Shown in pieces: positions 1 through 61,708 of a stretch of 61,708 nt of DNA. The stretch comes from an uncultured Bacteroidales bacterium (GTDB taxonomy: Bacteria > Bacteroidota > Bacteroidia > Bacteroidales > UBA932). Position numbers and translations under genes: made by a program. Position 1 is the stretch's first letter. Each line of letters opens with the position of its first letter. Location: contig CANRID010000010.1 of the NCBI GenBank assembly GCA_947630665.1, positions 1 through 61,708 on the forward strand, given 5' to 3'. The notes beneath the pieces were generated by a model. That model was not told the origin of the DNA, did no database searches, and was given only the letters and a program-made list of their open reading frames with translations.

Positions 1-36
1 ATACCAAGTGGGAGAGTAGGTAACCGCCTGACCTTA
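1..36 (+). rRNA. rrf: 5S ribosomal RNA, 3' end (partial)
   Basis: The first bases include GTGGGAGAGTAGG, the conserved 3' segment of bacterial 5S rRNA. They are followed directly by a hairpin and T-run. Only the last third of the gene lies in the window, and the exact 3' end is estimated. It marks the end of an rRNA operon read left to right into this window. Confidence 0.8.
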
Positions 37-39
37 ATG

Positions 40-75
40 AGAGGACATTCGGATTGACGGGTGTCCTCTTTTTTT
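40..75 (+). terminator. Rho-independent terminator of the rRNA operon
   Basis: An 8-bp stem (bases 40-47 pair with 62-69) has a 14-base loop and is followed by seven T residues. It lies just after the 5S sequence and ends that rRNA operon. Confidence 0.85.
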
Positions 76-105
76 AGTTAGGAAAGTGCTTTTGTGAACA
101 CGGTG

Positions 106-1308
106 CTAATGCGCCGTTTTTTCTATTATTCTGAGAATCATATTTATCCCGTCCGGGATCAACCGGTCTTCGAAATCGAAGCGGGGATGATGGAGAGGGG
201 CATGGTCCCGGCCGGCCCCCAGATCGAAAAATGCGGCCTCGCCATTGCGGGTGAAATAAGCGAAGTCATCGGAGCCTTTTTCCGGTTCTGCCGCATACAT
301 GACAGGCAGCCCCAGTTCGCGGGCGCATTCTTCCGCAATCCGGTTGGCAAGGGGACTGTTTATAGTGGCGGGAAAACTGTCGGGATAGGAAATGGAGATT
401 TTAAATCCGTTGTCCCCGTTTTTGCCTGTCGCAGACAGGTATCGTGCATATTCCGCTTCGCATAACCGGCGTATTTCCCGTTCCGTTTCCTTTTTCATCT
501 CTTCTAATTTCGGGTCCGTATCCGCCCGGAGCGTAAACCGCATGATGCCACTGCCGGGAGTGGTTCCGTAAGCGGGTTCGCCGATAATAAGATTGACTAC
601 GGTAGCTAAGGTACCCGGCGCATCGTATTTTTTCAGGAATCGGGCCAGATCCAGGAATATGTCAGAAGGGTTGAGCGCCAGATGAGGGGAGCAGGCGTGG
701 GCGGTATGCCCCTCTATGGCCACTTCCATGCCTGTGGAGGCATAAGCATAGGTGGAGGGGTTGATAATGACCGTATGCAGCGGGAAGCCGGGCTTGTTAT
801 GCAGGGCGAAAGAATAATCGAATCCGATATGCAGACGGGAGAGTTCCTCCGCCATTTTCTTCGCTCCTTCTCCGGTTTCCTCGGCCGGCTGGAATAACAG
901 ATATACCTCTCCGGCTTCCACAGGACTTCCTTTTTCCTGTTTGTTCCGGCATAGCGCCCGCGCGACTCCGCACAGAATGGCCATATGGCCGTCGTGTCCG
1001 CACAGATGTCCTGCGCCGTCGTTCCGGGACCGATAGGAAAATCCGTTTTCTTCCCGGATAGGCAGGGCGTCCGTTTCGCACCGGAACATACGGGAAGGTC
1101 CCGGCCGGTTCCCCCGGAAAAGGGCGAGCATCCCGTGTCCGCCTATCTCCGTGTAGATTTTGTCGGGATGGCAGGCCTTCAGAAATCCGATGAGGGTGCG
1201 GGCCGTTTCCTGTTCATTTCCGGATGTTTCCGGGTATTGGTGAATCCGGTGCCGGAGTTGGGTTATTTCCTGCAGGAAAGGTAAGCCTTCGATTGGTTTT
1301 TGTTCCAT
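106..1308 (-). CDS. M20-family amidohydrolase/peptidase
   Basis: This 400-residue protein belongs to the M20D amidohydrolases (HipO/AbgB type), which hydrolyse N-acyl amino acids or similar amides with a two-metal centre. Visible metal-site motifs are CGHDGHM near residue 105 and PAEETGEGA near residue 142. An LRHRIHQYPE motif at about residue 18 is typical of the family start. The substrate cannot be read from the sequence. The ATG at 1308 lies inside the 3' end of trmB, a 95-bp out-of-frame overlap, so the gene is probably translated from the same mRNA. No gene lies between it and the 5S terminator, so it is the last gene of the run that starts with holB or further upstream. Confidence 0.85.
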   Translation of the reverse strand: MEQKPIEGLPFLQEITQLRHRIHQYPETSGNEQETARTLIGFLKACHPDKIYTEIGGHGMLALFRGNRPGPSRMFRCETDALPIREENGFSYRSRNDGAGHLCGHDGHMAILCGVARALCRNKQEKGSPVEAGEVYLLFQPAEETGEGAKKMAEELSRLHIGFDYSFALHNKPGFPLHTVIINPSTYAYASTGMEVAIEGHTAHACSPHLALNPSDIFLDLARFLKKYDAPGTLATVVNLIIGEPAYGTTPGSGIMRFTLRADTDPKLEEMKKETEREIRRLCEAEYARYLSATGKNGDNGFKISISYPDSFPATINSPLANRIAEECARELGLPVMYAAEPEKGSDDFAYFTRNGEAAFFDLGAGRDHAPLHHPRFDFEDRLIPDGINMILRIIEKTAH

Positions 1309-2050
1309 AACTCTTGTCTTTTGTTTTCATTTCCTCTTTTTTCCAATATTTTTCGTCCCATTGCGGTTCGGCCAGCGGCTCGGTATTGTCTATCCGAAAG
1401 CGGAGATAGGTAATGGGGAATCCTTTGGACAGAAAATAGGTTTCGTAAAAGGTACGGATCGAAAGGATCTCGTCCGCTTTGTCGGTTCCGTAAATGTCCG
1501 TGCAGGCATCTAATACGGTCAACCGGTTCCGGAGGGCCAAAGCGGCGGTATATTCGTGCAGGAAACGGCTGTCCGTTTTCAGATGCACTATGCCGTCGGG
1601 AACCAGAAAATTTTTGTACCGGTTCAGAAAAGGAACGGAGGTGAGCCGCTTGCGGGCTTTTTTTATCTGCGGGTCGGGAAAAGTAATCCATATTCCGGCT
1701 ATTTCGTTCGGGGCGAATAAGGATTCTATGAATTCTATCCGGGTGCGGATAAAAGCGGCGTTCTGCAACCTGTGTTCTTCTACGTATTTGGCGCCTTTCC
1801 ATAACCGGGCGCCTTTTATGTCTATCCCGATAAAATTCGTATCAGGAAATTTTTCGGCCAAGGATATGGTATATTCTCCTTTGCCGCACCCCAACTCTAA
1901 AATGATGGGATGGTCGTTCCGGAAAACTTCGCGGTTCCAGGCTCCTTTCAGCCGATAGTCCTTTCTCAGAACCTCCTCGGTGGCCGGTTGGAAAAGACAC
2001 CGGAACGTTTCGTTTTCCTGGAATTTCCGTAATTTGTCTTTTGCACTCAT
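1214..2050 (-). CDS. trmB: tRNA (guanine-N7-)-methyltransferase
   Basis: TrmB makes m7G46 in the variable loop of tRNAs using S-adenosylmethionine. The SAM-binding motif LELGCGKGEY is near residue 51. The family signature ITFPDPQIKKARKRL follows at about residue 120, with the HLKTDS motif after it. The protein is 278 residues. The conserved core ends near residue 240, and the remaining tail is low-complexity and basic (KTKDKSYGTK). The DNA encoding that tail also holds the start of the M20 gene, so the tail may be a recent loss of the original stop codon. The start at 2050 is 3 bases from the gldH stop, indicating one operon. Confidence 0.93.
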   Translation of the reverse strand: MSAKDKLRKFQENETFRCLFQPATEEVLRKDYRLKGAWNREVFRNDHPIILELGCGKGEYTISLAEKFPDTNFIGIDIKGARLWKGAKYVEEHRLQNAAFIRTRIEFIESLFAPNEIAGIWITFPDPQIKKARKRLTSVPFLNRYKNFLVPDGIVHLKTDSRFLHEYTAALALRNRLTVLDACTDIYGTDKADEILSIRTFYETYFLSKGFPITYLRFRIDNTEPLAEPQWDEKYWKKEEMKTKDKSYGTKTNRRLTFPAGNNPTPAPDSPIPGNIRK

Positions 2051-2053
2051 ATT

Positions 2054-2557
2054 TTACTTTCCTTGTTTGCAATAAACGCCCACGCCGCTGATATTTCCGT
2101 AATACAGGGCCGGGTCGCGCTGCAGGAGGTCGATTTGCCAGATTCCTCCCTCACGGTTGCGGATGCCGCCCCGGTAGAGCCGTTCTATTTCCCGTACGCC
2201 GTGGCGGGATTGATAATTACCGGCCGGAGGCTCCGTGTAGGAGGGAAGCGAAAATGTATCCCGATAAACGGTTCCCCCGGGAGAGGTAAAAACAAGGGTA
2301 AGCGGATAACGGGAAATATCGTTCAACCGGCTGTTTTCCCGTAAACGGAGGGAGAAGTAGAGCTCGCATTCGTTCAGGGTGTCTTTCATATCCACCTGTA
2401 AACGGACCGGAAAATCTTTTTCCCATCCTTGCAGGGGGTCCAGATAGACGAAATCGTAATTTTTTACCGGTTCGCGGCAGGAGGCGGGCAAAAAAACGTA
2501 AGCCGCAATTCCTGCCAACAGGCAGGCAAGGCGTCTGTTTTTCCGTTTGAAAGACAT
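2054..2557 (-). CDS. gldH: GldH-type lipoprotein
   Basis: This 167-residue protein has a basic start, a hydrophobic segment and a lipobox ending at Cys27 (FLPASC), so it is an exported lipoprotein. The body (NYDFVYLDPLQGWEKDFPV) matches GldH, first described as a gliding-motility lipoprotein in Flavobacteria and kept in many non-gliding Bacteroidales, where its role is not clear. It sits between ricT and trmB with gaps of 7 and 3 bases, an order common in Bacteroidetes. No other gliding genes are in the window. Confidence 0.85.
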   Translation of the reverse strand: MSFKRKNRRLACLLAGIAAYVFLPASCREPVKNYDFVYLDPLQGWEKDFPVRLQVDMKDTLNECELYFSLRLRENSRLNDISRYPLTLVFTSPGGTVYRDTFSLPSYTEPPAGNYQSRHGVREIERLYRGGIRNREGGIWQIDLLQRDPALYYGNISGVGVYCKQGK

Positions 2558-2564
2558 ATTCCGA

Positions 2565-3713
2565 TTATTGTTTTTTATTTCTGCTCCTGTTCTTTTTATT
2601 CCGGGAATTCCTCTTTCTGTTATTTTTGGATTCGTCGAAGCGGGAGATGCTGTCTTCCCCTACCGCGCTTAAAAATTCCGGCGATTTTTCTACCGGATCT
2701 CCCAGCAGGGACTTGCCCTTTATACCTTTTTTATTCAAATGGATGATTTCTTTCACCTCTTTGGCGGTAAGCGGAATCATGTTGGCCATGTTTTGCGGAT
2801 CATAGGAAAACCACATGACACCCTGCAAAATATCGGTTTTAAGCAAATACGCCTCCCCGTCTTCCAATTGCAGCGGTCCGTTTACATTCGGAATGTGGCT
2901 TTGGGCGTCTATATAGACGGGAGCTTCGTAATTTATGCAGCATTTGAGCTTTCCGCATTGCCCGGCCAATTTCTGGGGGTTAAGGGAAAGATCCTGACAG
3001 CGGGCCATCTGGGTGGTAATGGATTGGAAATCGGACATGTATCTGGAGCAGCATAACGCCTGTCCGCAAACTCCCAGGCCTCCTATGAGCCCGGCTTCCT
3101 GTCGCGCTCCTATCTGTTTCATCTCGATCCGGATTCTGAATTCTTCGGCGAATAGCTTGATCAATTGCCTGAAATCCACCCGCTCGTCTGCAATGTAATA
3201 GAAAATGGCCTTGGAACCGTCGCCCTGGAATTCCACGTCCCCGATTTTCATGTTCAATTGAAGATCTGCGGCGATCTGTCGGGAACGGATCATCACTTTA
3301 TGTTCCCGGGCAATGGCTTCCTGCCATTTTTCAATGTCATGGGGCCGGGCTTTCCGGTATATTTTTCTGAATTCGTACGTGGCCGGATCGATATGCTCCC
3401 GTTGCAGCTGCCGCCCTATCACGGGGCCGTGCAGGGTTATAATCCCGACATCGTATCCGTTCTGGGCTTCTACCACCACTATGTCTCCCATTTTGAGATT
3501 CTGTCCCGAATCGTTCTTGAATATGATTTTCCGGGTGTTCTTGAACCGGACTTCGAAATATTGTTTCAGTTCTTCCTGTGTGATTCCTTCCAGCCAGTCG
3601 AAAACGGCCAGTTTGCAGCACCCGTGTTTGTAGGTATATACCGTCTCGCCCTGCCTGTTCCTTTCTTTTACGCACCCTCTCAGGCAATCATAGGTCTTAT
3701 CGTTCGTTTCCAT
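2565..3713 (-). CDS. ricT: PSP1-domain protein, RicT/YaaT family
   Basis: RicT (YaaT) family proteins have a PSP1 domain. In Bacillus RicT acts with RlmA-like partners in RNA maturation and development, but the role in Bacteroidetes is unproved. The protein has 382 residues. The PSP1 core (GVCGQALCCSRYM and KLKCCINYE, residues 214-270) contains the paired cysteines that bind an iron-sulfur cluster in this family. The C-terminus is very basic and low-complexity (RNSRNKKNRSRNKK), suggesting RNA or ribosome contact. The gene starts 2 bases after the holB stop, so the two are translationally linked. Confidence 0.88.
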   Translation of the reverse strand: METNDKTYDCLRGCVKERNRQGETVYTYKHGCCKLAVFDWLEGITQEELKQYFEVRFKNTRKIIFKNDSGQNLKMGDIVVVEAQNGYDVGIITLHGPVIGRQLQREHIDPATYEFRKIYRKARPHDIEKWQEAIAREHKVMIRSRQIAADLQLNMKIGDVEFQGDGSKAIFYYIADERVDFRQLIKLFAEEFRIRIEMKQIGARQEAGLIGGLGVCGQALCCSRYMSDFQSITTQMARCQDLSLNPQKLAGQCGKLKCCINYEAPVYIDAQSHIPNVNGPLQLEDGEAYLLKTDILQGVMWFSYDPQNMANMIPLTAKEVKEIIHLNKKGIKGKSLLGDPVEKSPEFLSAVGEDSISRFDESKNNRKRNSRNKKNRSRNKKQ

Positions 3714-3715
3714 AA

Positions 3716-4843
3716 CTATACATTATAATAGATGCGATTGCATAAATCGCAGAAAATAAATTTAGGGTTCACGTTCCTTTCGATATGCTCTATCGCGGAA
3801 TTTAAAAATCCGTATCCTTTCATATAGAAATCTTTCCGGATTTTTCCCGACAGTTCTTTCAGCTTTTCCCTTTCTCCGCGCGGAGTATAGGAAATATCAT
3901 CCAGGCCCAGACCCAGCATATATGTTTTTCTTAAAATCTCTAATGCCTCTATGCACAGGGATTTCTGGTCTTCCTTTCCCCAGCCGGCGACCTTTTCCCA
4001 GATTTCGAATAAGGAAACCAGATCTTTTTTGACGGCTGATTCCAGAATCGTTACAAAAGTAATATATTTATCGTTATTCTCGTTTCCCTCCTCTATCATT
4101 TCCACGGCTTTGCCGTAACTGCCGCCCGAACACCGTGCCCAAAAAGCCGCATCTTCCTTTTGCAGACCGAATCTTGCCGAAAGCGCATCCGCCAGCCGGG
4201 ATTCCTCTATGGGGCCGGTCTCTATAATCCTGCATCGGGAAAGGATGGTGGCCAATATTTTCCCCGGGTTGTGGGAGATCATGAAATAATAAGTGTCCGG
4301 CTGCGGCTCCTCTAAGGACTTGAGCAGTTTATTGGCCGCTTCCGTATTCATCCTTTCCGGAAACATAATCAGCATTACCTTGGGTCCTCCCTCGTAAGAG
4401 CTCAGGCTTAATTTGCGTATGATGGAAGAGGCTTCGCTTACGCTGATGATGCCGAATTTGTTTTCGATGCCCAGCGTTTTGTACAGCTGCTGTTCGTTGA
4501 AATAGGGATCGGAAAGCACCGCCTGTCTCCAGAGAGGGTAAAAATCGTCGATTTCGCTTTTTTTGTCTTTGCCTACCAGAACGGAGGTGTTGGTGGGGAA
4601 GGTGAAATGGAGATCGGGATGGATCAGTTTTTCCACCTTGTTGCACGGATGGCACCGGCCGCATGAATCGCCCTCCTTTCTGTCGGTACAGAAAAGATAT
4701 TGTATAGCCGCCAGCGCGAGAGTCAGTGCGCCGCACCCCGGCCTTTCCGTAAAAAGAACGGCATGCGGAATCCGGCCGGAATCCACCATCTTACGCAAAT
4801 TATCGACAATAAGGGTATGTCCTAATATTTCTGAAAATTGCAT
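3716..4843 (-). CDS. holB: DNA polymerase III subunit delta' (clamp loader)
   Basis: The delta' subunit is part of the clamp loader that places the beta clamp on DNA. The N-terminus (MQFSEILGHTLIVDNLRKMV) and the zinc-binding cysteines (C51 and CGRCHPC near residue 60) are typical. The P-loop is degenerate (TERPGCGALTLA), as expected for delta', which does not hydrolyse ATP. The SRC motif is kept (ILSRCRIIE, near residue 205). Length 375 residues is normal for Bacteroidetes. It begins a minus-strand run holB-ricT-gldH-trmB-M20 and follows the U32 gene by 19 bases. Confidence 0.9.
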   Translation of the reverse strand: MQFSEILGHTLIVDNLRKMVDSGRIPHAVLFTERPGCGALTLALAAIQYLFCTDRKEGDSCGRCHPCNKVEKLIHPDLHFTFPTNTSVLVGKDKKSEIDDFYPLWRQAVLSDPYFNEQQLYKTLGIENKFGIISVSEASSIIRKLSLSSYEGGPKVMLIMFPERMNTEAANKLLKSLEEPQPDTYYFMISHNPGKILATILSRCRIIETGPIEESRLADALSARFGLQKEDAAFWARCSGGSYGKAVEMIEEGNENNDKYITFVTILESAVKKDLVSLFEIWEKVAGWGKEDQKSLCIEALEILRKTYMLGLGLDDISYTPRGEREKLKELSGKIRKDFYMKGYGFLNSAIEHIERNVNPKFIFCDLCNRIYYNV

Positions 4844-4862
4844 CGTGTAAAATTAAGGTTTT

Positions 4863-6866
4863 TTATCCAATAATTATCATTTCGCAATTCCTGCAATCGA
4901 ATTTCAACTCTAAACGGTTTTTCCCGTTCAACAGAAACAGCGGTTCCCGGAGGTTGCCGGCCTTATGCGGATCGCCGTAGCGGGCGCAGAGTCCCAGTTC
5001 GTATTTGATACAATATTTGGTACGCATCAGTTCCGCCTTTTCCGGGGGACGGAGTTCGTAGGCCGGTGCGATCCGGAGGGCTCCTCTTTCTTTATATACT
5101 TCTCCCGACAGGGAATTGGAACAGTTGGCCAAATAGGTAAGGTCGCGGGGCGCCTGCCCGCTCGTGCGGTCCGGCCCGGTTGCGGTACGGACGGCCTGCC
5201 GTAGCCGCTGTGTTGCCTTCTCTTCCCGTACCCGGGCGGCTTTTCGGATTATTTCCAGCTTTTTCCCCGCTTCTTCTGCAAGCGCCCGCCGGAACCCGTT
5301 CAGCACGGCTGTCGGGAAAAAGGGGATGGTTTCACATTGTATTTCCTTGACTTCGAACCGGAAAATCCCGGCTGTTTTGCTCAGTTGGGAGGCAATCGCC
5401 TCTCTTGCGGTTTCCGGATTCCGGGCCGGGGAGGATTCGTCCGTTATTTTGTAATGGATAGAGAAGGCTTCCGGCAGGCCGTCCGTCTGCCTCTCTCCGT
5501 CGGGAGAGGGAACAGAAAGGAGATTTTCCCGGGAAGCGATATCCGGGACAAGGGACGGAAGCTGCGCCCGGATCGAATAGCCGTCGGGACCTTGAATAAA
5601 GCGGACGGGTACGGGAATCAGGCGGCGGGGCGTGCGGGTTTCCAACTCTTTTTCGAAAGCGATGTTATAGTTCCGGTAAATCTTGGTGTTTACGGGAATC
5701 CGTATTTTTTCGGTGGTGCATACGAGATTTTCATGGCAGGTGTTGGCCCGTGCGCCGAGTATTTCGCCCTCGGGAGTAACGAAACAAAGCCCGTCTCCGT
5801 TGTGGATCTCTCCGGGACGCCGGGAGGGTTCTCCGTTGTTGCCGCCGGATGGATATTCATAGCGGAACTCGAGCATCCCCTGCCGGTTGTAGGATACCCG
5901 GGAAATGTATCCTAAAAATTCTCCCAAATATTTGGCGCCGTCGGCGCTTCTCCAGGAGCTGCGTTTGCCGTCTATAAAGAATTCCGTATAGCCCCGGTTG
6001 AATGTAAGCCAGGGACGGGGAGTGAATCCTCCCGTGCATTCTCCCCAGGAAGAGCGCGTATATTGGGGATGCTCCCGGATCCAGGCGTCTAAGATGAGCC
6101 TGTAATGCGATACTATATTCTTTACATAGGAGATGTTTTTCAGCCGTCCTTCTATTTTGAAAGAGGTGACGCCTGCGCGGATCAGGTCGGGTATGCGGTT
6201 TTCCAAGTTGAGATCTTTCGGCGAGAGCAACGGCCGGCCGGACTCTATGACCCGGCCCCCGCTATCGGTGAGCGTGTAATCGCTGCGGCATGCCTGCGTG
6301 CAGGTTCCCCGGTTGGCGCTTCTCCCCGTGAGATATTGGCTTAGATAACATTGGCCGCTGTAACAAACGCACAGCGCGCCGTGAACGAAAGCCTCTAAAG
6401 GTACTTTGACTGCCTGCCGGATGCTCCGGATCTGTTCTATACTCAGACCCCGTTCTAAAATGAGACGTTCGAACCCCAGCGACTGCGCAAATGCGGCTTC
6501 GCGGGGAGTGCGAATAACAGTCTGGGTGGAAGCATACAGAGGGATGGGCGGCAATTCCATTTTAAAAACGGAAAGGTCCTGAACGATTACCGCATCGCAG
6601 CCGGCCCGGTATGCCTCCCGGATCATCCGGTTTGCCTCTTCCAATTCGTTTTCGTAAAGAATGGTATTGAGGGTCAGGTAGATTCTGACCCCAAAGCGAT
6701 GGGCGTAATGCACTAACTCCGTTATATCGGAGAAAGAATTGCCGGCCGCTTCGCGGGCTCCGAATTTCGGTCCTGCAATATATACGGCATCGGCACCGCA
6801 GTCGATAGCCGCAATGCCGATGTCTTTATTTTTAGCCGGAGCCAGCAGCTCGAGCCCTATTTGCAT
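4863..6866 (-). CDS. U32-family peptidase-like protein (RlhA/YdcP type)
   Basis: This 667-residue protein has the U32 core (LELLAPAKNKDIGIAAIDCG at the start). The signature around residues 165-195 contains CYSGQCYLSQ and RGTCTQACR, whose four cysteines are a probable iron-sulfur site. A DUF3656-like middle follows, then a C-terminal cysteine cluster (CIKYELGLC and FDCRNC). E. coli YdcP (RlhA) is similar in size and layout and hydroxylates C2501 of 23S rRNA. The same activity here is an inference from family only. The start codon overlaps the last 10 bases of the TPR gene, so the two genes are coupled. Confidence 0.85.
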   Translation of the reverse strand: MQIGLELLAPAKNKDIGIAAIDCGADAVYIAGPKFGAREAAGNSFSDITELVHYAHRFGVRIYLTLNTILYENELEEANRMIREAYRAGCDAVIVQDLSVFKMELPPIPLYASTQTVIRTPREAAFAQSLGFERLILERGLSIEQIRSIRQAVKVPLEAFVHGALCVCYSGQCYLSQYLTGRSANRGTCTQACRSDYTLTDSGGRVIESGRPLLSPKDLNLENRIPDLIRAGVTSFKIEGRLKNISYVKNIVSHYRLILDAWIREHPQYTRSSWGECTGGFTPRPWLTFNRGYTEFFIDGKRSSWRSADGAKYLGEFLGYISRVSYNRQGMLEFRYEYPSGGNNGEPSRRPGEIHNGDGLCFVTPEGEILGARANTCHENLVCTTEKIRIPVNTKIYRNYNIAFEKELETRTPRRLIPVPVRFIQGPDGYSIRAQLPSLVPDIASRENLLSVPSPDGERQTDGLPEAFSIHYKITDESSPARNPETAREAIASQLSKTAGIFRFEVKEIQCETIPFFPTAVLNGFRRALAEEAGKKLEIIRKAARVREEKATQRLRQAVRTATGPDRTSGQAPRDLTYLANCSNSLSGEVYKERGALRIAPAYELRPPEKAELMRTKYCIKYELGLCARYGDPHKAGNLREPLFLLNGKNRLELKFDCRNCEMIIIG

Positions 6867-7789
6867 TGTAAAGAAGTGACCTTGCTCTGTGCGAAATCTT
6901 TGAATTGTGCGTTGGTTACAATTTGTTTATAATATACACAGGCTTTTGCATTATTGCCTTTACCTTCATAGGATCTGGCCAGATAATAGGCTATGGTAGC
7001 GTCTTTACCGTCCTGGACTTTTTCTAATAGGGTAATCGCCTGGTCGTATTTCTTCAAATTGAAAGCTGCGATTCCGCCTAATTTGCTTACCTGCGGATTG
7101 TCGCCGTATTCGGAAGCCGCGAGTGCGTTTTCGAGCATGCTTGCATTATTTTTCGCGCTGTAAGCGGCAACGGCTTTCTTTGCATACAGGTTCAGCAATT
7201 GTTTGTATGCATTATCCTTTTGTCCTAATTCGGCCGCTTTTTTCAGATTCTCTATGGCATTGGTCTCATCCTTGAGCTGGTTTTGCGCCATACCCAACCG
7301 GAGATAGGCCATTCCGTTGTCCGGGGCTTCGGTGATGACTTTCTGATATTCTGCAGCCGCTTCCGCGAATTTACCGTCGTTCAACAATGCATTTCCGGCC
7401 ATAAGCAGAATATTGGGAATCAGCTCTTTGGCATCTTTTGCCACGTCCGGCTGGCCGTATTCTTCCGCTTTTGCAACAGCTTCTTTTAATTTTGCCAGCG
7501 CATCGTCCGTTTTTTTATTGGTAGCGTCTTCTTTTCCCATCTGTATCAGCAGCTTGGGAATAATCCCTTTAATTTCGGCCACCATGGAAGCACCTTCCTC
7601 TCCCACACTTTGGGCGGCAGTGAGCGCTTTCTGGAAATTTTCCAGCGCTGTCACATTGTCGCCGCCTTGCAGGGCGGTTGCCGCATTGTTATAAAGTTCT
7701 GTCGCTTGGCTTAGGTCTTGTGCGTGGGCGGCTCCGAAAATGAACATTGAGAACAATGCTGCCGCTAAAAATTTTCCGATCCTTTTCAT
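6857..7789 (-). CDS. Exported TPR-repeat protein
   Basis: This 310-residue protein has a signal peptide ending near AHAQDL (residues 1-24). Several tetratricopeptide repeats follow: ALENFQKALTAAQ, LAKLKEAVAKAEEYG, FAEAAAEYQKVITEAPDNGM and AIENLKKAAELGQKDNA. It is expected in the periplasm as a protein-protein scaffold with no catalytic motif. Its own minus-strand promoter element lies at 7855-7862, and its 3' end overlaps the U32 gene. Similar secreted TPR proteins are widespread in Bacteroidales, with no assigned role. Confidence 0.8.
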   Translation of the reverse strand: MKRIGKFLAAALFSMFIFGAAHAQDLSQATELYNNAATALQGGDNVTALENFQKALTAAQSVGEEGASMVAEIKGIIPKLLIQMGKEDATNKKTDDALAKLKEAVAKAEEYGQPDVAKDAKELIPNILLMAGNALLNDGKFAEAAAEYQKVITEAPDNGMAYLRLGMAQNQLKDETNAIENLKKAAELGQKDNAYKQLLNLYAKKAVAAYSAKNNASMLENALAASEYGDNPQVSKLGGIAAFNLKKYDQAITLLEKVQDGKDATIAYYLARSYEGKGNNAKACVYYKQIVTNAQFKDFAQSKVTSLQCK

Positions 7790-7854
7790 TGAATTGATGT
7801 ATGTTTAAATTAAACGTGATTTGTTTTTCACAAATGCTCTGTCAAATAACGTTC

Positions 7855-7912
7855 CAAAATTAAAAAAAAATAGCCATACAAACAAGAAAGCCCTGTTAAA
7901 TTCGTATTTTTG
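7855..7912. promoter_or_regulatory. Divergent promoter elements for the TPR and M16 genes
   Basis: Two Bacteroidetes -7 elements (TAnnTTTG) face apart. On the minus strand TAATTTTG at 7855-7862 serves the TPR gene. On the plus strand TATTTTTG at 7905-7912 serves the M16 gene. No clear -33 TTTG is seen for either. Confidence 0.45.
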
Positions 7913-7969
7913 CAGTTAATAAAATCCTGAACATTTATTAAAAGCGCTATTTTTACAATCGACGGGCCC

Positions 7970-10849
7970 ATGGGAAAATTTTTCAAAGTCATACCATCCA
8001 TACTTTTTTTTGTCAGTATCGCAGCCGGCTTGCCGGCACAGAATGCGGAAGTCCTGCCGGATGATCCCCGGATAAAAACGGGCCGTCTGGCCAATGGCTT
8101 GTCTTATTATATAGTTAAAAACCAGACGAAAAAGGGATATGCCGATTTCGGCCTGATCCAAAAGACGGGAACCGTGCTGGAAGAGGACGGAGGGCGCGGC
8201 ATGTTCGCGATGCTGGAAAGGTTGGCCATGAAGGGGACGCGCAACTTTACCGATTCCACTATTACGGCCTTTTTCAATTCATTGGGAATCGCTCCCCGGG
8301 ATATAGTTTTCGATACCCGGGAAGACGATATTACCTATCTCGTGAAAAACATTCCGGTAAAGAATCCGAATATTATAGATTCCTCGCTTTTGGTATTATA
8401 TAATTGGATGAGTTCCATCAATATCGATGAGGAGGACATAATGGAGGAAATACCTTATTTGAAGAACCGTATGGAATCCGCCCGGAACGCCCGTACCCGG
8501 ATGGATGCCCGGCTGATGAAGCGGCTTTTCCCGCGCAGCCCGTATGCGGCGCTGATGGAAGAGTCTGCCACGGAGGATATAGATGCTCTCTCTTCCAAGG
8601 AATTGCGCAACTTTTACTACAAATGGTTCCGTCCCGACCTTCAGGCCGTGGCCGTAATAGGCGATGTGGATCCGGAGTCTATGGAAACGCGTATCAAATC
8701 GGTCTTTTCCACGATTCCCAAGCCGCTGAAAGGACAAAAAAGGCCTTATTATACGCCGCAGACGTTAAAAGGGGTGCAGGTATGCTTGCTGAAAGACAAA
8801 GAGTACGGGAATACCCGGGTAGAGATAGATTATTTGAAAAAGCCTCTTCCCGACGAGTACCGGAATACCAATATCCCTTTTGTCGGGAGGTATATGAACA
8901 ATACCGTTTGCCGGTTGTTTGCGGACCGTATAAGAGAAGAAGCCTTGGCGCAGGGAATTCCTATATACAATATCGAAGTCCGGACGGGCAAGTTTATGAA
9001 TATGCGGAATCGGGAGACGGTTTCCATTGCCTTCGAGACGTTGCCGGCCACGGTGTATTCCGCTCTTTCTTTTGTGAAAAGCGAGATCGACCGGTTGAAA
9101 GAATACGGATTTACGAACCGGGAATTCTTCATTTCCAAAGATATTTTCTTCCGGGATATAGACCTTATGTATAATCTTCGCGAACAGGCGGATAACCGGA
9201 TATATTTGAACAGAATCCGGGATCATTATTTGGAAGGTTACTCTTTGGCGAGCATCGAGATGGAATACGAACTGGCGAAAGAGATCCTTTCCACCGTAAC
9301 GCGGGACGAACTGGATTCGTATGCCGGTTCCCTTTTCGATCAGACGGACGATATAGTGCTCAGTTGCAGAATGCCGGACGCCCCGGGACCGGAGGACATT
9401 TCTTTGCGCCGGATGTCTGGTGCGTTCAATAACGCCCTTACCTTGGCCCAGACATCCGACATGACGACCGAAGTGTTGCGCTGGCCCGGAGAAAATTATT
9501 CCGGCGGTTCTTCCCGGATCGTTTCGGAGGTTTCCGACCCTGTCTCCGGCTCCCGGATACTGATTCTTTCGAACGGGGCCACCGCCATCCTCAAAAAAAC
9601 CGGAGGTTCATTGGATACGATATCTTTCAGGGCGGTCAGCAAGGGAGGCCTGTCGCTTTTGCCCGAGGTGAATTTTTCTACAGGAGAGTTTATCAACGGG
9701 GTGCTGGAGCTGGGAGGCCTGGGGGACATTTCCCGTCCGGGATGGAACAGACTGTACGCTTATGAAAATATATATTCCTCCGCCCGCATTTTCCCGGAAC
9801 GGGAGAGAGTGGAAGGATGGGCGTTGAAGGGCGATGAAGAAAAATTATTCCAGTTGCTGAATTTGAACTTTACGGCCCGTCGGGAAGATTATAATGCCTA
9901 TGACCTGTATAAAAAAGAGAAAGTTTACCAACGCAACTATATTTCCCTTTCTCCGGAGGACGTGTTCCGGGATTCAACGGTAAATTATAATTTCAATAAC
10001 CGCAGGTACATCCGCCGGCCTTCTGCGGGAGAAATAGAAAGTATGAATTACCAGTCGTTGCTTACGGAGCTTCGGAACAGATTTTCCAATGCGGCCGATT
10101 TTACTTTCATCTTTGCGGGAGATATGGAAGAACACCGGTTCAGGGATCTGGCCGTAAAATATATCGGCAGTCTTCCCGGAGATGTTTCCCGACGGGAAAA
10201 CTGGCTCGTGGTCCCGAATTATTTTACCAAAGGCCGCACCCGGGAGCATTTCCTGTATCAAATGGAGGCTCCCCGCACTTATGCGAGCATCACTTATTCC
10301 AACGGATGTCCCTATCAGTTGGAGAATCTGATTTTGGGAGAAATACTCCAAACCTATTTGCGCCGGAAGCTGGATGCGGGGAAAGTGGGGAATTTTTCCC
10401 CGAAGAATGAGGTGCAGGGGAAAATGTATTATTATCCGGAAGAGATATTTGTGTTGAATCTCCGGACGGATGCCCCGGATATCGTTACTTCGGAAAAAAT
10501 TGCGGATATGGCGGATGCCGTACTGAATGAAATTCCGGATGCCGGGACGGACCGGGTTCTGTTCGACCAGATTCTCTCCGGCATGGAAAAGTCTTTTAAT
10601 CAAAAAAGTTCCGGAAACGGATATTGGCTGGATGTGTTGGAGCAACGCTATATTGTCGGGAAGGATTTTCACAGCAATTATCTTTCGGCGCTCGGGGAAA
10701 TCACTCCGGAAAAGTTCGAGGATTTCGTCCGCTCTCTTTTGGCGGAGGGGAATCGGATAGAGGTAGTAATGGAGGGGACGACGGAAGATGTGAATTCTCC
10801 CGATCTGATGAAGGACAATGCCTTTATCAGAGATTATTTCGGAGAGTGA
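7970..10849 (+). CDS. M16-family zinc-peptidase homologue lacking the HxxEH motif
   Basis: This 959-residue secreted protein (signal peptide ending near GLPAQNAEV) has the two-lobed pitrilysin/PqqL fold seen in many Bacteroidetes. The N-terminal half opens with the usual TGRLANGLSYYIVKN. The region that normally reads HFLEHMAFKGT reads AMLERLAMKGT (residues 80-90), so both zinc histidines are replaced (by Ala and Arg) while the Glu is kept. The second half (LILSNGATAILKKT) is the normally inactive lobe. It is probably a pseudo-protease that binds peptides or partners. It is a single-gene unit; a 22-base gap leads to the DUF3109 gene. Confidence 0.85.
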   Translation: MGKFFKVIPSILFFVSIAAGLPAQNAEVLPDDPRIKTGRLANGLSYYIVKNQTKKGYADFGLIQKTGTVLEEDGGRGMFAMLERLAMKGTRNFTDSTITAFFNSLGIAPRDIVFDTREDDITYLVKNIPVKNPNIIDSSLLVLYNWMSSINIDEEDIMEEIPYLKNRMESARNARTRMDARLMKRLFPRSPYAALMEESATEDIDALSSKELRNFYYKWFRPDLQAVAVIGDVDPESMETRIKSVFSTIPKPLKGQKRPYYTPQTLKGVQVCLLKDKEYGNTRVEIDYLKKPLPDEYRNTNIPFVGRYMNNTVCRLFADRIREEALAQGIPIYNIEVRTGKFMNMRNRETVSIAFETLPATVYSALSFVKSEIDRLKEYGFTNREFFISKDIFFRDIDLMYNLREQADNRIYLNRIRDHYLEGYSLASIEMEYELAKEILSTVTRDELDSYAGSLFDQTDDIVLSCRMPDAPGPEDISLRRMSGAFNNALTLAQTSDMTTEVLRWPGENYSGGSSRIVSEVSDPVSGSRILILSNGATAILKKTGGSLDTISFRAVSKGGLSLLPEVNFSTGEFINGVLELGGLGDISRPGWNRLYAYENIYSSARIFPERERVEGWALKGDEEKLFQLLNLNFTARREDYNAYDLYKKEKVYQRNYISLSPEDVFRDSTVNYNFNNRRYIRRPSAGEIESMNYQSLLTELRNRFSNAADFTFIFAGDMEEHRFRDLAVKYIGSLPGDVSRRENWLVVPNYFTKGRTREHFLYQMEAPRTYASITYSNGCPYQLENLILGEILQTYLRRKLDAGKVGNFSPKNEVQGKMYYYPEEIFVLNLRTDAPDIVTSEKIADMADAVLNEIPDAGTDRVLFDQILSGMEKSFNQKSSGNGYWLDVLEQRYIVGKDFHSNYLSALGEITPEKFEDFVRSLLAEGNRIEVVMEGTTEDVNSPDLMKDNAFIRDYFGE

Positions 10850-10871
10850 ATTAATTGATTGACGGAATCGT

Positions 10872-11483
10872 ATGAACGGAAGAGGGACAAACGGGAGACC
10901 CGTTATTATGCAGATAGACGACTATCTTATTTCATCCGAGATTCTTACGGAATATTTTCATTGCGATTATTCGAGCTGCCGCGGGTGCTGTTGTATTATA
11001 GGGGACAGCGGCGCTCCGTTAGAGGAAAACGAGGAAAACGTTTTGGAACGGGAATATCCGAATTATAGCGGGTTCATGACTCCGGAAGGCCGGGAGGCGG
11101 TCCGGAACCAAGGTTTTGCCGTGACGGATGCGGACGGGGATTTGGTGACGCCCTTAGTGGCGGGCAAGGAATGCGCCTATACGAGTTTCGATAGGGAGGG
11201 GAATTGCCGCTGCGCGGTGGAAATGGCTTGGGAGTGCGGGAAAAGCGGATTTAGAAAACCTTTGTCCTGCGCCCTCTATCCCATCAGGGTTTCGGTATTG
11301 TCCAACGGAATGACCGCTCTGAACCTGCATAGATGGCATATTTGTGCGGATGCCTTTCTGAAAGGGAAAAAAGAAAGGGTTCCCGTATATCGTTTTTTAA
11401 AGGAACCCATTATCCGCGCTTTCGGAGAGGATTTCTATTCCTCTTTGGAAGAGGCCTCCAACAGTCTGCAAGCCTCGGAATAA
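10872..11483 (+). CDS. DUF3109 family cysteine-rich protein
   Basis: This 203-residue cytoplasmic protein has cysteine groups CDYSSCRGCCC (residues 31-41), CAYTSFDREGNCRCAVEMAWEC near residue 100 and a CALYPIR motif. That layout is typical of DUF3109, which resembles YkgJ-type putative metal-binding proteins. No function is established. An in-frame ATG at 10908 (MQIDDYLISS) is closer to the family start, so the first 12 residues may not be translated. The 3' end overlaps the convergent DUF2007 gene by 49 bases. Confidence 0.8.
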   Translation: MNGRGTNGRPVIMQIDDYLISSEILTEYFHCDYSSCRGCCCIIGDSGAPLEENEENVLEREYPNYSGFMTPEGREAVRNQGFAVTDADGDLVTPLVAGKECAYTSFDREGNCRCAVEMAWECGKSGFRKPLSCALYPIRVSVLSNGMTALNLHRWHICADAFLKGKKERVPVYRFLKEPIIRAFGEDFYSSLEEASNSLQASE

Positions 11484-11647
11484 TCTTCATCGTTTACCAC
11501 GAGCTCCATGCTAAGGAGATCCGTATTGGACACGGAAGAAAATGGGATGTTCTCGTTCAATACCCGGGCCTTGATCCCGTAATTTTCCAGCATTCCCTTG
11601 GCCAGATTGGCGCTGAATGCATCGGTGTATTTGCCTACTACTTTCAT
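11435..11647 (-). CDS. DUF2007 small protein
   Basis: This 70-residue protein (MKVVGKYTDAFSANLAKGML) matches DUF2007, a small ferredoxin-like-fold domain thought to bind signals or partners. The pattern of an alternate-strand start, ANLAKGMLENYGI helix and VVNDEDYSEACRLL ending is typical. Its ATG overlaps the stop of the upstream gene by one base (TGATG), so the two are translationally coupled. No catalytic residues are seen. Confidence 0.75.
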   Translation of the reverse strand: MKVVGKYTDAFSANLAKGMLENYGIKARVLNENIPFSSVSNTDLLSMELVVNDEDYSEACRLLEASSKEE

Positions 11648-12114
11648 CAGGATACCTCCTTTTGCATCAGGAATTCGATCATCCGGCCGAAACGATACGT
11701 ATCTTTCCGTAATCCCTCAACGATGACAGGATTGGAGGAATAGTCCACGGTTACGGCATCTTCATTCATGCGCATGAACCGGGTGAATTTGCTTTTCGGA
11801 CGGAAGGTAAGTATGCGGCCCGTCTCATTTTCCAATATGAAATTGGCGTTCTCGAAAATCTTGATGATTTCCTGCTTTTTCTCCTCTGCATTATTGTTGG
11901 TATAGACTTCTTTCTTGGCGAAGCCGAAAAGGGGATAGATGGCTGAAACGGCCACGAAAAAAGCCAGAATCTTGTACCCGGAACCCTCCTTGAACAAATC
12001 GGCGACGGTCAGTCCTTCCGGATGGGAGGAAGCGTAGAAGACTATCAGCACTATAAGGCAGAACATGACGGCGAAATAGAGAAAATATTTGATCGCTCTA
12101 ATTAAATATTTCAT
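11647..12114 (-). CDS. Conserved membrane protein of unknown function
   Basis: I do not recognise this 155-residue protein. It has two predicted transmembrane helices (residues 8-28 and 47-65), then a soluble domain (EIIKIFENANFILENETG) with no recognisable motif. It is translationally coupled to the DUF2007 gene, suggesting a shared role at the membrane. Similar small two-gene units occur in Bacteroidales, without an assigned function. Confidence 0.7.
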   Translation of the reverse strand: MKYLIRAIKYFLYFAVMFCLIVLIVFYASSHPEGLTVADLFKEGSGYKILAFFVAVSAIYPLFGFAKKEVYTNNNAEEKKQEIIKIFENANFILENETGRILTFRPKSKFTRFMRMNEDAVTVDYSSNPVIVEGLRKDTYRFGRMIEFLMQKEVS

Positions 12115-12209
12115 TTGTCGGGATGTTTAAATTATTACTATGGTACGGTTTTTTAATGTTCCCGTTTGAGAGGAACATACAAATTTAATAAAAATAGAAC
12201 GAAAATTAC

Positions 12210-12217
12210 TATTTTTG
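12210..12217 (+). promoter_or_regulatory. -7 promoter element for the coiled-coil gene
   Basis: TATTTTTG fits TAnnTTTG and lies 45 bases upstream of the ATG at 12262. The -33 region reads TTTA at about 22 bases, a weak match. Confidence 0.45.
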
Positions 12218-12261
12218 TGCATCATGCAAGATAAATAAAAATTATTCTAATATAAGAAATC

Positions 12262-13122
12262 ATGGAAAAGAATTTAAAGATTTTGATAGGGGTCTTGTCG
12301 GGAGTCGCCTTGATACTGGCCGGAGTATTGATCTATATCTGGATAGACAGAAACAGCATGATAGACGATCTGACAGTGGAAAAGGAAACCCTTACGACCG
12401 AGATGATACAATTGCAACAGGAGTATTCCAATCTGTCTTCTACCAATGATACGCTCAATGCCGAGCTGCAGGTGGAGAGGGAGAAGGTGGAACAGTTGCT
12501 GGAGAGGGTGAAGAAAACGGAGGCTACCAACCGGGCGAAACTGCGCCAGTATGAGAAGGAACTCGGAACGCTTCGCTCGATCATGCGCGGATATATCAAG
12601 CAGATCGATTCCCTCAATACATTGAATACCAATCTTCGGAAAGAGACGGCACAGGCCCGCAGCGAGGCCCGGGCCAGTCGGGAAAAATACGAGAACCTGA
12701 AATCCACTACGGAAGAATATGCAAAGCAGGTGGAGAAGGGCTCGGTGATCAAAGGCCGGGGACTGACTGTAGTAGGGGTAACGGAAGCCGGCAAGGAAAC
12801 CAACCGGAGCAGCCGGGTGGTCAAGCTCAAAGCCTGTATGAATTTGGTTGAAAACAGTATAGCCAAGAGAGGCCCCAAAACGGTTTATATCCGCGTAAAG
12901 GGTCCCGATGGCATACTGATGACTTCCGACCAGCAGCTGATATTTACGGTGGATGGGGAGCAGATGATTTATTCCGCCTCCCGAGAGGTAGATTATCAGG
13001 GAAACGAAGTGGAAGTATGTATCTATTTTTCAGACGGGGAGAAATTCAGGAAAGGGGTTTATACGGTGGATGCCTATACCTCTGACGGCAAGATCGGCTC
13101 GTCCGACGTTTTGCTGAAGTAA
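12262..13122 (+). CDS. Membrane-anchored coiled-coil protein
   Basis: This 286-residue protein has an N-terminal transmembrane anchor (ILIGVLSGVALILAGVLIYI, residues 7-26). A long heptad-rich coiled coil follows (about residues 30-160, rich in Glu, Lys, Leu and Thr). The C-terminal domain from residue 165 is beta-rich (GLTVVGVTEAG and VYIRVKGPDGILMT). It is probably a periplasmic structural or cell-envelope protein. Its C-terminal domain is found in Bacteroidales proteins of unknown role. It stands alone with its own promoter. Confidence 0.75.
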   Translation: MEKNLKILIGVLSGVALILAGVLIYIWIDRNSMIDDLTVEKETLTTEMIQLQQEYSNLSSTNDTLNAELQVEREKVEQLLERVKKTEATNRAKLRQYEKELGTLRSIMRGYIKQIDSLNTLNTNLRKETAQARSEARASREKYENLKSTTEEYAKQVEKGSVIKGRGLTVVGVTEAGKETNRSSRVVKLKACMNLVENSIAKRGPKTVYIRVKGPDGILMTSDQQLIFTVDGEQMIYSASREVDYQGNEVEVCIYFSDGEKFRKGVYTVDAYTSDGKIGSSDVLLK

Positions 13123-13159
13123 GGTGGTGCCGGAGTTGATTTAAAACCGAAAGGAAAAA

Positions 13160-14407
13160 TTGGCGGGCATATATATTCATATCCCTTTCTGCAAGTCTTT
13201 TTGTACGTATTGCGGATTTTATTCCGTTAAAGACCGGGGACGGGAAGATAAGTTCATTGCGGCCCTTCAGAAGGAGATATTTTATAAAAAGGATTTTTTT
13301 AAACATGCGGGAGTCTCTCCGGAAACCTTGTATATAGGCGGAGGGACTCCTTCCGTTTTGCCGGCCGGTGGATTGGCCCGTGTGGTGGGGGCGGTAAAGG
13401 AGGGATTCGGATTGGTTGACATACCGGAATTTACCGTAGAGGTGAATCCGAACGATATTACTCCGGAGTATGTACGGTCATTGGCGGCTTTAGGCGTGAA
13501 CCGGGTAAGTATGGGCATCCAGTCGTTTATAGACAGACATTTGAAATGGATGAACCGGCGGCATACGGCAGCCCAGGGAGAACAGGCGTACCGGATTTTG
13601 AGGGAAAACGGAATCCGCAACATCAGTATAGACCTGATTTTCGGTTATGAAGGGCTTTCTCCGGAGGATTGGGAGTATAATTTAGACAGGGCGCTTTCGT
13701 TGGCGCCGGAGCATATTTCGGCTTATCAGATGAGCATAGAACCCGGAAGCGTTCTTTTTTCCATGGTCCGCCGGGGAGAGTACCGGCCTCTTGCGGAAGA
13801 GGTTTGCCGGATGCAGTACTGCCGGCTGCAGGACAGGTTGGCGGAGGCGGGTTACGAACAATACGAAATTTCCAATTTCGCTAAAATAATTCCGGGAGAG
13901 GGGACTCCTTCCGGCTGGCGGTCGCGTCATAACAGTTCTTATTGGGATAAATCTCCCTATTTAGGTTTGGGACCGTCCGCCCATTCGTATGACGGACGGA
14001 AAAGGAGCTGGAACGGGAGCAGCTTGAAACGGTATTGCGAATATTATATGAATCGGGATATGAATGCAGATGCGGATGCGGATGAGTCCTCCTATACAGG
14101 TGGCGAGACCCTTTCCCGTGCCGCTTCGTTTAATGAATCCTTGATGCTGGGTTTACGGCGGAAAGAAGGGGTGTTGTTGGAGGAGCTGGATCGCTCGCTG
14201 CTGAATGCGGCTCTGCCGGATATTAAAAGAATGCACGCTGCCGGGAATCTGATCGTGTATCGGGAGGGGGGAACGGAGATAATCGGTGCGGACTGTATGG
14301 AGAGGGCGGTGAAAAGCGGGGAACTGTCGGGATACAAAATGATAATCCCGTCCGCGAAATGGTTCGTATCGGACGGGATCATAAGGGAATTATTTATTCT
14401 TTCTTAA
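13160..14407 (+). CDS. hemW: HemW-type radical SAM heme chaperone
   Basis: HemW binds heme and a 4Fe-4S cluster and is often misnamed coproporphyrinogen III oxidase. The radical SAM motif is CKSFCTYCGF (C-x3-C-x2-C, residues 11-20). The family signature LYIGGGTPSVLP lies near residue 57 and a long HemN-like C-terminal domain follows. Length 415 residues is normal. The most likely start is TTG at 13160, preceded by AAGGAAA. No ATG lies near the conserved IYIHIPFC start. The next gene is convergent. Confidence 0.88.
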   Translation: MAGIYIHIPFCKSFCTYCGFYSVKDRGREDKFIAALQKEIFYKKDFFKHAGVSPETLYIGGGTPSVLPAGGLARVVGAVKEGFGLVDIPEFTVEVNPNDITPEYVRSLAALGVNRVSMGIQSFIDRHLKWMNRRHTAAQGEQAYRILRENGIRNISIDLIFGYEGLSPEDWEYNLDRALSLAPEHISAYQMSIEPGSVLFSMVRRGEYRPLAEEVCRMQYCRLQDRLAEAGYEQYEISNFAKIIPGEGTPSGWRSRHNSSYWDKSPYLGLGPSAHSYDGRKRSWNGSSLKRYCEYYMNRDMNADADADESSYTGGETLSRAASFNESLMLGLRRKEGVLLEELDRSLLNAALPDIKRMHAAGNLIVYREGGTEIIGADCMERAVKSGELSGYKMIIPSAKWFVSDGIIRELFILS

Positions 14408-14436
14408 AAATCGTTGAAAATATAGTCCGGTCAGGC

Positions 14437-15090
14437 TTACTGGATGATGAAGGCGTGTATGGCTACGGCCATGAATCCGAGTACTAACAGGGAGGCCACG
14501 ATGTAGGAAATCACTTTCCAGCGTTTGAGCCAGATATAATTGTTGATTCCCAACGTTTGGAAGGCGCTCCAGAAGCCGTGGGTAAGGTGGAACCACAGGG
14601 CAACGAACCAAAGCAGATAGATTACCAAGTTGACCGGAGAGGAGAATGTCTTGTATAACAACTCGGGACCGCTTTCGTATGTACCGATGTTGGTTACCTC
14701 CGGCAATTGCATGTGCGCCCAGAAATGGGTCAGGTGGAAAACCAGTATGCCTAAGACAATCAGACCCAGCACGAACATGTTTTTGGAGGCCCAGTCGTCT
14801 GCTTTTCCTTTGTTGGGAACGGCATATCTTTGCGGCCCGCGGGCTTTGAGGTTATGGAAATTCAGAATCAGCGCATAGATTATATGGACAATGAACCCAA
14901 GCGCCAGAACGGGTACCATCACAGTTACAACAGGGAGGCTCATAAATTCGCAACCGGCCTCAAATGCCTCGTCGCTGATAAGGGAGAGACAGTTAACACC
15001 AACGTGGATAAATAAAAAAAGAATGAGAAACAAGCCGCTTACACTCATTATAAGCTTTTTCCCGATTGAAGATGTAAAGATATTTGCCAT
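14437..15090 (-). CDS. sdhC: Succinate dehydrogenase/fumarate reductase cytochrome b subunit
   Basis: This 217-residue protein is the heme-b membrane subunit of the b558-type quinol:fumarate reductase/succinate dehydrogenase of Bacteroidetes. It carries transmembrane helices and histidines that can ligate heme (HFWAHMQLP and WFHLTHGFW). I chose the start at 15090 (MANIFTSSIGKK) because a -7 promoter element lies at 15133-15140, inside the longer reading frame that begins at 15135. The usual partner genes for the flavoprotein and iron-sulfur subunits do not follow, because hemW is convergent there. They must lie elsewhere. Confidence 0.9.
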   Translation of the reverse strand: MANIFTSSIGKKLIMSVSGLFLILFLFIHVGVNCLSLISDEAFEAGCEFMSLPVVTVMVPVLALGFIVHIIYALILNFHNLKARGPQRYAVPNKGKADDWASKNMFVLGLIVLGILVFHLTHFWAHMQLPEVTNIGTYESGPELLYKTFSSPVNLVIYLLWFVALWFHLTHGFWSAFQTLGINNYIWLKRWKVISYIVASLLVLGFMAVAIHAFIIQ

Positions 15091-15132
15091 ATCGATAGTT
15101 ATTATTTTTTTAGAAATTCGGAATTTGAGATA

Positions 15133-15140
15133 CAAAGATA
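15133..15140 (-). promoter_or_regulatory. -7 promoter element for sdhC
   Basis: On the minus strand the sequence reads TATCTTTG, an exact TAnnTTTG match, 43 bases upstream of the chosen sdhC start. Confidence 0.5.
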
Positions 15141-15172
15141 TACTCTAAGTTGCAATTATCATAATATTTGGC

Positions 15173-15180
15173 TACTTTTG
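15173..15180 (+). promoter_or_regulatory. -7 promoter element for pyrH
   Basis: TACTTTTG fits TAnnTTTG, 22 bases before the pyrH ATG at 15202. It overlaps an alternative upstream start at 15178 and so argues against that start. Confidence 0.5.
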
Positions 15181-15201
15181 TTTATCTTTATTTTTAATTT
15201 G

Positions 15202-15918
15202 ATGAAATACACGAGAGTTCTATTGAAACTGAGCGGAGAGAGTCTCGGGGGAGCGAAAGGAGCGGGCTTGGACGAGAAAGTAATGGCCCGGTACGCCAAG
15301 GAGATCGCGGAAGCGGCCCGGAGCGGAGTGCAGCTTTCGATTGTGATAGGAGGCGGCAATATCTTTCGCGGAGTGACGGGGACCGGAAAGGGTTTCAGCC
15401 GGGTTAAGGGAGACCAGATGGGAATGCTGGCCACCGTTATCAACAGTATCGGCCTTTCCATGTTCATAAAGTCGGAAGGAGTGCATGCGGAGGTGTTTAC
15501 CTCCACGCCTATGGAGCCGATGGCCCGGTATTATGCACGGGAGAAGGCGATCGGGCTGATGGAAAAGGGGGGAGTGGCGATTATCGCCGGCGGAACGGGA
15601 AATCCGTATTTTACCACTGATTCCGCTTCGGCCCTGCGGGCATGTGAAATAGGGGCGCAGGCCTTGCTGAAGGGAACCCGTGTGGACGGAGTCTATACGG
15701 CCGATCCCGAGAAAGATCCTTCGGCCGTCAAATTCGATACCATCACTTTCGATGAGGTGTATCGCCGCGGATTGAAAATCATGGACCTGACGGCCTTTAC
15801 CCTGTGCCGGGAAAACGATTGCCCTATCGTGGTGTTCGATATGGACACTCCGGGAAATCTTATCAAAGTCTTGTCGGGAGAAAAGATAGGGACTTTGGTA
15901 ATGAATCGGGAAATTTGA
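15202..15918 (+). CDS. pyrH: UMP kinase
   Basis: PyrH phosphorylates UMP to UDP with ATP in pyrimidine nucleotide synthesis. The 238-residue protein begins MKYTRVLLKLSGESLGG, the standard family start. It carries IVIGGGNIFRG (near residue 42), AIIAGGTGNPYFTTDSA and VDGVYTADPE. The start at 15202 is preferred over 15178 for the promoter reason given at 15173. The gene is followed by frr after 50 bases, a common bacterial pair. Confidence 0.96.
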   Translation: MKYTRVLLKLSGESLGGAKGAGLDEKVMARYAKEIAEAARSGVQLSIVIGGGNIFRGVTGTGKGFSRVKGDQMGMLATVINSIGLSMFIKSEGVHAEVFTSTPMEPMARYYAREKAIGLMEKGGVAIIAGGTGNPYFTTDSASALRACEIGAQALLKGTRVDGVYTADPEKDPSAVKFDTITFDEVYRRGLKIMDLTAFTLCRENDCPIVVFDMDTPGNLIKVLSGEKIGTLVMNREI

Positions 15919-15968
15919 TTGTAACCGGCAGGAATTGAAAAAGTTTTGAAAATCAAAAACAAGTGTTT

Positions 15969-16535
15969 ATGGATATAAGTGTTTCGAAAGATTCGATTGC
16001 GCAGGCAAAGGAAAAAATGTCCAAAGCCATAACGCATCTGGAAGAAGAATTAAAAACCTTTAGAGCCGGGAAAGCCAATATTTCCGTTTTCAACGGCGTG
16101 ATGGTGAATTATTACGGTTCTCCTACTCCTGTTCCGCAGGTATCCAGCATCACTACTCCCGATGCGAAAACCATTATCATCCAGCCGTGGGAGAAAAAGC
16201 TGATTGCAGGGATCGAAAAAGCGATTATGGATGCGAATCTGGGCTTTACTCCGCAAAATAACGGCGAAACTATCCGTATCAGCATACCTCCGCTGACCGA
16301 GGAGCGCCGCAAGGAGTTGGTTAAAAAGACGAAGACGGAGGGGGAAAATGCTAAGGTAAGTATCCGGAGCGCACGCCGCGAAGCCGTAGAGCAACATAAG
16401 AAATTCCAGAAAGAGGGTCTTCCGGAAGATGTCTGCAAAGATGCCGAGACTCTCATTCAAAAAGAAACGGACGCTTTCAGCAAGAAGGTGGATGAAATTA
16501 TCGCCGCCAAAGAGAAGGAGATCATGACCGTCTGA
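15969..16535 (+). CDS. frr: Ribosome recycling factor
   Basis: RRF splits post-termination ribosomes together with EF-G. The 188-residue protein has the expected long helical domain (EELKTFRAGKANISVFNGVM near residue 24) and the C-terminal helix (ERRKELVKKTKTEGENAK). I prefer the ATG at 15969 (MDISVSKDSI) over 15963. Downstream, the thioredoxin gene is convergent with a gap of only 9 bases. Confidence 0.96.
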   Translation: MDISVSKDSIAQAKEKMSKAITHLEEELKTFRAGKANISVFNGVMVNYYGSPTPVPQVSSITTPDAKTIIIQPWEKKLIAGIEKAIMDANLGFTPQNNGETIRISIPPLTEERRKELVKKTKTEGENAKVSIRSARREAVEQHKKFQKEGLPEDVCKDAETLIQKETDAFSKKVDEIIAAKEKEIMTV

Positions 16536-16544
16536 TCTTAAGGA

Positions 16545-17030
16545 CTATTTTACCGAAAGTATTTTTTCGATTGCCTCTTTAAGGGAAGATTCGGGCAGGG
16601 CCCCCTGCAACATCTGCGGTAGTTCCTCCATTGGGATAAATAAGATACTCGGAATGCTTTGGATGCCGAAGACGGCAGCCAGCTCTTGTTCCGTATCCGT
16701 ATTGACTTTATAAAAATCTATTTTTCCTGCGTATTCTTCGGCCAGTTTTTCCAGAATGGGGGCGACGATTCTGCACGGGCCGCACCAGTCGGCATAGAAA
16801 TCTATAATGGCCGGTCTGTTCCCCAGATATTTCCATGTAACGGGATCGGTCTTGTAATCATCGATTTTCTTTAAAAATTCCGTTTGGGTCAGTGGGGTGA
16901 CTTTTGCTGTTTTATTCTGGGAGGTCGTGGTATTGTCGGGAGCGGCATTTGCGTTGCCGGTGTTTTGCCCGCAGGCCTCGATTGTTATCAGTATCAGGGC
17001 GATAATAAGAAAATATGTCGCTTTCATCAT
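16545..17030 (-). CDS. Thioredoxin-fold lipoprotein
   Basis: This 161-residue protein has a lipoprotein signal (Cys20 in ITIEACGQN) and a Asn/Thr/Ala-rich linker. A thioredoxin domain follows with the active site WCGPC (FYADWCGPCRIV, near residue 90) and the cis-Pro motif IQSIPSILF. It is expected in the periplasm or outer membrane facing the periplasm, with thiol-disulfide exchange activity. It is a single-gene unit with a -7 element at 17065-17072. The start may be either of two adjacent ATGs. Confidence 0.88.
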   Translation of the reverse strand: MMKATYFLIIALILITIEACGQNTGNANAAPDNTTTSQNKTAKVTPLTQTEFLKKIDDYKTDPVTWKYLGNRPAIIDFYADWCGPCRIVAPILEKLAEEYAGKIDFYKVNTDTEQELAAVFGIQSIPSILFIPMEELPQMLQGALPESSLKEAIEKILSVK

Positions 17031-17064
17031 GTCTGTATATTGGTTCGTGTATAATTCTGTCGGT

Positions 17065-17072
17065 CAAATATA
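17065..17072 (-). promoter_or_regulatory. -7 promoter element for the thioredoxin gene
   Basis: On the minus strand the sequence reads TATATTTG, an exact TAnnTTTG match, 34 bases upstream of the ATG. Confidence 0.45.
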
Positions 17073-17081
17073 GTTAATAAA

Positions 17082-17191
17082 TCCTACAATCAGAACGACA
17101 GTCTCCTTTTTCCTGTGTCCTTGGCGAATTTGTTCCAGACAATCATCCCGTTCAGGCCAATGACACTTCAAAACAAACACTACCCGGCAGA
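17082..17191 (+). pseudogene. IS1182-type transposase remnant (N-terminal stub)
   Basis: Bases from 17082 translate as SYNQNDSLLFPVSLA and then, after a frameshift, EFVPDNHPV. That is the conserved N-terminus of IS1182-type (DUF772) transposases. The same start (SYNQNDSLLFPPSLGELIPE) appears at 30830. Nothing of the rest of the transposase remains. It lies directly beside the 3' end of the DUF1016 gene and marks the edge of an acquired patch. Confidence 0.65.
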
Positions 17192-18214
17192 CTATTTAGA
17201 ATCTTTCATTTCATTTGTAACAAGTTCTTGCAACTTCTTTTTAGGTAACAAATATTGATACTCTGCCACGGCAATTGGCTTATGGATATCTTGCAGAGCC
17301 AATTCTACCTCCAAGTGGTCTTTCTCCGCACAAAGGATGATTCCGATAGACGGATTTTCATCGGGAGCCTTTTCCAACTTATCCAGCAAGGATAAGTAGA
17401 AATTCATCTTACCTACATATTCGGGCTTAAACTCGCCAATTTTCAATTCGATAGCGACCATAGAACGGAGTCGGCGATGGAAAAAGAGCAAATCAACCCT
17501 GTACTCCTTATCATTGAATGTTAGCGTATGCTGATTGCCAATGAAACTAAAACCACTACCCAACTCCATAATAAAGGTTGTGATTTTCTGCACAAGGCGA
17601 TGCTCCAACTCCAATTCTTTCAATGGCTCAACTGCATCAATGAATCCGAGATTATAACTACTACGGAACACTTCATTGGCGTAATCGGCCTGTTGAGCAG
17701 GCAATATGGAATTAAAATTGTTGGACTTCTTTACCGCTTGTATTGAAAGGTGGTATTCAGACTTCAATGCGTGATTTAACATATCTCGTGACCAACCTTT
17801 AGAGACAACTTCATTGGCATAAAATACGATATGTTCGGGGGATAGATTATAGCTCATCAGAAGCAGATTATGACTCCACGGCAAAAGTGCGACAGCCTGT
17901 CGCAGTTTTGTATCTCCTTCTTTATAACGGAGATAAAACTTCTTCATATCCCATAGGTTTCTCGGAGACAATCCCATATCTGGATACTTTGTTTTCAAAT
18001 CTATGGATAGCCTCCTTACGATACTATCGCCATGCTTGCTGTCAACTTTTCTCTCGTCTAACAATTTGCCTATCTCCCAATAGGAAGACATCGCAATAGT
18101 ATTTATTTGTTTTGCTATTCGTAATCGAGATGTTTCGATTACTGCTACGGCCTGTTGCAGTAATTCATTGTAATCTTCTTCACTGAATGGTCTTGAAACG
18201 GTTAAATCCTTCAT
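17192..18214 (-). CDS. DUF1016 (YhcG-type) PD-(D/E)XK nuclease-like protein
   Basis: This 340-residue protein has the DUF1016 N-terminal helical domain (SYWEIGKLLDERKVDSKHGD and GLSPRNLWDMKKFYLRY). A C-terminal restriction-nuclease-like fold follows, with a likely PD-(D/E)XK core at VDLLFFHRRLRSMVAIELKI (about residues 243-262; D, then E-x-K). Members have been linked to phage defence or mobile DNA, but no function is shown here. Base composition is AT-richer than the neighbours. No TGTCGGGA octamer is present, and the gene is flanked by two gene remnants, so it was probably acquired. Confidence 0.85.
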   Translation of the reverse strand: MKDLTVSRPFSEEDYNELLQQAVAVIETSRLRIAKQINTIAMSSYWEIGKLLDERKVDSKHGDSIVRRLSIDLKTKYPDMGLSPRNLWDMKKFYLRYKEGDTKLRQAVALLPWSHNLLLMSYNLSPEHIVFYANEVVSKGWSRDMLNHALKSEYHLSIQAVKKSNNFNSILPAQQADYANEVFRSSYNLGFIDAVEPLKELELEHRLVQKITTFIMELGSGFSFIGNQHTLTFNDKEYRVDLLFFHRRLRSMVAIELKIGEFKPEYVGKMNFYLSLLDKLEKAPDENPSIGIILCAEKDHLEVELALQDIHKPIAVAEYQYLLPKKKLQELVTNEMKDSK

Positions 18215-18245
18215 AGTCTTATCTCTCTATTGCTTAAACCTTATG

Positions 18246-18253
18246 CAAAGGTA
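18246..18253 (-). promoter_or_regulatory. -7 promoter element for the DUF1016 gene
   Basis: On the minus strand the sequence reads TACCTTTG, a strong TAnnTTTG match, 31 bases before the start codon. Confidence 0.5.
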
Positions 18254-18326
18254 TAAAAGATCTTCGGTTGTAATGTAACATAAGCGGACTTAAATGCCTT
18301 TTGCCTTATCCTGCTTGCCTTATGTA

Positions 18327-18440
18327 TTAAGCCGAAACGCAAGAGCAATGACCATTTCAAGGTTGTAGAATGTCGCCCAACTTGTAGGCATCGCCTGATT
18401 AAGTTCAAGCATAGAAATAAACTCCTCGGAAAGGTGTATT
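18327..18440 (-). pseudogene. Possible RhuM-type protein fragment
   Basis: On the minus strand a short open stretch reads LSEEFISMLELNQAMPTSWA followed by TFYNLEMVIALAFRLNT and a stop. The YNL(D/E)MVI-x4-RLN pattern resembles RhuM (virulence-associated, DNA-binding) proteins that often occur beside defence genes. Only about 35 residues remain. The match is from memory of the pattern, so confidence is low. Confidence 0.35.
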
Positions 18441-18447
18441 AACAAAC

Positions 18448-18479
18448 TCTCCCCGTCGCAAGAATCTGCGGCAGGGAGA
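18448..18479 (-). terminator. Terminator-like hairpin downstream of pgk
   Basis: An imperfect stem pairs 18448-18460 with 18467-18479 around a 6-base loop, followed on the minus strand by TTTGTT. It lies 43 bases beyond the pgk stop and probably ends pgk transcription. Confidence 0.6.
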
Positions 18480-18521
18480 ATTTCTGTTTTCAATAACCGG
18501 AGGTTTTTCTTCTGACCGGTT

Positions 18522-19772
18522 TTATTCCTTGATGGCTTTAATTCCAGGCAGCTCGGTTCCTTCTAAATATTCCAGCATGGCTCCGCCGCCGGTGGATACG
18601 TAACTTACTTTGTCCGCAAACCCCATTTGGGTGACGGCCGCTACGGAATCTCCGCCTCCTACTAAGGTGAAAACTCCCTTTTCAGTTGCCAGAGCGAGCA
18701 TTTCGGCGATTTTTTTGGTGCCGCCGGCAAAGTTAGGGAATTCGAATACTCCTACCGGGCCGTTCCACAGAATGGTCTTGGAATCCATAATGACTTTCTC
18801 CCATGTCTGTAAAGTGGCGGGGGCGGCGTCCATGCCTTCCCATCCGTCGGGAATATTATTGCTCGGACATATTTGCGTATGGGCGTCGTCGGCAAACGAG
18901 TCGGCGGCGATCACTTCATCGGATAAATAGAGTCTGACACCTTTCTCCTTGGCTTTTTCCATGATTTTCCGGGCTGTCTCCAATTGGTCGGATTCGCAGA
19001 TCGAATTGCCGATTTTGCCTCCTAAGGCTTTCTCGAAGGTGAATACCATGCCGCCGCCGATGATCATGTTGTCAACGATGTCGAACAGGTGCTCGATAAT
19101 GCCTATTTTGGAAGATACTTTGGCGCCTCCTATAATGGCGGTTACAGGTCTGGCCGGATTGTGCAGGACTTTGTCGATGGCCTTGATTTCGCCTTCCATG
19201 ACATATCCGAACATTTTGTCGTTCGGAAAATACTTGGCTATCAGTGCGGTGGAAGCATGGGCGCGGTGTGCGGTCCCGAAGGCATCGTTTATATAGCAGT
19301 CGGCGTAGGAAGCCAGTTTTTTTACGAATTCTTTCTGGCTTTCTTTCAGTTTGGCCTTGGCTTCTTTCTTTTCTTCGTCCGTAGCGGTTTCCGACAGTCC
19401 TCGCGGTTTTCCTTCTTCTTCCGCATAGAAACGCAGGTTTTCCAGCAGCAGCACTTCGCCCGGCTTGAGGGTTTCGGCCTCCTGCCCGGCTTTCATGCAG
19501 TCGGGAGCGAATTTGACTTTGACACCCAGCAATTCTTCGATGCGGGAGATGATATGTTTAAGAGAGTATTTTTCCGTTACGCCTTTGGGACGTCCCAGAT
19601 GCGACATGATAATCAAAGAGCCTCCCTCGTCCAGCACTTTTTTAAGGGTAGGTATAGCGGCCCGGATACGGGTATCGTCCGTGATCTCGAACTTGTCATT
19701 TAACGGCACGTTGAAGTCAACCCTGACGATTGCCTTCTTGCCCTTGAATTTGTAAGTGTCAATGCTTTGCAT
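18522..19772 (-). CDS. pgk: Phosphoglycerate kinase
   Basis: Pgk transfers phosphate from 1,3-bisphosphoglycerate to ADP in glycolysis. The 416-residue protein shows the family start [14 protein letters not shown], the substrate motif SHLGRPKG, the hinge [15 protein letters not shown] and the C-terminal nucleotide-site segment [12 protein letters not shown]. It is a single-gene unit with a hairpin after it and a -7 element at 19805-19812. The Bacteroidetes-type insert with charged residues near position 130 ([14 protein letters not shown]) is present. Confidence 0.97.
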
Positions 19773-19804
19773 ACCTTTATTTTTTTAATAGTTCATTATC
19801 GCGG

Positions 19805-19855
19805 CAAATTTAGTTAAAAATTCAATACGTTTCTTTTAACAATCCGCTATCTTTG
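19805..19855. promoter_or_regulatory. Divergent promoter elements for pgk and the methyltransferase gene
   Basis: On the minus strand TAAATTTG at 19805-19812 lies 33 bases upstream of pgk. On the plus strand TATCTTTG at 19848-19855 lies 50 bases upstream of the methyltransferase ATG. Both fit TAnnTTTG, but neither has a clear -33 TTTG. Confidence 0.5.
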
Positions 19856-19905
19856 CTACCTACTTTGGAATTTCCATATTCGTTTATCCCGATAGCAAGC
19901 AGATT

Positions 19906-21033
19906 ATGTTATTACAATCTCCGCAAAACTGGAAAGATTACGAACTGATAGATTCGGGCGGCTTCGAGAAACTCGAGCGCTTCGGTTCCTATATTCTGGC
20001 GCGTCCCGAGCCTAAGGCGTTGTGGGAAAAATCCCTTTCCGAAAAGGAGTGGAATGCGATGGCCCACACCCGCTTTTTGACAGGCGCAGGATTCGGACGT
20101 TCCGGAAAGGAGGACAGCGGTACGTGGAAGATGCTGAAAAAGATGCCTGAGCAATGGTATATCCGGTATAATCCGAATGTCCCGGCCGCAGAAAAGAAAG
20201 CGGAGGAAGGAAAAGAAGTGCAAACCGGTCGTGCCGAATCCTTTAGAAGGCCCGATCTTGTCTTGCGCCTGGGACTTACCTCTTTCAAACATGTGGGCGT
20301 GTTCCCGGAGCAGGCTCCTAACTGGGATTTTATTTACACCCGTACCCGGGAACTTGCGGAAATTTTTAAAAACAGGAAAGGTCCCGACGGGAAACCGCTG
20401 AAAGATGCGCTCGGGAATCCGTTGCGTCCCAAGATATTGAATTTGTTCGCCTATACCGGGGCGGCTTCTTTGGCGGCGCGGGCCGGCGGTGCGGATACCA
20501 CTCATCTGGATTCCGTTCGGCAGGTGGTGACCTGGGCCCGCGGGAATATGGAAGCCAGCGGATTAGACAATATCCGATGGGTAGTGGAAGACGCCCTGAA
20601 ATTCGTAAAGAGGGAAGTGCGGCGCGGAAATCTGTATAACGGTCTGATTCTGGATCCCCCTGCATACGGGCATGGTCCCGACGGGGAAAAATGGAAGTTG
20701 GACGAACTCCTGTTCGAATTGTTGTCGGAATGTTCCGCTATCATGGCGCCCCGGGACAGTTTTATGGTGCTGAACTTGTATTCCAACGGCTATTCGGCTT
20801 TGCTGGCCGATACGGCCGTGCGTTCCGCATTCGGACTGTTGCCCCGGCAAACGGGAGCGGATCGGGAACCGGTTCCCGGCAATACGGCGGAAAACGGCGG
20901 TACGGTGGGAAAAAATGGGGAAACGGCGGTTCGGGAGTCCGGAAAAGCCGATCTGAGCTGCGGCGAACTGGTGCTTGCAGATCGGTTCGGAAAGGCGATT
21001 CCGCTGAGCGTGTTTTCGAGGCTCTGCCGGTAG
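19906..21033 (+). CDS. Class I SAM-dependent methyltransferase (RlmI-like)
   Basis: This 375-residue protein is a RlmI/RlmK-type SAM methyltransferase, probably acting on rRNA. The SAM motif NLFAYTGAASLAARAGGA lies near residue 187. The acidic motif THLDSVRQVV and the catalytic DPPAYGHGPDGEKW (near residue 251) follow. It lacks an N-terminal PUA domain. Two low-complexity stretches (AEKKAEEGKEVQTG near residue 95 and GNTAENGGTVGKNGET near residue 325) appear inserted. The specific target base cannot be told from this sequence. Confidence 0.85.
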   Translation: MLLQSPQNWKDYELIDSGGFEKLERFGSYILARPEPKALWEKSLSEKEWNAMAHTRFLTGAGFGRSGKEDSGTWKMLKKMPEQWYIRYNPNVPAAEKKAEEGKEVQTGRAESFRRPDLVLRLGLTSFKHVGVFPEQAPNWDFIYTRTRELAEIFKNRKGPDGKPLKDALGNPLRPKILNLFAYTGAASLAARAGGADTTHLDSVRQVVTWARGNMEASGLDNIRWVVEDALKFVKREVRRGNLYNGLILDPPAYGHGPDGEKWKLDELLFELLSECSAIMAPRDSFMVLNLYSNGYSALLADTAVRSAFGLLPRQTGADREPVPGNTAENGGTVGKNGETAVRESGKADLSCGELVLADRFGKAIPLSVFSRLCR

Positions 21034-21171
21034 GCGGGCCGGCGGATGATCGTTTCCCGGGAAAACGGAAAGACGGAATGCGGAAGCCGGGGGAGCGGAA
21101 AAATCCGAAAAATCCGGCGGATACCCGTCGGGATATAAATAAAGGAAGAATTAACAAATGAACGATTGAAT

Positions 21172-22056
21172 ATGATGCACGTACTTTCGATATTCGCTCC
21201 GCTGGCGATCAAATGGAATGTTTCTCCGGAGTTGCTCCATATAGGCTTTATCCATGTCAGGTATTACGGGATATTGTTTATTCTGGGATTTATTCTGGGG
21301 TATTATCTTTTCACATGGTTTTATAAACGGGAAGGTCTGCCGGTGAGTCTGCTGGACCCGCTGTTATACGTTTTGTTGGGGTGTACGCTTGTCGGCGCAC
21401 GTCTGGGGCATGTGTTATTTTACGAGCCGGCGTTTTATTTTGCACATCCGTGGAAAATATTTGCGGTATGGGAGGGCGGTTTGGCCAGCCATGGAGGGGC
21501 GATCGCGATTCTGTTAGGGTTGTGGTGGTATGCCCGGCATTACGGCCGCAAATATGATTTCGATTATCTGTGGATGCTGGACCGGGTGGGGATAGCCATT
21601 CCTTTTGCGGGAATGTTCATCCGCTTGGGGAATCTGATGAATTCCGAGATCTACGGGCATGTGACCGATTTGCCGTGGGGATTTATTTTCCTGCAGCGGG
21701 GAGAGACGCTGCCCAAACATCCTACCCAGTTATATGAGGCGCTTTGTTATCTCCTGACCGGTACGGCGCTGGTATTGCTTTATAAATACTGTTTGCCTAA
21801 GATGAAAAGGGGATTCTTTTTCGGCTTGTTCCTGATCGGAATTTTTGCTTCCCGGTTCTTTATAGAATTCATAAAAGAGCCGCAGGCGCTTTTCGAGCAG
21901 GGTATGCCTCTTAATATGGGACAGATTCTGAGCATTCCTTTCGTGCTGTTTGGAATTTTCCTGATTGTAAGGAGCTTCAGAATTTCAACTCCTGCGGCGC
22001 GGGTATCGGGGAAGCCCGGAAGCAAGAAAGGGGCTGCGGCAAAACCTCGGAAATAG
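21172..22056 (+). CDS. lgt: Prolipoprotein diacylglyceryl transferase
   Basis: Lgt attaches diacylglycerol to the lipobox cysteine of prolipoproteins in the inner membrane. The 294-residue multi-pass protein has the signature GGLASHGGAIAILLG near residue 103 and GNLMNSEIYGH near residue 155. Most transmembrane helices are visible. I place the start at the ATG at 21172 (a second ATG follows at once) rather than the TTG at 21166. The C-terminus is basic and low-complexity (SKKGAAAKPRK). smpB is convergent 9 bases downstream. Confidence 0.95.
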   Translation: MMHVLSIFAPLAIKWNVSPELLHIGFIHVRYYGILFILGFILGYYLFTWFYKREGLPVSLLDPLLYVLLGCTLVGARLGHVLFYEPAFYFAHPWKIFAVWEGGLASHGGAIAILLGLWWYARHYGRKYDFDYLWMLDRVGIAIPFAGMFIRLGNLMNSEIYGHVTDLPWGFIFLQRGETLPKHPTQLYEALCYLLTGTALVLLYKYCLPKMKRGFFFGLFLIGIFASRFFIEFIKEPQALFEQGMPLNMGQILSIPFVLFGIFLIVRSFRISTPAARVSGKPGSKKGAAAKPRK

Positions 22057-22065
22057 GTCCGGAAG

Positions 22066-22524
22066 TTATCGGGAGAAAAAGCGATCCATGTCCCGCTTCA
22101 TGTCTTTTTCTTTAATGGATTGCCGTTTGTCGAATTCCTTTTTCCCTTTGGCTAAGGCGATATTCAGTTTGGCGTAACCGTTTTGGGCTATGAAAAGCCG
22201 GGTCGCCACAATCGTCAATCCTTTTTCCTGGACCGAGCGTTGTAATTTCCGGAGTTCTCTTTTCGTGAGCAAAAGTTTTCGGTCCCGTTTGGGGTCGTGC
22301 CTGTTGAAGCTGCCCCACCAGTATTCGGATATATGCATGTTTTTTACATACAGCTCTCCCCCCACAAAATAGCAGTAGCTGTCCACTAAGGAAGCTTTGC
22401 CGCTCCTGATGGATTTGATTTCCGTTCCCGACAGCACGATTCCCGCAGTATAGGTCTCCAGGAATTCGTACTCGAAAGAGGCGCGTTTGTTTTTGATCTC
22501 TATTTTGCTCGTTGCTTTGGGCAT
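22066..22524 (-). CDS. smpB: SsrA-binding protein
   Basis: SmpB binds tmRNA for rescue of stalled ribosomes. The 152-residue protein has [20 protein letters not shown] near residue 17 and the C-terminal tail [14 protein letters not shown] style motif ([18 protein letters not shown]). I choose the ATG at 22524 ([15 protein letters not shown]) because the upstream extension in the same frame does not match the family and runs toward the promoter element at 22579. Confidence 0.95.
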
Positions 22525-22578
22525 AATGAACCGTTTTAAAAACTTGCCGGGCGGGTTTGTACCGTAACAAAGTCCGTG

Positions 22579-22606
22579 CAAAAATAGCATATTTTTTATA
22601 CTTTTG
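22579..22606. promoter_or_regulatory. Divergent promoter elements for smpB and dgt
   Basis: On the minus strand TATTTTTG at 22579-22586 serves smpB. On the plus strand TACTTTTG at 22599-22606 serves dgt. Both fit TAnnTTTG, with only 12 bases between them. Confidence 0.45.
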
Positions 22607-22649
22607 TATGTTGATTGATATTCCTGCAGGTGGAAACAAAAAGATAATT

Positions 22650-24011
22650 ATGGATTGGAGCCGACTGATTTCGAATAAGCGTTATGGAATGGAAAAATAT
22701 CATGCCGCCCGCAAGGACGACAGGTCCGAATTTCAGCGCGATTACGACAGGTTGATATTTTCCGCTCCTTTCCGGCGTTTGCAGAACAAGACCCAGGTGT
22801 TCCCTTTGCCCGGAAGCGTTTTCGTCCATAACCGGCTGACCCATAGCTTGGAGGTTTCCTGCGTGGGCCGTTCTTTGGGAAATAATGTGGCGCGGGATCT
22901 GATACGGCTGGATCCGTCTTTGCAGGAAACTCATTTGCCGGAAATCGGTTCGATCGTTTCCGCCGCCTGTCTGGCCCATGACCTGGGGAATCCGCCTTTC
23001 GGCCATTCGGGAGAACGGGCCATTTCCACTTATTTTTCGGAGGGGAACGGACAACAGCTCAGACATAGCTTGGAGCATGTTCCCGGCGCCTGGGAAGATT
23101 TTACTCATTTCGAGGGGAATGCAAATGCTTTCCGGCTTCTTACGCATCAGTTCGAAGGACGCCGCGAAGGGGGATTCGTAATGACTTATACCACGTTGGC
23201 TTCGATTGTCAAATATCCTTATTCCTCGCGTCTGGCCGGCGAAAAGCTCAAATTCGGATTTTTCCTGAGCGAGGAAGAGGTTTTCAAGAAGATTGCCGAT
23301 GAGTTGGGATTGATCCGGCGGAATGAGGGCCGTGCCGGAAAAGACGCTGCGGCCGGAATGCTTTTGGAGTATGTCCGGCACCCGTTGGTTTATTTGGTGG
23401 AGGCGGCCGATGATATTTGCTATCAGGTAATGGATATAGAGGATGCCCATAAGTTACGCCTGCTTACTACTGAAGAGACGACGGAGTTGTTTTTGAACTT
23501 TTGCGACGACCGGCGCCGCGAGCGGTTCCGGGAGGTGTGCGGCGTGGTTCACGATGTGAACGAACAGGTGGCGTATTTACGCTCGGTAGTAATAGGGCTG
23601 CTGGTGGACGAATGTTCCCGGATTTTCGTGGAAAACGAGAAGCGGATTCTGTCGGGAACCTTTGAGGGAACCCTGATTAAACATTTATCTCCGAGGGCTT
23701 GCGCGGCTTATGAAAATTGCACCCGGACGGCATTAAAAAAAATATACCGTTCCCGGGATGTCCTGGATATAGAGCTGGCGGGTTTCAGAATTATCCATAC
23801 GCTGGTGGATATGATGATAAAAGCGGTTATGTCGCCCGAGAAGGCTTATTCCCGGTTACTGATAGACAGGGTATCCGGACAATACAGCATCCATGCTCCT
23901 ACGTTATACGGCCGGATACAGGCGGTGCTGGATTATATTTCCGGGATGACCGATGTCTATGCGCTGGATCTGTACCGCAAAATCAACGGCAACAGCCTTC
24001 CCGCCCTGTAA
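22650..24011 (+). CDS. dgt: Deoxyguanosinetriphosphate triphosphohydrolase (HD superfamily)
   Basis: Dgt removes the triphosphate from dGTP. The protein (453 residues from 22650) begins MDWSRLISNKRYG and continues with FSAPFRRLQNKTQVFPL. The HD metal-site residues are HNRLTHSLEV and CLAHDLGNPPFGHSGE (near residues 66-115). A later glutamate/aspartate helix (VEAADDICYQVMDIEDA) supports the fold. The start at 22650 is preferred over ATG 22608, which lies only 2 bases after the promoter element. miaA follows after 31 bases. Confidence 0.9.
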   Translation: MDWSRLISNKRYGMEKYHAARKDDRSEFQRDYDRLIFSAPFRRLQNKTQVFPLPGSVFVHNRLTHSLEVSCVGRSLGNNVARDLIRLDPSLQETHLPEIGSIVSAACLAHDLGNPPFGHSGERAISTYFSEGNGQQLRHSLEHVPGAWEDFTHFEGNANAFRLLTHQFEGRREGGFVMTYTTLASIVKYPYSSRLAGEKLKFGFFLSEEEVFKKIADELGLIRRNEGRAGKDAAAGMLLEYVRHPLVYLVEAADDICYQVMDIEDAHKLRLLTTEETTELFLNFCDDRRRERFREVCGVVHDVNEQVAYLRSVVIGLLVDECSRIFVENEKRILSGTFEGTLIKHLSPRACAAYENCTRTALKKIYRSRDVLDIELAGFRIIHTLVDMMIKAVMSPEKAYSRLLIDRVSGQYSIHAPTLYGRIQAVLDYISGMTDVYALDLYRKINGNSLPAL

Positions 24012-24042
24012 AAGCGAATTCCAACTTTTTAACGAACTTAAA

Positions 24043-25110
24043 ATGCCTTTGAATTTCCCGATAGATTTTCCTGAAGACGATTTTCCGGTAGATGTGCATG
24101 CGCTGCGGGAACAGGGGTATGATATGATCTGCGTGCTGGGGCCTACCGCCAGCGGCAAGACCCGTTTTGCCGTGGAGCTGGCTTTGCGGTGGAGCCTTGA
24201 TGCGCAAGGGCAATCTTCGGACGGTTTCCGTTTGGGGGCGGAGATTATTTCAGCGGATTCCCGACAGGTATATAGGGGAATGGATATCGGTACCGGAAAG
24301 GATATGGAAGAATATACGGTGGATTTATGCAGCTCCGGACGGCCTTTTCATCGGTTTATTACCGTTCCCTGCCATTTGACGGATATCGTTCCGGCGGGGA
24401 CGAAGTATAATCTGTTCGAATACCGGCGGGATTTTCTCAAAGTCTATAATCAGATAAAGGGCAGGGGAAGGATGCCCGTCTTGTGCGGGGGGTCGGGTTT
24501 GTACATCGAGTCCGCCACCTTGAATTACGAATTGCGGAGGGTGGATCCCGATCCGCAGCTTCGCGCTTCCTTGGAGGGAAGAACCATGGAGGAACTCAAA
24601 GAGATGCTGGTGCGTCTGAAAGCGGCACGCGGAGACAAGCCCCATAACATTACGGATTTCGATACTAAAAAAAGGGTAATCCGCGCTATCGAGATAGAAA
24701 GGGCTGAGGCCGGCATGGTTGCCGGGATGGATTCGGAGAAACCATACGGTCCCGACAGAGAAGAATTTTCCGCCCGTCCGTCCAAATGCAAGTATATCGG
24801 TATAAAGGTGGACCGGGATACCCGCAACCGCCGGATCGACATGCGCCTTAAACGGCGTTTGGAGAATGGCCTGGTGGAAGAGGTGAAAGGATTGTTGGAC
24901 GGGGGCATACCGGCTGAAGATCTGATATATTACGGGTTGGAGTATAAATTCGTAACCCGGTACCTGCTGGGGGAGATGGAATATGGAGAGATGGTGGAAA
25001 AATTGGCCATCGCCATTCATCAGTTCGCCAAGCGCCAGATGACCTGGTTCCGGGGGATGGAACGGCGGGGCATCGAAATCCAGTGGGTGGAATGGGGATC
25101 ATGCCATTAA
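24043..25110 (+). CDS. miaA: tRNA dimethylallyltransferase
   Basis: MiaA adds the isopentenyl group to A37 of tRNAs reading codons starting with U. The P-loop GPTASGKT is at about residue 36. EIISADSRQVYRGMDIGTGK follows, then GGSGLY and the C-terminal HQFAKRQMTWFRG. The protein has 355 residues. I start at 24043 (MPLNFPIDFPEDD), because the upstream frame overlaps the end of dgt and lacks family similarity. An N-terminal acidic stretch precedes the P-loop. Confidence 0.95.
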   Translation: MPLNFPIDFPEDDFPVDVHALREQGYDMICVLGPTASGKTRFAVELALRWSLDAQGQSSDGFRLGAEIISADSRQVYRGMDIGTGKDMEEYTVDLCSSGRPFHRFITVPCHLTDIVPAGTKYNLFEYRRDFLKVYNQIKGRGRMPVLCGGSGLYIESATLNYELRRVDPDPQLRASLEGRTMEELKEMLVRLKAARGDKPHNITDFDTKKRVIRAIEIERAEAGMVAGMDSEKPYGPDREEFSARPSKCKYIGIKVDRDTRNRRIDMRLKRRLENGLVEEVKGLLDGGIPAEDLIYYGLEYKFVTRYLLGEMEYGEMVEKLAIAIHQFAKRQMTWFRGMERRGIEIQWVEWGSCH

Positions 25111-25144
25111 TTGAAAATCAAATAATTCTTAAATACGATTGGAA

Positions 25145-26302
25145 ATGGATAAGTTGAATGTAAGTAAAAGATTTTTAGGTCGTTGCATGAAATCGCTCGG
25201 CGGAGTGATTCTTATGAGTTCCTTTATGTTTGTTTGCGGTCCGGTCCGGGGGCAGAAAGTGAATGATCTCGTTTATACGGATGCCCGGGAATTGTCGTTG
25301 ATCGGACAGGGGTTTGAGACAGCGGAGGGATATACCCGGTTGCCGGAGAATCTGAAGGGGAAAGTGCGGGATGCCGTATGGGATCTGGGACAGAATTCTG
25401 CGGGTCTGGCGATCCGGTTCCGGTCGAACAGTTCCTGCATCGGCGCAAGATGGACCTTGTTGAATAATTTCAGTATGGCTCACATGGCCGGTACCGGTAT
25501 CCGCGGTCTGGATTTGTATGCGTTGGACGGAAAGGGAAACTGGAGATTTGTCGGGACCGCACAGCCTAACGGAAAAGAGTCGGCGAATATTTTCGTGCGG
25601 AGAATGAACGGGGAGGAAAAGGAATTTTTAATGTATCTTCCTTTATATGACGGAGTCGTAAAGTTGGAAGTAGGAATCGACAGTACGGCCTATATCGCTA
25701 AGCCTCAAGAGAGTGTCCTCACCGGAACGGAGGGGAAAAAACCGGTAGTCTTTTACGGGACCAGTATTACCCAGGGTGGGTGCGTTTCCCGTCCCGGGAT
25801 GGCGTATCCGGCTATCGTGTCGCGTAAATTACAGAGGGATGCGGTGAATCTGGGCTTCAGCGGGAACGGCCGGATGGACCGTGTGATGGCTGATGAGATT
25901 GCGGGAATCGATGCCTGCGCCTATGTGATCGATTGCCTTCCGAATTGTACGCAGGAGATCGTAAAGGACAGTACGGAATATTTTATCGGGAAGATTGCAA
26001 GGACACATCCTCAGGTGCCGGTGTATATGGTAAGCAATCCTCCTTTTCCTTATGTATGGGTAGATGCGCGGGACAAAAAGGATCTGGAAGATGAAAATGC
26101 CCTGTGGTATGCGCTTTATGAGAAATTAAAGAAAGAAGGCTGTTCCAATCTCCAGTATATTAATGTTTATGACGGGAAATGGGGCGAGTTTTTAGGAGGC
26201 GATGAAGAGGAAACGGTAGACGGGGTTCATCTGACCGATACGGGCGCCATGCGGCTGGCGGAAATCTTCTGCAAAGAATTATCCCGACAGATTTCCCGTT
26301 GA
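25145..26302 (+). CDS. SGNH/GDSL-family hydrolase, secreted
   Basis: This 385-residue protein starts MDKLNVSKRF and has a signal-like hydrophobic segment (GGVILMSSFMFVCGP). The N-terminal GxDLY-type domain (GIRGLDLYALDG, near residue 115) and a GDSL-type serine hydrolase domain (VVFYGTSITQGGC near residue 200) are present. Other supporting motifs are NLGFSGNGRMD and the catalytic DxxH in VDGVHLTDTG. This is the SGNH domain pair PF14607/PF14606. It probably removes acetyl or other acyl groups from glycans. The GH89 gene follows, so a glycan role is plausible. Confidence 0.85.
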   Translation: MDKLNVSKRFLGRCMKSLGGVILMSSFMFVCGPVRGQKVNDLVYTDARELSLIGQGFETAEGYTRLPENLKGKVRDAVWDLGQNSAGLAIRFRSNSSCIGARWTLLNNFSMAHMAGTGIRGLDLYALDGKGNWRFVGTAQPNGKESANIFVRRMNGEEKEFLMYLPLYDGVVKLEVGIDSTAYIAKPQESVLTGTEGKKPVVFYGTSITQGGCVSRPGMAYPAIVSRKLQRDAVNLGFSGNGRMDRVMADEIAGIDACAYVIDCLPNCTQEIVKDSTEYFIGKIARTHPQVPVYMVSNPPFPYVWVDARDKKDLEDENALWYALYEKLKKEGCSNLQYINVYDGKWGEFLGGDEEETVDGVHLTDTGAMRLAEIFCKELSRQISR

Positions 26303-26358
26303 GATCAAACGCATAGAAAGTTCACAGACAACTTTATTCGGGTCACTTTGCCTATAAG

Positions 26359-26390
26359 TGCTCATGATACTGCTCATGATACTGCTCATG
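26359..26390 (+). repeat. 12-bp tandem repeat
   Basis: The unit TGCTCATGATAC occurs 2.7 times head to tail between the SGNH and GH89 genes. It lies just before the GH89 promoter at 26399. Confidence 0.85.
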
Positions 26391-26398
26391 GAGATTCA

Positions 26399-26429
26399 CT
26401 TGTATTTCAACAATAAAACAGTAACTTTG
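26399..26429 (+). promoter_or_regulatory. Promoter of the GH89 gene
   Basis: A -33 element CTTG (26399-26402), a 19-base spacer and a -7 element TAACTTTG (26422-26429) fit the Bacteroidetes pattern. The element is 33 bases upstream of the GH89 ATG and excludes the longer upstream reading frame as coding start. Confidence 0.6.
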
Positions 26430-26462
26430 TGTATTGATAACCAAAATTTAAAATATCCGAAC

Positions 26463-28670
26463 ATGAAAAAGCTATTCGCTTTCACGGCAGCCTTTCTGCT
26501 TGTCTTTTCCTGTACTCCGAAAGTCGAACAGGATCCGGACATCGCAGCCGCAAAGGCTCTTGCAGAACGCATAACGGGCAACAGTTCCCGCAATATGGAA
26601 TTCCGCCATATAGAGGCGGAAAAAGATGTTTTCCGTATAGAATCCTCCGGCCGCAAGATAATAATCAGCGGCAACAATGCCAATTCGATGGCCGTCGGCC
26701 TCGGACATTATCTGAAATACTACTGTCATGTGGACGTTGGCTGGTTTGCATGGGACAAGGTGAATATGCCGGACCATCTGCCGAAAATTCCGGAACCCGT
26801 GGAGATATCCGCCCGTGTGAGCGACCGCTTCTTTTTGAATTACTGTACGTTCGGCTATACGATGCCTTGGTGGCACTGGGATGAGTGGGAACATTTCATA
26901 GACTGGATGGCCTTGAACGGAATCAATCTTCCCCTTGCCATTACGGGACAGGAGTCTATATGGTACCAAGTATGGACGGAGCTCGGTCTGAGCGATGAGG
27001 AAGTGCGCAGCTATTTTACGGGACCTGCACATCTGCCATGGCACAGGATGCTTAATCTCGACAGATGGGGAGGACCGCTGCCGAAATCATGGCTCGAGGG
27101 ACAGGAACAGCTCCAGAAACGTATCGTCGCAAGGGAGCGGGAATTGAACATGCGCCCTGTACTGCCGGCTTTTGCAGGACACGTTCCGGTTGCCCTTTCG
27201 CGTCTGTATCCGGAAGCGAAAATAGAACGCATGAGCGACTGGGCCGGATTCGAGGACAGCCAAAGACCTCATTTCCTCGATCCGATGGACCCTCTTTTCC
27301 CTGAAATACAAAAGAAATTCATCGAAAAGGAGATAGAGATATACGGTACCGACCATATATACGGCATAGACCTTTTCAACGAAATGATTCCGTCAAGCTG
27401 GGAACCCGATTATCTGGCCAGGGTCAGCCGCCAGACCTATGAATCCCTTGCAGCTGCAGATCCGGAAGGAACGTGGCTTCAGATGACATGGCTTTTCTAT
27501 AACGAGCGTAAATACTGGACTCCCGACAAGATCAAGCCGTACATAACCTCATATCCGTCCGAACATTCCCTTCTGCTCGACTACTATTGCGAAAAGATGG
27601 AGGTATGGCAGCGTACGGAATCCTATTACGGAGTGCCGTACATCTGGTGCTACCTCGGCAACTTCGGCGGAAATACCTACCTTGCCGGAAATCCCAAGGA
27701 AATCAACGCACGCATAGAAAATACATTCGTGAACGGGGGAGACAATTTCCGCGGCATAGGATCCACGCTGGAAGGCTTCGATGTCAATCCGTTCATGTAC
27801 AAGTTCGTATTTGAAAAGGCATGGGACTTCGATACCCACAAGGACCTCGATGTATATGCACGCAGCGTTGCAGACAGCAGGACAGGCAAAGAGGATGAAA
27901 ACGCCAGAAAAGCATGGGATATACTTTTCAATGAAATCTATAACGGCATTACCGTTCCGGGACACAGTCCGCTGATGAATCTGCGTCCTTCTTTCGGGCG
28001 GTCTTCGTCCTATCACTCCTCAGTACGCTATTCTTACGACAATGACCGGTTGTATGAGGCCATAAAGCTCCTTCTCGCCGCAGACGGGAAAGGCTCCGCG
28101 TATGAATTCGACGTCGTAAACCTGACACGCCAGTGGCTCAGCAATATTTTCGACAGTCTGACATTCGAATACAAGGAGGCCTATGAGGCACGGGATGCTG
28201 CCATGGCGGACAGCCTCAGAAAGAAGATGACCGGTATTCTTGACAATATGGACGAACTGCTTTCTACCAAGACGTATTTCCTCGTAGGAAAATGGATCGC
28301 AGATGCACGCGGTTGGGGATCGACTCCGGAAGAGGCCGACTATTTCGAGAAAAACGCCAGGAATTTGCTCACATCATGGGGTGATCGCGGCAACATACTG
28401 ACGGATTATGCCAACAGAACTCTTTCCGGTCTTGTTTCGGGGTATTACCGTCCGCGTTGGGAACTGTTCTTCAATGCGGTGGAGACTGCTATCGCCGACA
28501 AGAAGGAAATAGATGAAGCGGCCCTTGTCAAGGCATACGAAGATATTGAATCCGCATGGTGGAACGAATGTCCCGGCACTTTCCCTGCGGAACCTTCCGG
28601 AGACGGGTTGTCAGCCGCACGCAGAATAATTTCCGAATACGGAGAGAGCAAGGACGCACAACAAAACTGA
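26463..28670 (+). CDS. Alpha-N-acetylglucosaminidase (GH89), lipoprotein
   Basis: This 735-residue enzyme is of the NAGLU/GH89 family, which releases terminal alpha-linked GlcNAc from heparan sulfate or mucin-type glycans. The start at 26463 (MKKLFAFTAAFLLVFSC) gives a lipoprotein signal with Cys17. Recognisable segments are the conserved MPWWHWDEWEHFIDWMALNG (near residue 137), NGINLPLAITGQE and the catalytic region FNEMIPSSWEPDYL (near residue 308). EYK-rich and C-terminal helices follow. Codon use appears slightly different from flanking genes. One TGTCGGGA octamer is present. Confidence 0.9.
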   Translation: MKKLFAFTAAFLLVFSCTPKVEQDPDIAAAKALAERITGNSSRNMEFRHIEAEKDVFRIESSGRKIIISGNNANSMAVGLGHYLKYYCHVDVGWFAWDKVNMPDHLPKIPEPVEISARVSDRFFLNYCTFGYTMPWWHWDEWEHFIDWMALNGINLPLAITGQESIWYQVWTELGLSDEEVRSYFTGPAHLPWHRMLNLDRWGGPLPKSWLEGQEQLQKRIVARERELNMRPVLPAFAGHVPVALSRLYPEAKIERMSDWAGFEDSQRPHFLDPMDPLFPEIQKKFIEKEIEIYGTDHIYGIDLFNEMIPSSWEPDYLARVSRQTYESLAAADPEGTWLQMTWLFYNERKYWTPDKIKPYITSYPSEHSLLLDYYCEKMEVWQRTESYYGVPYIWCYLGNFGGNTYLAGNPKEINARIENTFVNGGDNFRGIGSTLEGFDVNPFMYKFVFEKAWDFDTHKDLDVYARSVADSRTGKEDENARKAWDILFNEIYNGITVPGHSPLMNLRPSFGRSSSYHSSVRYSYDNDRLYEAIKLLLAADGKGSAYEFDVVNLTRQWLSNIFDSLTFEYKEAYEARDAAMADSLRKKMTGILDNMDELLSTKTYFLVGKWIADARGWGSTPEEADYFEKNARNLLTSWGDRGNILTDYANRTLSGLVSGYYRPRWELFFNAVETAIADKKEIDEAALVKAYEDIESAWWNECPGTFPAEPSGDGLSAARRIISEYGESKDAQQN

Positions 28671-28686
28671 GTTCTTCAAAAATAGC

Positions 28687-29268
28687 ATGGACTCTCAGGT
28701 AAGGATATACAATGGCCGCCCGACGGAGGGCAACGAAAGTCGGACGGCAGCCGAAACTGCCGTTTACGACTTTTTAGACCGCACAGGAGTCGAATACACG
28801 ACTTTGTGCCACCCTGCCGCATTTACGATGGAGGAGTGCGAGGCCGTCCGCAAGGCCATCGGCGCGCCCGTTTTCAAAAACCTCTTTCTTACCAACAAGC
28901 AGCAGACGTTGTTTTATCTGTTGATGTTGCCTGCCGACAAGCCCTTCAAAACCAAGTATCTCTCGTCTCAACTCGGGTGTGCGCGGCTTTCGTTTGCATC
29001 GTCCCCCATGCTGATGGAGCTGCTGCATATCGCACCCGGGGCAGTGTCGCCATTGAGACTGATTCATGACAAAGAGTGCCGCGTAAAACTGATTGTAGAC
29101 CGCGATTTGGCTGCGACCGACAGATATGCTTGCCATCCGTGCGTGAATACGGCATCGGTGGCCTTGTCGCTTGCCGACCTGCTCGAAAAGGTCATCCCGT
29201 CGGCGAACCATACCTGCACCTGGGTCGATCTTCCTACGGATACGGCAGACCCGGACGAAAGACTTTGA
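28687..29268 (+). CDS. Prolyl-tRNA editing protein (YbaK/ProX-type deacylase)
   Basis: This 193-residue protein is a free-standing YbaK/ProX domain (PrdX-like). Such proteins deacylate mischarged tRNA-Pro in trans. Support comes from YDFLDRTGVEYTTLCHPAAF near residue 28, EECEAVRKAIGAPVFKNLFL and CHPCVNTASVAL near residue 150. A His and a Lys typical of the family lie at the expected sites. Before the island inserted, another free-standing editing gene, alaX, lay about 1.1 kb downstream. Confidence 0.85.
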   Translation: MDSQVRIYNGRPTEGNESRTAAETAVYDFLDRTGVEYTTLCHPAAFTMEECEAVRKAIGAPVFKNLFLTNKQQTLFYLLMLPADKPFKTKYLSSQLGCARLSFASSPMLMELLHIAPGAVSPLRLIHDKECRVKLIVDRDLAATDRYACHPCVNTASVALSLADLLEKVIPSANHTCTWVDLPTDTADPDERL

Positions 29269-29337
29269 AGACAATTGCAGTTTTTCCTGATTTTTCAGGG
29301 GAGAATATGGAAATTTTTTATTATTAAAAAATATTAC

Positions 29338-29345
29338 TAATTTTG
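29338..29345 (+). promoter_or_regulatory. -7 promoter element for tRNA-Thr
   Basis: TAATTTTG fits TAnnTTTG and lies 29 bases upstream of the tRNA 5' end. An AT-rich stretch lies upstream, with no good -33 TTTG. Confidence 0.5.
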
Positions 29346-29373
29346 GCACTCCAAATAGAATCTTGATAAAGAC

Positions 29374-29446
29374 GCCTCGTTAGCTCAATAGGTAGAGCGG
29401 CTCCCTCGTAAAGAGCAGGTTGCCGGATCGTACCCGGTGCGAGGCT
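29374..29446 (+). tRNA. tRNA-Thr (anticodon CGT), with unusual T-loop
   Basis: The 73-base cloverleaf has a 7-bp acceptor stem (29374-29380 with 29439-29445). It also has a 4-bp D-stem and an anticodon loop CTCGTAA with CGT at 29407-29409. The T-stem is 29422-29426 with 29434-29438. No CCA is encoded. The top pair of the anticodon stem (29404-29412) is C-A. The T-loop reads ATCGTAC, with A at 54 and T at 58, the reverse of the usual T54-A58. It is followed by a run of T residues. Confidence 0.85.
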
Positions 29447-29489
29447 CTTTTTTTTCGTCTATTGCCTTTTCTGGCATATTTTTCGTTCC

Positions 29490-29556
29490 TGTCGGGATAA
29501 AGAGCGGTTTTATCGCTTGAATGATTGGATGAAATTTTTCCTTTAATATCCCGACA
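29490..29556 (+). promoter_or_regulatory. Inverted repeat (octamer pair) ahead of the DUF6515 start
   Basis: TGTCGGGATA (29490-29499) is exactly inverted as TATCCCGACA (29547-29556), ending 3 bases before the ATG at 29560. A smaller AGCG/CGCT hairpin lies inside. A folded mRNA leader would cover the ribosome-binding region. No function is known. Confidence 0.7.
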
Positions 29557-29559
29557 GTT

Positions 29560-30390
29560 ATGAACAGCATGCAGCACAGAATCTTATCCCTTATATGGAT
29601 TCCGGCATTCTTGTTTTTCCTTGCTCCGCAGATGCAGGCGCAAAGCGTTTACAGAAGAGGAAGCACCGCTCCGCAGCAACGGTTGGAGCGGGAGAAACAA
29701 TCCGGTCCGCAAAAGAAAGAGAACATCAGAAAAAACGACGGGCGGCAGTCCGACAGGACGCATAATATGGCGGTACGTCCGGGAGAAAAGCCCGGCAATA
29801 ACCGGTATCAGCCTCGGGAGGGGGGATATGACAACGGACGGAATTATCCGGACCGCCGCAAGGTCGAGAGCAGATACCGGCCGCCACGTGCGCACGCGCC
29901 TGTTCCGCCTCCACCTCACAGACCTGTAACGAGACCGGATATTTATCATTACGGACATCGCGTGCCGGCTCTGCCTCATGGCGCCCTGATTATACATCGC
30001 GGCCCGTATCATTACTATTATGCTGCCGGCAGATATTACCGGCCTTATGGAAATGCGTTTATCATTTGCCGTCCGCCGGTTGGCGCGGTGATAGCGGCCA
30101 ATGTGCTTGCTTCCGCCGTGCGCCTGACGGGTTTGATCATGCGGGACGCGTACGGTGTAAGCCGGAAATATTATACCGACGGAGACGGGGTCTATTATGT
30201 GCGTTCGGGAGGGAATTACATAGTGGTGGAGCCGCCGGTGGGCGCCATCGTATATGAGTTGCCTTACGGTTGGCAGGAGACCGTAATGAACGGGATTACC
30301 TATTACCGCGTGGACAATCATTATTATGAACTTATTTTGAATCCCGACGGATCTTATTGTTACCGGGTAGCGGGAAGGTTAGGACGATAA
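29560..30390 (+). CDS. DUF6515 family secreted protein
   Basis: This 276-residue protein has a signal peptide (residues 1-28, ending LAPQMQAQSV). A basic Arg/Gln/Pro-rich middle is followed by a C-terminal domain with repeated Tyr/Gly/Pro (YYYAAGRYYRPYG and PPVGAIVYELPYGW). The domain pattern matches DUF6515 of Bacteroidetes, exported proteins of unknown function. The last 35 bases (encoding YRVAGRLGR) lie inside the left direct repeat of the island. The gene is intact because the repeat preserves its 3' end. Confidence 0.8.
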   Translation: MNSMQHRILSLIWIPAFLFFLAPQMQAQSVYRRGSTAPQQRLEREKQSGPQKKENIRKNDGRQSDRTHNMAVRPGEKPGNNRYQPREGGYDNGRNYPDRRKVESRYRPPRAHAPVPPPPHRPVTRPDIYHYGHRVPALPHGALIIHRGPYHYYYAAGRYYRPYGNAFIICRPPVGAVIAANVLASAVRLTGLIMRDAYGVSRKYYTDGDGVYYVRSGGNYIVVEPPVGAIVYELPYGWQETVMNGITYYRVDNHYYELILNPDGSYCYRVAGRLGR

Positions 30391-30419
30391 CCCTGCCGGA
30401 AACGTTTTACTTGTCTTCC
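30356..30419. repeat. Left 64-bp direct repeat bounding the island (attL-like)
   Basis: These 64 bases recur at 47865-47928 with one mismatch (T at 30360, C at 47869). They hold the last 35 bases of the DUF6515 gene, a 16-base gap and the last 13 bases of alaX in the uninterrupted order. The sequence then diverges into island DNA. A 64-bp duplication is too long for a normal transposon target duplication, so a recombination site is more likely. Confidence 0.9.
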
Positions 30420-30817
30420 TTTCAAGATAAAGTGGCAATATATACAACTCATTTTAATGATATTACATCAATTAAATATAAGGCAGGTAACAATTAAGCA
30501 ACAAAATTCGATAATATGTATATGGTCGTTCTTTGAACTTACCGACGGACTTTTCAATCCAAGGCAACATCTGCAGTCCTGCACAAAGAATGGGGAGGCA
30601 TAGCAGTTAGAAGCGATAAAAAAGGAGGACCCAAAAGCCATTCGAAATGGCCCAAAGGGTTACCCTTTTTTCATTGCATCCTGAAACTTCTCCCGGATAT
30701 ATAAATTAACAGTTATCCTCTTGAAAATAAAGAAGACAACAGTTGTTTTATGGCAAATGTTTATTATATTTAAGGCGTAAATAAAAAAATAATCAATTAT
30801 TTACCACGAGTACAAAG
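30391..30817. other. Island left end, no intact gene seen
   Basis: This AT-rich stretch of about 430 bases holds the remaining half of the repeat. A small hairpin lies at 30637-30651 (GCCATT/AATGGC), with a T-run at 30666-30671 that may end transcription. I see no intact reading frame and no recognisable recombinase. Confidence 0.6.
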
Positions 30818-31379
30818 ATGATATATAAATCGTACAATCAAAACGACAGCCTTCTTTTTCCTCCGTCACTGGGAGAACTCATTCCTGAGAATCATCCCGT
30901 AAGGACGGTCAGCGCGATAATAGGATAGACTTGCCATCTCCGGCATAGAATCCACTTACAAGGGAGATGGCACGAGCAGCTTCCATCCGCGGATGCTGCT
31001 GAAGGTGATCGTGTATTCCTACATGTGCAATGTCTACTCAGGTTGCAGGATGGAGCGTCTGCTGCACGAGAACGTGAACTACATGTGGCTTTCGGGGATG
31101 TCCCGTCTGGATTTCCGTACGATAAACCGCTTCCGCAGCAACCGTCCCGTCGAATCTGAGGCCGTCTTCGGGGACATCAAGTTCAACTACGGCTTCAAGC
31201 GGTTCCGGCTCAGGTCGAACAGGAAAGTGGGGGTCGAGTTCGGCCTCGGTCTGCTGGGCTGCATCAGGATGGTGTTGGCCGCCATGTCGCCCAATTCGGC
31301 CCGAAATCACCGAATTCCTCGGCATCATCTCGGCAAACTGCTAAATCGGGTACCCCATTGCGGGAAACTGGCAATTTGA
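30818..31379 (+). pseudogene. IS1182-type transposase, internally deleted and frameshifted
   Basis: Translation from 30818 gives SYNQNDSLLFPPSLGELIPE and NHPVRTVSAII, then a stop. After a frameshift the frame continues from about 30930 (LLKVIVYSYMCNVYSGCRME at 30993) as SGMSRLDFRTINRFRSN. The sequence then jumps to SEAVFGDIKFNYGFKRFRLR and the conserved C-terminus. The catalytic middle (about 300 residues in intact relatives) is deleted. It is a dead copy at the left edge of the island. The N-terminal stub at 17082 is from the same transposase family. Confidence 0.8.
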
Positions 31380-31574
31380 GTCCAGCACTTTCTTCTGGGA
31401 TACCCAATGTGGATGTGTTTTTCCCTGTGATTTAGGATAATCATCGTCTGATGCGGCTTCATATATGATTGGAGGGTCGGTATTAAACATCTTTTATAGT
31501 TCAGCGATATTTTTTCACACCACGCATCCATTTTATCGCAAGTTCTTCCTATCTTTGCAACAAAGCCGGTTTCC
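31380..31574. other. Spacer upstream of the AraC gene
   Basis: This 195-base gap holds the AraC promoter element at 31550 but no other recognisable feature. Confidence 0.5.
31550..31557 (+). promoter_or_regulatory. -7 promoter element for the AraC regulator
   Basis: TATCTTTG fits TAnnTTTG and lies 18 bases upstream of the ATG. No clean -33 TTTG is seen. Confidence 0.5.
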
Positions 31575-32450
31575 ATGAACCACGTTATTACCGAAATTAC
31601 CCCGCTCTCCTCGCACGATTGTTTTTATCTGATTGACAGATATAAAAACAAATTCGACTTCCCGCTGCACCGCCACGCTGAATATGAGTTGAATTTCGTC
31701 GAAAACTGCAGAAACGCCCGCCGCATCGTCGGCGACTCGATGGAGGTACTTGGCGACTATGACCTTACGTTGGTTGGAGGAAGTTTGGAACACACGTGGG
31801 AAACCTATCAGTGTACACAAACTCGTATTCGGGAGATTACCATCCAATTTTCCGAGGAGTTCGTAGAGAACGTCTTCTTCAGTAAGACCCAGATGAGTTC
31901 GATCAAGGTACTATTCGAACGGGCCCAATCGGGTGTGGCTTTCGAGATACCCGCCATCATGCGGCTTTATGGGAAACTTGACTGCATCACCCACGCCCAG
32001 CCCGGATTCTATCGGGTCATCCGGTTTTTGGAAATTCTCTATGAACTTTCGATCGACGACCATTATCACGTGCTTGCAAGTGCATCGTTCGCCAACCAAA
32101 AGACTTCGAACGACTCGCGGCGCGTCCACAAAGTCGAGGAATTTATCAACCAAAACTACAACAAGGCCATCCGTCTGCAGCAGCTTGCCGATATGGCTGG
32201 AATGACGCCGACTTCCTTCAGCCGGTTTTTCAAGCTCCGCACCGGGCGGACGGTCTCCGAATACATCATCGACATCCGTCTCGGCTATGCCGCTCGCAAA
32301 CTCGTGGACAGCACCATGTCAATCGTCGAGATCTGTTACGATTGCGGGTTCAACAATCTCTCGAATTTTAATCGCAGGTTCAAGAGTAAAAAAGGATGCT
32401 CCCCGAAAGTTTTCCGGGAAAATTACCGCAAGAACCGCATTATCGTTTGA
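31575..32450 (+). CDS. AraC-family transcriptional regulator
   Basis: This 291-residue protein has an N-terminal cupin-like sensor domain (FDFPLHRHAEYELNFVENC) and two C-terminal helix-turn-helix motifs. These are LQQLADMAGMTPTSFSRFFK (near residue 208) and the second HTH with SIVEICYDCGFNNLSNFNRR (near residue 254). It is the likely regulator of the adjacent mannan genes in place of the hybrid two-component or anti-sigma systems seen in many PULs. Two 12-bp repeats spaced by 21 bases lie just downstream (32486-32518) and could be its binding sites. Confidence 0.9.
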   Translation: MNHVITEITPLSSHDCFYLIDRYKNKFDFPLHRHAEYELNFVENCRNARRIVGDSMEVLGDYDLTLVGGSLEHTWETYQCTQTRIREITIQFSEEFVENVFFSKTQMSSIKVLFERAQSGVAFEIPAIMRLYGKLDCITHAQPGFYRVIRFLEILYELSIDDHYHVLASASFANQKTSNDSRRVHKVEEFINQNYNKAIRLQQLADMAGMTPTSFSRFFKLRTGRTVSEYIIDIRLGYAARKLVDSTMSIVEICYDCGFNNLSNFNRRFKSKKGCSPKVFRENYRKNRIIV

Positions 32451-32485
32451 TTGCCGTTCGAAAAAAAGAAGCAATACGAAGTGAT

Positions 32486-32518
32486 TTATGGTATTTTTTT
32501 ATCCAATTATGGTATTTT
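32486..32518 (+). promoter_or_regulatory. Candidate AraC operator, two direct half-sites 21 bases apart
   Basis: TTATGGTATTTT occurs at 32486-32497 and again at 32507-32518, starts 21 bases apart, two turns of DNA. This is the layout of AraC-type half-sites. It lies about 190 bases upstream of the SusC promoter. Three ATATCG copies (32567, 32584 and 32595) lie further on. Confidence 0.5.
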
Positions 32519-32702
32519 AGAGTCTCTGTCTGTTGCGATAAACTCATAGATTCGGAACGGCTTTTCATATCGTTGTACGGTCGATATCGTGTTGATATCG
32601 AAAGTCGCATTCTTTGAGTATACCCGTCTGCGCAGAAAAGCAGTTGGATGGAAAGTATCATATTCTGATAATACAATACAAATTTATTATCTGAGTTCAT
32701 GT

Positions 32703-32736
32703 TACATTTGCACTGAAAACTTATATGCAATTTTTG
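32703..32736 (+). promoter_or_regulatory. Promoter region of the susC operon
   Basis: TACATTTG (32703-32710) is an exact -7 match, and its TTTG could also serve as a -33 element for AATTTTTG (32729-32736) with an 18-base spacer. Either gives a leader of about 35-60 bases before the SusC ATG at 32775. Confidence 0.5.
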
Positions 32737-32774
32737 CAGCCGGGAAAAACACTAACCTTAAAAATTCAGTGCAT

Positions 32775-35700
32775 ATGAAAAATCTACTTATCGCCATTAT
32801 GACAAGCCTGTGTGTGAGTGCTATAGCTCAGAACAGGTCTGTCAACGGCTTAGTCATCGACGCCTCTTCCAGAGAACCGCTGGCCGGAGCATCGGTGTTT
32901 GCTACCGGCACCCAAGTCGGTACGACCACCGGCCCCGACGGACGGTTCGTACTCTCGGTGCCTGGCAAATGCCAAAGTCTGGAAATCGCTTTTATCGGAT
33001 ATGATACACAAACCGTTGCTCTCTTGCCGTCCGTTTCCTATTTCGAGGTGATGATGGAGATCTCCCACGAGGAGATTGACAAAGTAATTGTCATCGGATA
33101 CGGTACTGCACGGAAGAGCGATTTGACGGGGTCCGTAAGTTCCATCAGTTCCAAAGATCTCGTAAAATCGAATCCAGTCAGTTTCGAGAAAGGCTTGCAA
33201 GGCCGCATTTCCGGTGTGAATGTCGTACAGAACGACGGAGCTCCGGGTTCAGGCATCAGCGTCCAAATCCGCGGCACCAACTCCTTTCTCGGTGGAACGG
33301 AGCCGCTCTATGTTGTCGACGGTATTCCGATTACTACCTCCAACGACCAGGAATCGATCAACTTCGAGGACAACACCTATTCATATCGCAACGTCCTAAG
33401 TTTTCTCGATCCAAATGATATCGAATCCATCGAGGTACTAAAGGATGCCTCGTCAACAGCCATCTACGGTTCGCGCGGTGCCAACGGCGTTATCCTCATT
33501 ACTACCAAAAGCGGCGAGGGGCTGGCGACCACCAGCGTGGTGAGTCTGAATTACAATCTCACCATCGGCCGCCCGGCCCGCAAGATTCGTATGCTGAACG
33601 GTCAGGAGTATGCCCGTTACCGCAACGAGTCCTATGCCAATACGCAGATTTACAATGGCGAGACCTACCGTCCCGAGGATTTGCCCTTCCCCGGCATGGA
33701 GGTCGAGCAGTCCGGCTACGTGAAAGGCCCAGAGGACTATGGCACCGACCCATACTACTGGCAGAACCAGATTTTCCGAACAGGGCTTGCCCATAACCTC
33801 AACCTTACGGTTTCGGGGCAGGGCCGCGGCATGGACTATTCGCTCAGCGGCTCCTATCTTTCGCAGGAAGGTACGGTAATCAACTCGGACTACAACCGTT
33901 ACAGTTTCAAAATCAATTTCAACAAAACAATTAATTCGTGGTTGAAAATGGGTACCTCGACAAACCTCTCTTCGGCGAAGTCCAATATGTTGAAAACGAC
34001 TATTGACAGCCAGTCCAACGGCACGGAAGGCGTCATCCGTTCGGCATTGATGTACCCCGCCGTATACACTGTGGACGACGAGATTTCGAAGGACAATGAA
34101 TTCTCCACGGTTACCACGCCGACGCTTTACACGCAAGCGCTGAACGAGCACAAGAACATCAACATCTACACCTCGAATTACGCTAACATCACGCTGGCGA
34201 AGCACTTGAAGTTCCGTTCGGTGCTGGGATGGAACTATTCGACCAACAACGCCAACCAGTATTGGCCGGTCTATCTGTACGAAGGCCGCAACGTCAACGG
34301 CAAGTCGTATGCCGGCGACAACTCGTGGAGTTCGCTCGTATGGGACAACCTGCTGATGTACAACCAAAGTTTCGGCAAACATAACATTGCCGCCACACTG
34401 GGTACATCGTGGGAGGAGTCGCACTGGTACAACAAACGCATTTCCGTCCAGACTTTCGGTACCGACATCACTAACGGCTGGCTGCTTCAGGATGCGGCGA
34501 CCGTCAACACGCCCTATTCCTCGAAAGGAGACTCCCGTCTCTTCTCGATCATTATGCGTGCATCGTATAACTACGCCAACAGGTACTATCTGACCTTCAC
34601 CGGCCGCGAGGACTATTCCAGCAAGTTTGCCAAGGGCAACCGTTTGTCGTTCTTCCCATCGGTGGGTGTTTCGTGGCGCATCTCCGAGGAACCGTTCATG
34701 AAGAGTGCCCATAAGGTAGTCAACAATCTCAAAATACGCTACAGCTATGGGATATCGGGTAATCAGGCTATCAATTCCTACCAAACTTTCGCACTGATGA
34801 AATCGGCCAACTACCCCTTCGGCAACACGGTGTACAATGGATTCGCTCCCGACCCTGCCAATCCGGGCAACGCGGCGCTTAAATGGGAAACCACCCGCCA
34901 ACATGACGCAGGTATTGAACTGCGGTTGTTGAACCGCATTAATCTCACCGTGGACTACTATCACAAACGCACCGAAGATTTGCTGCAATACAAGGAGGTT
35001 GCATACAGTACCGGATTGCAGCGCATCCTCTCCAACGCTGGATGCGTGATCAACGAGGGCTGGGAGATTGGCATGAACGCCACGATTGTGAACAAGCCCC
35101 GCTTCACTTGGAATATCGGAGCGAACATCTCGTTCAACCGCAACCATCTGACGGACTTCAACGAAGAACCTATGTTCCCCAATTCGCTGTGGAATTCCCT
35201 GCGGCCGTTCGCACTGCAGAACGGACATGCAATCGGTTCGCTTTACGGATTCGTAGAGGACGGTATTTGGAGTTCACGGGCCGAGGTCATTAACAGCGAC
35301 CAGTTTCAGGCTCAATATCCAGGCTATACGGTCAACGACAACGACAATGCGACGGAAATCATCATCATGCGTAAATGGTTGGGCGAGATTCGGTACAAGA
35401 ATCTCGACGACGATCCCAACATTACGGACAACGACCGCACTTATATCGGCAACACGAACCCCGATTTCTTTTACGGGTTGAACATGGATTTCGAGTTCCA
35501 CAACTTCGATTTTAGTTTTCTGTTCCAAGGCGTATATGGCAACGATATTCTGAACATGAACCGACTGCGCTTCTATGACATCGGCAATTCCAAGAATATC
35601 CCGATGGATATATACCGTGAATCGTGGACACCCGAAGAGGGGGGAACTGCTCCCAAGAATTTCTATGACAACGGGCGTACCGTCCGTTTTTCGCGGCGCT

Positions 35701-35948
35701 ACATCGAGGACGGTTCCTATCTGAAATTGCGGAACATCCAGCTCGGTTACACAATCAACAAGCCTTTCAGAGGGGTCTCCGGTCTTCGCGTCTATGTGGC
35801 GATGAACAACGTATTTACCATTACGAATTATTCCGGCTATGATCCGGAGGTGAATTCGTTCGGGTCGAATCCCTCGTTGCGAGGTGTGGATTCGGGCGGC
35901 TATCCGCAGGCTCGGAGTACGGTATTCGGAGTTAATTTAACCTTTTAA
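32775..35948 (+). CDS. SusC-type TonB-dependent outer-membrane transporter
   Basis: This 1058-residue protein has a signal peptide (MKNLLIAIMTSLCVSAIAQN). It continues with a carboxypeptidase-regulatory-like domain (VNGLVIDASSREPLAGASVF), a plug domain with the SusC signature (GLQGRISGVNVVQND and IRGTNSFLGGTEPLYVVDG), and a long beta-barrel ending at an aromatic F residue. It imports large glycans with its SusD partner. I chose ATG 32775 over an upstream start at 32589 because the promoter lies between them. The surrounding genes point to mannan fragments as the cargo. Confidence 0.95.
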   Translation: MKNLLIAIMTSLCVSAIAQNRSVNGLVIDASSREPLAGASVFATGTQVGTTTGPDGRFVLSVPGKCQSLEIAFIGYDTQTVALLPSVSYFEVMMEISHEEIDKVIVIGYGTARKSDLTGSVSSISSKDLVKSNPVSFEKGLQGRISGVNVVQNDGAPGSGISVQIRGTNSFLGGTEPLYVVDGIPITTSNDQESINFEDNTYSYRNVLSFLDPNDIESIEVLKDASSTAIYGSRGANGVILITTKSGEGLATTSVVSLNYNLTIGRPARKIRMLNGQEYARYRNESYANTQIYNGETYRPEDLPFPGMEVEQSGYVKGPEDYGTDPYYWQNQIFRTGLAHNLNLTVSGQGRGMDYSLSGSYLSQEGTVINSDYNRYSFKINFNKTINSWLKMGTSTNLSSAKSNMLKTTIDSQSNGTEGVIRSALMYPAVYTVDDEISKDNEFSTVTTPTLYTQALNEHKNINIYTSNYANITLAKHLKFRSVLGWNYSTNNANQYWPVYLYEGRNVNGKSYAGDNSWSSLVWDNLLMYNQSFGKHNIAATLGTSWEESHWYNKRISVQTFGTDITNGWLLQDAATVNTPYSSKGDSRLFSIIMRASYNYANRYYLTFTGREDYSSKFAKGNRLSFFPSVGVSWRISEEPFMKSAHKVVNNLKIRYSYGISGNQAINSYQTFALMKSANYPFGNTVYNGFAPDPANPGNAALKWETTRQHDAGIELRLLNRINLTVDYYHKRTEDLLQYKEVAYSTGLQRILSNAGCVINEGWEIGMNATIVNKPRFTWNIGANISFNRNHLTDFNEEPMFPNSLWNSLRPFALQNGHAIGSLYGFVEDGIWSSRAEVINSDQFQAQYPGYTVNDNDNATEIIIMRKWLGEIRYKNLDDDPNITDNDRTYIGNTNPDFFYGLNMDFEFHNFDFSFLFQGVYGNDILNMNRLRFYDIGNSKNIPMDIYRESWTPEEGGTAPKNFYDNGRTVRFSRRYIEDGSYLKLRNIQLGYTINKPFRGVSGLRVYVAMNNVFTITNYSGYDPEVNSFGSNPSLRGVDSGGYPQARSTVFGVNLTF

Positions 35949-35961
35949 CGAATTTAAGAAG

Positions 35962-37629
35962 ATGAAAAAAATAATATTCGGTTTGATATCGGCCATGACA
36001 ATCATATCCTGTTCACTCGACGAAACACCGTACACCATTTCGAGCGAGGAACTGGCGAACAGTGCGAACGGTGCGGAACAACTAATTACGGGCATCTACA
36101 ACTGCTTCTGGGATACCTATATGATGAAAAAGACCTATATGGAATGGCTGGATATGGATCATGATCATGCCGGAGCGCAGGCGTGGGTCATGAGCGGCGC
36201 CGGCGAAGGCAACGTAACCACGCACTGGGGCTACAACAACAGTTCCGACTTGTGGAATGCTTTTTACCAGATGATCAGCCGCGCCAACAAAGCCATGGAA
36301 TCCATTGACGAAGAGGACAGTCAGGGGCAGGATAAAAAAATCAGCCAACTATACGGCGAGGCTCTCTTCCTGCGTGCTTGGGCCTATTTCCACTTGGTGC
36401 GCATGTATGGGCCGGTACCCCTCAGACTGACCTATATTCAGGAGAACGACATGGCTCGTTCTTCGGTGAAGGATGTATTCGAACAAATTTGCACCGATTT
36501 ACGTGCAGCATGCGACCACATGAGCTATCGTTCCGAGGGGGTCGTAGGCGAATGGGGTCATGCCGACAAAACCGCGGCGCAATTATTATTGGCCCGAGTG
36601 CTGTGTACGATGGGCAGCGGTTCCCTTGGTGCGAACGGTGCCGAGATCGTTGTGCCGGTAAACGGCAAGGATATTCGTTACACGAGCGATGCGGAAGCGC
36701 TGGCCGGATACCGCGACATCGACGCCACTGCCTGCTACCGTGAGGCGAAAACGCTGTGCGATGCGATTTTGGAACGGAAAGGAGTGGATTACGATCTGCT
36801 GCCATCGTTCACCGACGTGTGGGGAACGGTCAACGCTCGCAACAAGGAGTTCATCTGGGGCGTGGCATCCAGTAGTAACACGGCCTACCAAACGGAACAT
36901 CTCTCCCGTTACTATTCGCTCTGCCCCTTTGGCGGAAACATTTGGTGTTTCATGTCGCCGGAACTCTACAAGCAGTATGAAGAACAGGATGACAGGGTTG
37001 TCTTCGGCGTGTTCCATTATTTCGCCAGCAGCTATGACAACGTATTCAGCTACGGATGGTTCCCTTATCCTGACGAGGAGACCTACGGATTTGATAAACT
37101 TCCCGAATCACTGAAGTCTTTCTCCAATAAATGGTATGGCAACTTCGCCAAGTCGAGTCCGGGCATCGCCAAATGGTATGTCGGCGACCTGCGGAACCTC
37201 GAACCCCGCGATGCAGTCGATGGCGATCAAATCCAGCAGGATATCCCGTTGCTGCGGTTCGCTGAAGTATATCTGCTGAAAGCTGAAGCCGAAATCGAAT
37301 TGGGTAATATCGGCGACGGCATCGATGCAATCAACATGATCCGCCGCCGCGCCAAAGCCTCGGAGTTGCCTCGAACAATAGGCGACGTCGTGGAGGCCCG
37401 CAGCTTGGTATTGAAAGAACGTTCGTTGGAGTTGGTGGCCGAGTTCAACAGGAAATTCGACCTGCTGCGCTGGGGATTGTATCTGGGTGTCATGAACAAC
37501 ACCGTGTCGGTTTCGGCCTACGGATACGCCAACTCCAAAGTGCGCGAGCGTCGTAACCTGCTTTATGCCGTACCAACAGCCGAGGTTACTGAAAATAAGC
37601 TCTTTGGACCAAACAATTTCGGATGGTAA
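35962..37629 (+). CDS. SusD-type surface glycan-binding lipoprotein
   Basis: This 555-residue lipoprotein (Cys17 in MTIISCSLDETPY) has a RagB/SusD fold. The TPR-like front half contains LYGEALFLRAWAYFHLVRMYG, and the family C-terminal segment IPLLRFAEVYLLKAEAEIELG lies near residue 418. It sits on the outer membrane and feeds glycan to SusC, 13 bases upstream. Confidence 0.95.
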   Translation: MKKIIFGLISAMTIISCSLDETPYTISSEELANSANGAEQLITGIYNCFWDTYMMKKTYMEWLDMDHDHAGAQAWVMSGAGEGNVTTHWGYNNSSDLWNAFYQMISRANKAMESIDEEDSQGQDKKISQLYGEALFLRAWAYFHLVRMYGPVPLRLTYIQENDMARSSVKDVFEQICTDLRAACDHMSYRSEGVVGEWGHADKTAAQLLLARVLCTMGSGSLGANGAEIVVPVNGKDIRYTSDAEALAGYRDIDATACYREAKTLCDAILERKGVDYDLLPSFTDVWGTVNARNKEFIWGVASSSNTAYQTEHLSRYYSLCPFGGNIWCFMSPELYKQYEEQDDRVVFGVFHYFASSYDNVFSYGWFPYPDEETYGFDKLPESLKSFSNKWYGNFAKSSPGIAKWYVGDLRNLEPRDAVDGDQIQQDIPLLRFAEVYLLKAEAEIELGNIGDGIDAINMIRRRAKASELPRTIGDVVEARSLVLKERSLELVAEFNRKFDLLRWGLYLGVMNNTVSVSAYGYANSKVRERRNLLYAVPTAEVTENKLFGPNNFGW

Positions 37630-37681
37630 CGAACCCTGTGGAAACCAATGTCCACAAAATAAGATAGAACGACGTTTTGAT

Positions 37682-39460
37682 ATGAAGAGTATTCCTGTTT
37701 TATCCCTTTCATTAGGAGTGTGGATTTGTCGCCTGGCGGTCATCGTACTGATGGCCACAGCCGGCGTCCCTGCCCATGCACAATTCCGTCATGCGCTGAC
37801 CGGCGACCGTTTCCCGTGGAGCCGGCCGGTCGAGATGGACGGCAATCGATACCGCTTCATCGTTTTGGCGGATAAAACCGGAGGACCCGAGACGGGCGCT
37901 TTCCTGCGGGCGATTGATGAAATCAACCGTTTGGCACCTGACTTCGTCGTGTCAATAGGCGATTTGATCGACGGATACGTCGCCTCGCCTGAAACGGTAC
38001 GGGAACAGTGGAATCGCCTCATGGAGATAACCGGACGGATAGAGGCTCCGCTTTTTTTCGTGGGCGGGAACCACGACCTTTCGAATGAAATCATGCGGCG
38101 GGAATGGGCCGACCGTTTCGGCGTCTCGTACTACCATTTTCACATCGGTCGCGATTTGTTTCTCGTGCTTGACACGGAGGAACCCGATGGCATTTCCGAA
38201 CAGCAGGTCGACTATTTCGCCAAAGTGTTGAAGCAGTGTGAGGTACGCTGGATTTATCTGTTCATGCACCGCCCGTTGTGGTATCCCTCCAATCATGGAG
38301 GATTCGAGCGGATCGAGCCACTCCTCGCCGGAAAGAATTTCACTCTTTTCAGCGGACACGAACACCGTTACTATATGGAGAACCGAAACGGGCATGAATA
38401 CTACATCGTCGCGACAACAGGCGGTGATTCCGGACTGCGTCATCCGCTGATCGGGGAACTTGACCACTATCTGCACGTTACGGCCCGCGATTCGCAGCCG
38501 GCCATTGCCAACCTGCAATTAGGCTGTATGGTGCCGAACGATCTCGTGAACAGCTGGAGCAAACCGATGGTCGATGCTCTGACAGGCACGGATTACATCA
38601 AGCTGCCGTCCGGCGTACTGCTCGGCGACGACCGTCCGGAGCATTTCGCTTTCGAAATCCGAGCGGACAACCCCTGCCGACAGGAGATGCGCTTCACGGC
38701 GGCGATGCCCGATATCGAGGGTCTTGTTTTCGAACCGCGAAAAATTGAAGCACACATTGCGCCTGCGACGGAACAGCATTTCACCGTACAGGTATCCAAT
38801 CCCGGAAAATTGTCGGTTGAACGGTTCGTCCAACTCCCGATACGAAGCTCCTGTGGATACACGCTCTCCGGTGAAGCGGTCTCTATACCAACGGAGAAGT
38901 GCGTCCTTCTTGACTGGCACCGCCTCCTTGAATCAGATGCGGCAGTCGATATCATCTGCGATCACCCTGCTTATGTCAAGGAGGCATGGGATTGGCATGG
39001 CCCCGAAGACGGGCGTTTCGCCATACGGGTCGTCCGCAACCACCGTGAGGTGGCCATTACCGTCGCAGCTACCGATAACCGCATCCTGTGTAGCACCGAC
39101 GAACAGGCACAGCAGGATAGAATTTCGCTCTTCCTCGCAATCGGTACAGTAGACGGATTCACCGAGAAAATCCGCTATGATTTTGTACCCGGCCAGCCGA
39201 TGCAGGGCGGTTCAGCATCCTTGCGCACCACCGGCTATTGCACAGCCAAGGACCACATACTGACCGCCGGTCTCACCGTGCCGCTTGACTATCTGACGGG
39301 CGACCGCATCCGACTGAATGTCGCTTTTACGGATAGCGATGATCCTCAAAACACGAAGCCATCGGTACTATGGTGGCAACCGGAATGGGACACGAAAACC
39401 GACTTCCCAGAGTCGGGTGTATTCCTCCTCCGGCAAACGGACACAAAACAACAAAAATAG
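37682..39460 (+). CDS. Metallophosphoesterase with CBM9-like C-terminal domain
   Basis: This 592-residue exported protein (signal ends near AHAQFRHA) has a calcineurin-like phosphoesterase domain. The metal-site motifs are LADKTGG (residue 58, in place of the usual D-x-H), SIGDLIDG, GGNHD, FMHRPLW and SGHEHRYY. The last 150 residues (about 440-592) are beta-rich and end with KPSVLWWQPEWDTKTDFPES, the pattern of CBM9/DOMON-like sugar-binding domains. No phosphorylated substrate is known in mannan breakdown, so the role is unclear. It may act on phosphorylated mannans or another surface polymer. Confidence 0.82.
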   Translation: MKSIPVLSLSLGVWICRLAVIVLMATAGVPAHAQFRHALTGDRFPWSRPVEMDGNRYRFIVLADKTGGPETGAFLRAIDEINRLAPDFVVSIGDLIDGYVASPETVREQWNRLMEITGRIEAPLFFVGGNHDLSNEIMRREWADRFGVSYYHFHIGRDLFLVLDTEEPDGISEQQVDYFAKVLKQCEVRWIYLFMHRPLWYPSNHGGFERIEPLLAGKNFTLFSGHEHRYYMENRNGHEYYIVATTGGDSGLRHPLIGELDHYLHVTARDSQPAIANLQLGCMVPNDLVNSWSKPMVDALTGTDYIKLPSGVLLGDDRPEHFAFEIRADNPCRQEMRFTAAMPDIEGLVFEPRKIEAHIAPATEQHFTVQVSNPGKLSVERFVQLPIRSSCGYTLSGEAVSIPTEKCVLLDWHRLLESDAAVDIICDHPAYVKEAWDWHGPEDGRFAIRVVRNHREVAITVAATDNRILCSTDEQAQQDRISLFLAIGTVDGFTEKIRYDFVPGQPMQGGSASLRTTGYCTAKDHILTAGLTVPLDYLTGDRIRLNVAFTDSDDPQNTKPSVLWWQPEWDTKTDFPESGVFLLRQTDTKQQK

Positions 39461-39471
39461 AATGACAGATT

Positions 39472-40638
39472 ATGGCTGACAAGTATACAGTCCTCATCCG
39501 CCGTTTCAGCGAACACGCTGCATTTACCATCGCCACCGTCCTGTTGGCATTCGGATGTACGTCGCACGAAAAAGTAGCCGACACGCCGCGCGAACAGTTA
39601 CTGGCCCGTCTGCACCGCATCGGACAATGCCACGCTTGCGTCTTCGGGCATCACGACGACCCCGTATACGGACATGGGTGGAAAGGTACCGGAATCAGCG
39701 ACGTGAAGGCTGTTGCGGGCGATTATCCGGGACTGATGAGCTGGGATTTGGGATTAATCGAACACAATGCCGTAAAAAATCTGGACGGTGTACCTTTTGC
39801 TCGCATACGCGACGAAGTACTTGCCCAGCACGAACGCGGCGGTATCAATACTTTCAGTTGGCATCCTCGCAATCCCGCAACGGGAGGCGATTCGTGGGAT
39901 ACGGGCAGTAGAGACATCATTGAAAACTGCGTGGAAAGCAGCTCGCCGCTCCACGACACCTTACAGTCCTGGATCGGCCGGGCAGCGGATTTTATCGGAA
40001 GCCTGCGCGATACCTCGGGCTGTCGAATACCGGTTATCTTCCGTCCGTGGCACGAACATACCGGCGACTGGTTTTGGTGGGGCAGGCCCTACACCACGCC
40101 TGAATACTACAAGGAGCTGTGGCACATGACCCGCGCTATTTTCGACGAGAAAGGTATCGACAATGTGCTGTGGGCCTATGCGCCCGATGCGATAGAGCGT
40201 GCCGAAGAGTACACCGAATGTTACCCGGGTGATGCCTTCATCGACATAGTAGGGGCGGATGTATACCATTTCGACGGCAAAGCCGGACTCTCCGATTACC
40301 TGCGGCGTGCGAAGTTACAACTCGATGCGGCGGCGGCCCTTGCGGCGCGTACGAACAAGCCTATGGCGCTGACCGAAACGGGAAGCGAGGGGATCCCCCT
40401 TTCCGACTGGTTCACCGAGATTCTACTGCCGTTGTGTACGCACTATCCAATCGTGTACGTGTGCGTGTGGCGGAATGCGCACGACCGTCCCGAGCACTTC
40501 TATGCCCCTTGGCCGGGTCATCCGGCCGAAGCCGACTTCCGCCGCTTTTACGCCGCCCCGTGCATCTGGTTCGCCCGCGACCTGCAAGCAGGGGCTCCAC
40601 GATGCGAACAACAACGGCATCCATATGAACAGAGATAA
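39472..40638 (+). CDS. GH26 beta-mannanase, lipoprotein
   Basis: This 388-residue enzyme of glycoside hydrolase family 26 cuts beta-1,4-mannan. The catalytic acid/base is the Glu in FRPWHEHTGDWFWWG (near residue 196). The nucleophile Glu is in KPMALTETGSEG near residue 305. A lipobox Cys25 (VLLAFGC) puts it on a membrane surface. It lacks a CBM. The Bacteroides fragilis enzyme in the same gene neighbourhood produces mannobiose, which suits the intracellular steps encoded next. It overlaps the GH130 gene by 14 bases. Confidence 0.92.
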   Translation: MADKYTVLIRRFSEHAAFTIATVLLAFGCTSHEKVADTPREQLLARLHRIGQCHACVFGHHDDPVYGHGWKGTGISDVKAVAGDYPGLMSWDLGLIEHNAVKNLDGVPFARIRDEVLAQHERGGINTFSWHPRNPATGGDSWDTGSRDIIENCVESSSPLHDTLQSWIGRAADFIGSLRDTSGCRIPVIFRPWHEHTGDWFWWGRPYTTPEYYKELWHMTRAIFDEKGIDNVLWAYAPDAIERAEEYTECYPGDAFIDIVGADVYHFDGKAGLSDYLRRAKLQLDAAAALAARTNKPMALTETGSEGIPLSDWFTEILLPLCTHYPIVYVCVWRNAHDRPEHFYAPWPGHPAEADFRRFYAAPCIWFARDLQAGAPRCEQQRHPYEQR

Positions 40639-41821
40639 TTTTTGCACTATGACTTTCGAAGAGAGAAAACAATGGATCGAGGAGCAATACGAAGCCTTGA
40701 TTCAACGTACCAACATGGCGATCGAAGGCAACGGCATTTTCTACCGTTACCGTTATCCGGTACTGACCGCGGAGATGACACCTCCGTTCTGGCGCTACGA
40801 CTACGATGCAGAGAGCAACCCCTTTTTTATGGAACGCATCGGCATCAACGCGACGTTCAATGCCGGCGCCATAAAATGGGAGGACCGCTATCTGCTGATG
40901 GTTCGTGTGGAGAGCAACGACCGCAAGTCGTTCTTCGCCATCGCGGAGAGTATGACCGGTATCGACCATTTCCGTTTTTGGGAGAGACCGATTGTCATAC
41001 CCGAGAACGAGGCCCCCGAGACGAACATTTATGATATGCGCCTCACACGGCACGAGGACGGCTGGATATACGGACTCTTCTGTGTAGAACGACACGATGA
41101 TGCGTACCCCGACGATCCATCGGCTGCGACGGCGGCCTGCGGCATCGCACGCACAAAAAATTTGGTCGATTGGGAACGTCTCCCCAATTTGAAGAGTTGC
41201 TCGCAGCAGCGCAATGTCGTGTTACACCCCGAATTCGTCGGTGGCCGCTATGCACTCTACACGCGGCCTCAAGACGGATTTATCAATATTGGCAGTCGAG
41301 GCGGCATCGGCTGGTGCTACGTCGACGACATGACGAATGCAGTGGTTGAGAGCGAAGCGATTATCGACCCCCGTTGCTATCACACAATCAAAGAGCTGAA
41401 AAACGGCGAAGGCCCCGCGCCCATTAAAACACAGTATGGATGGCTGCATCTGGCGCACGGCGTACGCAATTGTGCCTCCGGGCTTCGATATGTGCTTTAT
41501 ATGTACATGACCGCATTGGATGAGCCATGGCGTATTATTGCTGCACCCCGCGGATATTTCATGGCGCCACAAGGTGGTGAATACATCGGGGATGTCATGA
41601 ACGTGCTCTTCTCCAACGGCTGGATTGTGGACGACGACGGCACGGTGTTTATCTATTACGCCTCCAGCGATACGCGTCTGCACGTGGCAACCTCATCGAT
41701 TGACCAGCTGGTGGACTTCTGCCTGCATACTCCAGCCGACGGGCTTTCTTCCCGCGAATCGGTGCGCACACTCAACGCCTACATCGATCGCAATCTCGCC
41801 ATTCTGAAACGTAAACCATAA
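40625..41821 (+). CDS. GH130 mannosylglucose phosphorylase
   Basis: This 398-residue GH130 family phosphorylase converts beta-1,4-mannosyl-glucose plus phosphate into alpha-mannose-1-phosphate and glucose. Close resemblance to B. fragilis MGP is visible: FWRYDYDAESNPFFMERIG, NATFNAGAIKWEDRYLL, the catalytic region NIYDMRLTRHEDGWIYG and LHLAHGVRNCASGLRYVLY. I place the start at ATG 40625, overlapping GH26 by 14 bases. ATG 40649 (MTFEERKQWIEE) is also possible. It is cytoplasmic, with no signal peptide. Confidence 0.93.
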   Translation: MNRDNFCTMTFEERKQWIEEQYEALIQRTNMAIEGNGIFYRYRYPVLTAEMTPPFWRYDYDAESNPFFMERIGINATFNAGAIKWEDRYLLMVRVESNDRKSFFAIAESMTGIDHFRFWERPIVIPENEAPETNIYDMRLTRHEDGWIYGLFCVERHDDAYPDDPSAATAACGIARTKNLVDWERLPNLKSCSQQRNVVLHPEFVGGRYALYTRPQDGFINIGSRGGIGWCYVDDMTNAVVESEAIIDPRCYHTIKELKNGEGPAPIKTQYGWLHLAHGVRNCASGLRYVLYMYMTALDEPWRIIAAPRGYFMAPQGGEYIGDVMNVLFSNGWIVDDDGTVFIYYASSDTRLHVATSSIDQLVDFCLHTPADGLSSRESVRTLNAYIDRNLAILKRKP

Positions 41822-41841
41822 ACCTTATCGACTTTCGGATT

Positions 41842-43239
41842 ATGACTTCACTACGCGAAAAAATTGGTTATGGGTTGGGCGACATGGCGTCATCGATGTT
41901 CTGGAAAATATTCAGTTATTACCTTCCGTTCTTCTATGCTCATGTGTTCGGACTCACGGTGCAGCAAGCTGCAATGCTCTTTCTGGTTACGCGCATCTGG
42001 GATGCCGTCTCCGACCCGCTGATGGGCATCGTGGCGGATAGAACATCTACGCGCTGGGGTAAATACCGTCCCTATCTGTTATGGATAGCTCTGCCGTTTT
42101 CTCTATGTGGCGTTATGCTGTTCACGACCCCTTCGTTCGGTCCTAACGGGAAACTGGTTTATGCCTATGTTACCTATCTGCTGATGATGACCGTCTATAC
42201 GGGCATCAATGTCCCCTATGGTGCCTTGCTGGGGGTCATCACGACCGACTCCGACGAGAAAACCGTCTTTTCGAGCTTCCGCATGTTCTTTGCCTATGGA
42301 GGCTCGTTCATTGCCTTGGCTTGCTGGGAACCGTTATGCCGTTTTTTCGAATCAGAATGGCACGTCGCATTGACGGTCAGCTGGCAGTGGGCAATGATTG
42401 TCGTAGCGGGTTGTTGTCTGTTGCTGTTCCTTCTCTGTTTCCGATTAACCCGTGAAAAGGTCGCAACCCGCAGCTTCGTCTCCGTGGGCGACGACCTCAA
42501 AGCACTGATGAAAAACAAGCCGTGGTGGATTCTCATCGCAGCTGCCTTGTCAACCAATCTGTTCAGCACAGTCAGAGGTTCGACCGTCGTATTCTTCTTT
42601 GCCGACATCATCGGCAGCGAGGCTACACTCGCTTTCTTCGGAGTACGCTTTCTCTTCTTCGCAGGACTCTTCCTGTCGGTTGGCGAGATCGCCAATATGA
42701 TTGGTGTGGCTATCGCGACTTTCGTGGCGCGCAAATTGGGCAAGAAGAGTACATTCATCGTCGTCGACCTGCTGATTCTATTGTTCAGCGTCGCGTTTTT
42801 TTGGCTCCCCTGCACACCGGGCGGATACTGGGGCATGTTGGTTCTACAAATCGCCATTTCAATATGTACAGGCATCGCCTCGCCGCTCGTATGGTCGATG
42901 TATGCCGATGTCAGCGACTATGCCGAACTCGAATATCACACGGCCTCTACCGCACTGATTTTCTCATCGGCTTCGATGGCCCAGAAATTCGGTAGTGCTT
43001 TCGGCGGTTCGGGTACGCTTTGGATTCTCGGGGCTTTCGGCTATGTGGCCTCGGCCGGCCACACCGATACCGTACAGACGACCGGCGCCCTCGATGGATT
43101 GCGTTACCTGATGAGTTTCATCCCGGCGGTCATTGCCGCTGCGGGTATGATTTCAATATGCTTTTATCCACTGAATAACAAACGAATGCGAGATGTTGAC
43201 ACTCGTCTGCAGCTCCGGCGTACACAATCCGAAACATGA
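41842..43239 (+). CDS. GPH-family (MelB-like) sugar transporter, MFS
   Basis: This 465-residue protein has 12 transmembrane segments and the GPH start KIGYGLGDMASSMFWKIFSY. The cation-binding signature region DPLMGIVADRTSTRWGKYRP follows. It probably imports mannobiose together with a cation across the inner membrane. The ATG of the epimerase overlaps its stop by 4 bases. Confidence 0.92.
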   Translation: MTSLREKIGYGLGDMASSMFWKIFSYYLPFFYAHVFGLTVQQAAMLFLVTRIWDAVSDPLMGIVADRTSTRWGKYRPYLLWIALPFSLCGVMLFTTPSFGPNGKLVYAYVTYLLMMTVYTGINVPYGALLGVITTDSDEKTVFSSFRMFFAYGGSFIALACWEPLCRFFESEWHVALTVSWQWAMIVVAGCCLLLFLLCFRLTREKVATRSFVSVGDDLKALMKNKPWWILIAAALSTNLFSTVRGSTVVFFFADIIGSEATLAFFGVRFLFFAGLFLSVGEIANMIGVAIATFVARKLGKKSTFIVVDLLILLFSVAFFWLPCTPGGYWGMLVLQIAISICTGIASPLVWSMYADVSDYAELEYHTASTALIFSSASMAQKFGSAFGGSGTLWILGAFGYVASAGHTDTVQTTGALDGLRYLMSFIPAVIAAAGMISICFYPLNNKRMRDVDTRLQLRRTQSET

Positions 43240-44453
43240 TACCGAAAATGAAACAAGAAGTAAATATCCCGCTCTTCCGCAAAGAGTTGCTCAATGTACT
43301 GCGAGGCAACATACTGCCCTATTGGACAGATCATATGACTGAACCGGGCGGCGGTTTCTATGGGCGGTGCGACGGATACGACTGTCTCGATACCGCCGCG
43401 CCAAAAGGAGCCGTCCTCTATGCGCGCATTCTTTGGACATTCTCCACAGCCTATCGCATATTGGGTGATACGACGTATCTGCAAACTGCCTTGCGCGCCG
43501 AGCGCTATATTGCCGAGCATTTCATGGATTCTGAATTTGGGGGTGTCTACTGGTCGTTGACGTGTGACGGGAATCCTCTTGATACAAAAAAGCAATTTTA
43601 TGCGCTCGGTTTCATGCTCTACGGGTTGGCCGCCTTCTATCGTGCGACCGGCGACCCCGTGGCTTTGCAGCAGGCGATCGCCTTGTTCCGCACCATAGAG
43701 GAGCATAGCCGCGACTGCCTGTTCGGAGGATACATCGAGGCGACGACGCGTTCGTGGACACCGATTCCCGATATGCGTCTCAGCTCGAAAGACCGAAATA
43801 CCTGCAAGACGATGAATACGCATCTGCACATTCTCGAAGCCTACGCGGAGCTTTACCGTGTATGGCCCGACTCGGCTCTACATGATGCCCTCGTGGCGCT
43901 GCTCGAGCTTTTCTTTGCGAAGATAGAGGATTCAGAAAACCATCATCTGCGACTCTTCTTCCTGGAGGACTGGCATCCGGTCGGCCGGGCCATCTCCTAT
44001 GGACACGACATTGAAGCGTCGTGGTTGTTGCTCGATGCGGCCCGGATATTGCAGCATTCGGAGTTGCAGCAGCGTGCGTTGCAACATACGGACAGGATTG
44101 CAACAGCGGCTTTGGATGGTCTGTGCGACGACGCTTCGCTGCGCTATGGGGTACGCGACGATGGCACGGACGACTTGGATCGGCACTGGTGGGTCGAGGC
44201 CGAATGTGTGGTCGGGCAATTGTATCACTGGAAGTATCACGGACATTCCGAATCCTTAACCGGTGCATGGCGGACGTGGAAATATATCGAACGGAACATG
44301 GTGGACTGGGAGCATGGCGAATGGTATTGGATCCGTCGGGGGAAGGATGGAACAATTGACCGTCGCGAGGACAAGGCCGGTTTTTGGAAATGTCCCTACC
44401 ACAACAGCCGCATGGTCTTGCAGGCTGTTGTGCATCTTCTCGTCGGGGAGTGA
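43236..44453 (+). CDS. Cellobiose/mannobiose 2-epimerase (AGE family)
   Basis: This 405-residue protein of the acylglucosamine 2-epimerase family interconverts glucose and mannose at the reducing end of beta-1,4-disaccharides. Support comes from the (alpha/alpha)6 barrel segments WTDHMTEPGGGFYGRCDGYD near residue 28 and NTHLHILEAYAELYRVW near residue 190. EHGEWYWIRR near the C-terminus and the catalytic His residues (including HDIEASWL) fit the family. Here it converts mannobiose into mannosyl-glucose, the GH130 substrate. It starts at 43236, with an alternative ATG at 43248. Confidence 0.9.
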   Translation: MIPKMKQEVNIPLFRKELLNVLRGNILPYWTDHMTEPGGGFYGRCDGYDCLDTAAPKGAVLYARILWTFSTAYRILGDTTYLQTALRAERYIAEHFMDSEFGGVYWSLTCDGNPLDTKKQFYALGFMLYGLAAFYRATGDPVALQQAIALFRTIEEHSRDCLFGGYIEATTRSWTPIPDMRLSSKDRNTCKTMNTHLHILEAYAELYRVWPDSALHDALVALLELFFAKIEDSENHHLRLFFLEDWHPVGRAISYGHDIEASWLLLDAARILQHSELQQRALQHTDRIATAALDGLCDDASLRYGVRDDGTDDLDRHWWVEAECVVGQLYHWKYHGHSESLTGAWRTWKYIERNMVDWEHGEWYWIRRGKDGTIDRREDKAGFWKCPYHNSRMVLQAVVHLLVGE

Positions 44454-44554
44454 TTGCAAACATGACCTCACGACAAAAAAATTGCTGACCTTGTGGCCGA
44501 AATGGAGGCCGTGTCTAATTCAACGAATAAGAAAACCATTAATTCTAAACTATC

Positions 44555-45991
44555 ATGAAAACACAGAAAAATTTGTTTTTACTGCTGGCAGCGTGCTGTG
44601 CTGTTGCGCTGGCAGCTCCGTGCCGGGCGGCCATATCCGTTCCGTCAATTTTCGGGGATGGTATGGTGTTGCAACAAAGTGCCGACGTCCGTATTTGGGG
44701 CCGTTCCGATGCTGCGGAGGTTTCGCTCTCCGCTTCGTGGTGCGACACGCCGCTCCGCACAACCGTACACGACGGACAGTGGGAAATACTGCTGAAAACG
44801 CCGGCCGGTTCTTTCCGGCCGCAGCGCCTTGTGCTGTCTGACGGCGATTCGGAACTGCAAATCGACGATGTTCTCATCGGCGAAGTGTGGGTGTGTTCGG
44901 GGCAGTCCAACATGACGATGCCTTTGCGTGGTTATACGGGACAGCCTGTCGCCGAGGCGCTGGAAACGGTGCTTGAAGCGTCGCGTTATCGCGATTGCAT
45001 CCGCATGATTACGCTGCCGTGCCGCGAAGCCGCTACGCCGCAGTACGATTTCAAAGCCGCATGGACACGTCCGGATCCTGTTACGACATTGGATATGAGC
45101 GCCGTGTCCTATTTCTTCGCCCGGACCCTCACCCAAATCCTCGATGTACCCGTGGGTATCATCTCGGCAAGCTGGGGCGGTTCGAAGATCGAAGCATGGA
45201 TGAGCCGGCCTTCTTTGGAGGCGCTGGGCTACGACATCGACAAAATCAATGGCGATAGCAAGATCTCGGCTTACTTCAAATGTACGATGCTCTACAACGG
45301 ACTGATTGCTCCCGTAGCCGGATACGGGGCTCGGGGATTCTTATGGTATCAAGGAGAATCTAACCGTTACGAGGCTGCACGCTATGCGCGGATGCTCAAG
45401 GATATGGTCGGTTTCTGGCGTGAGCAGTGGCATGATGCGGAAGCTGAAATGCCGTTCCTGTATGTGCAAATCGCACCGTATGTCTATTCGAAAGCGGCGG
45501 CCGAAGATGCGGCGTTGCTTGTCGAGGCGCAATTCGATGCCGAGGCGCTCATTCCTAACGCGGAGATGATCTCTACGACGGACGTCGGCGATGAAACGTG
45601 CATCCACCCTGCCAAAAAGAGGGTTGTCGGCGAGCGGCTTGCCGTGGCGGCGTTAGCACACGCTTACGGTATGCCGATGCTCGACGGCGGTTCGGTTCGC
45701 ATGGCCTCCGTACAGTTCGTGGAGGGCAAAGCCCGTGTCGTGTTCAAGAATGCACAAGGCGGCCTCACGACCTCCGGCGGCCCTGTCAGTGGTTTCGAGG
45801 TCGCCGGAGCCGACGGCGTGTTCCGTCCGGCACAGGCGCGCATTGTCAATTCGGAATCTTTCGTCGAGGTGTCGTCTCCCGAAGTGCCTGCTCCGACAGC
45901 TGTGCGCTACGCATTCCGCAATTACGCACCGGGGAACCTATGCAATACGCTCGGTATGCCGGTCATTCCGTTCCGCTCCGACCGCAATTGA
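44555..45991 (+). CDS. SGNH carbohydrate acetylesterase (sialate O-acetylesterase-like)
   Basis: This 478-residue secreted protein (signal ends near APCRAAISV) has the Ser motif GEVWVCSGQSNMTMPL near residue 110. The catalytic DxxH-like pair near TCIHPAKKRVVGERLA follows at about residue 350. The N-terminal beta-domain (PSIFGDGMVLQQSADVRIWG) is typical of this esterase family. In a mannan locus the likely job is removing acetyl groups from acetylated mannan. It lies 101 bases after the epimerase gene, with a hairpin beyond it. Confidence 0.88.
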   Translation: MKTQKNLFLLLAACCAVALAAPCRAAISVPSIFGDGMVLQQSADVRIWGRSDAAEVSLSASWCDTPLRTTVHDGQWEILLKTPAGSFRPQRLVLSDGDSELQIDDVLIGEVWVCSGQSNMTMPLRGYTGQPVAEALETVLEASRYRDCIRMITLPCREAATPQYDFKAAWTRPDPVTTLDMSAVSYFFARTLTQILDVPVGIISASWGGSKIEAWMSRPSLEALGYDIDKINGDSKISAYFKCTMLYNGLIAPVAGYGARGFLWYQGESNRYEAARYARMLKDMVGFWREQWHDAEAEMPFLYVQIAPYVYSKAAAEDAALLVEAQFDAEALIPNAEMISTTDVGDETCIHPAKKRVVGERLAVAALAHAYGMPMLDGGSVRMASVQFVEGKARVVFKNAQGGLTTSGGPVSGFEVAGADGVFRPAQARIVNSESFVEVSSPEVPAPTAVRYAFRNYAPGNLCNTLGMPVIPFRSDRN

Positions 45992-46305
45992 GGCTTCGCA
46001 TCTGCGATGATCGGTGCAGGCTGTCGATGCCATGACTTGTGGCGGCGGGAGAACGCCGCTGACGAAATCGGCCGTGCGGCGGCCGATTTCATCTGTGTCT
46101 GCCGGACATGTCCGATGGGGTTCGTGTGAGCTGGCAATTCGGTTGTTCAGTCAAGATAGAAGTGCAACAAAAGGAGAGAGAAAATATCTGTTCTTCCACA
46201 TCTTGAAGCAAAGCAGAAAGAATTGAGTGCGGAAAGCTTGATGAACAATATAGTAAGTATCAACCGGCAATACAAAAGCGGGGATGATTTTTGCTATGTT
46301 CATAC
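45992..46305. other. Gap after the esterase gene, with hairpin
   Basis: This 314-base gap holds a strong hairpin at 46064-46090 and the first half of an unidentified short frame (46160-46345). No other feature is seen. Confidence 0.5.
46064..46090 (+). terminator. Hairpin ending the mannan operon
   Basis: An exact 11-bp stem (GAAATCGGCCG at 46064-46074 with CGGCCGATTTC at 46080-46090) has a 5-base loop and follows the last gene of the operon by 72 bases. There is no long T-run after it, so it may be a weak terminator or an RNA-stabilising hairpin. Confidence 0.55.
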
Positions 46306-46345
46306 TTACGAATTAAAAAGGTCGTCCATCGTTACCTCGCTGTGA
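46160..46345 (+). other. Unidentified open stretch, possible gene remnant
   Basis: Between stops at 46157 and 46343 a frame of 61 codons reads ISVLPHLEAKQKELSAESLM and continues NNIVSINRQYKSGDDFCYVH. It has no clear start codon of its own except an internal ATG. I do not recognise it. It overlaps the 3' end of the convergent ATPase gene. Confidence 0.25.
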
Positions 46346-47739
46346 ACAATGCTGTGGTGCTTTCCCTCGCCGACTCCGAAAGTTGTGACAAAGGTATTGA
46401 CAAGAGGTTTGGTATTCTTTGTCCGGAGATCGAAAAGTCCCATACGTCCACGCAGCTTCCTTTCATAATCGCTCGATATATTGAAAACTTTTTGCGAAAA
46501 CTTCATTTCACACAAATGTATCATTCTATCGGCCCGTTCGATTATCATGTCTATTTGCGCTCCGGGAAGATTTTCCTTTGTATCGGGATAACATCTCCAA
46601 GTTGAAACAGAAGTGGCCATACCGGATATGCCGAGCGCATTCTTAATCTGCTGATGGTGTTCCATGCATATTATTTCAAACGAAAGTCCCTGCCAAGCCA
46701 TTATATCGCTTGAATTCAAATGATGTGTCCACCACATTTTATCCATTGACAAATCATTCTCAATGAACTTGAAATAGAACAGGGTGTAAAAATCTATAAG
46801 ACGATATATCGCGTTATTTTTCTTGTTGCCGAATTGTGCGCGTTTCCCGATAAAATTACAGCGCTCCAGATTGCCGATAATACGGGTCAAATTTGTGCCG
46901 CTCATTTTAATGCCCTCGCCAATCTCTTTTCTTGTCAGACCGTTTTTATGCTTGGCCAAAAGCCGAACCACTTCGATATAGGTATCGGCACAGGGAAAAA
47001 CTGCATTGTATAACTCATCGAACTCTTTGCGCAGGGCTCCGTCATCGTCAAAACACAATCGGTCGATATTCTTTGCCAAGCTCTCTTTGGCATCTATCTG
47101 GTCAAGGTAAAACGGTACTCCGCCGGTAAGCATATAGCATTGTAGCATTTCATATCTGTCCCATGTCGTATGACGTCTTTTGAAATACTCCTCTGTCTCT
47201 TTAAGAGTAAATGGTGCAAGATAAAGCCTTCGGGTAATACGGTTGTAGAGACCTCCACGATTCTTTATCAACTTGTCCGTCATCCACGAAGTAGCCGAAC
47301 CGGTAGCAACCAATATAATGTTATACTGTCCGGCAGCCCAACCGTTCCAGAAGTTTTCCAATGCGCACACAAAGTTTGAGCGTTTGGAATCTATCCAGGG
47401 CATCTCATCTATGAATATGACTCTCTTCCTGTCTGAAGGCAACGTTTCCAAATACTCTTCCAATGCGTCGAAAGCATCAAACCAGTCTTTCATCTCAGAC
47501 TGTTTCTTGCCGGAATATTTTTTTAGGGCCTTAGCGAAATTGCGGAGCTGCTCTCTCGTTTTCATATTATGCCCGCCGACATATTTGAAATCGTATTTGC
47601 CGCCAAAAAAATTGTCGACAAGATAGGTCTTTCCGATTCTTCGGCGACCGCAGATTATTATGAACTCCGATTTGTCAGAGTCCAAACATTTGGATAACTC
47701 ATCGCACTCTCGCTGCCTTGCTATCAGATTGTTTCCCAT
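46306..47739 (-). CDS. AAA-family ATPase with DUF234-type C-terminal domain
   Basis: This 477-residue protein belongs to the archaeal-type ATPase family, with a P-loop GRRRIGKTYLVDNF (near residue 33) and a Walker B (KRVIFIDEMPW). Sensor-like ATGSATSWMTDKL and a winged-helix region (LTRKEIGEGIKMSGTNLTRI) follow. The C-terminal DUF234 nuclease-like fold has the pattern GAQIDMIIERADRMIHLCEM (D, then E-x-K). I chose ATG 47739 (MGNNLIARQRECDEL), because a -7 element sits upstream at 47758. The function is unknown. It is AT-rich and oriented against the mannan operon, so it may have joined the island separately. Confidence 0.85.
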   Translation of the reverse strand: MGNNLIARQRECDELSKCLDSDKSEFIIICGRRRIGKTYLVDNFFGGKYDFKYVGGHNMKTREQLRNFAKALKKYSGKKQSEMKDWFDAFDALEEYLETLPSDRKRVIFIDEMPWIDSKRSNFVCALENFWNGWAAGQYNIILVATGSATSWMTDKLIKNRGGLYNRITRRLYLAPFTLKETEEYFKRRHTTWDRYEMLQCYMLTGGVPFYLDQIDAKESLAKNIDRLCFDDDGALRKEFDELYNAVFPCADTYIEVVRLLAKHKNGLTRKEIGEGIKMSGTNLTRIIGNLERCNFIGKRAQFGNKKNNAIYRLIDFYTLFYFKFIENDLSMDKMWWTHHLNSSDIMAWQGLSFEIICMEHHQQIKNALGISGMATSVSTWRCYPDTKENLPGAQIDMIIERADRMIHLCEMKFSQKVFNISSDYERKLRGRMGLFDLRTKNTKPLVNTFVTTFGVGEGKHHSIVHSEVTMDDLFNS

Positions 47740-47757
47740 TGATGATGATCTTTGCTG

Positions 47758-47765
47758 CAAAGATA
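47758..47765 (-). promoter_or_regulatory. -7 promoter element for the ATPase gene
   Basis: On the minus strand the sequence reads TATCTTTG, an exact TAnnTTTG match 18 bases before the ATG at 47739. It rules out the longer upstream start at 47829. Confidence 0.5.
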
Positions 47766-47820
47766 GTGAATTTTGAATAGCCGAAGTATATTTTACACGA
47801 AAAACTACTTTTTTACAATG

Positions 47821-47846
47821 GAAAAGCAACTAAAAAGTTGCTTTTC
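47821..47846. repeat. Exact inverted repeat near the right island end
   Basis: GAAAAGCAAC (47821-47830) is exactly inverted as GTTGCTTTTC (47837-47846), a 10-bp stem with a 6-base loop. It lies 18 bases from the right direct repeat. It could be a terminator for the alaX transcript or part of a recombination site. Confidence 0.7.
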
Positions 47847-47864
47847 GTGCATTAGTGCCTATTG

Positions 47865-47928
47865 ATTGCTACCGGGTAGCGGGAAGGTTAGGACGATAAC
47901 CCTGCCGGAAACGTTTTACTTGTCTTCC
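47865..47928. repeat. Right 64-bp direct repeat bounding the island (attR-like)
   Basis: This is the second copy of the repeat at 30356-30419 with one mismatch. It includes the last 13 bases of alaX and a silent copy of the DUF6515 gene end, where the preceding codon is TGC instead of TGT, both Cys. To its left is island DNA, to its right the host gene alaX. Confidence 0.9.
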
Positions 47929-48386
47929 ATCAGTTTGAACCGCACTCTCCATCTGCCTTCGCTGTATTCGTGGCTGATGATTTTAAACGGCGCGATCTGC
48001 GAGGTGTTTTCCACATGGGCTCCCAAGCAGGCGCAGGTGTCGTAGTCTCCTATTTTCACGATTCGCAAGGTGGGAGAGGCATCGGGCGGGAGTTTGCTCA
48101 GATCCACGAATTTTCCCGCTTCCTCTTTGGACATGAATTCCGTCGTAACGGGCAGTGCGGAGGCGATGATTTCATTCACGGCGGTTTCTATCTGCCGTAT
48201 TTGTTCTTCCGTGGGCGCCTGCGCAAGCAGATAATCGCATTTGCTTTTTTTCCGTTCGATATGGGCGTTGCGGGAGCGGGGGCATCCGAACATCCTTACC
48301 ATCGTCTGATTGAGGATATGTTCCGCCGTATGCATGGGCGGATATTCCTGTTTATTATGCTCGTTGAGTTGAGGTTGTTGTTCCAT
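47916..48386 (-). CDS. alaX: Free-standing alanyl-tRNA editing protein
   Basis: This 156-residue protein is a stand-alone AlaX-type editing domain that deacylates mischarged tRNA-Ala in trans. The zinc-site motif is HTAEHILNQTM (near residue 19), and the second motif is CACLGAHV (near residue 116). Its 3' end falls in the right island repeat and is preserved. It starts 18 bases after the alpha-2-macroglobulin stop, so the two genes are probably co-transcribed. Before the insertion it was convergent with the DUF6515 gene. Confidence 0.85.
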   Translation of the reverse strand: MEQQPQLNEHNKQEYPPMHTAEHILNQTMVRMFGCPRSRNAHIERKKSKCDYLLAQAPTEEQIRQIETAVNEIIASALPVTTEFMSKEEAGKFVDLSKLPPDASPTLRIVKIGDYDTCACLGAHVENTSQIAPFKIISHEYSEGRWRVRFKLMEDK

Positions 48387-48404
48387 TAGGAAAGATAATT
48401 AAGT

Positions 48405-51400
48405 TTATTTGACTGTACACCAGCTTCCCGTATCGGAGGCGAAAACATTTCCGTCGTACATGGCTTGGCATGAAACAGGCGGCAAATAGAATTTTCCGCG
48501 GTAAGTGGCGGTCAGTTCCGTTTTGATGGAAATGCTTTTTTGCTTTTCCAGATTGAAATAGGTGTGGATCCGGTCGTCCCGGATGTCTTGATAAGTAATC
48601 CCGTCGGGATACTCCGCATTGGAATTGATCCTGCGGTTGACAATCTCCCATCCGCTGGCGAATTTCTGTTCCAGCACCATATTCGTATAATTTTGCATGC
48701 TCGTATTGGTAATGGTTACAACGGTGTAGAAATCAGTACCTTGTGCAATATTCGCATAAGAAAGCGGCTGCCCCTGGGCATCGTAATATTCCACATGCAG
48801 CCGCAGTCCGCTCGCCTGTGCTTTAGCTTCCATTTTAGCGGGAATTCCCGTAGAGGTAAGATTACAATAAACGCTGTTGTCTCCTTTGTTCTCTATCGTA
48901 ACCGGGAGTACTGCGGAAGTCCCTTTCCCGGTAACCTTCTGATTCCCGCCCGTTTCTATCTCACGCTCCAATATCGTCCGTTCCCCGGAGAGATCGTATT
49001 TCCCTTGTCCTGCAATGACGGTTACATCCGGGGTGCCGGTTTTCTGGGTTCGGATAAAATCGCTCAGGGTCAGCAGACACCAGGCGGTACTCTGGGTACT
49101 CAAGTATTGGCGTGGATTGTTCAGGTATCCGCTGAGGATTTGTGCGGTGCGGAAAGCCTGATCCGTATCCCCTAAGGCCATGTAGGTATTCAGGGCGAAA
49201 GCCGTGGTCCGCTCCGGACTGTCGAAAGTATAGGAAAAAGAATTCGTTTTTTCTTGCGTCCCGACAGTTTTGAGAATCTCTTTGGCCACGGACGGCTTAT
49301 TGTTCAGGGCGTAGGCTGCGGACAGAAGCCATTTGGCATCGTTAGGCAGTTGCGGAGTCTCTTCCCGCAGGCGGTTCATCGCTCCCGGCTGGGGATTCCG
49401 GTCCAAAGTCAGCACATACAGGGCATAGGCCTGCTCGGTGAAATTGTTGTCCCTTTTGCCCGTGAATTTTTCCAGATATCCGAATACCGACTCTTTCAGG
49501 CGGGCCGGAATTGCGTAACCGCTTTCCTGTGCCGCCAGAAGGAATTGGGCCGCATAGATGGTACCCCATCGGGAAACCTCCCGCGAACCCGGCCAGTAGG
49601 AGAGGGAACCGTCCGGCAACAGGTAATCCGGCAATTTTCCCAATGCGTAGGCAATATTGTTTTCGGCCTGCTTTTTCAATTGCGGATTGTCCAGGAAATT
49701 ATATACTTCCAATTGCGCGAAAGCGGAAGAGGTAATCTGTTCCAGGCATCCGTGCGGATAATCGATCAGATAACGCAGACGGAATCCCAGATTCAGGGAC
49801 GGAACGGTAGAGACTTCTATATTGGCCGTATTGGTCTGCGGCTCTCCCGCCAAGGCGAATTCGACACTCTTTTTTTCATGAGGCTTGAGAACGAATGATT
49901 CCGAGGTGGAGATCCGGGGAGTCGGGTTCAGCACGTTTATTTCTATATCCTCGCGGGAGACATCCTGCGAACTCTTAGCCGTAACGGTTATTTTGCCTGT
50001 GCCGGGCGTATCTTTTGCTTTGAGTTTGAAATAAATTACCTTTTCGTCGGCCTCGCGGGAATCTTCGGTGACGGAAGAGGCCCCGATAACCTCGAACTTA
50101 TCATTCGTCCCGACAGAGATATCCACTTTTCCTACGTTGTCTTCCAGCGTAAACAAGGTAACCGGCAGGCTGATTTCTTCCTGGGTGGCTACCGTCCGGG
50201 GCAGCGTAGCCTGCACCATCACCGGTTTTTTTACGGCTACGTTCCGGGAAGCGCCTCCCATTGCCCAGCCGTCCGTAGCCACCGCCATCACTCTTACGGA
50301 ACCGATATATTGCGGAATCCGGATTTTGTGGACGGCTTTCCCCCGGGCCGGCAGCGAAAACGGACCTATCACGCGGGCGATAGGCTTAAAGCGCATGGCT
50401 CCTTCCTGTGGTGCGCGGCTTTGCATCAGTTCGTCATCCCCGCCGATTGCGAACAATTGTTCTATCTTCCCGCCGTACGCACCTATGATCCGGTCGAAGA
50501 GATCCCAGGTCGTAATGCCTGAGGCTTGCTGCGCATAAATATATTTCCACGGATCGGGCGTTTTGAAATTCGTCAGACTCAATAGCCCTTCATCCGTCAC
50601 CATCAGTACATAGCCCATCGGCCGTCCGTTTTTCTCCTTGATCCCGACAGTCAACTCGCTTTCGGGTTTTATCTGGTCGGGAGTTTCCAGTTGAGGATAA
50701 AGTACGGATTGCTCATCCTCCACCTTGATGCGCTGAATGCCGTACATGCGGATAGGGGCATCGTTGAGGGTCCTCTCATGCGGCTGGATCAATGTCACGT
50801 AAGCATAAATGTTCGGCAGCATCCGTTTTTCTATCGGGATGGAGATAATGGTTTTATCAGGTCCGCAATTTACCCAGAAACTTTTGAGGATCGTGCCTCC
50901 TTTTTCCAAACAAACCAGCGCCCGCGTGTTTTTGGCCGAAGGGATGGTTAGCAGGGCGGTTTCTCCTACCCGGTAGCTTTCCTTGTCCAAAGTGGTGGAC
51001 AGCCGGGCCGATCCTTCCCCTTCAGCGGCGGCGGAATTACCGTAATCCGCATCCGAAACTAAATATGTGTAGGAGCAGGCATGGCCGCTTTGCGGGTCGG
51101 TTACCCGGATAAAATAATATCCGTAGTTTTCGTATTTCCAGGACAGGGATAAAGTACCCGATCCGTCGGTGAGCTTTACTTTGTAATTTTTAACCGGCCG
51201 CATATCCGAATCGGCGGAATAGGAAGCCGTTCCTCCTTCCGCGGAATTCCACCACCAGCGCCAGCTGACCTGGTAAATCTCTACGTCCGCTTCGGGAACC
51301 GGAACCGGGATGCCGCGGGCATCCACCGTTACGATTCTTAAAGTGTGTTCCTTGTTCTTGTCCAAATATTTATCTCCCCACTGTGCCTTTTCTTCCGGAA

Positions 51401-53789
51401 TATACATTCCTATATAAGAACTGAAAGGGGAAATGCGTTCATTAAAGGAAACGGCGGAAAATTCTCCCGACGGTTCGAATGCCCTGACCGTGAGGGCGGC
51501 ATCGATAAAGCCGGGGGCTCTGCTGAAATCCACGTCCATTTTGCGCGGGAGACGGTAAATGCCGTTGGGGTCGGTAGCGCCCGAGGCTATTTCATATTCG
51601 TCCGTATAAAATGTACGTGTAAAATCCCGGAAAGTATAATCCGCATAATTTTTAAAGGTCGTGGCTGCATTGGAAAGCCGGGCCTTTATGTCGCATGTAA
51701 GCTCTCTGCCCGGGGCGCCGTACAGCCATTCCACCTTTACCTCCCCGTCCGTATCTTCGGGATTCAGATATTCGCCGTTTTCAAGATCCAGGGAAATTTT
51801 CAGACGGTTCGGTTTTACGGTCTCCACTTTCAGCCCTTTGGAGAATGTTTCGTTGCCTATTTTTATCTTCACTTCCCACCGGCCCGTAAGGGCATTCGAC
51901 GAGGTAGGAAAATCATAAGCCAGTATCCCGACAGTGTTGTTTTCCACCCGGCTGCTTACCAATTGCCCTTTGGGGTTATAAAGCTCCGCCACTACGGGAT
52001 AATTTTCAGGCGTTTTGCCGATACCGAAATACGGAATTACGCACACATGCAAGGTATCGCCGGGACGCCAGACGCCCCTCTCTCCGAAAATGAACGCCTG
52101 CACTCCCGATTCATCCCACGTACCCCCTACATCGAAGTCGCTTACCGACAGACTGCGCCCTTTTTGTACTTTAATGAATGATTTGTCATTGTTTTTGGAG
52201 GCGAGAACCGTATATGCTTCTTCGTCGGTCGTAAGGGAGATTTTTCCCTGCGGATCCGTAAACCCTTCCGCCAGAAGCTGGTTGACGGGGCTGAACGCCT
52301 GTACGAGAGCGCCCTGTACCGGACGGCCGCTCATGATATCCGTAACGAAAACGGTATATTCGTTGCGATCGTTGCCTTTTACGATCATAGCCATGTTGGT
52401 GGCGTAAATATTCCGGGATCGCTCGGCATAAGTGTCATAGGTGCCGAAATAGTAATCGCTTTCCCAGGCATTTTCCTCTTCTTCAACCAAAGGCTCCGCC
52501 CCGCGGATCTCAATCCGGTAAATGTCGCCGGGCCGCGCAGCAATGATCCGGTCCAGCCGGAGTCCGTAATTGAGAAGGCCCGTAAGGGATTCGGAGCCGG
52601 GGGCTCCCAACACCAATGTGGTGTCGGCGATGGTTTTGGCGACATTATATAGATTATAGCCTTCTTCTTCATTGTTATCCTGAAGGAATTGCAGAAGGTT
52701 GTTTTCGAAGATCCTTTTGACTCTGACCCGTGCTTTGGCATAGTTGGCGGCCTGGAACAGGATGGTCATATTGTTTCCCGGAGGAAGGAGCATCCCTTTG
52801 CTGAGGAATTTGATTACCGGAGCCGATTCTCCGAAAGAGAGGCCCGCCGTATAATCTTTCTCCAATCCTTCTCCCTTAGTGTTTTTAAGGCCTTTGTCTA
52901 TTGTCAGTGTAAGAGCTCCGCTGAGTTGGCTCTGCGGGTAAAGGGTGATTTTATTTTTATCGGCGGCATATTTGTATTTTACGTTGCCCAAAGTAATGAA
53001 GTTATTGATTTGCGCCGTTTTTTCTACGGGGGCCGAAAGGAATATCTCTATCCGCTGCGGATCCTGTTTCACTTTGATCTCCATGACTTCGAAAGACCCT
53101 TCGGCCGGAATGCGGAGGGTGTCCGTAATTTCCCCTTTTTTCGAATAAGGGGAAAAATCCCGCCGTATATAAATCTCGAAAGGATTTTTCTCCGCCGGTA
53201 TGTTTTCGCTCCGGAAGGTATGTCCCTTTCCGTCCTCCGAGTGGTTCCACTCCAAGGTATGCCGCCCCGGGCCGGCGGTAACGTTCTTTTCTATAAAGGA
53301 AGGAGCCACATAATCCGTTGTCGCTACGATACCTTCTATATAAAAGGTGTTTTCCGGTTCATTGGCCGTTTTTAGTTCCGCATTATAATCGAAAAGAGGA
53401 ACCGGTGTCGAGAACTCGAAGACGAAATTCTTTTCGCTGCAATTTTCCACTAAATCGCCCAACCGGATAGAGCATTTATAGACCGCCTCGTTTTCAAGCG
53501 GTTTGTCCGGTACGATCCGGATAATGTCGGAAGATGTGGCGGAAACGGAAAATCCCAGATGCGGAGTAAAACGTATGCTTTTTTGGAGCGATTCCTCATT
53601 TACGCTCTCTTTGAGCCGGTATCCGTTTTTGAGTTTTACCAGAATGGGCGATTTCGCGAAAACGGAAGTGGGGTATAATTCCACGTACGGATTCTCTTTA
53701 AAAGGAATATCGCGGCCGGATTCCGCGTTTTTGCAGCCGGCTGCCAGCAGAAGAACGCAAAAACAGAGAAAAATACTTATATTTTTCAT
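48405..53789 (-). CDS. Bacterial alpha-2-macroglobulin lipoprotein
   Basis: This 1794-residue lipoprotein (lipobox Cys in CVLLLAAGCKN, residue 19) is an alpha-2-macroglobulin. These large proteins trap proteases in the periplasm. The MG domains, a bait-region middle and the thioester motif YPHGCLEQITSSAFAQLEVY are visible, with Cys and Gln kept. The terpenoid-like alpha-barrel domain and receptor-binding end follow. I prefer ATG 53789 over TTG 53795. It is divergent from pbpC with shared upstream DNA, like the yfhM-pbpC pair in E. coli. Four TGTCGGGA octamers lie in it. Confidence 0.92.
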   Translation of the reverse strand: MKNISIFLCFCVLLLAAGCKNAESGRDIPFKENPYVELYPTSVFAKSPILVKLKNGYRLKESVNEESLQKSIRFTPHLGFSVSATSSDIIRIVPDKPLENEAVYKCSIRLGDLVENCSEKNFVFEFSTPVPLFDYNAELKTANEPENTFYIEGIVATTDYVAPSFIEKNVTAGPGRHTLEWNHSEDGKGHTFRSENIPAEKNPFEIYIRRDFSPYSKKGEITDTLRIPAEGSFEVMEIKVKQDPQRIEIFLSAPVEKTAQINNFITLGNVKYKYAADKNKITLYPQSQLSGALTLTIDKGLKNTKGEGLEKDYTAGLSFGESAPVIKFLSKGMLLPPGNNMTILFQAANYAKARVRVKRIFENNLLQFLQDNNEEEGYNLYNVAKTIADTTLVLGAPGSESLTGLLNYGLRLDRIIAARPGDIYRIEIRGAEPLVEEEENAWESDYYFGTYDTYAERSRNIYATNMAMIVKGNDRNEYTVFVTDIMSGRPVQGALVQAFSPVNQLLAEGFTDPQGKISLTTDEEAYTVLASKNNDKSFIKVQKGRSLSVSDFDVGGTWDESGVQAFIFGERGVWRPGDTLHVCVIPYFGIGKTPENYPVVAELYNPKGQLVSSRVENNTVGILAYDFPTSSNALTGRWEVKIKIGNETFSKGLKVETVKPNRLKISLDLENGEYLNPEDTDGEVKVEWLYGAPGRELTCDIKARLSNAATTFKNYADYTFRDFTRTFYTDEYEIASGATDPNGIYRLPRKMDVDFSRAPGFIDAALTVRAFEPSGEFSAVSFNERISPFSSYIGMYIPEEKAQWGDKYLDKNKEHTLRIVTVDARGIPVPVPEADVEIYQVSWRWWWNSAEGGTASYSADSDMRPVKNYKVKLTDGSGTLSLSWKYENYGYYFIRVTDPQSGHACSYTYLVSDADYGNSAAAEGEGSARLSTTLDKESYRVGETALLTIPSAKNTRALVCLEKGGTILKSFWVNCGPDKTIISIPIEKRMLPNIYAYVTLIQPHERTLNDAPIRMYGIQRIKVEDEQSVLYPQLETPDQIKPESELTVGIKEKNGRPMGYVLMVTDEGLLSLTNFKTPDPWKYIYAQQASGITTWDLFDRIIGAYGGKIEQLFAIGGDDELMQSRAPQEGAMRFKPIARVIGPFSLPARGKAVHKIRIPQYIGSVRVMAVATDGWAMGGASRNVAVKKPVMVQATLPRTVATQEEISLPVTLFTLEDNVGKVDISVGTNDKFEVIGASSVTEDSREADEKVIYFKLKAKDTPGTGKITVTAKSSQDVSREDIEINVLNPTPRISTSESFVLKPHEKKSVEFALAGEPQTNTANIEVSTVPSLNLGFRLRYLIDYPHGCLEQITSSAFAQLEVYNFLDNPQLKKQAENNIAYALGKLPDYLLPDGSLSYWPGSREVSRWGTIYAAQFLLAAQESGYAIPARLKESVFGYLEKFTGKRDNNFTEQAYALYVLTLDRNPQPGAMNRLREETPQLPNDAKWLLSAAYALNNKPSVAKEILKTVGTQEKTNSFSYTFDSPERTTAFALNTYMALGDTDQAFRTAQILSGYLNNPRQYLSTQSTAWCLLTLSDFIRTQKTGTPDVTVIAGQGKYDLSGERTILEREIETGGNQKVTGKGTSAVLPVTIENKGDNSVYCNLTSTGIPAKMEAKAQASGLRLHVEYYDAQGQPLSYANIAQGTDFYTVVTITNTSMQNYTNMVLEQKFASGWEIVNRRINSNAEYPDGITYQDIRDDRIHTYFNLEKQKSISIKTELTATYRGKFYLPPVSCQAMYDGNVFASDTGSWCTVK

Positions 53790-53834
53790 AATCAATTAAT
53801 TATTTTGCGGATAACAGAATAGTGGAAAACAAAA

Positions 53835-53871
53835 CAAATGTACATAAAAATCGGGATTTTATTTATTTTTG
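53835..53871. promoter_or_regulatory. Divergent promoter elements for alpha-2-macroglobulin and pbpC
   Basis: On the minus strand TACATTTG at 53835-53842 serves the macroglobulin gene. On the plus strand TATTTTTG at 53864-53871 serves pbpC. A TGTCGGGA octamer (53870-53877) begins on the last two bases of the pbpC element. Confidence 0.45.
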
Positions 53872-53915
53872 TCGGGATAAATAAACAGGGAATCCGGACT
53901 TGTTGAAAATGTAGG

Positions 53916-56297
53916 ATGTCCGAACAATTGTCTTGGGGAAAAATGGGTATGGATGGAATAAGGAAATGCCGGCGCCCGATTCCGGTCGGGAAATGGATTC
54001 GGGAACATAAAAAACGGTCCGCGATTCTTTTGACGCTGCTGTTTCTGGCGGTTGCGTATTATTTTTGTCTTCCCCGACAATTGTTCACCGCGCCTTTGTC
54101 TGCCGTATTGGAGAGTTCGGAAGGAAAACTCCTGGGAGCGCGGATCGCCCGGGACGGGCAATGGCGGTTTCCCGCCGGGGATTCCGTACCGGTTAAATTC
54201 CGGAAGGCTTTGGTCCGTTATGAGGACAAACGGTTCTATTATCATCCGGGGGTGGATCCTTTGGCCGCCGCCCGGGCCTTATGGCTGAATGTAAAGTATG
54301 GAAAAGTGGTGAGCGGAGGCAGTACTTTGTCTATGCAGGTAATCCGGCTTAGCCGGGGAAACAGGAAAAGGACGCTGTCGGAAAAAATGATCGAGGCCCT
54401 GCTGGCCACCCGGCTCGAATGCCGTTATTCAAAAGAGGAAATCCTCCATTTATATGCTTCCAACGCTCCTTTCGGGGGAAACGTGGTGGGATTGGAAGCC
54501 GCTTCCCGACGGTTTTTCAATACTTCTCCTTCGGAATTGACCTGGGCGGAGTGCGCCATGCTGGCGGTTTTGCCCAATGCGCCTTCCTTAGTCCATATAG
54601 GGAATAATCGTACATTGCTTTTGGAAAAGAGAAACCGGCTTCTGCGGGAGTTGCGGGACGCCGGGGACATTTCCGAGCCGGATTATTCATTGGCGATAGA
54701 AGAGCCGTTGCCCCCTAAACCGTTTCCTATGCCCGATTATGCCTATCATTATTTAGAGAGAAAGCGGAAAGAAAGCGGGGACGGATTTATTCCGAGCGGC
54801 ATCGATTATTATTTGCAGCAAAGAGTCAACGCCTTGGTGCGGGAGTATCACCATAGTTTCAGAGGAAACAATGTGAACAATCTGGCGGTGATCGTTTTGG
54901 ATGTGGATACAGGGCTTCCTTTGGCGTATGCCGGAAATGTCCCGGCCCCGGGCGGAGTGCCCGGGGCGGCGGTGGATGTCGTAACGGCGCCCCGCAGCAG
55001 CGGCAGTACCCTCAAACCTTTGCTGTATGCGGCCATGCTTCAGTCGGGAGAGATTTTGCCCGGACAATTGGTAAAGGATATCCCTCATCGTTATAAGAAT
55101 TTCAGTCCGCAAAATTATAATAAAGAGTATGAAGGGGCGGTCCCCGCCCGTGAGGTGATCCGGCGGTCGCTGAATGTCCCTTCGGTGAGGATGTTGGACG
55201 ATTACGGTGTGGAACGGTTTCTGGGCCTGTTGAGAGAGCTGGGCTTCTCGACCGTAGATAAAAGTGCGGAGCATTACGGCCTCTCCTTGATTCTGGGAGG
55301 GGCGGAAATAACCTTGGATGATCTGGCGGGAGTTTATCGCCGGCTGGCGCTCCTGCTCAATGAGTTTTCGGAAGATAAGAAAAACCGCCGGAGCGGCGAT
55401 ACGGCGGCCGATGTGCCTCTTTCCGCCGCTTCCGTCTGGCTGACATTCGAAGCGTTATCCGAGGTGAACCGTCCGGAGGAAGAAGGGGATTGGAAGTCTT
55501 TCGCATCGGCCCGTAAAGTCGCGTGGAAAACGGGTACGAGCTGGGGAAACCGGGATGCCTGGAGCGTAGGCGTTACGCCCCGTTATGTAGTGGGGGTCTG
55601 GGTGGGTAATTGCAGCGGGGAGGGACGGCCCGGCCTTACCGGGGTATCGTACGCCGCACCCCTGATGTTCGATGTCTTTTCTTTACTTCCCCCTACGGGA
55701 TGGTTCGCCATGCCGGAAAAAGAGATGGAACAGATAGCGGTTTGTTCCCGCAGCGGCCATCCCGCTTCATCCGCATGCGACCGTCGGGACACTATATGGG
55801 TGCCGGTAACGGATATCCGCCCGCCCGAATGTCCTTATCACAGGACGATTCATTTAGATCCGACCGGTTCCTGGATCGTGAACAGCAGTTGCTGCGAGCC
55901 TTCCCGGATGCAAACGGTTTCCTGGTTCGTGCTTCCTCCCGCACAGGAATGGTATTATATGCAAAATCATTTGGATTACAGGAAACTCCCTCCTTTGCAT
56001 CCCGGAATGAGAAATGATCTGTCGGGAAGCGGAGGAGGAATCGAAATACTGTACCCCCAGAACGGATCTACCGTAGTGACTCCCCTCGCCCTGGATTCCA
56101 AAAGCCGCGGAGCCGTTTTCCGGGCTTTTTGTCGGGATAAGGAGGCGATGGTCTTCTGGCATCTGGATGACCGTTATATAGGAGCTACGTTTTATCCGGA
56201 GCATCGGATGACGGTGGTTCCTTCCCGTGGAAATCATGTGCTTAAATTGATAGATGAAACCGGCAATCAGGCTTCCGTGCGTTTCCGGGCCGAGTAA
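53916..56297 (+). CDS. pbpC: Penicillin-binding protein 1C
   Basis: PBP1C is a bifunctional peptidoglycan synthase in the inner membrane. The 793-residue protein has a transmembrane anchor near residues 36-54. The glycosyltransferase (GT51) signature is EDKRFYYHPGVDPLAAA near residue 107, with GGSTLSMQVIRLSRG. The transpeptidase has SSGSTLKPLLYA (Ser catalytic, SxxK) and KTGTSWGNRDAW near residue 536. A BiPBP C-terminal domain ends the protein. Its divergent partner is the alpha-2-macroglobulin gene. The two are thought to act together in envelope repair and defence. Confidence 0.94.
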   Translation: MSEQLSWGKMGMDGIRKCRRPIPVGKWIREHKKRSAILLTLLFLAVAYYFCLPRQLFTAPLSAVLESSEGKLLGARIARDGQWRFPAGDSVPVKFRKALVRYEDKRFYYHPGVDPLAAARALWLNVKYGKVVSGGSTLSMQVIRLSRGNRKRTLSEKMIEALLATRLECRYSKEEILHLYASNAPFGGNVVGLEAASRRFFNTSPSELTWAECAMLAVLPNAPSLVHIGNNRTLLLEKRNRLLRELRDAGDISEPDYSLAIEEPLPPKPFPMPDYAYHYLERKRKESGDGFIPSGIDYYLQQRVNALVREYHHSFRGNNVNNLAVIVLDVDTGLPLAYAGNVPAPGGVPGAAVDVVTAPRSSGSTLKPLLYAAMLQSGEILPGQLVKDIPHRYKNFSPQNYNKEYEGAVPAREVIRRSLNVPSVRMLDDYGVERFLGLLRELGFSTVDKSAEHYGLSLILGGAEITLDDLAGVYRRLALLLNEFSEDKKNRRSGDTAADVPLSAASVWLTFEALSEVNRPEEEGDWKSFASARKVAWKTGTSWGNRDAWSVGVTPRYVVGVWVGNCSGEGRPGLTGVSYAAPLMFDVFSLLPPTGWFAMPEKEMEQIAVCSRSGHPASSACDRRDTIWVPVTDIRPPECPYHRTIHLDPTGSWIVNSSCCEPSRMQTVSWFVLPPAQEWYYMQNHLDYRKLPPLHPGMRNDLSGSGGGIEILYPQNGSTVVTPLALDSKSRGAVFRAFCRDKEAMVFWHLDDRYIGATFYPEHRMTVVPSRGNHVLKLIDETGNQASVRFRAE

Positions 56298-56347
56298 GAT
56301 TTCGTTAAACTTTTGCGGACCGGAGCCGTATTTTTCGGAAAGATGAT

Positions 56348-56355
56348 TAACTTTG
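56348..56355 (+). promoter_or_regulatory. -7 promoter element for the glycerophosphodiesterase gene
   Basis: TAACTTTG is an exact TAnnTTTG match, 62 bases before the ATG. No -33 element at 19-21 bases is clear. Confidence 0.5.
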
Positions 56356-56417
56356 CAGAAAGTCCGAAAGACCGGTTTACGGAAATAGGACTCAGATAAC
56401 GGATTAAATCTTATATT

Positions 56418-57221
56418 ATGAATACTGGATTATTTTCTTGTCGTTTGTTTGCGGCGGTTCTGCCGGCCGTTCTTTTGTCTTTCGCTTCTTTTTCCGCACA
56501 GGGCGCAGAGCCTTTGTCCGGAGGAACCCGGGTCATTGCTCACCGCGGATATTGGAATACGGAGGGAAGCGCTCAAAATTCCATCGCCGCTCTGAAAAAA
56601 GCGCAGGCTTTGGGCATTTACGGTGCTGAGTTCGATATAAACCGTACATTGGACGGCAGGTTAGTGGTAGCCCATGGTCCCAAGGAACAGAATGTAGAGC
56701 TGCAAAAGGTCAATTATGACGTTGTGGCGGAACTCCGATTGAAGAACGGAGAGAAAGTGCCTTTGCTGGAAGATTATCTGAAGTGCGGGAAAAAAGACAA
56801 GCAAACCCGGCTGGTTCTGGAGCTTAAGCCCCACGATACGCCCGAACTCGAAAGCGTGGCGGTGCAGGAGGTCGTGAAAATGGTAAAAAAATATAAGGTG
56901 GCCGCACAGATGGATTTCATTTCATTCAGCCTGCATGCGTGCCAGGAGTTCGCACGCCTGATGCCTGAAAGCAGTGTGGCTTATCTGGGCGGGGAATTTA
57001 CTCCTGCCGAGTTGAAAAAAATGGGGATAAACGGCCTGGATTATCATTATAGCTGGTTCGAGAAACATCCCGAGTGGGTGGAGGAAGCCCACCGCCTGGG
57101 TATGACTGTAAACGTATGGACGATCAGTTCCCGGGAACAATTGCAGAAAATGATAGATTTGGGCGTGGATTTTCTCACTACCAACGACCCGGTACTTGCC
57201 AAGGAACTTCTAACGCGGTAA
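56418..57221 (+). CDS. Glycerophosphodiester phosphodiesterase, exported
   Basis: This 267-residue exported protein (signal ends near FSAQGAEPL) belongs to the GDPD family, which splits glycerophosphodiesters to glycerol-3-phosphate and an alcohol. The signature VIAHRGYWNTEGSAQNSIAA at about residue 38 contains the catalytic His. GAEFDINRTLDGRLVVAHG follows, and VWTISSREQLQKMIDLGVDF closes the TIM barrel. It stands alone with a strong terminator after it. Confidence 0.92.
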   Translation: MNTGLFSCRLFAAVLPAVLLSFASFSAQGAEPLSGGTRVIAHRGYWNTEGSAQNSIAALKKAQALGIYGAEFDINRTLDGRLVVAHGPKEQNVELQKVNYDVVAELRLKNGEKVPLLEDYLKCGKKDKQTRLVLELKPHDTPELESVAVQEVVKMVKKYKVAAQMDFISFSLHACQEFARLMPESSVAYLGGEFTPAELKKMGINGLDYHYSWFEKHPEWVEEAHRLGMTVNVWTISSREQLQKMIDLGVDFLTTNDPVLAKELLTR

Positions 57222-57282
57222 CTTTTCCGCAGGTTCTTTAATACTCTTTATTAAAGATTGTTTCATGAATTGTTTTTGAAAG

Positions 57283-57319
57283 TCGCCTTCCGGGAATCCG
57301 TTTTCCGGAAGGCGATTTT
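57283..57319. terminator. Bidirectional terminator between the phosphodiesterase and pepT genes
   Basis: An 11-bp GC-rich stem (57283-57293 with 57305-57315) with an 11-base loop is followed by TTTT. It lies between two convergent genes, so it can end both transcripts. Confidence 0.85.
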
Positions 57320-57325
57320 CGAATG

Positions 57326-58558
57326 CTATGCAATATCTTCGGTATATAACGCTATCAGGTTAAGAATCACCTGCATCGCTTTTTCCATACTTTCTACCGG
57401 TATATATTCTAATTTTCCGTGGAAATTGTGGCCTCCGGCAAAGAGATTGGGGCAAGGGAGTCCCATAAAAGAGAGGCGGGCTCCGTCCGTGCCGCCCCGG
57501 ATAGGTTGGACTTTAGGTTCCACGCCGGCCATTTCCATGGCCCGGATCGCCTTTTCCACAATCTTGTAATGCGGTTCCACTTCTTTCCGCATATTATAAT
57601 ACTGATCTTTGAGTTCCAGCAGGACGGTGCCCGTACCGTATTTTTTATTTATAAAATCCACGGCGTCCTTCATAAGCTGTTTCTTGGTTTCGAATTTCCG
57701 GGTATCGTGGTCGCGGATAATATATTGCATGTCGGCTTCTTCCACCGTACCCTGGAATCCGTTGAGGTGGAAAAATCCTTCGTAGTCCTGCGTATGTTCC
57801 GGCCGCTGTTCCGCCGGCAGCAGGGAATTGAGTTCCATCCCGATAAGAATTGCATTCACCATTTTGTTCTTGGCATAGCCGGGATGGATGTTGGATCCCT
57901 GTATATGAATTTTTGCGGAGGCGGCATTGAAATTTTCGAATTCTAATTCTCCGATCCGGCCTCCGTCCAATGTATAGGCATACCGGGCGCCGAATTTTTT
58001 TACATCGAAATAATCTACGCCGCGTCCGATTTCCTCATCGGGAGTGAAGCCTATTTTTATTTCGCCGTGTCGGAATTCGGGATGATCGACTATGTATTGT
58101 ACGGCGCACATGATTTCGGCTATGCCCGCCTTGTCATCCGCTCCGAGCAGGGTGGTGCCGTCCGTAACTACGAGGGTCTGGCCCTTATATCCGGGAAGTT
58201 CCGGAAAATCCTTGACGGACAGTTTTATCCCTTTTTCTTTGTGGAGTACGATATCTGTGCCGTCGTAATTTTCCAGGATACGGGGCCTGATATTTTTCCC
58301 GCTTGCATCCGGTGCGGTATCTACATGGGCGATAAAACCGATGGGCGGGATCTCCTTATCTTTGACATTCGAAGGAATGGAGGCCATCACATAGCCGTAT
58401 TTGTCGAGTGTGGCTTCGATCCCCATTTCTTTGAGCTCTTTTACGAGCATTTCCAGCAGATTGAACTGGGAGGAAGTACTGGGGTAGGTCTCGGAATCGG
58501 GGTCGGAAGTAGTCTCCACGGCCACGTATCTTAAAAATTTATCGAGTATTTTTTCCAT
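57326..58558 (-). CDS. pepT: Peptidase T (tripeptidase)
   Basis: PepT is an M20-family zinc tripeptidase in the cytoplasm. The metal-site motifs are FIAHVDTAPDA near residue 74, GTTLLGADDKAGIAEIMCAV near residue 133 and the Glu pair in IGFTPDEEIGRGVDYFD. The C-terminal PIRGGTDGARLSFMG is also typical. Length 410 is normal. The kinase gene upstream is separate by 47 bases and may or may not be co-transcribed. Confidence 0.95.
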   Translation of the reverse strand: MEKILDKFLRYVAVETTSDPDSETYPSTSSQFNLLEMLVKELKEMGIEATLDKYGYVMASIPSNVKDKEIPPIGFIAHVDTAPDASGKNIRPRILENYDGTDIVLHKEKGIKLSVKDFPELPGYKGQTLVVTDGTTLLGADDKAGIAEIMCAVQYIVDHPEFRHGEIKIGFTPDEEIGRGVDYFDVKKFGARYAYTLDGGRIGELEFENFNAASAKIHIQGSNIHPGYAKNKMVNAILIGMELNSLLPAEQRPEHTQDYEGFFHLNGFQGTVEEADMQYIIRDHDTRKFETKKQLMKDAVDFINKKYGTGTVLLELKDQYYNMRKEVEPHYKIVEKAIRAMEMAGVEPKVQPIRGGTDGARLSFMGLPCPNLFAGGHNFHGKLEYIPVESMEKAMQVILNLIALYTEDIA

Positions 58559-58605
58559 ATCGTTTTTCCATTTGTTTTTGTTTCATTTATAATTCAATAT
58601 AGTTT

Positions 58606-59319
58606 TCATCGGTATGCGAAAAATCGTTTCTGCGCCTGCAGGGCGATTCGCACCGACGTGTCGGTGTCCCATTGTTTCAGCCGCGCATATTCTTCGACGA
58701 TATACGCCGTTACGGCTTTTGAGGGCGTTAGCCGGCGAAAGTTGCGGAGCCGCTTTTTGCGTGTGATGCTGCCGAAACGCATTCGGTTTATGTCGAGAAG
58801 CGAAAAATCGACATCACCGTCCGAAACGCGGAATACGATGTTTCCGGGCGAATAGTCTTTGTGCAGCACGCCTGCATCGTGCAGATGTACGGAATACGCC
58901 GCAAAAGCGCGAAGAATTTTCTTTCCTTCTTCGGTCAACGAGTCATCGGTGTGAAACTCCCGCATGAGACGGGAATATGGCTCGTACAACGTTACCAGAT
59001 AACTGTCGGCAAGCAATAAACCGGAATACGATTCGATATAGGCTACCGCCTGTGGCGTGCGTATTCCCAGCTCCTTCAGCCGCAGCGCATATTCGTATCC
59101 TCGCCGCGCTTTCGATTTGCGGAGAAAACGGTAAACAATACGGTTTGTGAATGTAGGGGGTATTTTGTATTTTTTGACGACGACATCAACCCCTTGCCAC
59201 TGAAAACGGCTCACCGTGTTGCGAGCGGCATATATCTGTTCGCCCTCCCGAAATGTATCAGGAAGTCGCTCGATGTACGCTCTCAGCGTTTCGTATGCAG
59301 GATTGACAACGATTTTCAT
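58606..59319 (-). CDS. WaaP/InaA-type lipopolysaccharide kinase family protein
   Basis: This 237-residue protein of the lipopolysaccharide kinase (InaA/WaaP) family is likely to phosphorylate a sugar of lipid A core or Kdo. The conserved kinase segment is LHDAGVLHKDYSPGNIVFR (near residue 152) with a later DINRMRF in place of the DFG-type metal motif. Its GC-rich codon use with many CGC and GCG codons is unlike its neighbours. It also lacks the octamer, so it may have been transferred. The start at 59319 follows a -7 element at 59347. Confidence 0.8.
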   Translation of the reverse strand: MKIVVNPAYETLRAYIERLPDTFREGEQIYAARNTVSRFQWQGVDVVVKKYKIPPTFTNRIVYRFLRKSKARRGYEYALRLKELGIRTPQAVAYIESYSGLLLADSYLVTLYEPYSRLMREFHTDDSLTEEGKKILRAFAAYSVHLHDAGVLHKDYSPGNIVFRVSDGDVDFSLLDINRMRFGSITRKKRLRNFRRLTPSKAVTAYIVEEYARLKQWDTDTSVRIALQAQKRFFAYR

Positions 59320-59346
59320 GTTTGGTTTTGCAGAACTTCTGTTTTA

Positions 59347-59354
59347 CAAATATA
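59347..59354 (-). promoter_or_regulatory. -7 promoter element for the kinase gene
   Basis: On the minus strand the sequence reads TATATTTG, an exact TAnnTTTG match, 27 bases before the ATG. Confidence 0.45.
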
Positions 59355-59434
59355 TCAAATTTACGGCACACCAGCGACCATCTTGGCCTCCATGTCGTCA
59401 TAAATCGGAGACTTTACGTCCTTGTCCGGCCGCA

Positions 59435-61456
59435 TTAATTTTTGCCAGCCTTGGCCGTTTTTGCTTTGTCTTCTTTCAGACAGGCGTAAATAAGATAAAC
59501 GATCAGGCAAATATAGGCGGCTAACCCTACGTATTGGGCGCCTGCGGACTGCATCCAGTTTTCATTGGCCGCATCCACTCCGGCAAAACGCAGCAGCGCG
59601 CTGACTACTCCCATGAGAGCGCCGCCGGCGATGAATCCGGATGCAAGCAACGTACCTTTTTCGGTCCGGTCTTTGTTTGTTCTTTCATCTTTGCTCCGGC
59701 TTCCCACGTACCAGGCGATGGCGCCTCCCACTAAAAGCGGAAGATTCAGATCCAGCGGAATGAACATTCCCAAGGCAAACGCGAGGGCGGGAACTTTAAA
59801 TGCGGTCAGTATCAGGGCCAGCAATGCTCCGATTCCGTATAACAGCCAAGGGGCTTGGCCTCCGGACATAAGCGGTTCTATCACGGCCGCCATGGCATTC
59901 GCCTGCGGAGCCACGAGTGCCTGAGGCCCCGTGAATCCGTAAGTCTGGTTCAGCAGAATCATGACCCCTCCTACGGTAGCCGCCGCTACTAACGTTCCCA
60001 AAAATTTCCATGTTTCCTGTTTTTTAGGAGTGGTGCCGATCCAGTATCCTATTTTCAAGTCTGTAATGAACGCTCCCGATACCGACAGGGCCGTACATAC
60101 AACGCCTCCTATAATCAGGGCGGCCGTCATTCCCGCGGTGCCTTTCAGGCCGCTGGCTACCATGATAACGGATCCCAGAATAAGGGTCATCAGGGTCATG
60201 CCGCTTACCGGATTCGTCCCCACGATGGCGATTGCATTGGCTGCCACCGTCGTAAACAGAAATGCGATAATCCCTACCACCAACAGGGCAATGACAGCGT
60301 GTTTGAAGTTTGCCACAACTCCTGTATAAAAGAAAATGAAAGTGACCGCCAAAGCGATAAGTATCCCGACAACTATGATTTTCATGGAAAGGTCCCTTTG
60401 GGTGCGGAGTATATTTCTATCCGTCTGTACTTTGTTCCCTTTGAACTCTTTTGCCGCCAGACCGAGCGCCGATTTGATAATGCCGGCGGATTTGATAATA
60501 CCTATTATTCCCGCCGTAGCGATACCTCCGATTCCGATGTGGCGGGCATAGGTGGTAAAAATCGTTTCGGGATCCATTTCTCCTACCGTCTGCATGATCC
60601 CCGAACCCATCAGATCTACAACCTGGGATCCGAAAACTATATTCATAAACGGAATGATGACGAACCATACCAGAAAGGAACCGCAGCATATTATGAATGC
60701 GTATTTCAGCCCGACAATATAACCTAATCCCAATACGGCCGCACCTACGTTGACTTTAAACAGGACTTTGGCTTTGTCCGCTACCGCTTCTCCCCAGGGC
60801 AGCACTTTAGATGTAAAGGTCTCCGACCACCATCCGAATGTCGAGATGATAAAATCGTACAATCCGCCGATGATTCCGCTTGTCAGCAGAAGTTTGGCTC
60901 CGTTTCCGCCGGATTCTCCGCTTACCAATACCTGGGTGGTCGCCGTTGCTTCCGGGAACGGGAATTTCCCGTGCATATCGGCCACGAAATATTTCCGGAA
61001 AGGAATCAGAAATAAAATTCCCAAAATGCCGCCGAGCAGGGAGCTCAGGAATACTTTCATGAAATCTACCGTCAGGGCCGGATATTTCGCCTGGAGAATG
61101 TATAATGCGGGCAGCGTAAAGATGGCTCCGGCTACAATGGCTCCGGAGCAGGCTCCGATGGATTGGATGATCACATTTTCTCCCAAAGCGTTTTTCCGTT
61201 TCAGAGCGCCCGATATTCCTACGGCTATAATGGCTATCGGGATGGCGGCTTCGAATACCTGGCCTACTTTCAGACCTAAGAAAGCCGCGGCTGCGGAAAA
61301 GATAATCGTCATGAGAAGCCCCATGGAAACGCTCCATAGATTGACTTCGGGATAATTTTTATAAGGAGACAGGATGGGCTCATAGGATTCGCCCGGCTTA
61401 AGTTCGCGTGAGGCGTTTTCCGGAAGCCCCTGAGATGGTTGAGAAGTATTTTCCAT
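59435..61456 (-). CDS. OPT-family oligopeptide transporter
   Basis: This 673-residue inner-membrane protein belongs to the oligopeptide transporter (OPT) family, about 14-16 transmembrane helices. Visible features are the NPV-type start SYEPILSPYKNYPEVNLWSV, the repeated GxxFGG-like helices and long conserved segments such as GKFPFPEATATTQVLVSGES near residue 165. The cytoplasmic N-terminus is Ser/Glu-rich. The substrate may be oligopeptide or a metal-chelate; it cannot be told here. It is single, with its own promoter at 61489. Confidence 0.93.
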   Translation of the reverse strand: MENTSQPSQGLPENASRELKPGESYEPILSPYKNYPEVNLWSVSMGLLMTIIFSAAAAFLGLKVGQVFEAAIPIAIIAVGISGALKRKNALGENVIIQSIGACSGAIVAGAIFTLPALYILQAKYPALTVDFMKVFLSSLLGGILGILFLIPFRKYFVADMHGKFPFPEATATTQVLVSGESGGNGAKLLLTSGIIGGLYDFIISTFGWWSETFTSKVLPWGEAVADKAKVLFKVNVGAAVLGLGYIVGLKYAFIICCGSFLVWFVIIPFMNIVFGSQVVDLMGSGIMQTVGEMDPETIFTTYARHIGIGGIATAGIIGIIKSAGIIKSALGLAAKEFKGNKVQTDRNILRTQRDLSMKIIVVGILIALAVTFIFFYTGVVANFKHAVIALLVVGIIAFLFTTVAANAIAIVGTNPVSGMTLMTLILGSVIMVASGLKGTAGMTAALIIGGVVCTALSVSGAFITDLKIGYWIGTTPKKQETWKFLGTLVAAATVGGVMILLNQTYGFTGPQALVAPQANAMAAVIEPLMSGGQAPWLLYGIGALLALILTAFKVPALAFALGMFIPLDLNLPLLVGGAIAWYVGSRSKDERTNKDRTEKGTLLASGFIAGGALMGVVSALLRFAGVDAANENWMQSAGAQYVGLAAYICLIVYLIYACLKEDKAKTAKAGKN

Positions 61457-61488
61457 TGGTTTTCGGTTTTATTATTGCATACAGATAA

Positions 61489-61496
61489 CAAAGATA
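61489..61496 (-). promoter_or_regulatory. -7 promoter element for the OPT transporter gene
   Basis: On the minus strand the sequence reads TATCTTTG, an exact TAnnTTTG match, 32 bases before the ATG. Confidence 0.5.
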
Positions 61497-61579
61497 ACTT
61501 TATTTCTTAAAATACGGGAACGGAAAAGCCAATTAAAATGGCGGTAAATTCAAAAAAGATCTTAAAAAATTGAAATAAA

Positions 61580-61610
61580 TTTGTTTTTTCCGGAAATATC
61601 CTTACCTTTG
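61580..61610 (+). promoter_or_regulatory. Strong Bacteroidetes promoter, probably of an rRNA operon
   Basis: TTTG (61580-61583), a 19-base spacer and TACCTTTG (61603-61610) match the consensus exactly. The transcript would begin at about 61617 and run out of the window, with no protein start visible. Confidence 0.75.
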
Positions 61611-61616
61611 CAACCC

Positions 61617-61708
61617 GTTTGAGAAAACGGTAAGTTGGTTGACATATTGAGAGAGAAGACACAGAGGTAAAGAGGAAAAAAGGAAAAGAGTCTGTAATAT
61701 GGAAAATA
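61617..61708 (+). other. Probable rRNA operon leader (partial)
   Basis: The transcribed leader contains GTTGACATATTGAGAGAGAA and purine-rich stretches like those seen upstream of 16S rRNA in Bacteroidales. No coding frame is seen in the last 90 bases. Its identity is an inference, because the 16S gene itself is outside the window. Confidence 0.55.

Follow-up and report, generated by a model that had tools for sequence, protein, structure and literature searches.

An octamer, TGTCGGGA, is strongly over-represented in the genome of an uncultured gut bacterium placed in the Bacteroidales, the order given in the earlier note, and may serve, in the manner of a DUS, to identify self DNA for homologous exchange, a reading that we hold tentatively and at somewhat less than an even chance. 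The strongest evidence for this interpretation is that further clades within this genus have related words in place of TGTCGGGA.

In the window, i.e., the whole stretch of 61,708 nucleotides that was analyzed, TGTCGGGA occurs 31 times (Table 1), while 100 dinucleotide shuffles gave a mean of 2.29 and a maximum of 7 copies, corresponding to a 13.5-fold enrichment. All 31 copies reported in the earlier note are present, 30 exactly where it placed them and one shifted by a single base (56130, not 56131), and 30 of them are preceded by C or T, as it had also claimed (C 18, T 12, A 1). The trailing TA that it proposed does follow 9 of the 31 copies, but was dropped as a part of the motif, because T and then A have frequencies of only 0.27 and 0.35 over 204 copies in a 450-kb sample (20 genome stretches plus the window). 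In this sample, an octamer count against an order-3 Markov background, a check suggested at the outset, ranks TGTCGGGA first by z (204 vs 21.6, 9.4-fold), and the fuller motif reads YYRTCGGGA, i.e., with a 5' extension YYR. Transitions are tolerated in a graded manner at the three 5' positions and the TCGGGA core is stricter, as for a protein site. Genome-wide enrichment is confirmed as well, with 985 copies in 2.24 Mb compared to 41 for the word reversed (24-fold), a control that is imperfect, since beyond the genus the ratio to it goes as high as 6.0 (in G074). Both strands are used, as had been noted (498/487), YGTCGGGA reaches 1395 copies in the same genome, and the density of YYRTCGGGA in the sampled host chromosome is about one copy per 1.3 kb.

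Table 1. Positions of the octamer, its sister forms and the motif-free island in the window
Feature	Position	Strand	Basis
TGTCGGGA	378..385	+	word match
TGTCGGGA	1161..1168	+	word match
TGTCGGGA	3277..3284	+	word match
TGTCGGGA, sole copy without a preceding C or T	3443..3450	-	word match
TGTCGGGA	3845..3852	-	word match
TGTCGGGA	5103..5110	-	word match
TGTCGGGA	5310..5317	+	word match
TGTCGGGA	8881..8888	+	word match
TGTCGGGA	10654..10661	+	word match
TGTCGGGA	12116..12123	+	word match
TGTCGGGA	12296..12303	+	word match
TGTCGGGA	14325..14332	+	word match
TGTCGGGA	15872..15879	+	word match
TGTCGGGA	16934..16941	+	word match
TGTCGGGA	22426..22433	-	word match
TGTCGGGA	23650..23657	+	word match
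TGTCGGGA	24259..24266	-	word match
TGTCGGGA	24750..24757	-	word match
TGTCGGGA	25549..25556	+	word match
TGTCGGGA	26282..26289	-	word match
TGTCGGGA	27521..27528	-	word match
TGTCGGGA	29490..29497	+	word match
TGTCGGGA	29549..29556	-	word match
TGTCGGGA	49259..49266	-	word match
TGTCGGGA	50108..50115	-	word match
TGTCGGGA	50642..50649	-	word match
TGTCGGGA	51926..51933	-	word match
TGTCGGGA	53870..53877	+	word match
TGTCGGGA	56020..56027	+	word match
TGTCGGGA (earlier note: 56131)	56130..56137	+	word match
TGTCGGGA	60364..60371	-	word match
sister form CCGTCGGGA	1593..1601	+	word match
sister form CCGTCGGGA	5497..5505	+	word match
sister form CCGTCGGGA	5581..5589	+	word match
sister form TCGTCGGGA	8848..8856	-	word match
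sister form CCGTCGGGA	9877..9885	+	word match
sister form CCGTCGGGA	10187..10195	-	word match
sister form CCGTCGGGA	18844..18852	+	word match
sister form CTATCGGGA	19887..19895	-	word match
sister form CCGTCGGGA	20382..20390	-	word match
sister form CCGTCGGGA	20676..20684	-	word match
sister form CCGTCGGGA	21125..21133	+	word match
sister form CTATCGGGA	24056..24064	-	word match
sister form CCGTCGGGA, last before island	30342..30350	-	word match
sister form CCGTCGGGA, first after island	48601..48609	+	word match
sister form CTATCGGGA	50831..50839	+	word match
sister form CCGTCGGGA	51465..51473	-	word match
sister form CCGTCGGGA	54504..54512	-	word match
sister form CCGTCGGGA	55781..55789	+	word match
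sister form CTATCGGGA	61234..61242	+	word match
motif-free island, internal control outside motif system	30391..47829	.	Pfam content; 0 copies

TGTCGGGA is also the top octamer against synonymous-codon shuffles in the 450 kb. A separate run of 60 such shuffles gave 20.1 +/- 3.7 copies where 186 were observed (9-fold), and the enrichment is 4- to 13-fold in each of the six codon phases; the motif is therefore a DNA-level signal, and the full explanation by codon usage that the earlier note named as a refuting condition does not apply. Moreover, in amino-acid-identical comparisons between species, the motif was kept in 74 of 131 cases and decoys in 46 of 178 (about twofold), although these comparisons are non-independent and several species pairs kept 0.

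Within the genus (39 genomes), the word varies by clade in a dialect-like manner, which follows the PGK tree (a single-gene tree with a midpoint root). TGTCGGGA reaches at least five times its control in 12 genomes and YATCGCYGA does so in 12 others, while none has both and 15 have neither. The clade dialects are YGTCGGGA, YATCGGGA/YATCGCGA, and YATCGCYGA, and the genomes carrying the last fill nine of the ten rows of one starred clade (100/99). YATCGGGA and YATCGCYGA occur in the same genome in G012 and G013, which form a separate starred pair. Against synonymous shuffling, there are 40 copies of YATCGCYGA vs 6.6 in G032 and 31 copies of YATCGGGA vs 3.7 in G037, with 0 copies of YGTCGGGA in each.

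The absence of any copy from an island of about 17.5 kb, as stated in the earlier note, holds against an expectation of 12.2 for TGTCGGGA (P about 5e-6) and 19.3 for the extended motif. According to Pfam, this island encodes an AraC-type regulator, a SusC/SusD-like pair, a phosphoesterase, GH26, GH130, an MFS transporter, a GlcNAc 2-epimerase-like protein and a SASA esterase, and is probably a mannan-use locus, whose gene content suggests acquisition. Motif gaps span 18.3 kb at this locus and 11.0 kb at a restriction locus, which was likewise presumed to be acquired from its gene content. Two presumed islands are empty, but core genes, among them those for ribosomal protein L1 and EF-Tu, occupy a 12.2-kb stretch that is also motif-free, so the proposed division into marked host DNA and unmarked acquired DNA is not the whole rule. 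The DUF1016 patch had been described as a further desert, a view that fails, since sister forms start at 18844, 19887, 20382, 20676 and 21125, and the 1-kb gene alone is uninformative.

In the DUS-like reading, TGTCGGGA would be the core of a "self" word, YYRTCGGGA, which a putative sequence-specific protein reads on DNA, and released DNA of the same lineage would be preferentially bound and taken in owing to this word. The incoming DNA would be recombined into the chromosome via DprA and RecA, the latter being assumed, and copies would spread and be replenished by such exchange, while fresh islands would have had too little time to gain the word. A shift in the specificity of the reader protein could then lead to the slow replacement of a genome's words and to clade dialects. 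The reading protein, uptake (rather than other exchange or repair), island acquisition and the drive mechanism are what we infer. A more doubtful proposal, to which we give somewhat less credence, is that this uncultured genus practices self-selective, marked DNA exchange through a non-type-IV-pilin receptor, with the word drifting from YGTCGGGA by way of YATCGGGA to YATCGCYGA as the receptor evolved and with a species barrier as a result.

ComEC was found in 29 of 30 genus genomes examined, DprA in 38 of 39, and HHH_3 (helix-hairpin-helix) proteins in 30 of 30; they are equally present in motif-poor genomes, so these genes leave the motif losses unexplained. The ComEC of the genus is short, with frames of 357-575 amino acids and matches that end between positions 233 and 262 of 270. 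Stops interrupt the matched stretch in 9 of the 29 cases. The pilus/T2SS ATPase PF00437 exceeded the cut-off in none of 30 genus genomes, while control genomes were positive; a ComP-type DUS is therefore unsupported, and the motif is not filed as Neisseria-type. Natural competence has been described for Bacteroidota, where DNA of R. columbina was a better competitor than foreign DNA (PMC7965970). The top k-mers given there for this competent species are A/T-rich runs, nothing like the present motif.

The chief rival, which we consider unlikely though worth weighing, is a Chi-like site, where the motif stops an AddAB helicase-nuclease, host ends are spared and passed to RecA, and phage or otherwise unmarked DNA is degraded. 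In PMC4027173 (2014), the B. fragilis Chi is given as unknown. Of the 39 genus genomes, 38 have an AddB-type nuclease subunit (PF12705), the exception being G028, which is 80% complete, and AddB-like and RecB/AddA-like ORFs stand in tandem at all eight loci fetched, with these names coming from NCBIfam hits below curated cut-offs in G000 only. The word is also G-rich, non-palindromic and mostly in genes, and islands lack it, which speaks for this reading. However, the E. coli Chi is 75% on the leading strand, while in the single-contig genome G034 only 95 of 162 copies are (58.6%; P = 7e-6), compared with 59.4% for decoys of the same composition, and the side form YATCGGGA has 24 of 62. Replication polarity beyond base composition was thus not found in G034, consistent with the non-polar character noted before, and KOPS, which requires strong origin-to-terminus polarity, was rejected. 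Moreover, each of the 15 genomes of the genus in which neither TGTCGGGA nor YATCGCYGA gives a strong signal has kept the AddB-type subunit, and AddB divergence is not above that of AddA across dialect borders (eight genomes, residuals within 0.046). To our knowledge, Chi words are stable within genera.

Less probable still is a HIP1-like explanation, in which an over-represented word would have some chromosomal role connected with an orphan DNA methyltransferase, or would be a nucleoid-protein site, with no link to uptake. HIP1 and its replacements vary by lineage, and some genomes lack them (PMC4390886), the spacing of the present motif along the DNA is nearly random, and the palindrome ATCGCGAT is enriched among other dialects (15 vs 0.7 in G026). 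This palindrome can, however, be accounted for by YATCGCGA, which there matches the two strands simultaneously. CTGTCGGGA is not self-complementary and ATCGCGAT is; the main dialect being non-palindromic, the motif is not HIP1, which argues against a plain match to this system, named in the earlier note.

That codon usage, dinucleotide bias or protein repeats yield the word as a by-product is barely credible, and is refuted as a full explanation by the synonymous and dinucleotide shuffles, the six-phase enrichment and the clade-by-clade replacement by other words, even though Leu-Ser-Gly is the product of 58 of the 62 copies of one phase, so that coding limits copy placement, and the synonymous null is imperfect (reversed decoy 14 vs 5.6 in G021, 15 vs 6.4 in G047, and 1 vs 7.2 in G008).

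If the motif is an uptake mark, a gut group in which no pilus ATPases of known type were found would exchange DNA self-selectively, and changes of word could account for species barriers; if it is a Chi site, it would be a first candidate Chi of Bacteroidales. Under either reading, the dialects offer a set of substrates, both matched and mismatched, that is ready for testing, and gaps in the motif may flag recent arrivals in these MAGs. An earlier report of the motif was not found in searches of an open-access library, among the matches listed.

Compared with known systems, Neisseriaceae DUS number 943 to 5918 copies per genome, with dialects that include a one-base insertion (wadDUS) and one genome with two dialects (PMC3630211). 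The present motif is similar in copy number (985 in 2.24 Mb, which bears out the DUS-like density first proposed), in its use of both strands, in its related, clade-specific words, in a one-base insertion and in a genome with two words. Unlike in Neisseriaceae, no pilus/T2SS ATPase passed the cut-off, so no ComP-type system was found, inverted close pairs are not in excess (opposite orientation in 14 of 30), and uptake is a candidate only. Pasteurellaceae USS have about one copy per 1-2 kb, and the motif shares this density and a short core. It differs in that PF00437 was not found in the 30 genus genomes and gene termini are not favored (KS p 0.81 over 392 sites; compare PMC2346458), with copies outside ORFs slightly in excess (62 vs 44.5). 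The lack of surplus inverted close pairs is a difference from Pasteurellaceae as well. Massive over-representation and substitution by other words in some lineages recall cyanobacterial HIP1 (PMC4390886), although the main dialect is no palindrome. Unlike RecBCD/AddAB Chi, the motif has no strand bias beyond composition, and it changes or vanishes inside one genus while the AddB-type subunit persists, but it resembles Chi as a short, G-rich, non-palindromic word enriched on the host backbone, with AddAB-type genes present.

Direct counting of the window gave 31 copies of TGTCGGGA, 17 on the plus strand and 14 on the minus strand, whereas 100 dinucleotide-shuffled versions averaged 2.29 copies and never exceeded 7; the coordinates that an earlier note had listed by eye proved right save one, which was off by one. 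In the host's own 2.24-Mb genome (G000), the octamer occurs 498 + 487 times, compared with 23 + 18 times for the reversed word. The octamer count beyond the window that the same note had proposed places TGTCGGGA first among all octamers, with 204 copies vs. 21.6 expected (order-3 Markov background; 450 kb, comprising 20 stretches of the host genome and the window). Among nine-base forms, CTGTCGGGA ranks first (119 vs. 5.8 expected), followed by CCGTCGGGA (93 vs. 9.3), TTGTCGGGA (74 vs. 6.9), and CTATCGGGA (46 vs. 6.3), and single-base variants within TCGGGA lie at most 1.8-fold above expectation. The motif is therefore YYRTCGGGA, whose three 5' positions accept transitions. The trailing TA, once proposed as part of it, finds no support over the 204 copies and reflects chance in the window. 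A query of the open-access literature with the octamer itself gave, among the matches listed, only papers judged unrelated by title.

Composition or codon usage as the full cause is ruled out by dinucleotide, Markov, synonymous-shuffle, and six-phase tests. Shuffling synonymous codons ORF by ORF (349 ORFs) predicted 20.1 ± 3.7 copies, and 186 were seen, so codon usage alone does not explain the motif. In G000 pooled with G034, a genome of the genus set, YGTCGGGA is enriched 4.4- to 13.0-fold in each of six phases, and its coding vs. template split (209 vs. 191) is near the null (26.4 vs. 21.4). No pull towards gene ends was found for the 392 YGTCGGGA copies inside ORFs, which are evenly spread (KS p 0.81), and a slight surplus lies outside ORFs (62 vs. 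44.5); the same test on coding-strand copies of a sister spelling, YATCGCYGA (n = 87), gave KS p 0.045. Terminator hairpins formed by inverted pairs were rejected, with 14 of 30 close pairs oppositely oriented and no excess.

Replication polarity was measured in G034, a single contig of 2.23 Mb, over 21 stretches, each 20 kb long, in which GC skew served to assign the strand. YGTCGGGA was found 95 times on the leading and 67 times on the lagging strand (58.6% leading), which fits same-composition CG-containing octamers (59.4%; P 0.87) and is incompatible with 75% leading (P 7e-6). Polar signals such as KOPS or a Chi-like bias are thus rejected, with no polarity past base composition, and the non-polar character claimed in the earlier note stands. 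The side form YATCGGGA was counted 24 times on the leading and 38 times on the lagging strand.

Sister spellings, or dialects, were scored across the 39 genomes of the genus set from whole-genome counts, at a threshold of 5x the reversed word, itself an imperfect control. TGTCGGGA reaches at least 5x in 12 genomes (G000, G001, G005, G006, G007, G009, G011, G015, G017, G022, G024, and G034) and YATCGCYGA in 12 others (G003, G004, G010, G012, G013, G016, G020, G026, G027, G028, G031, and G032), while none of the 39 reaches it for both and 15 for neither. YATCGGGA reaches it in seven: it is a side form in five of the TGTCGGGA genomes, and the other two, G012 and G013, combine a high YATCGCYGA count with near-background TGTCGGGA. 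Of 41 genomes outside the genus, two attain the 5x level for TGTCGGGA (G051, 5.1x; G074, 6.0x), at densities of 0.04 and 0.10 per kb vs. 0.44 in the host genome; the 5x line is therefore not clean alone, and densities and shuffles carry the dialect claim. G074, from another family of the order, has a mild excess of both TGTCGGGA (209 vs. 35 for the reversed word) and YATCGCYGA (158 vs. 31, 5.1x).

Under synonymous shuffling, YGTCGGGA is in excess in G000 (238 vs. 34.7), G034 (121 vs. 8.2), and G024 with G009 (40 vs. 2.2), and its count is 0 in G037 and G032, which use YATCGGGA (31 vs. 3.7) and YATCGCYGA (40 vs. 6.6), respectively. YATCGCYGA is likewise in excess in G016 (38 vs. 9.4), G026 (34 vs. 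8.9), and G003 (24 vs. 7.6), although G003 and G016 are not clean, with YGTCGGGA at 10 vs. 2.9 in the former and YATCGGGA at 19 vs. 6.8 in the latter. Little signal was present in G014 (YGTCGGGA, 18 vs. 9.0), G002 (YATCGCYGA, 8 vs. 2.9), and G047 of another genus (YGTCGGGA, 6 vs. 2.6); G021 has YGTCGGGA at 10 vs. 1.6 amid a weak scatter of forms, and G008 has no dialect-word excess, the reversed decoy itself straying 2- to 7-fold from the null in G021, G047, and G008. De novo word counts in fetched stretches agree with the whole-genome assignment, giving YATCGGGA with YATCGCGA in G037, YATCGC(T/C)GAG in G032, and YGTCGGGA with YGTCGCGA and YATCGCGA in G034. The side words of G034 (50 vs. 2.8 and 41 vs. 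4.5 in stretches L151 and L159-L178) possibly represent a dialect in transition. Further dialects in motif-poor genomes were weak or absent in the de novo search, with none clear in G014, G002, or G047. In G008, ACTATCGC (15 vs. 1.3) is perhaps a weak further dialect. GCATCTGAA, found 30 times within 34 kb of G014 (L117, L118), is probably a local repeat and is outside the top words of a G014 set without L117; in G047 (L247-L253), the decamers CACTTTTCAC and CACTATTCAC are mildly repeated (10 vs. 0.4 and 7 vs. 0.2).

The closest PGK relatives of the host are uncultured Bacteroidales MAGs (identity up to 83%); among those with a name are Candidatus Cryptobacteroides (78-81%) and Candidatus Coprenecus (77-79%). 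These matches settle the order but not the genus name. The PGK tree comprises 42 rows, 36 of the 39 genus genomes (G028, G033, and G038 gave no full match) and six from other genera of the family. One starred clade (100/99) holds nine of the 11 placed YATCGCYGA genomes together with G036 (weak, 2.7x), and the remaining two, G012 and G013, form a separate starred pair that carries YATCGGGA too. Another starred clade unites G018, G025, G029, and G037, with YATCGGGA use confirmed only in G037 and at about 2x control in the other three. TGTCGGGA genomes are split over three parts of the tree: G000 by itself, G001 with G034, and a ten-member clade (100/95) in which nine are at 5x or above. The simplest path that we infer would run from YGTCGGGA through YATCGGGA to YATCGC(N)GA, an order conditional on a midpoint-rooted tree with open deepest forks, sister genera among the genus rows, and three long rows.

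The first conservation test had too few sites (0 of 5 kept between G000 and G034, control 0.09; 6 of 23 between G000 and same-dialect named loci, control 0.10) and was therefore replaced by a set of eight of nine same-dialect PGK loci together with the window up to 30.4 kb; the locus left out was L057, which has three copies of one word and two of the other. Where amino acids are identical, the motif was kept in 74 of 131 comparisons vs. 46 of 178 for decoy words, and overall in 94 of 276 vs. 46 of 281, comparisons that share sites and are thus non-independent. Octamers of similar GC survived unchanged in 74,456 of 237,139 cases (0.31), and YATCGGGA was kept in 10 of 50 in these loci; several species pairs kept no motif copies.

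Distances between the 340 extended sites follow a nearly exponential distribution (mean 1268 bp), from which only the 18.3-kb gap of the window clearly departs. The island in this gap has 0 copies vs. 12.2 expected and is probably a mannan-use locus, judged from its gene content. With a GC of 0.515 it hardly differs from its flanks (0.492 and 0.501), and it stands out by the motif gap. The first two gaps are putative arrivals; as the third holds core genes, a lack of the motif may be a sign either of recent arrival or of constraint on core genes.

Motif-free stretches and the host ComEC locus
Feature	Location	Size	Content
Motif-free island (probable mannan-use locus)	window 30391-47829		AraC regulator, SusC/SusD-like pair, calcineurin-like phosphoesterase, GH26, GH130, MFS, 2-epimerase, esterase
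Second gap	L004:15181 to L005:5990 (own genome C1, about 75.2-86.0 kb)	11.0 kb	Motif-free MmeI-type restriction-modification locus: N6/N4 methylase, T5orf172/MUG113 protein
Third gap		12.2 kb	Ribosomal protein L1, EF-Tu, DXP synthase, adenylosuccinate synthetase
ComEC of G000	L229:2282-3535	417 aa	Adjoins diacylglycerol-kinase-like gene and acetate kinase

As for candidate machinery, ComEC (PF03772) is present in 29 of 30 genus genomes in short frames of 357-575 aa, with stops within the match in 9 of 29. The genus match ends at 233-262 of the 270 positions of PF03772, and intact frames of other families are mostly about 690-730 aa. DprA occurs in 38 of 39 genus genomes and HHH_3 in all 30 examined, one G000 protein, about 340 aa long, having two such stretches. 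The pilus/T2SS ATPase PF00437 was over the cut-off in none of the 30, giving only short weak patches. None of the genes examined tracks motif presence: ComEC, DprA, HHH_3, and the AddB-type subunit occur in motif-rich and motif-poor genomes alike.

The motif is a genuine signal at the DNA level that marks lineages. A word read by a protein as "self" would account for the graded consensus and the conservation as well as for the dialects, the losses, and the gaps at islands, and we tentatively suggest that it could work like a DUS. The chief alternative, a Chi-like site of AddAB, draws on an AddB-type nuclease subunit found in 38 of the 39 genomes of the genus set; at all eight loci examined, a RecB-like ORF lies in tandem with it. 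However, Chi words are generally stable within genera, while the words here change quickly inside one genus and have no strand bias past composition. Moreover, AddB identity follows AddA identity (r 0.95, eight genomes) with no surplus loss at dialect borders, against co-divergence of AddB with dialect, and a Chi-like role appears less likely than uptake. Uptake is favoured over Chi because of the missing polarity and the fast dialect change, and confidence in uptake is held down by the lack of pilus ATPases, the short ComEC, and the location of the motif mostly within genes.

Compared with known systems, the AT-rich flank of USS was put aside, as 3' AT is only weakly raised (0.565 vs. 0.517 overall). 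E. coli Chi lies 75% on the leading strand, whereas the motif stays at composition level. Unlike DUS, which go with pilus machinery, the motif occurs in a genus in which the pilus ATPase was sought in 30 genomes and not found above the cut-off; we therefore describe it by how it might work, as DUS-like, and leave it without the DUS class label.
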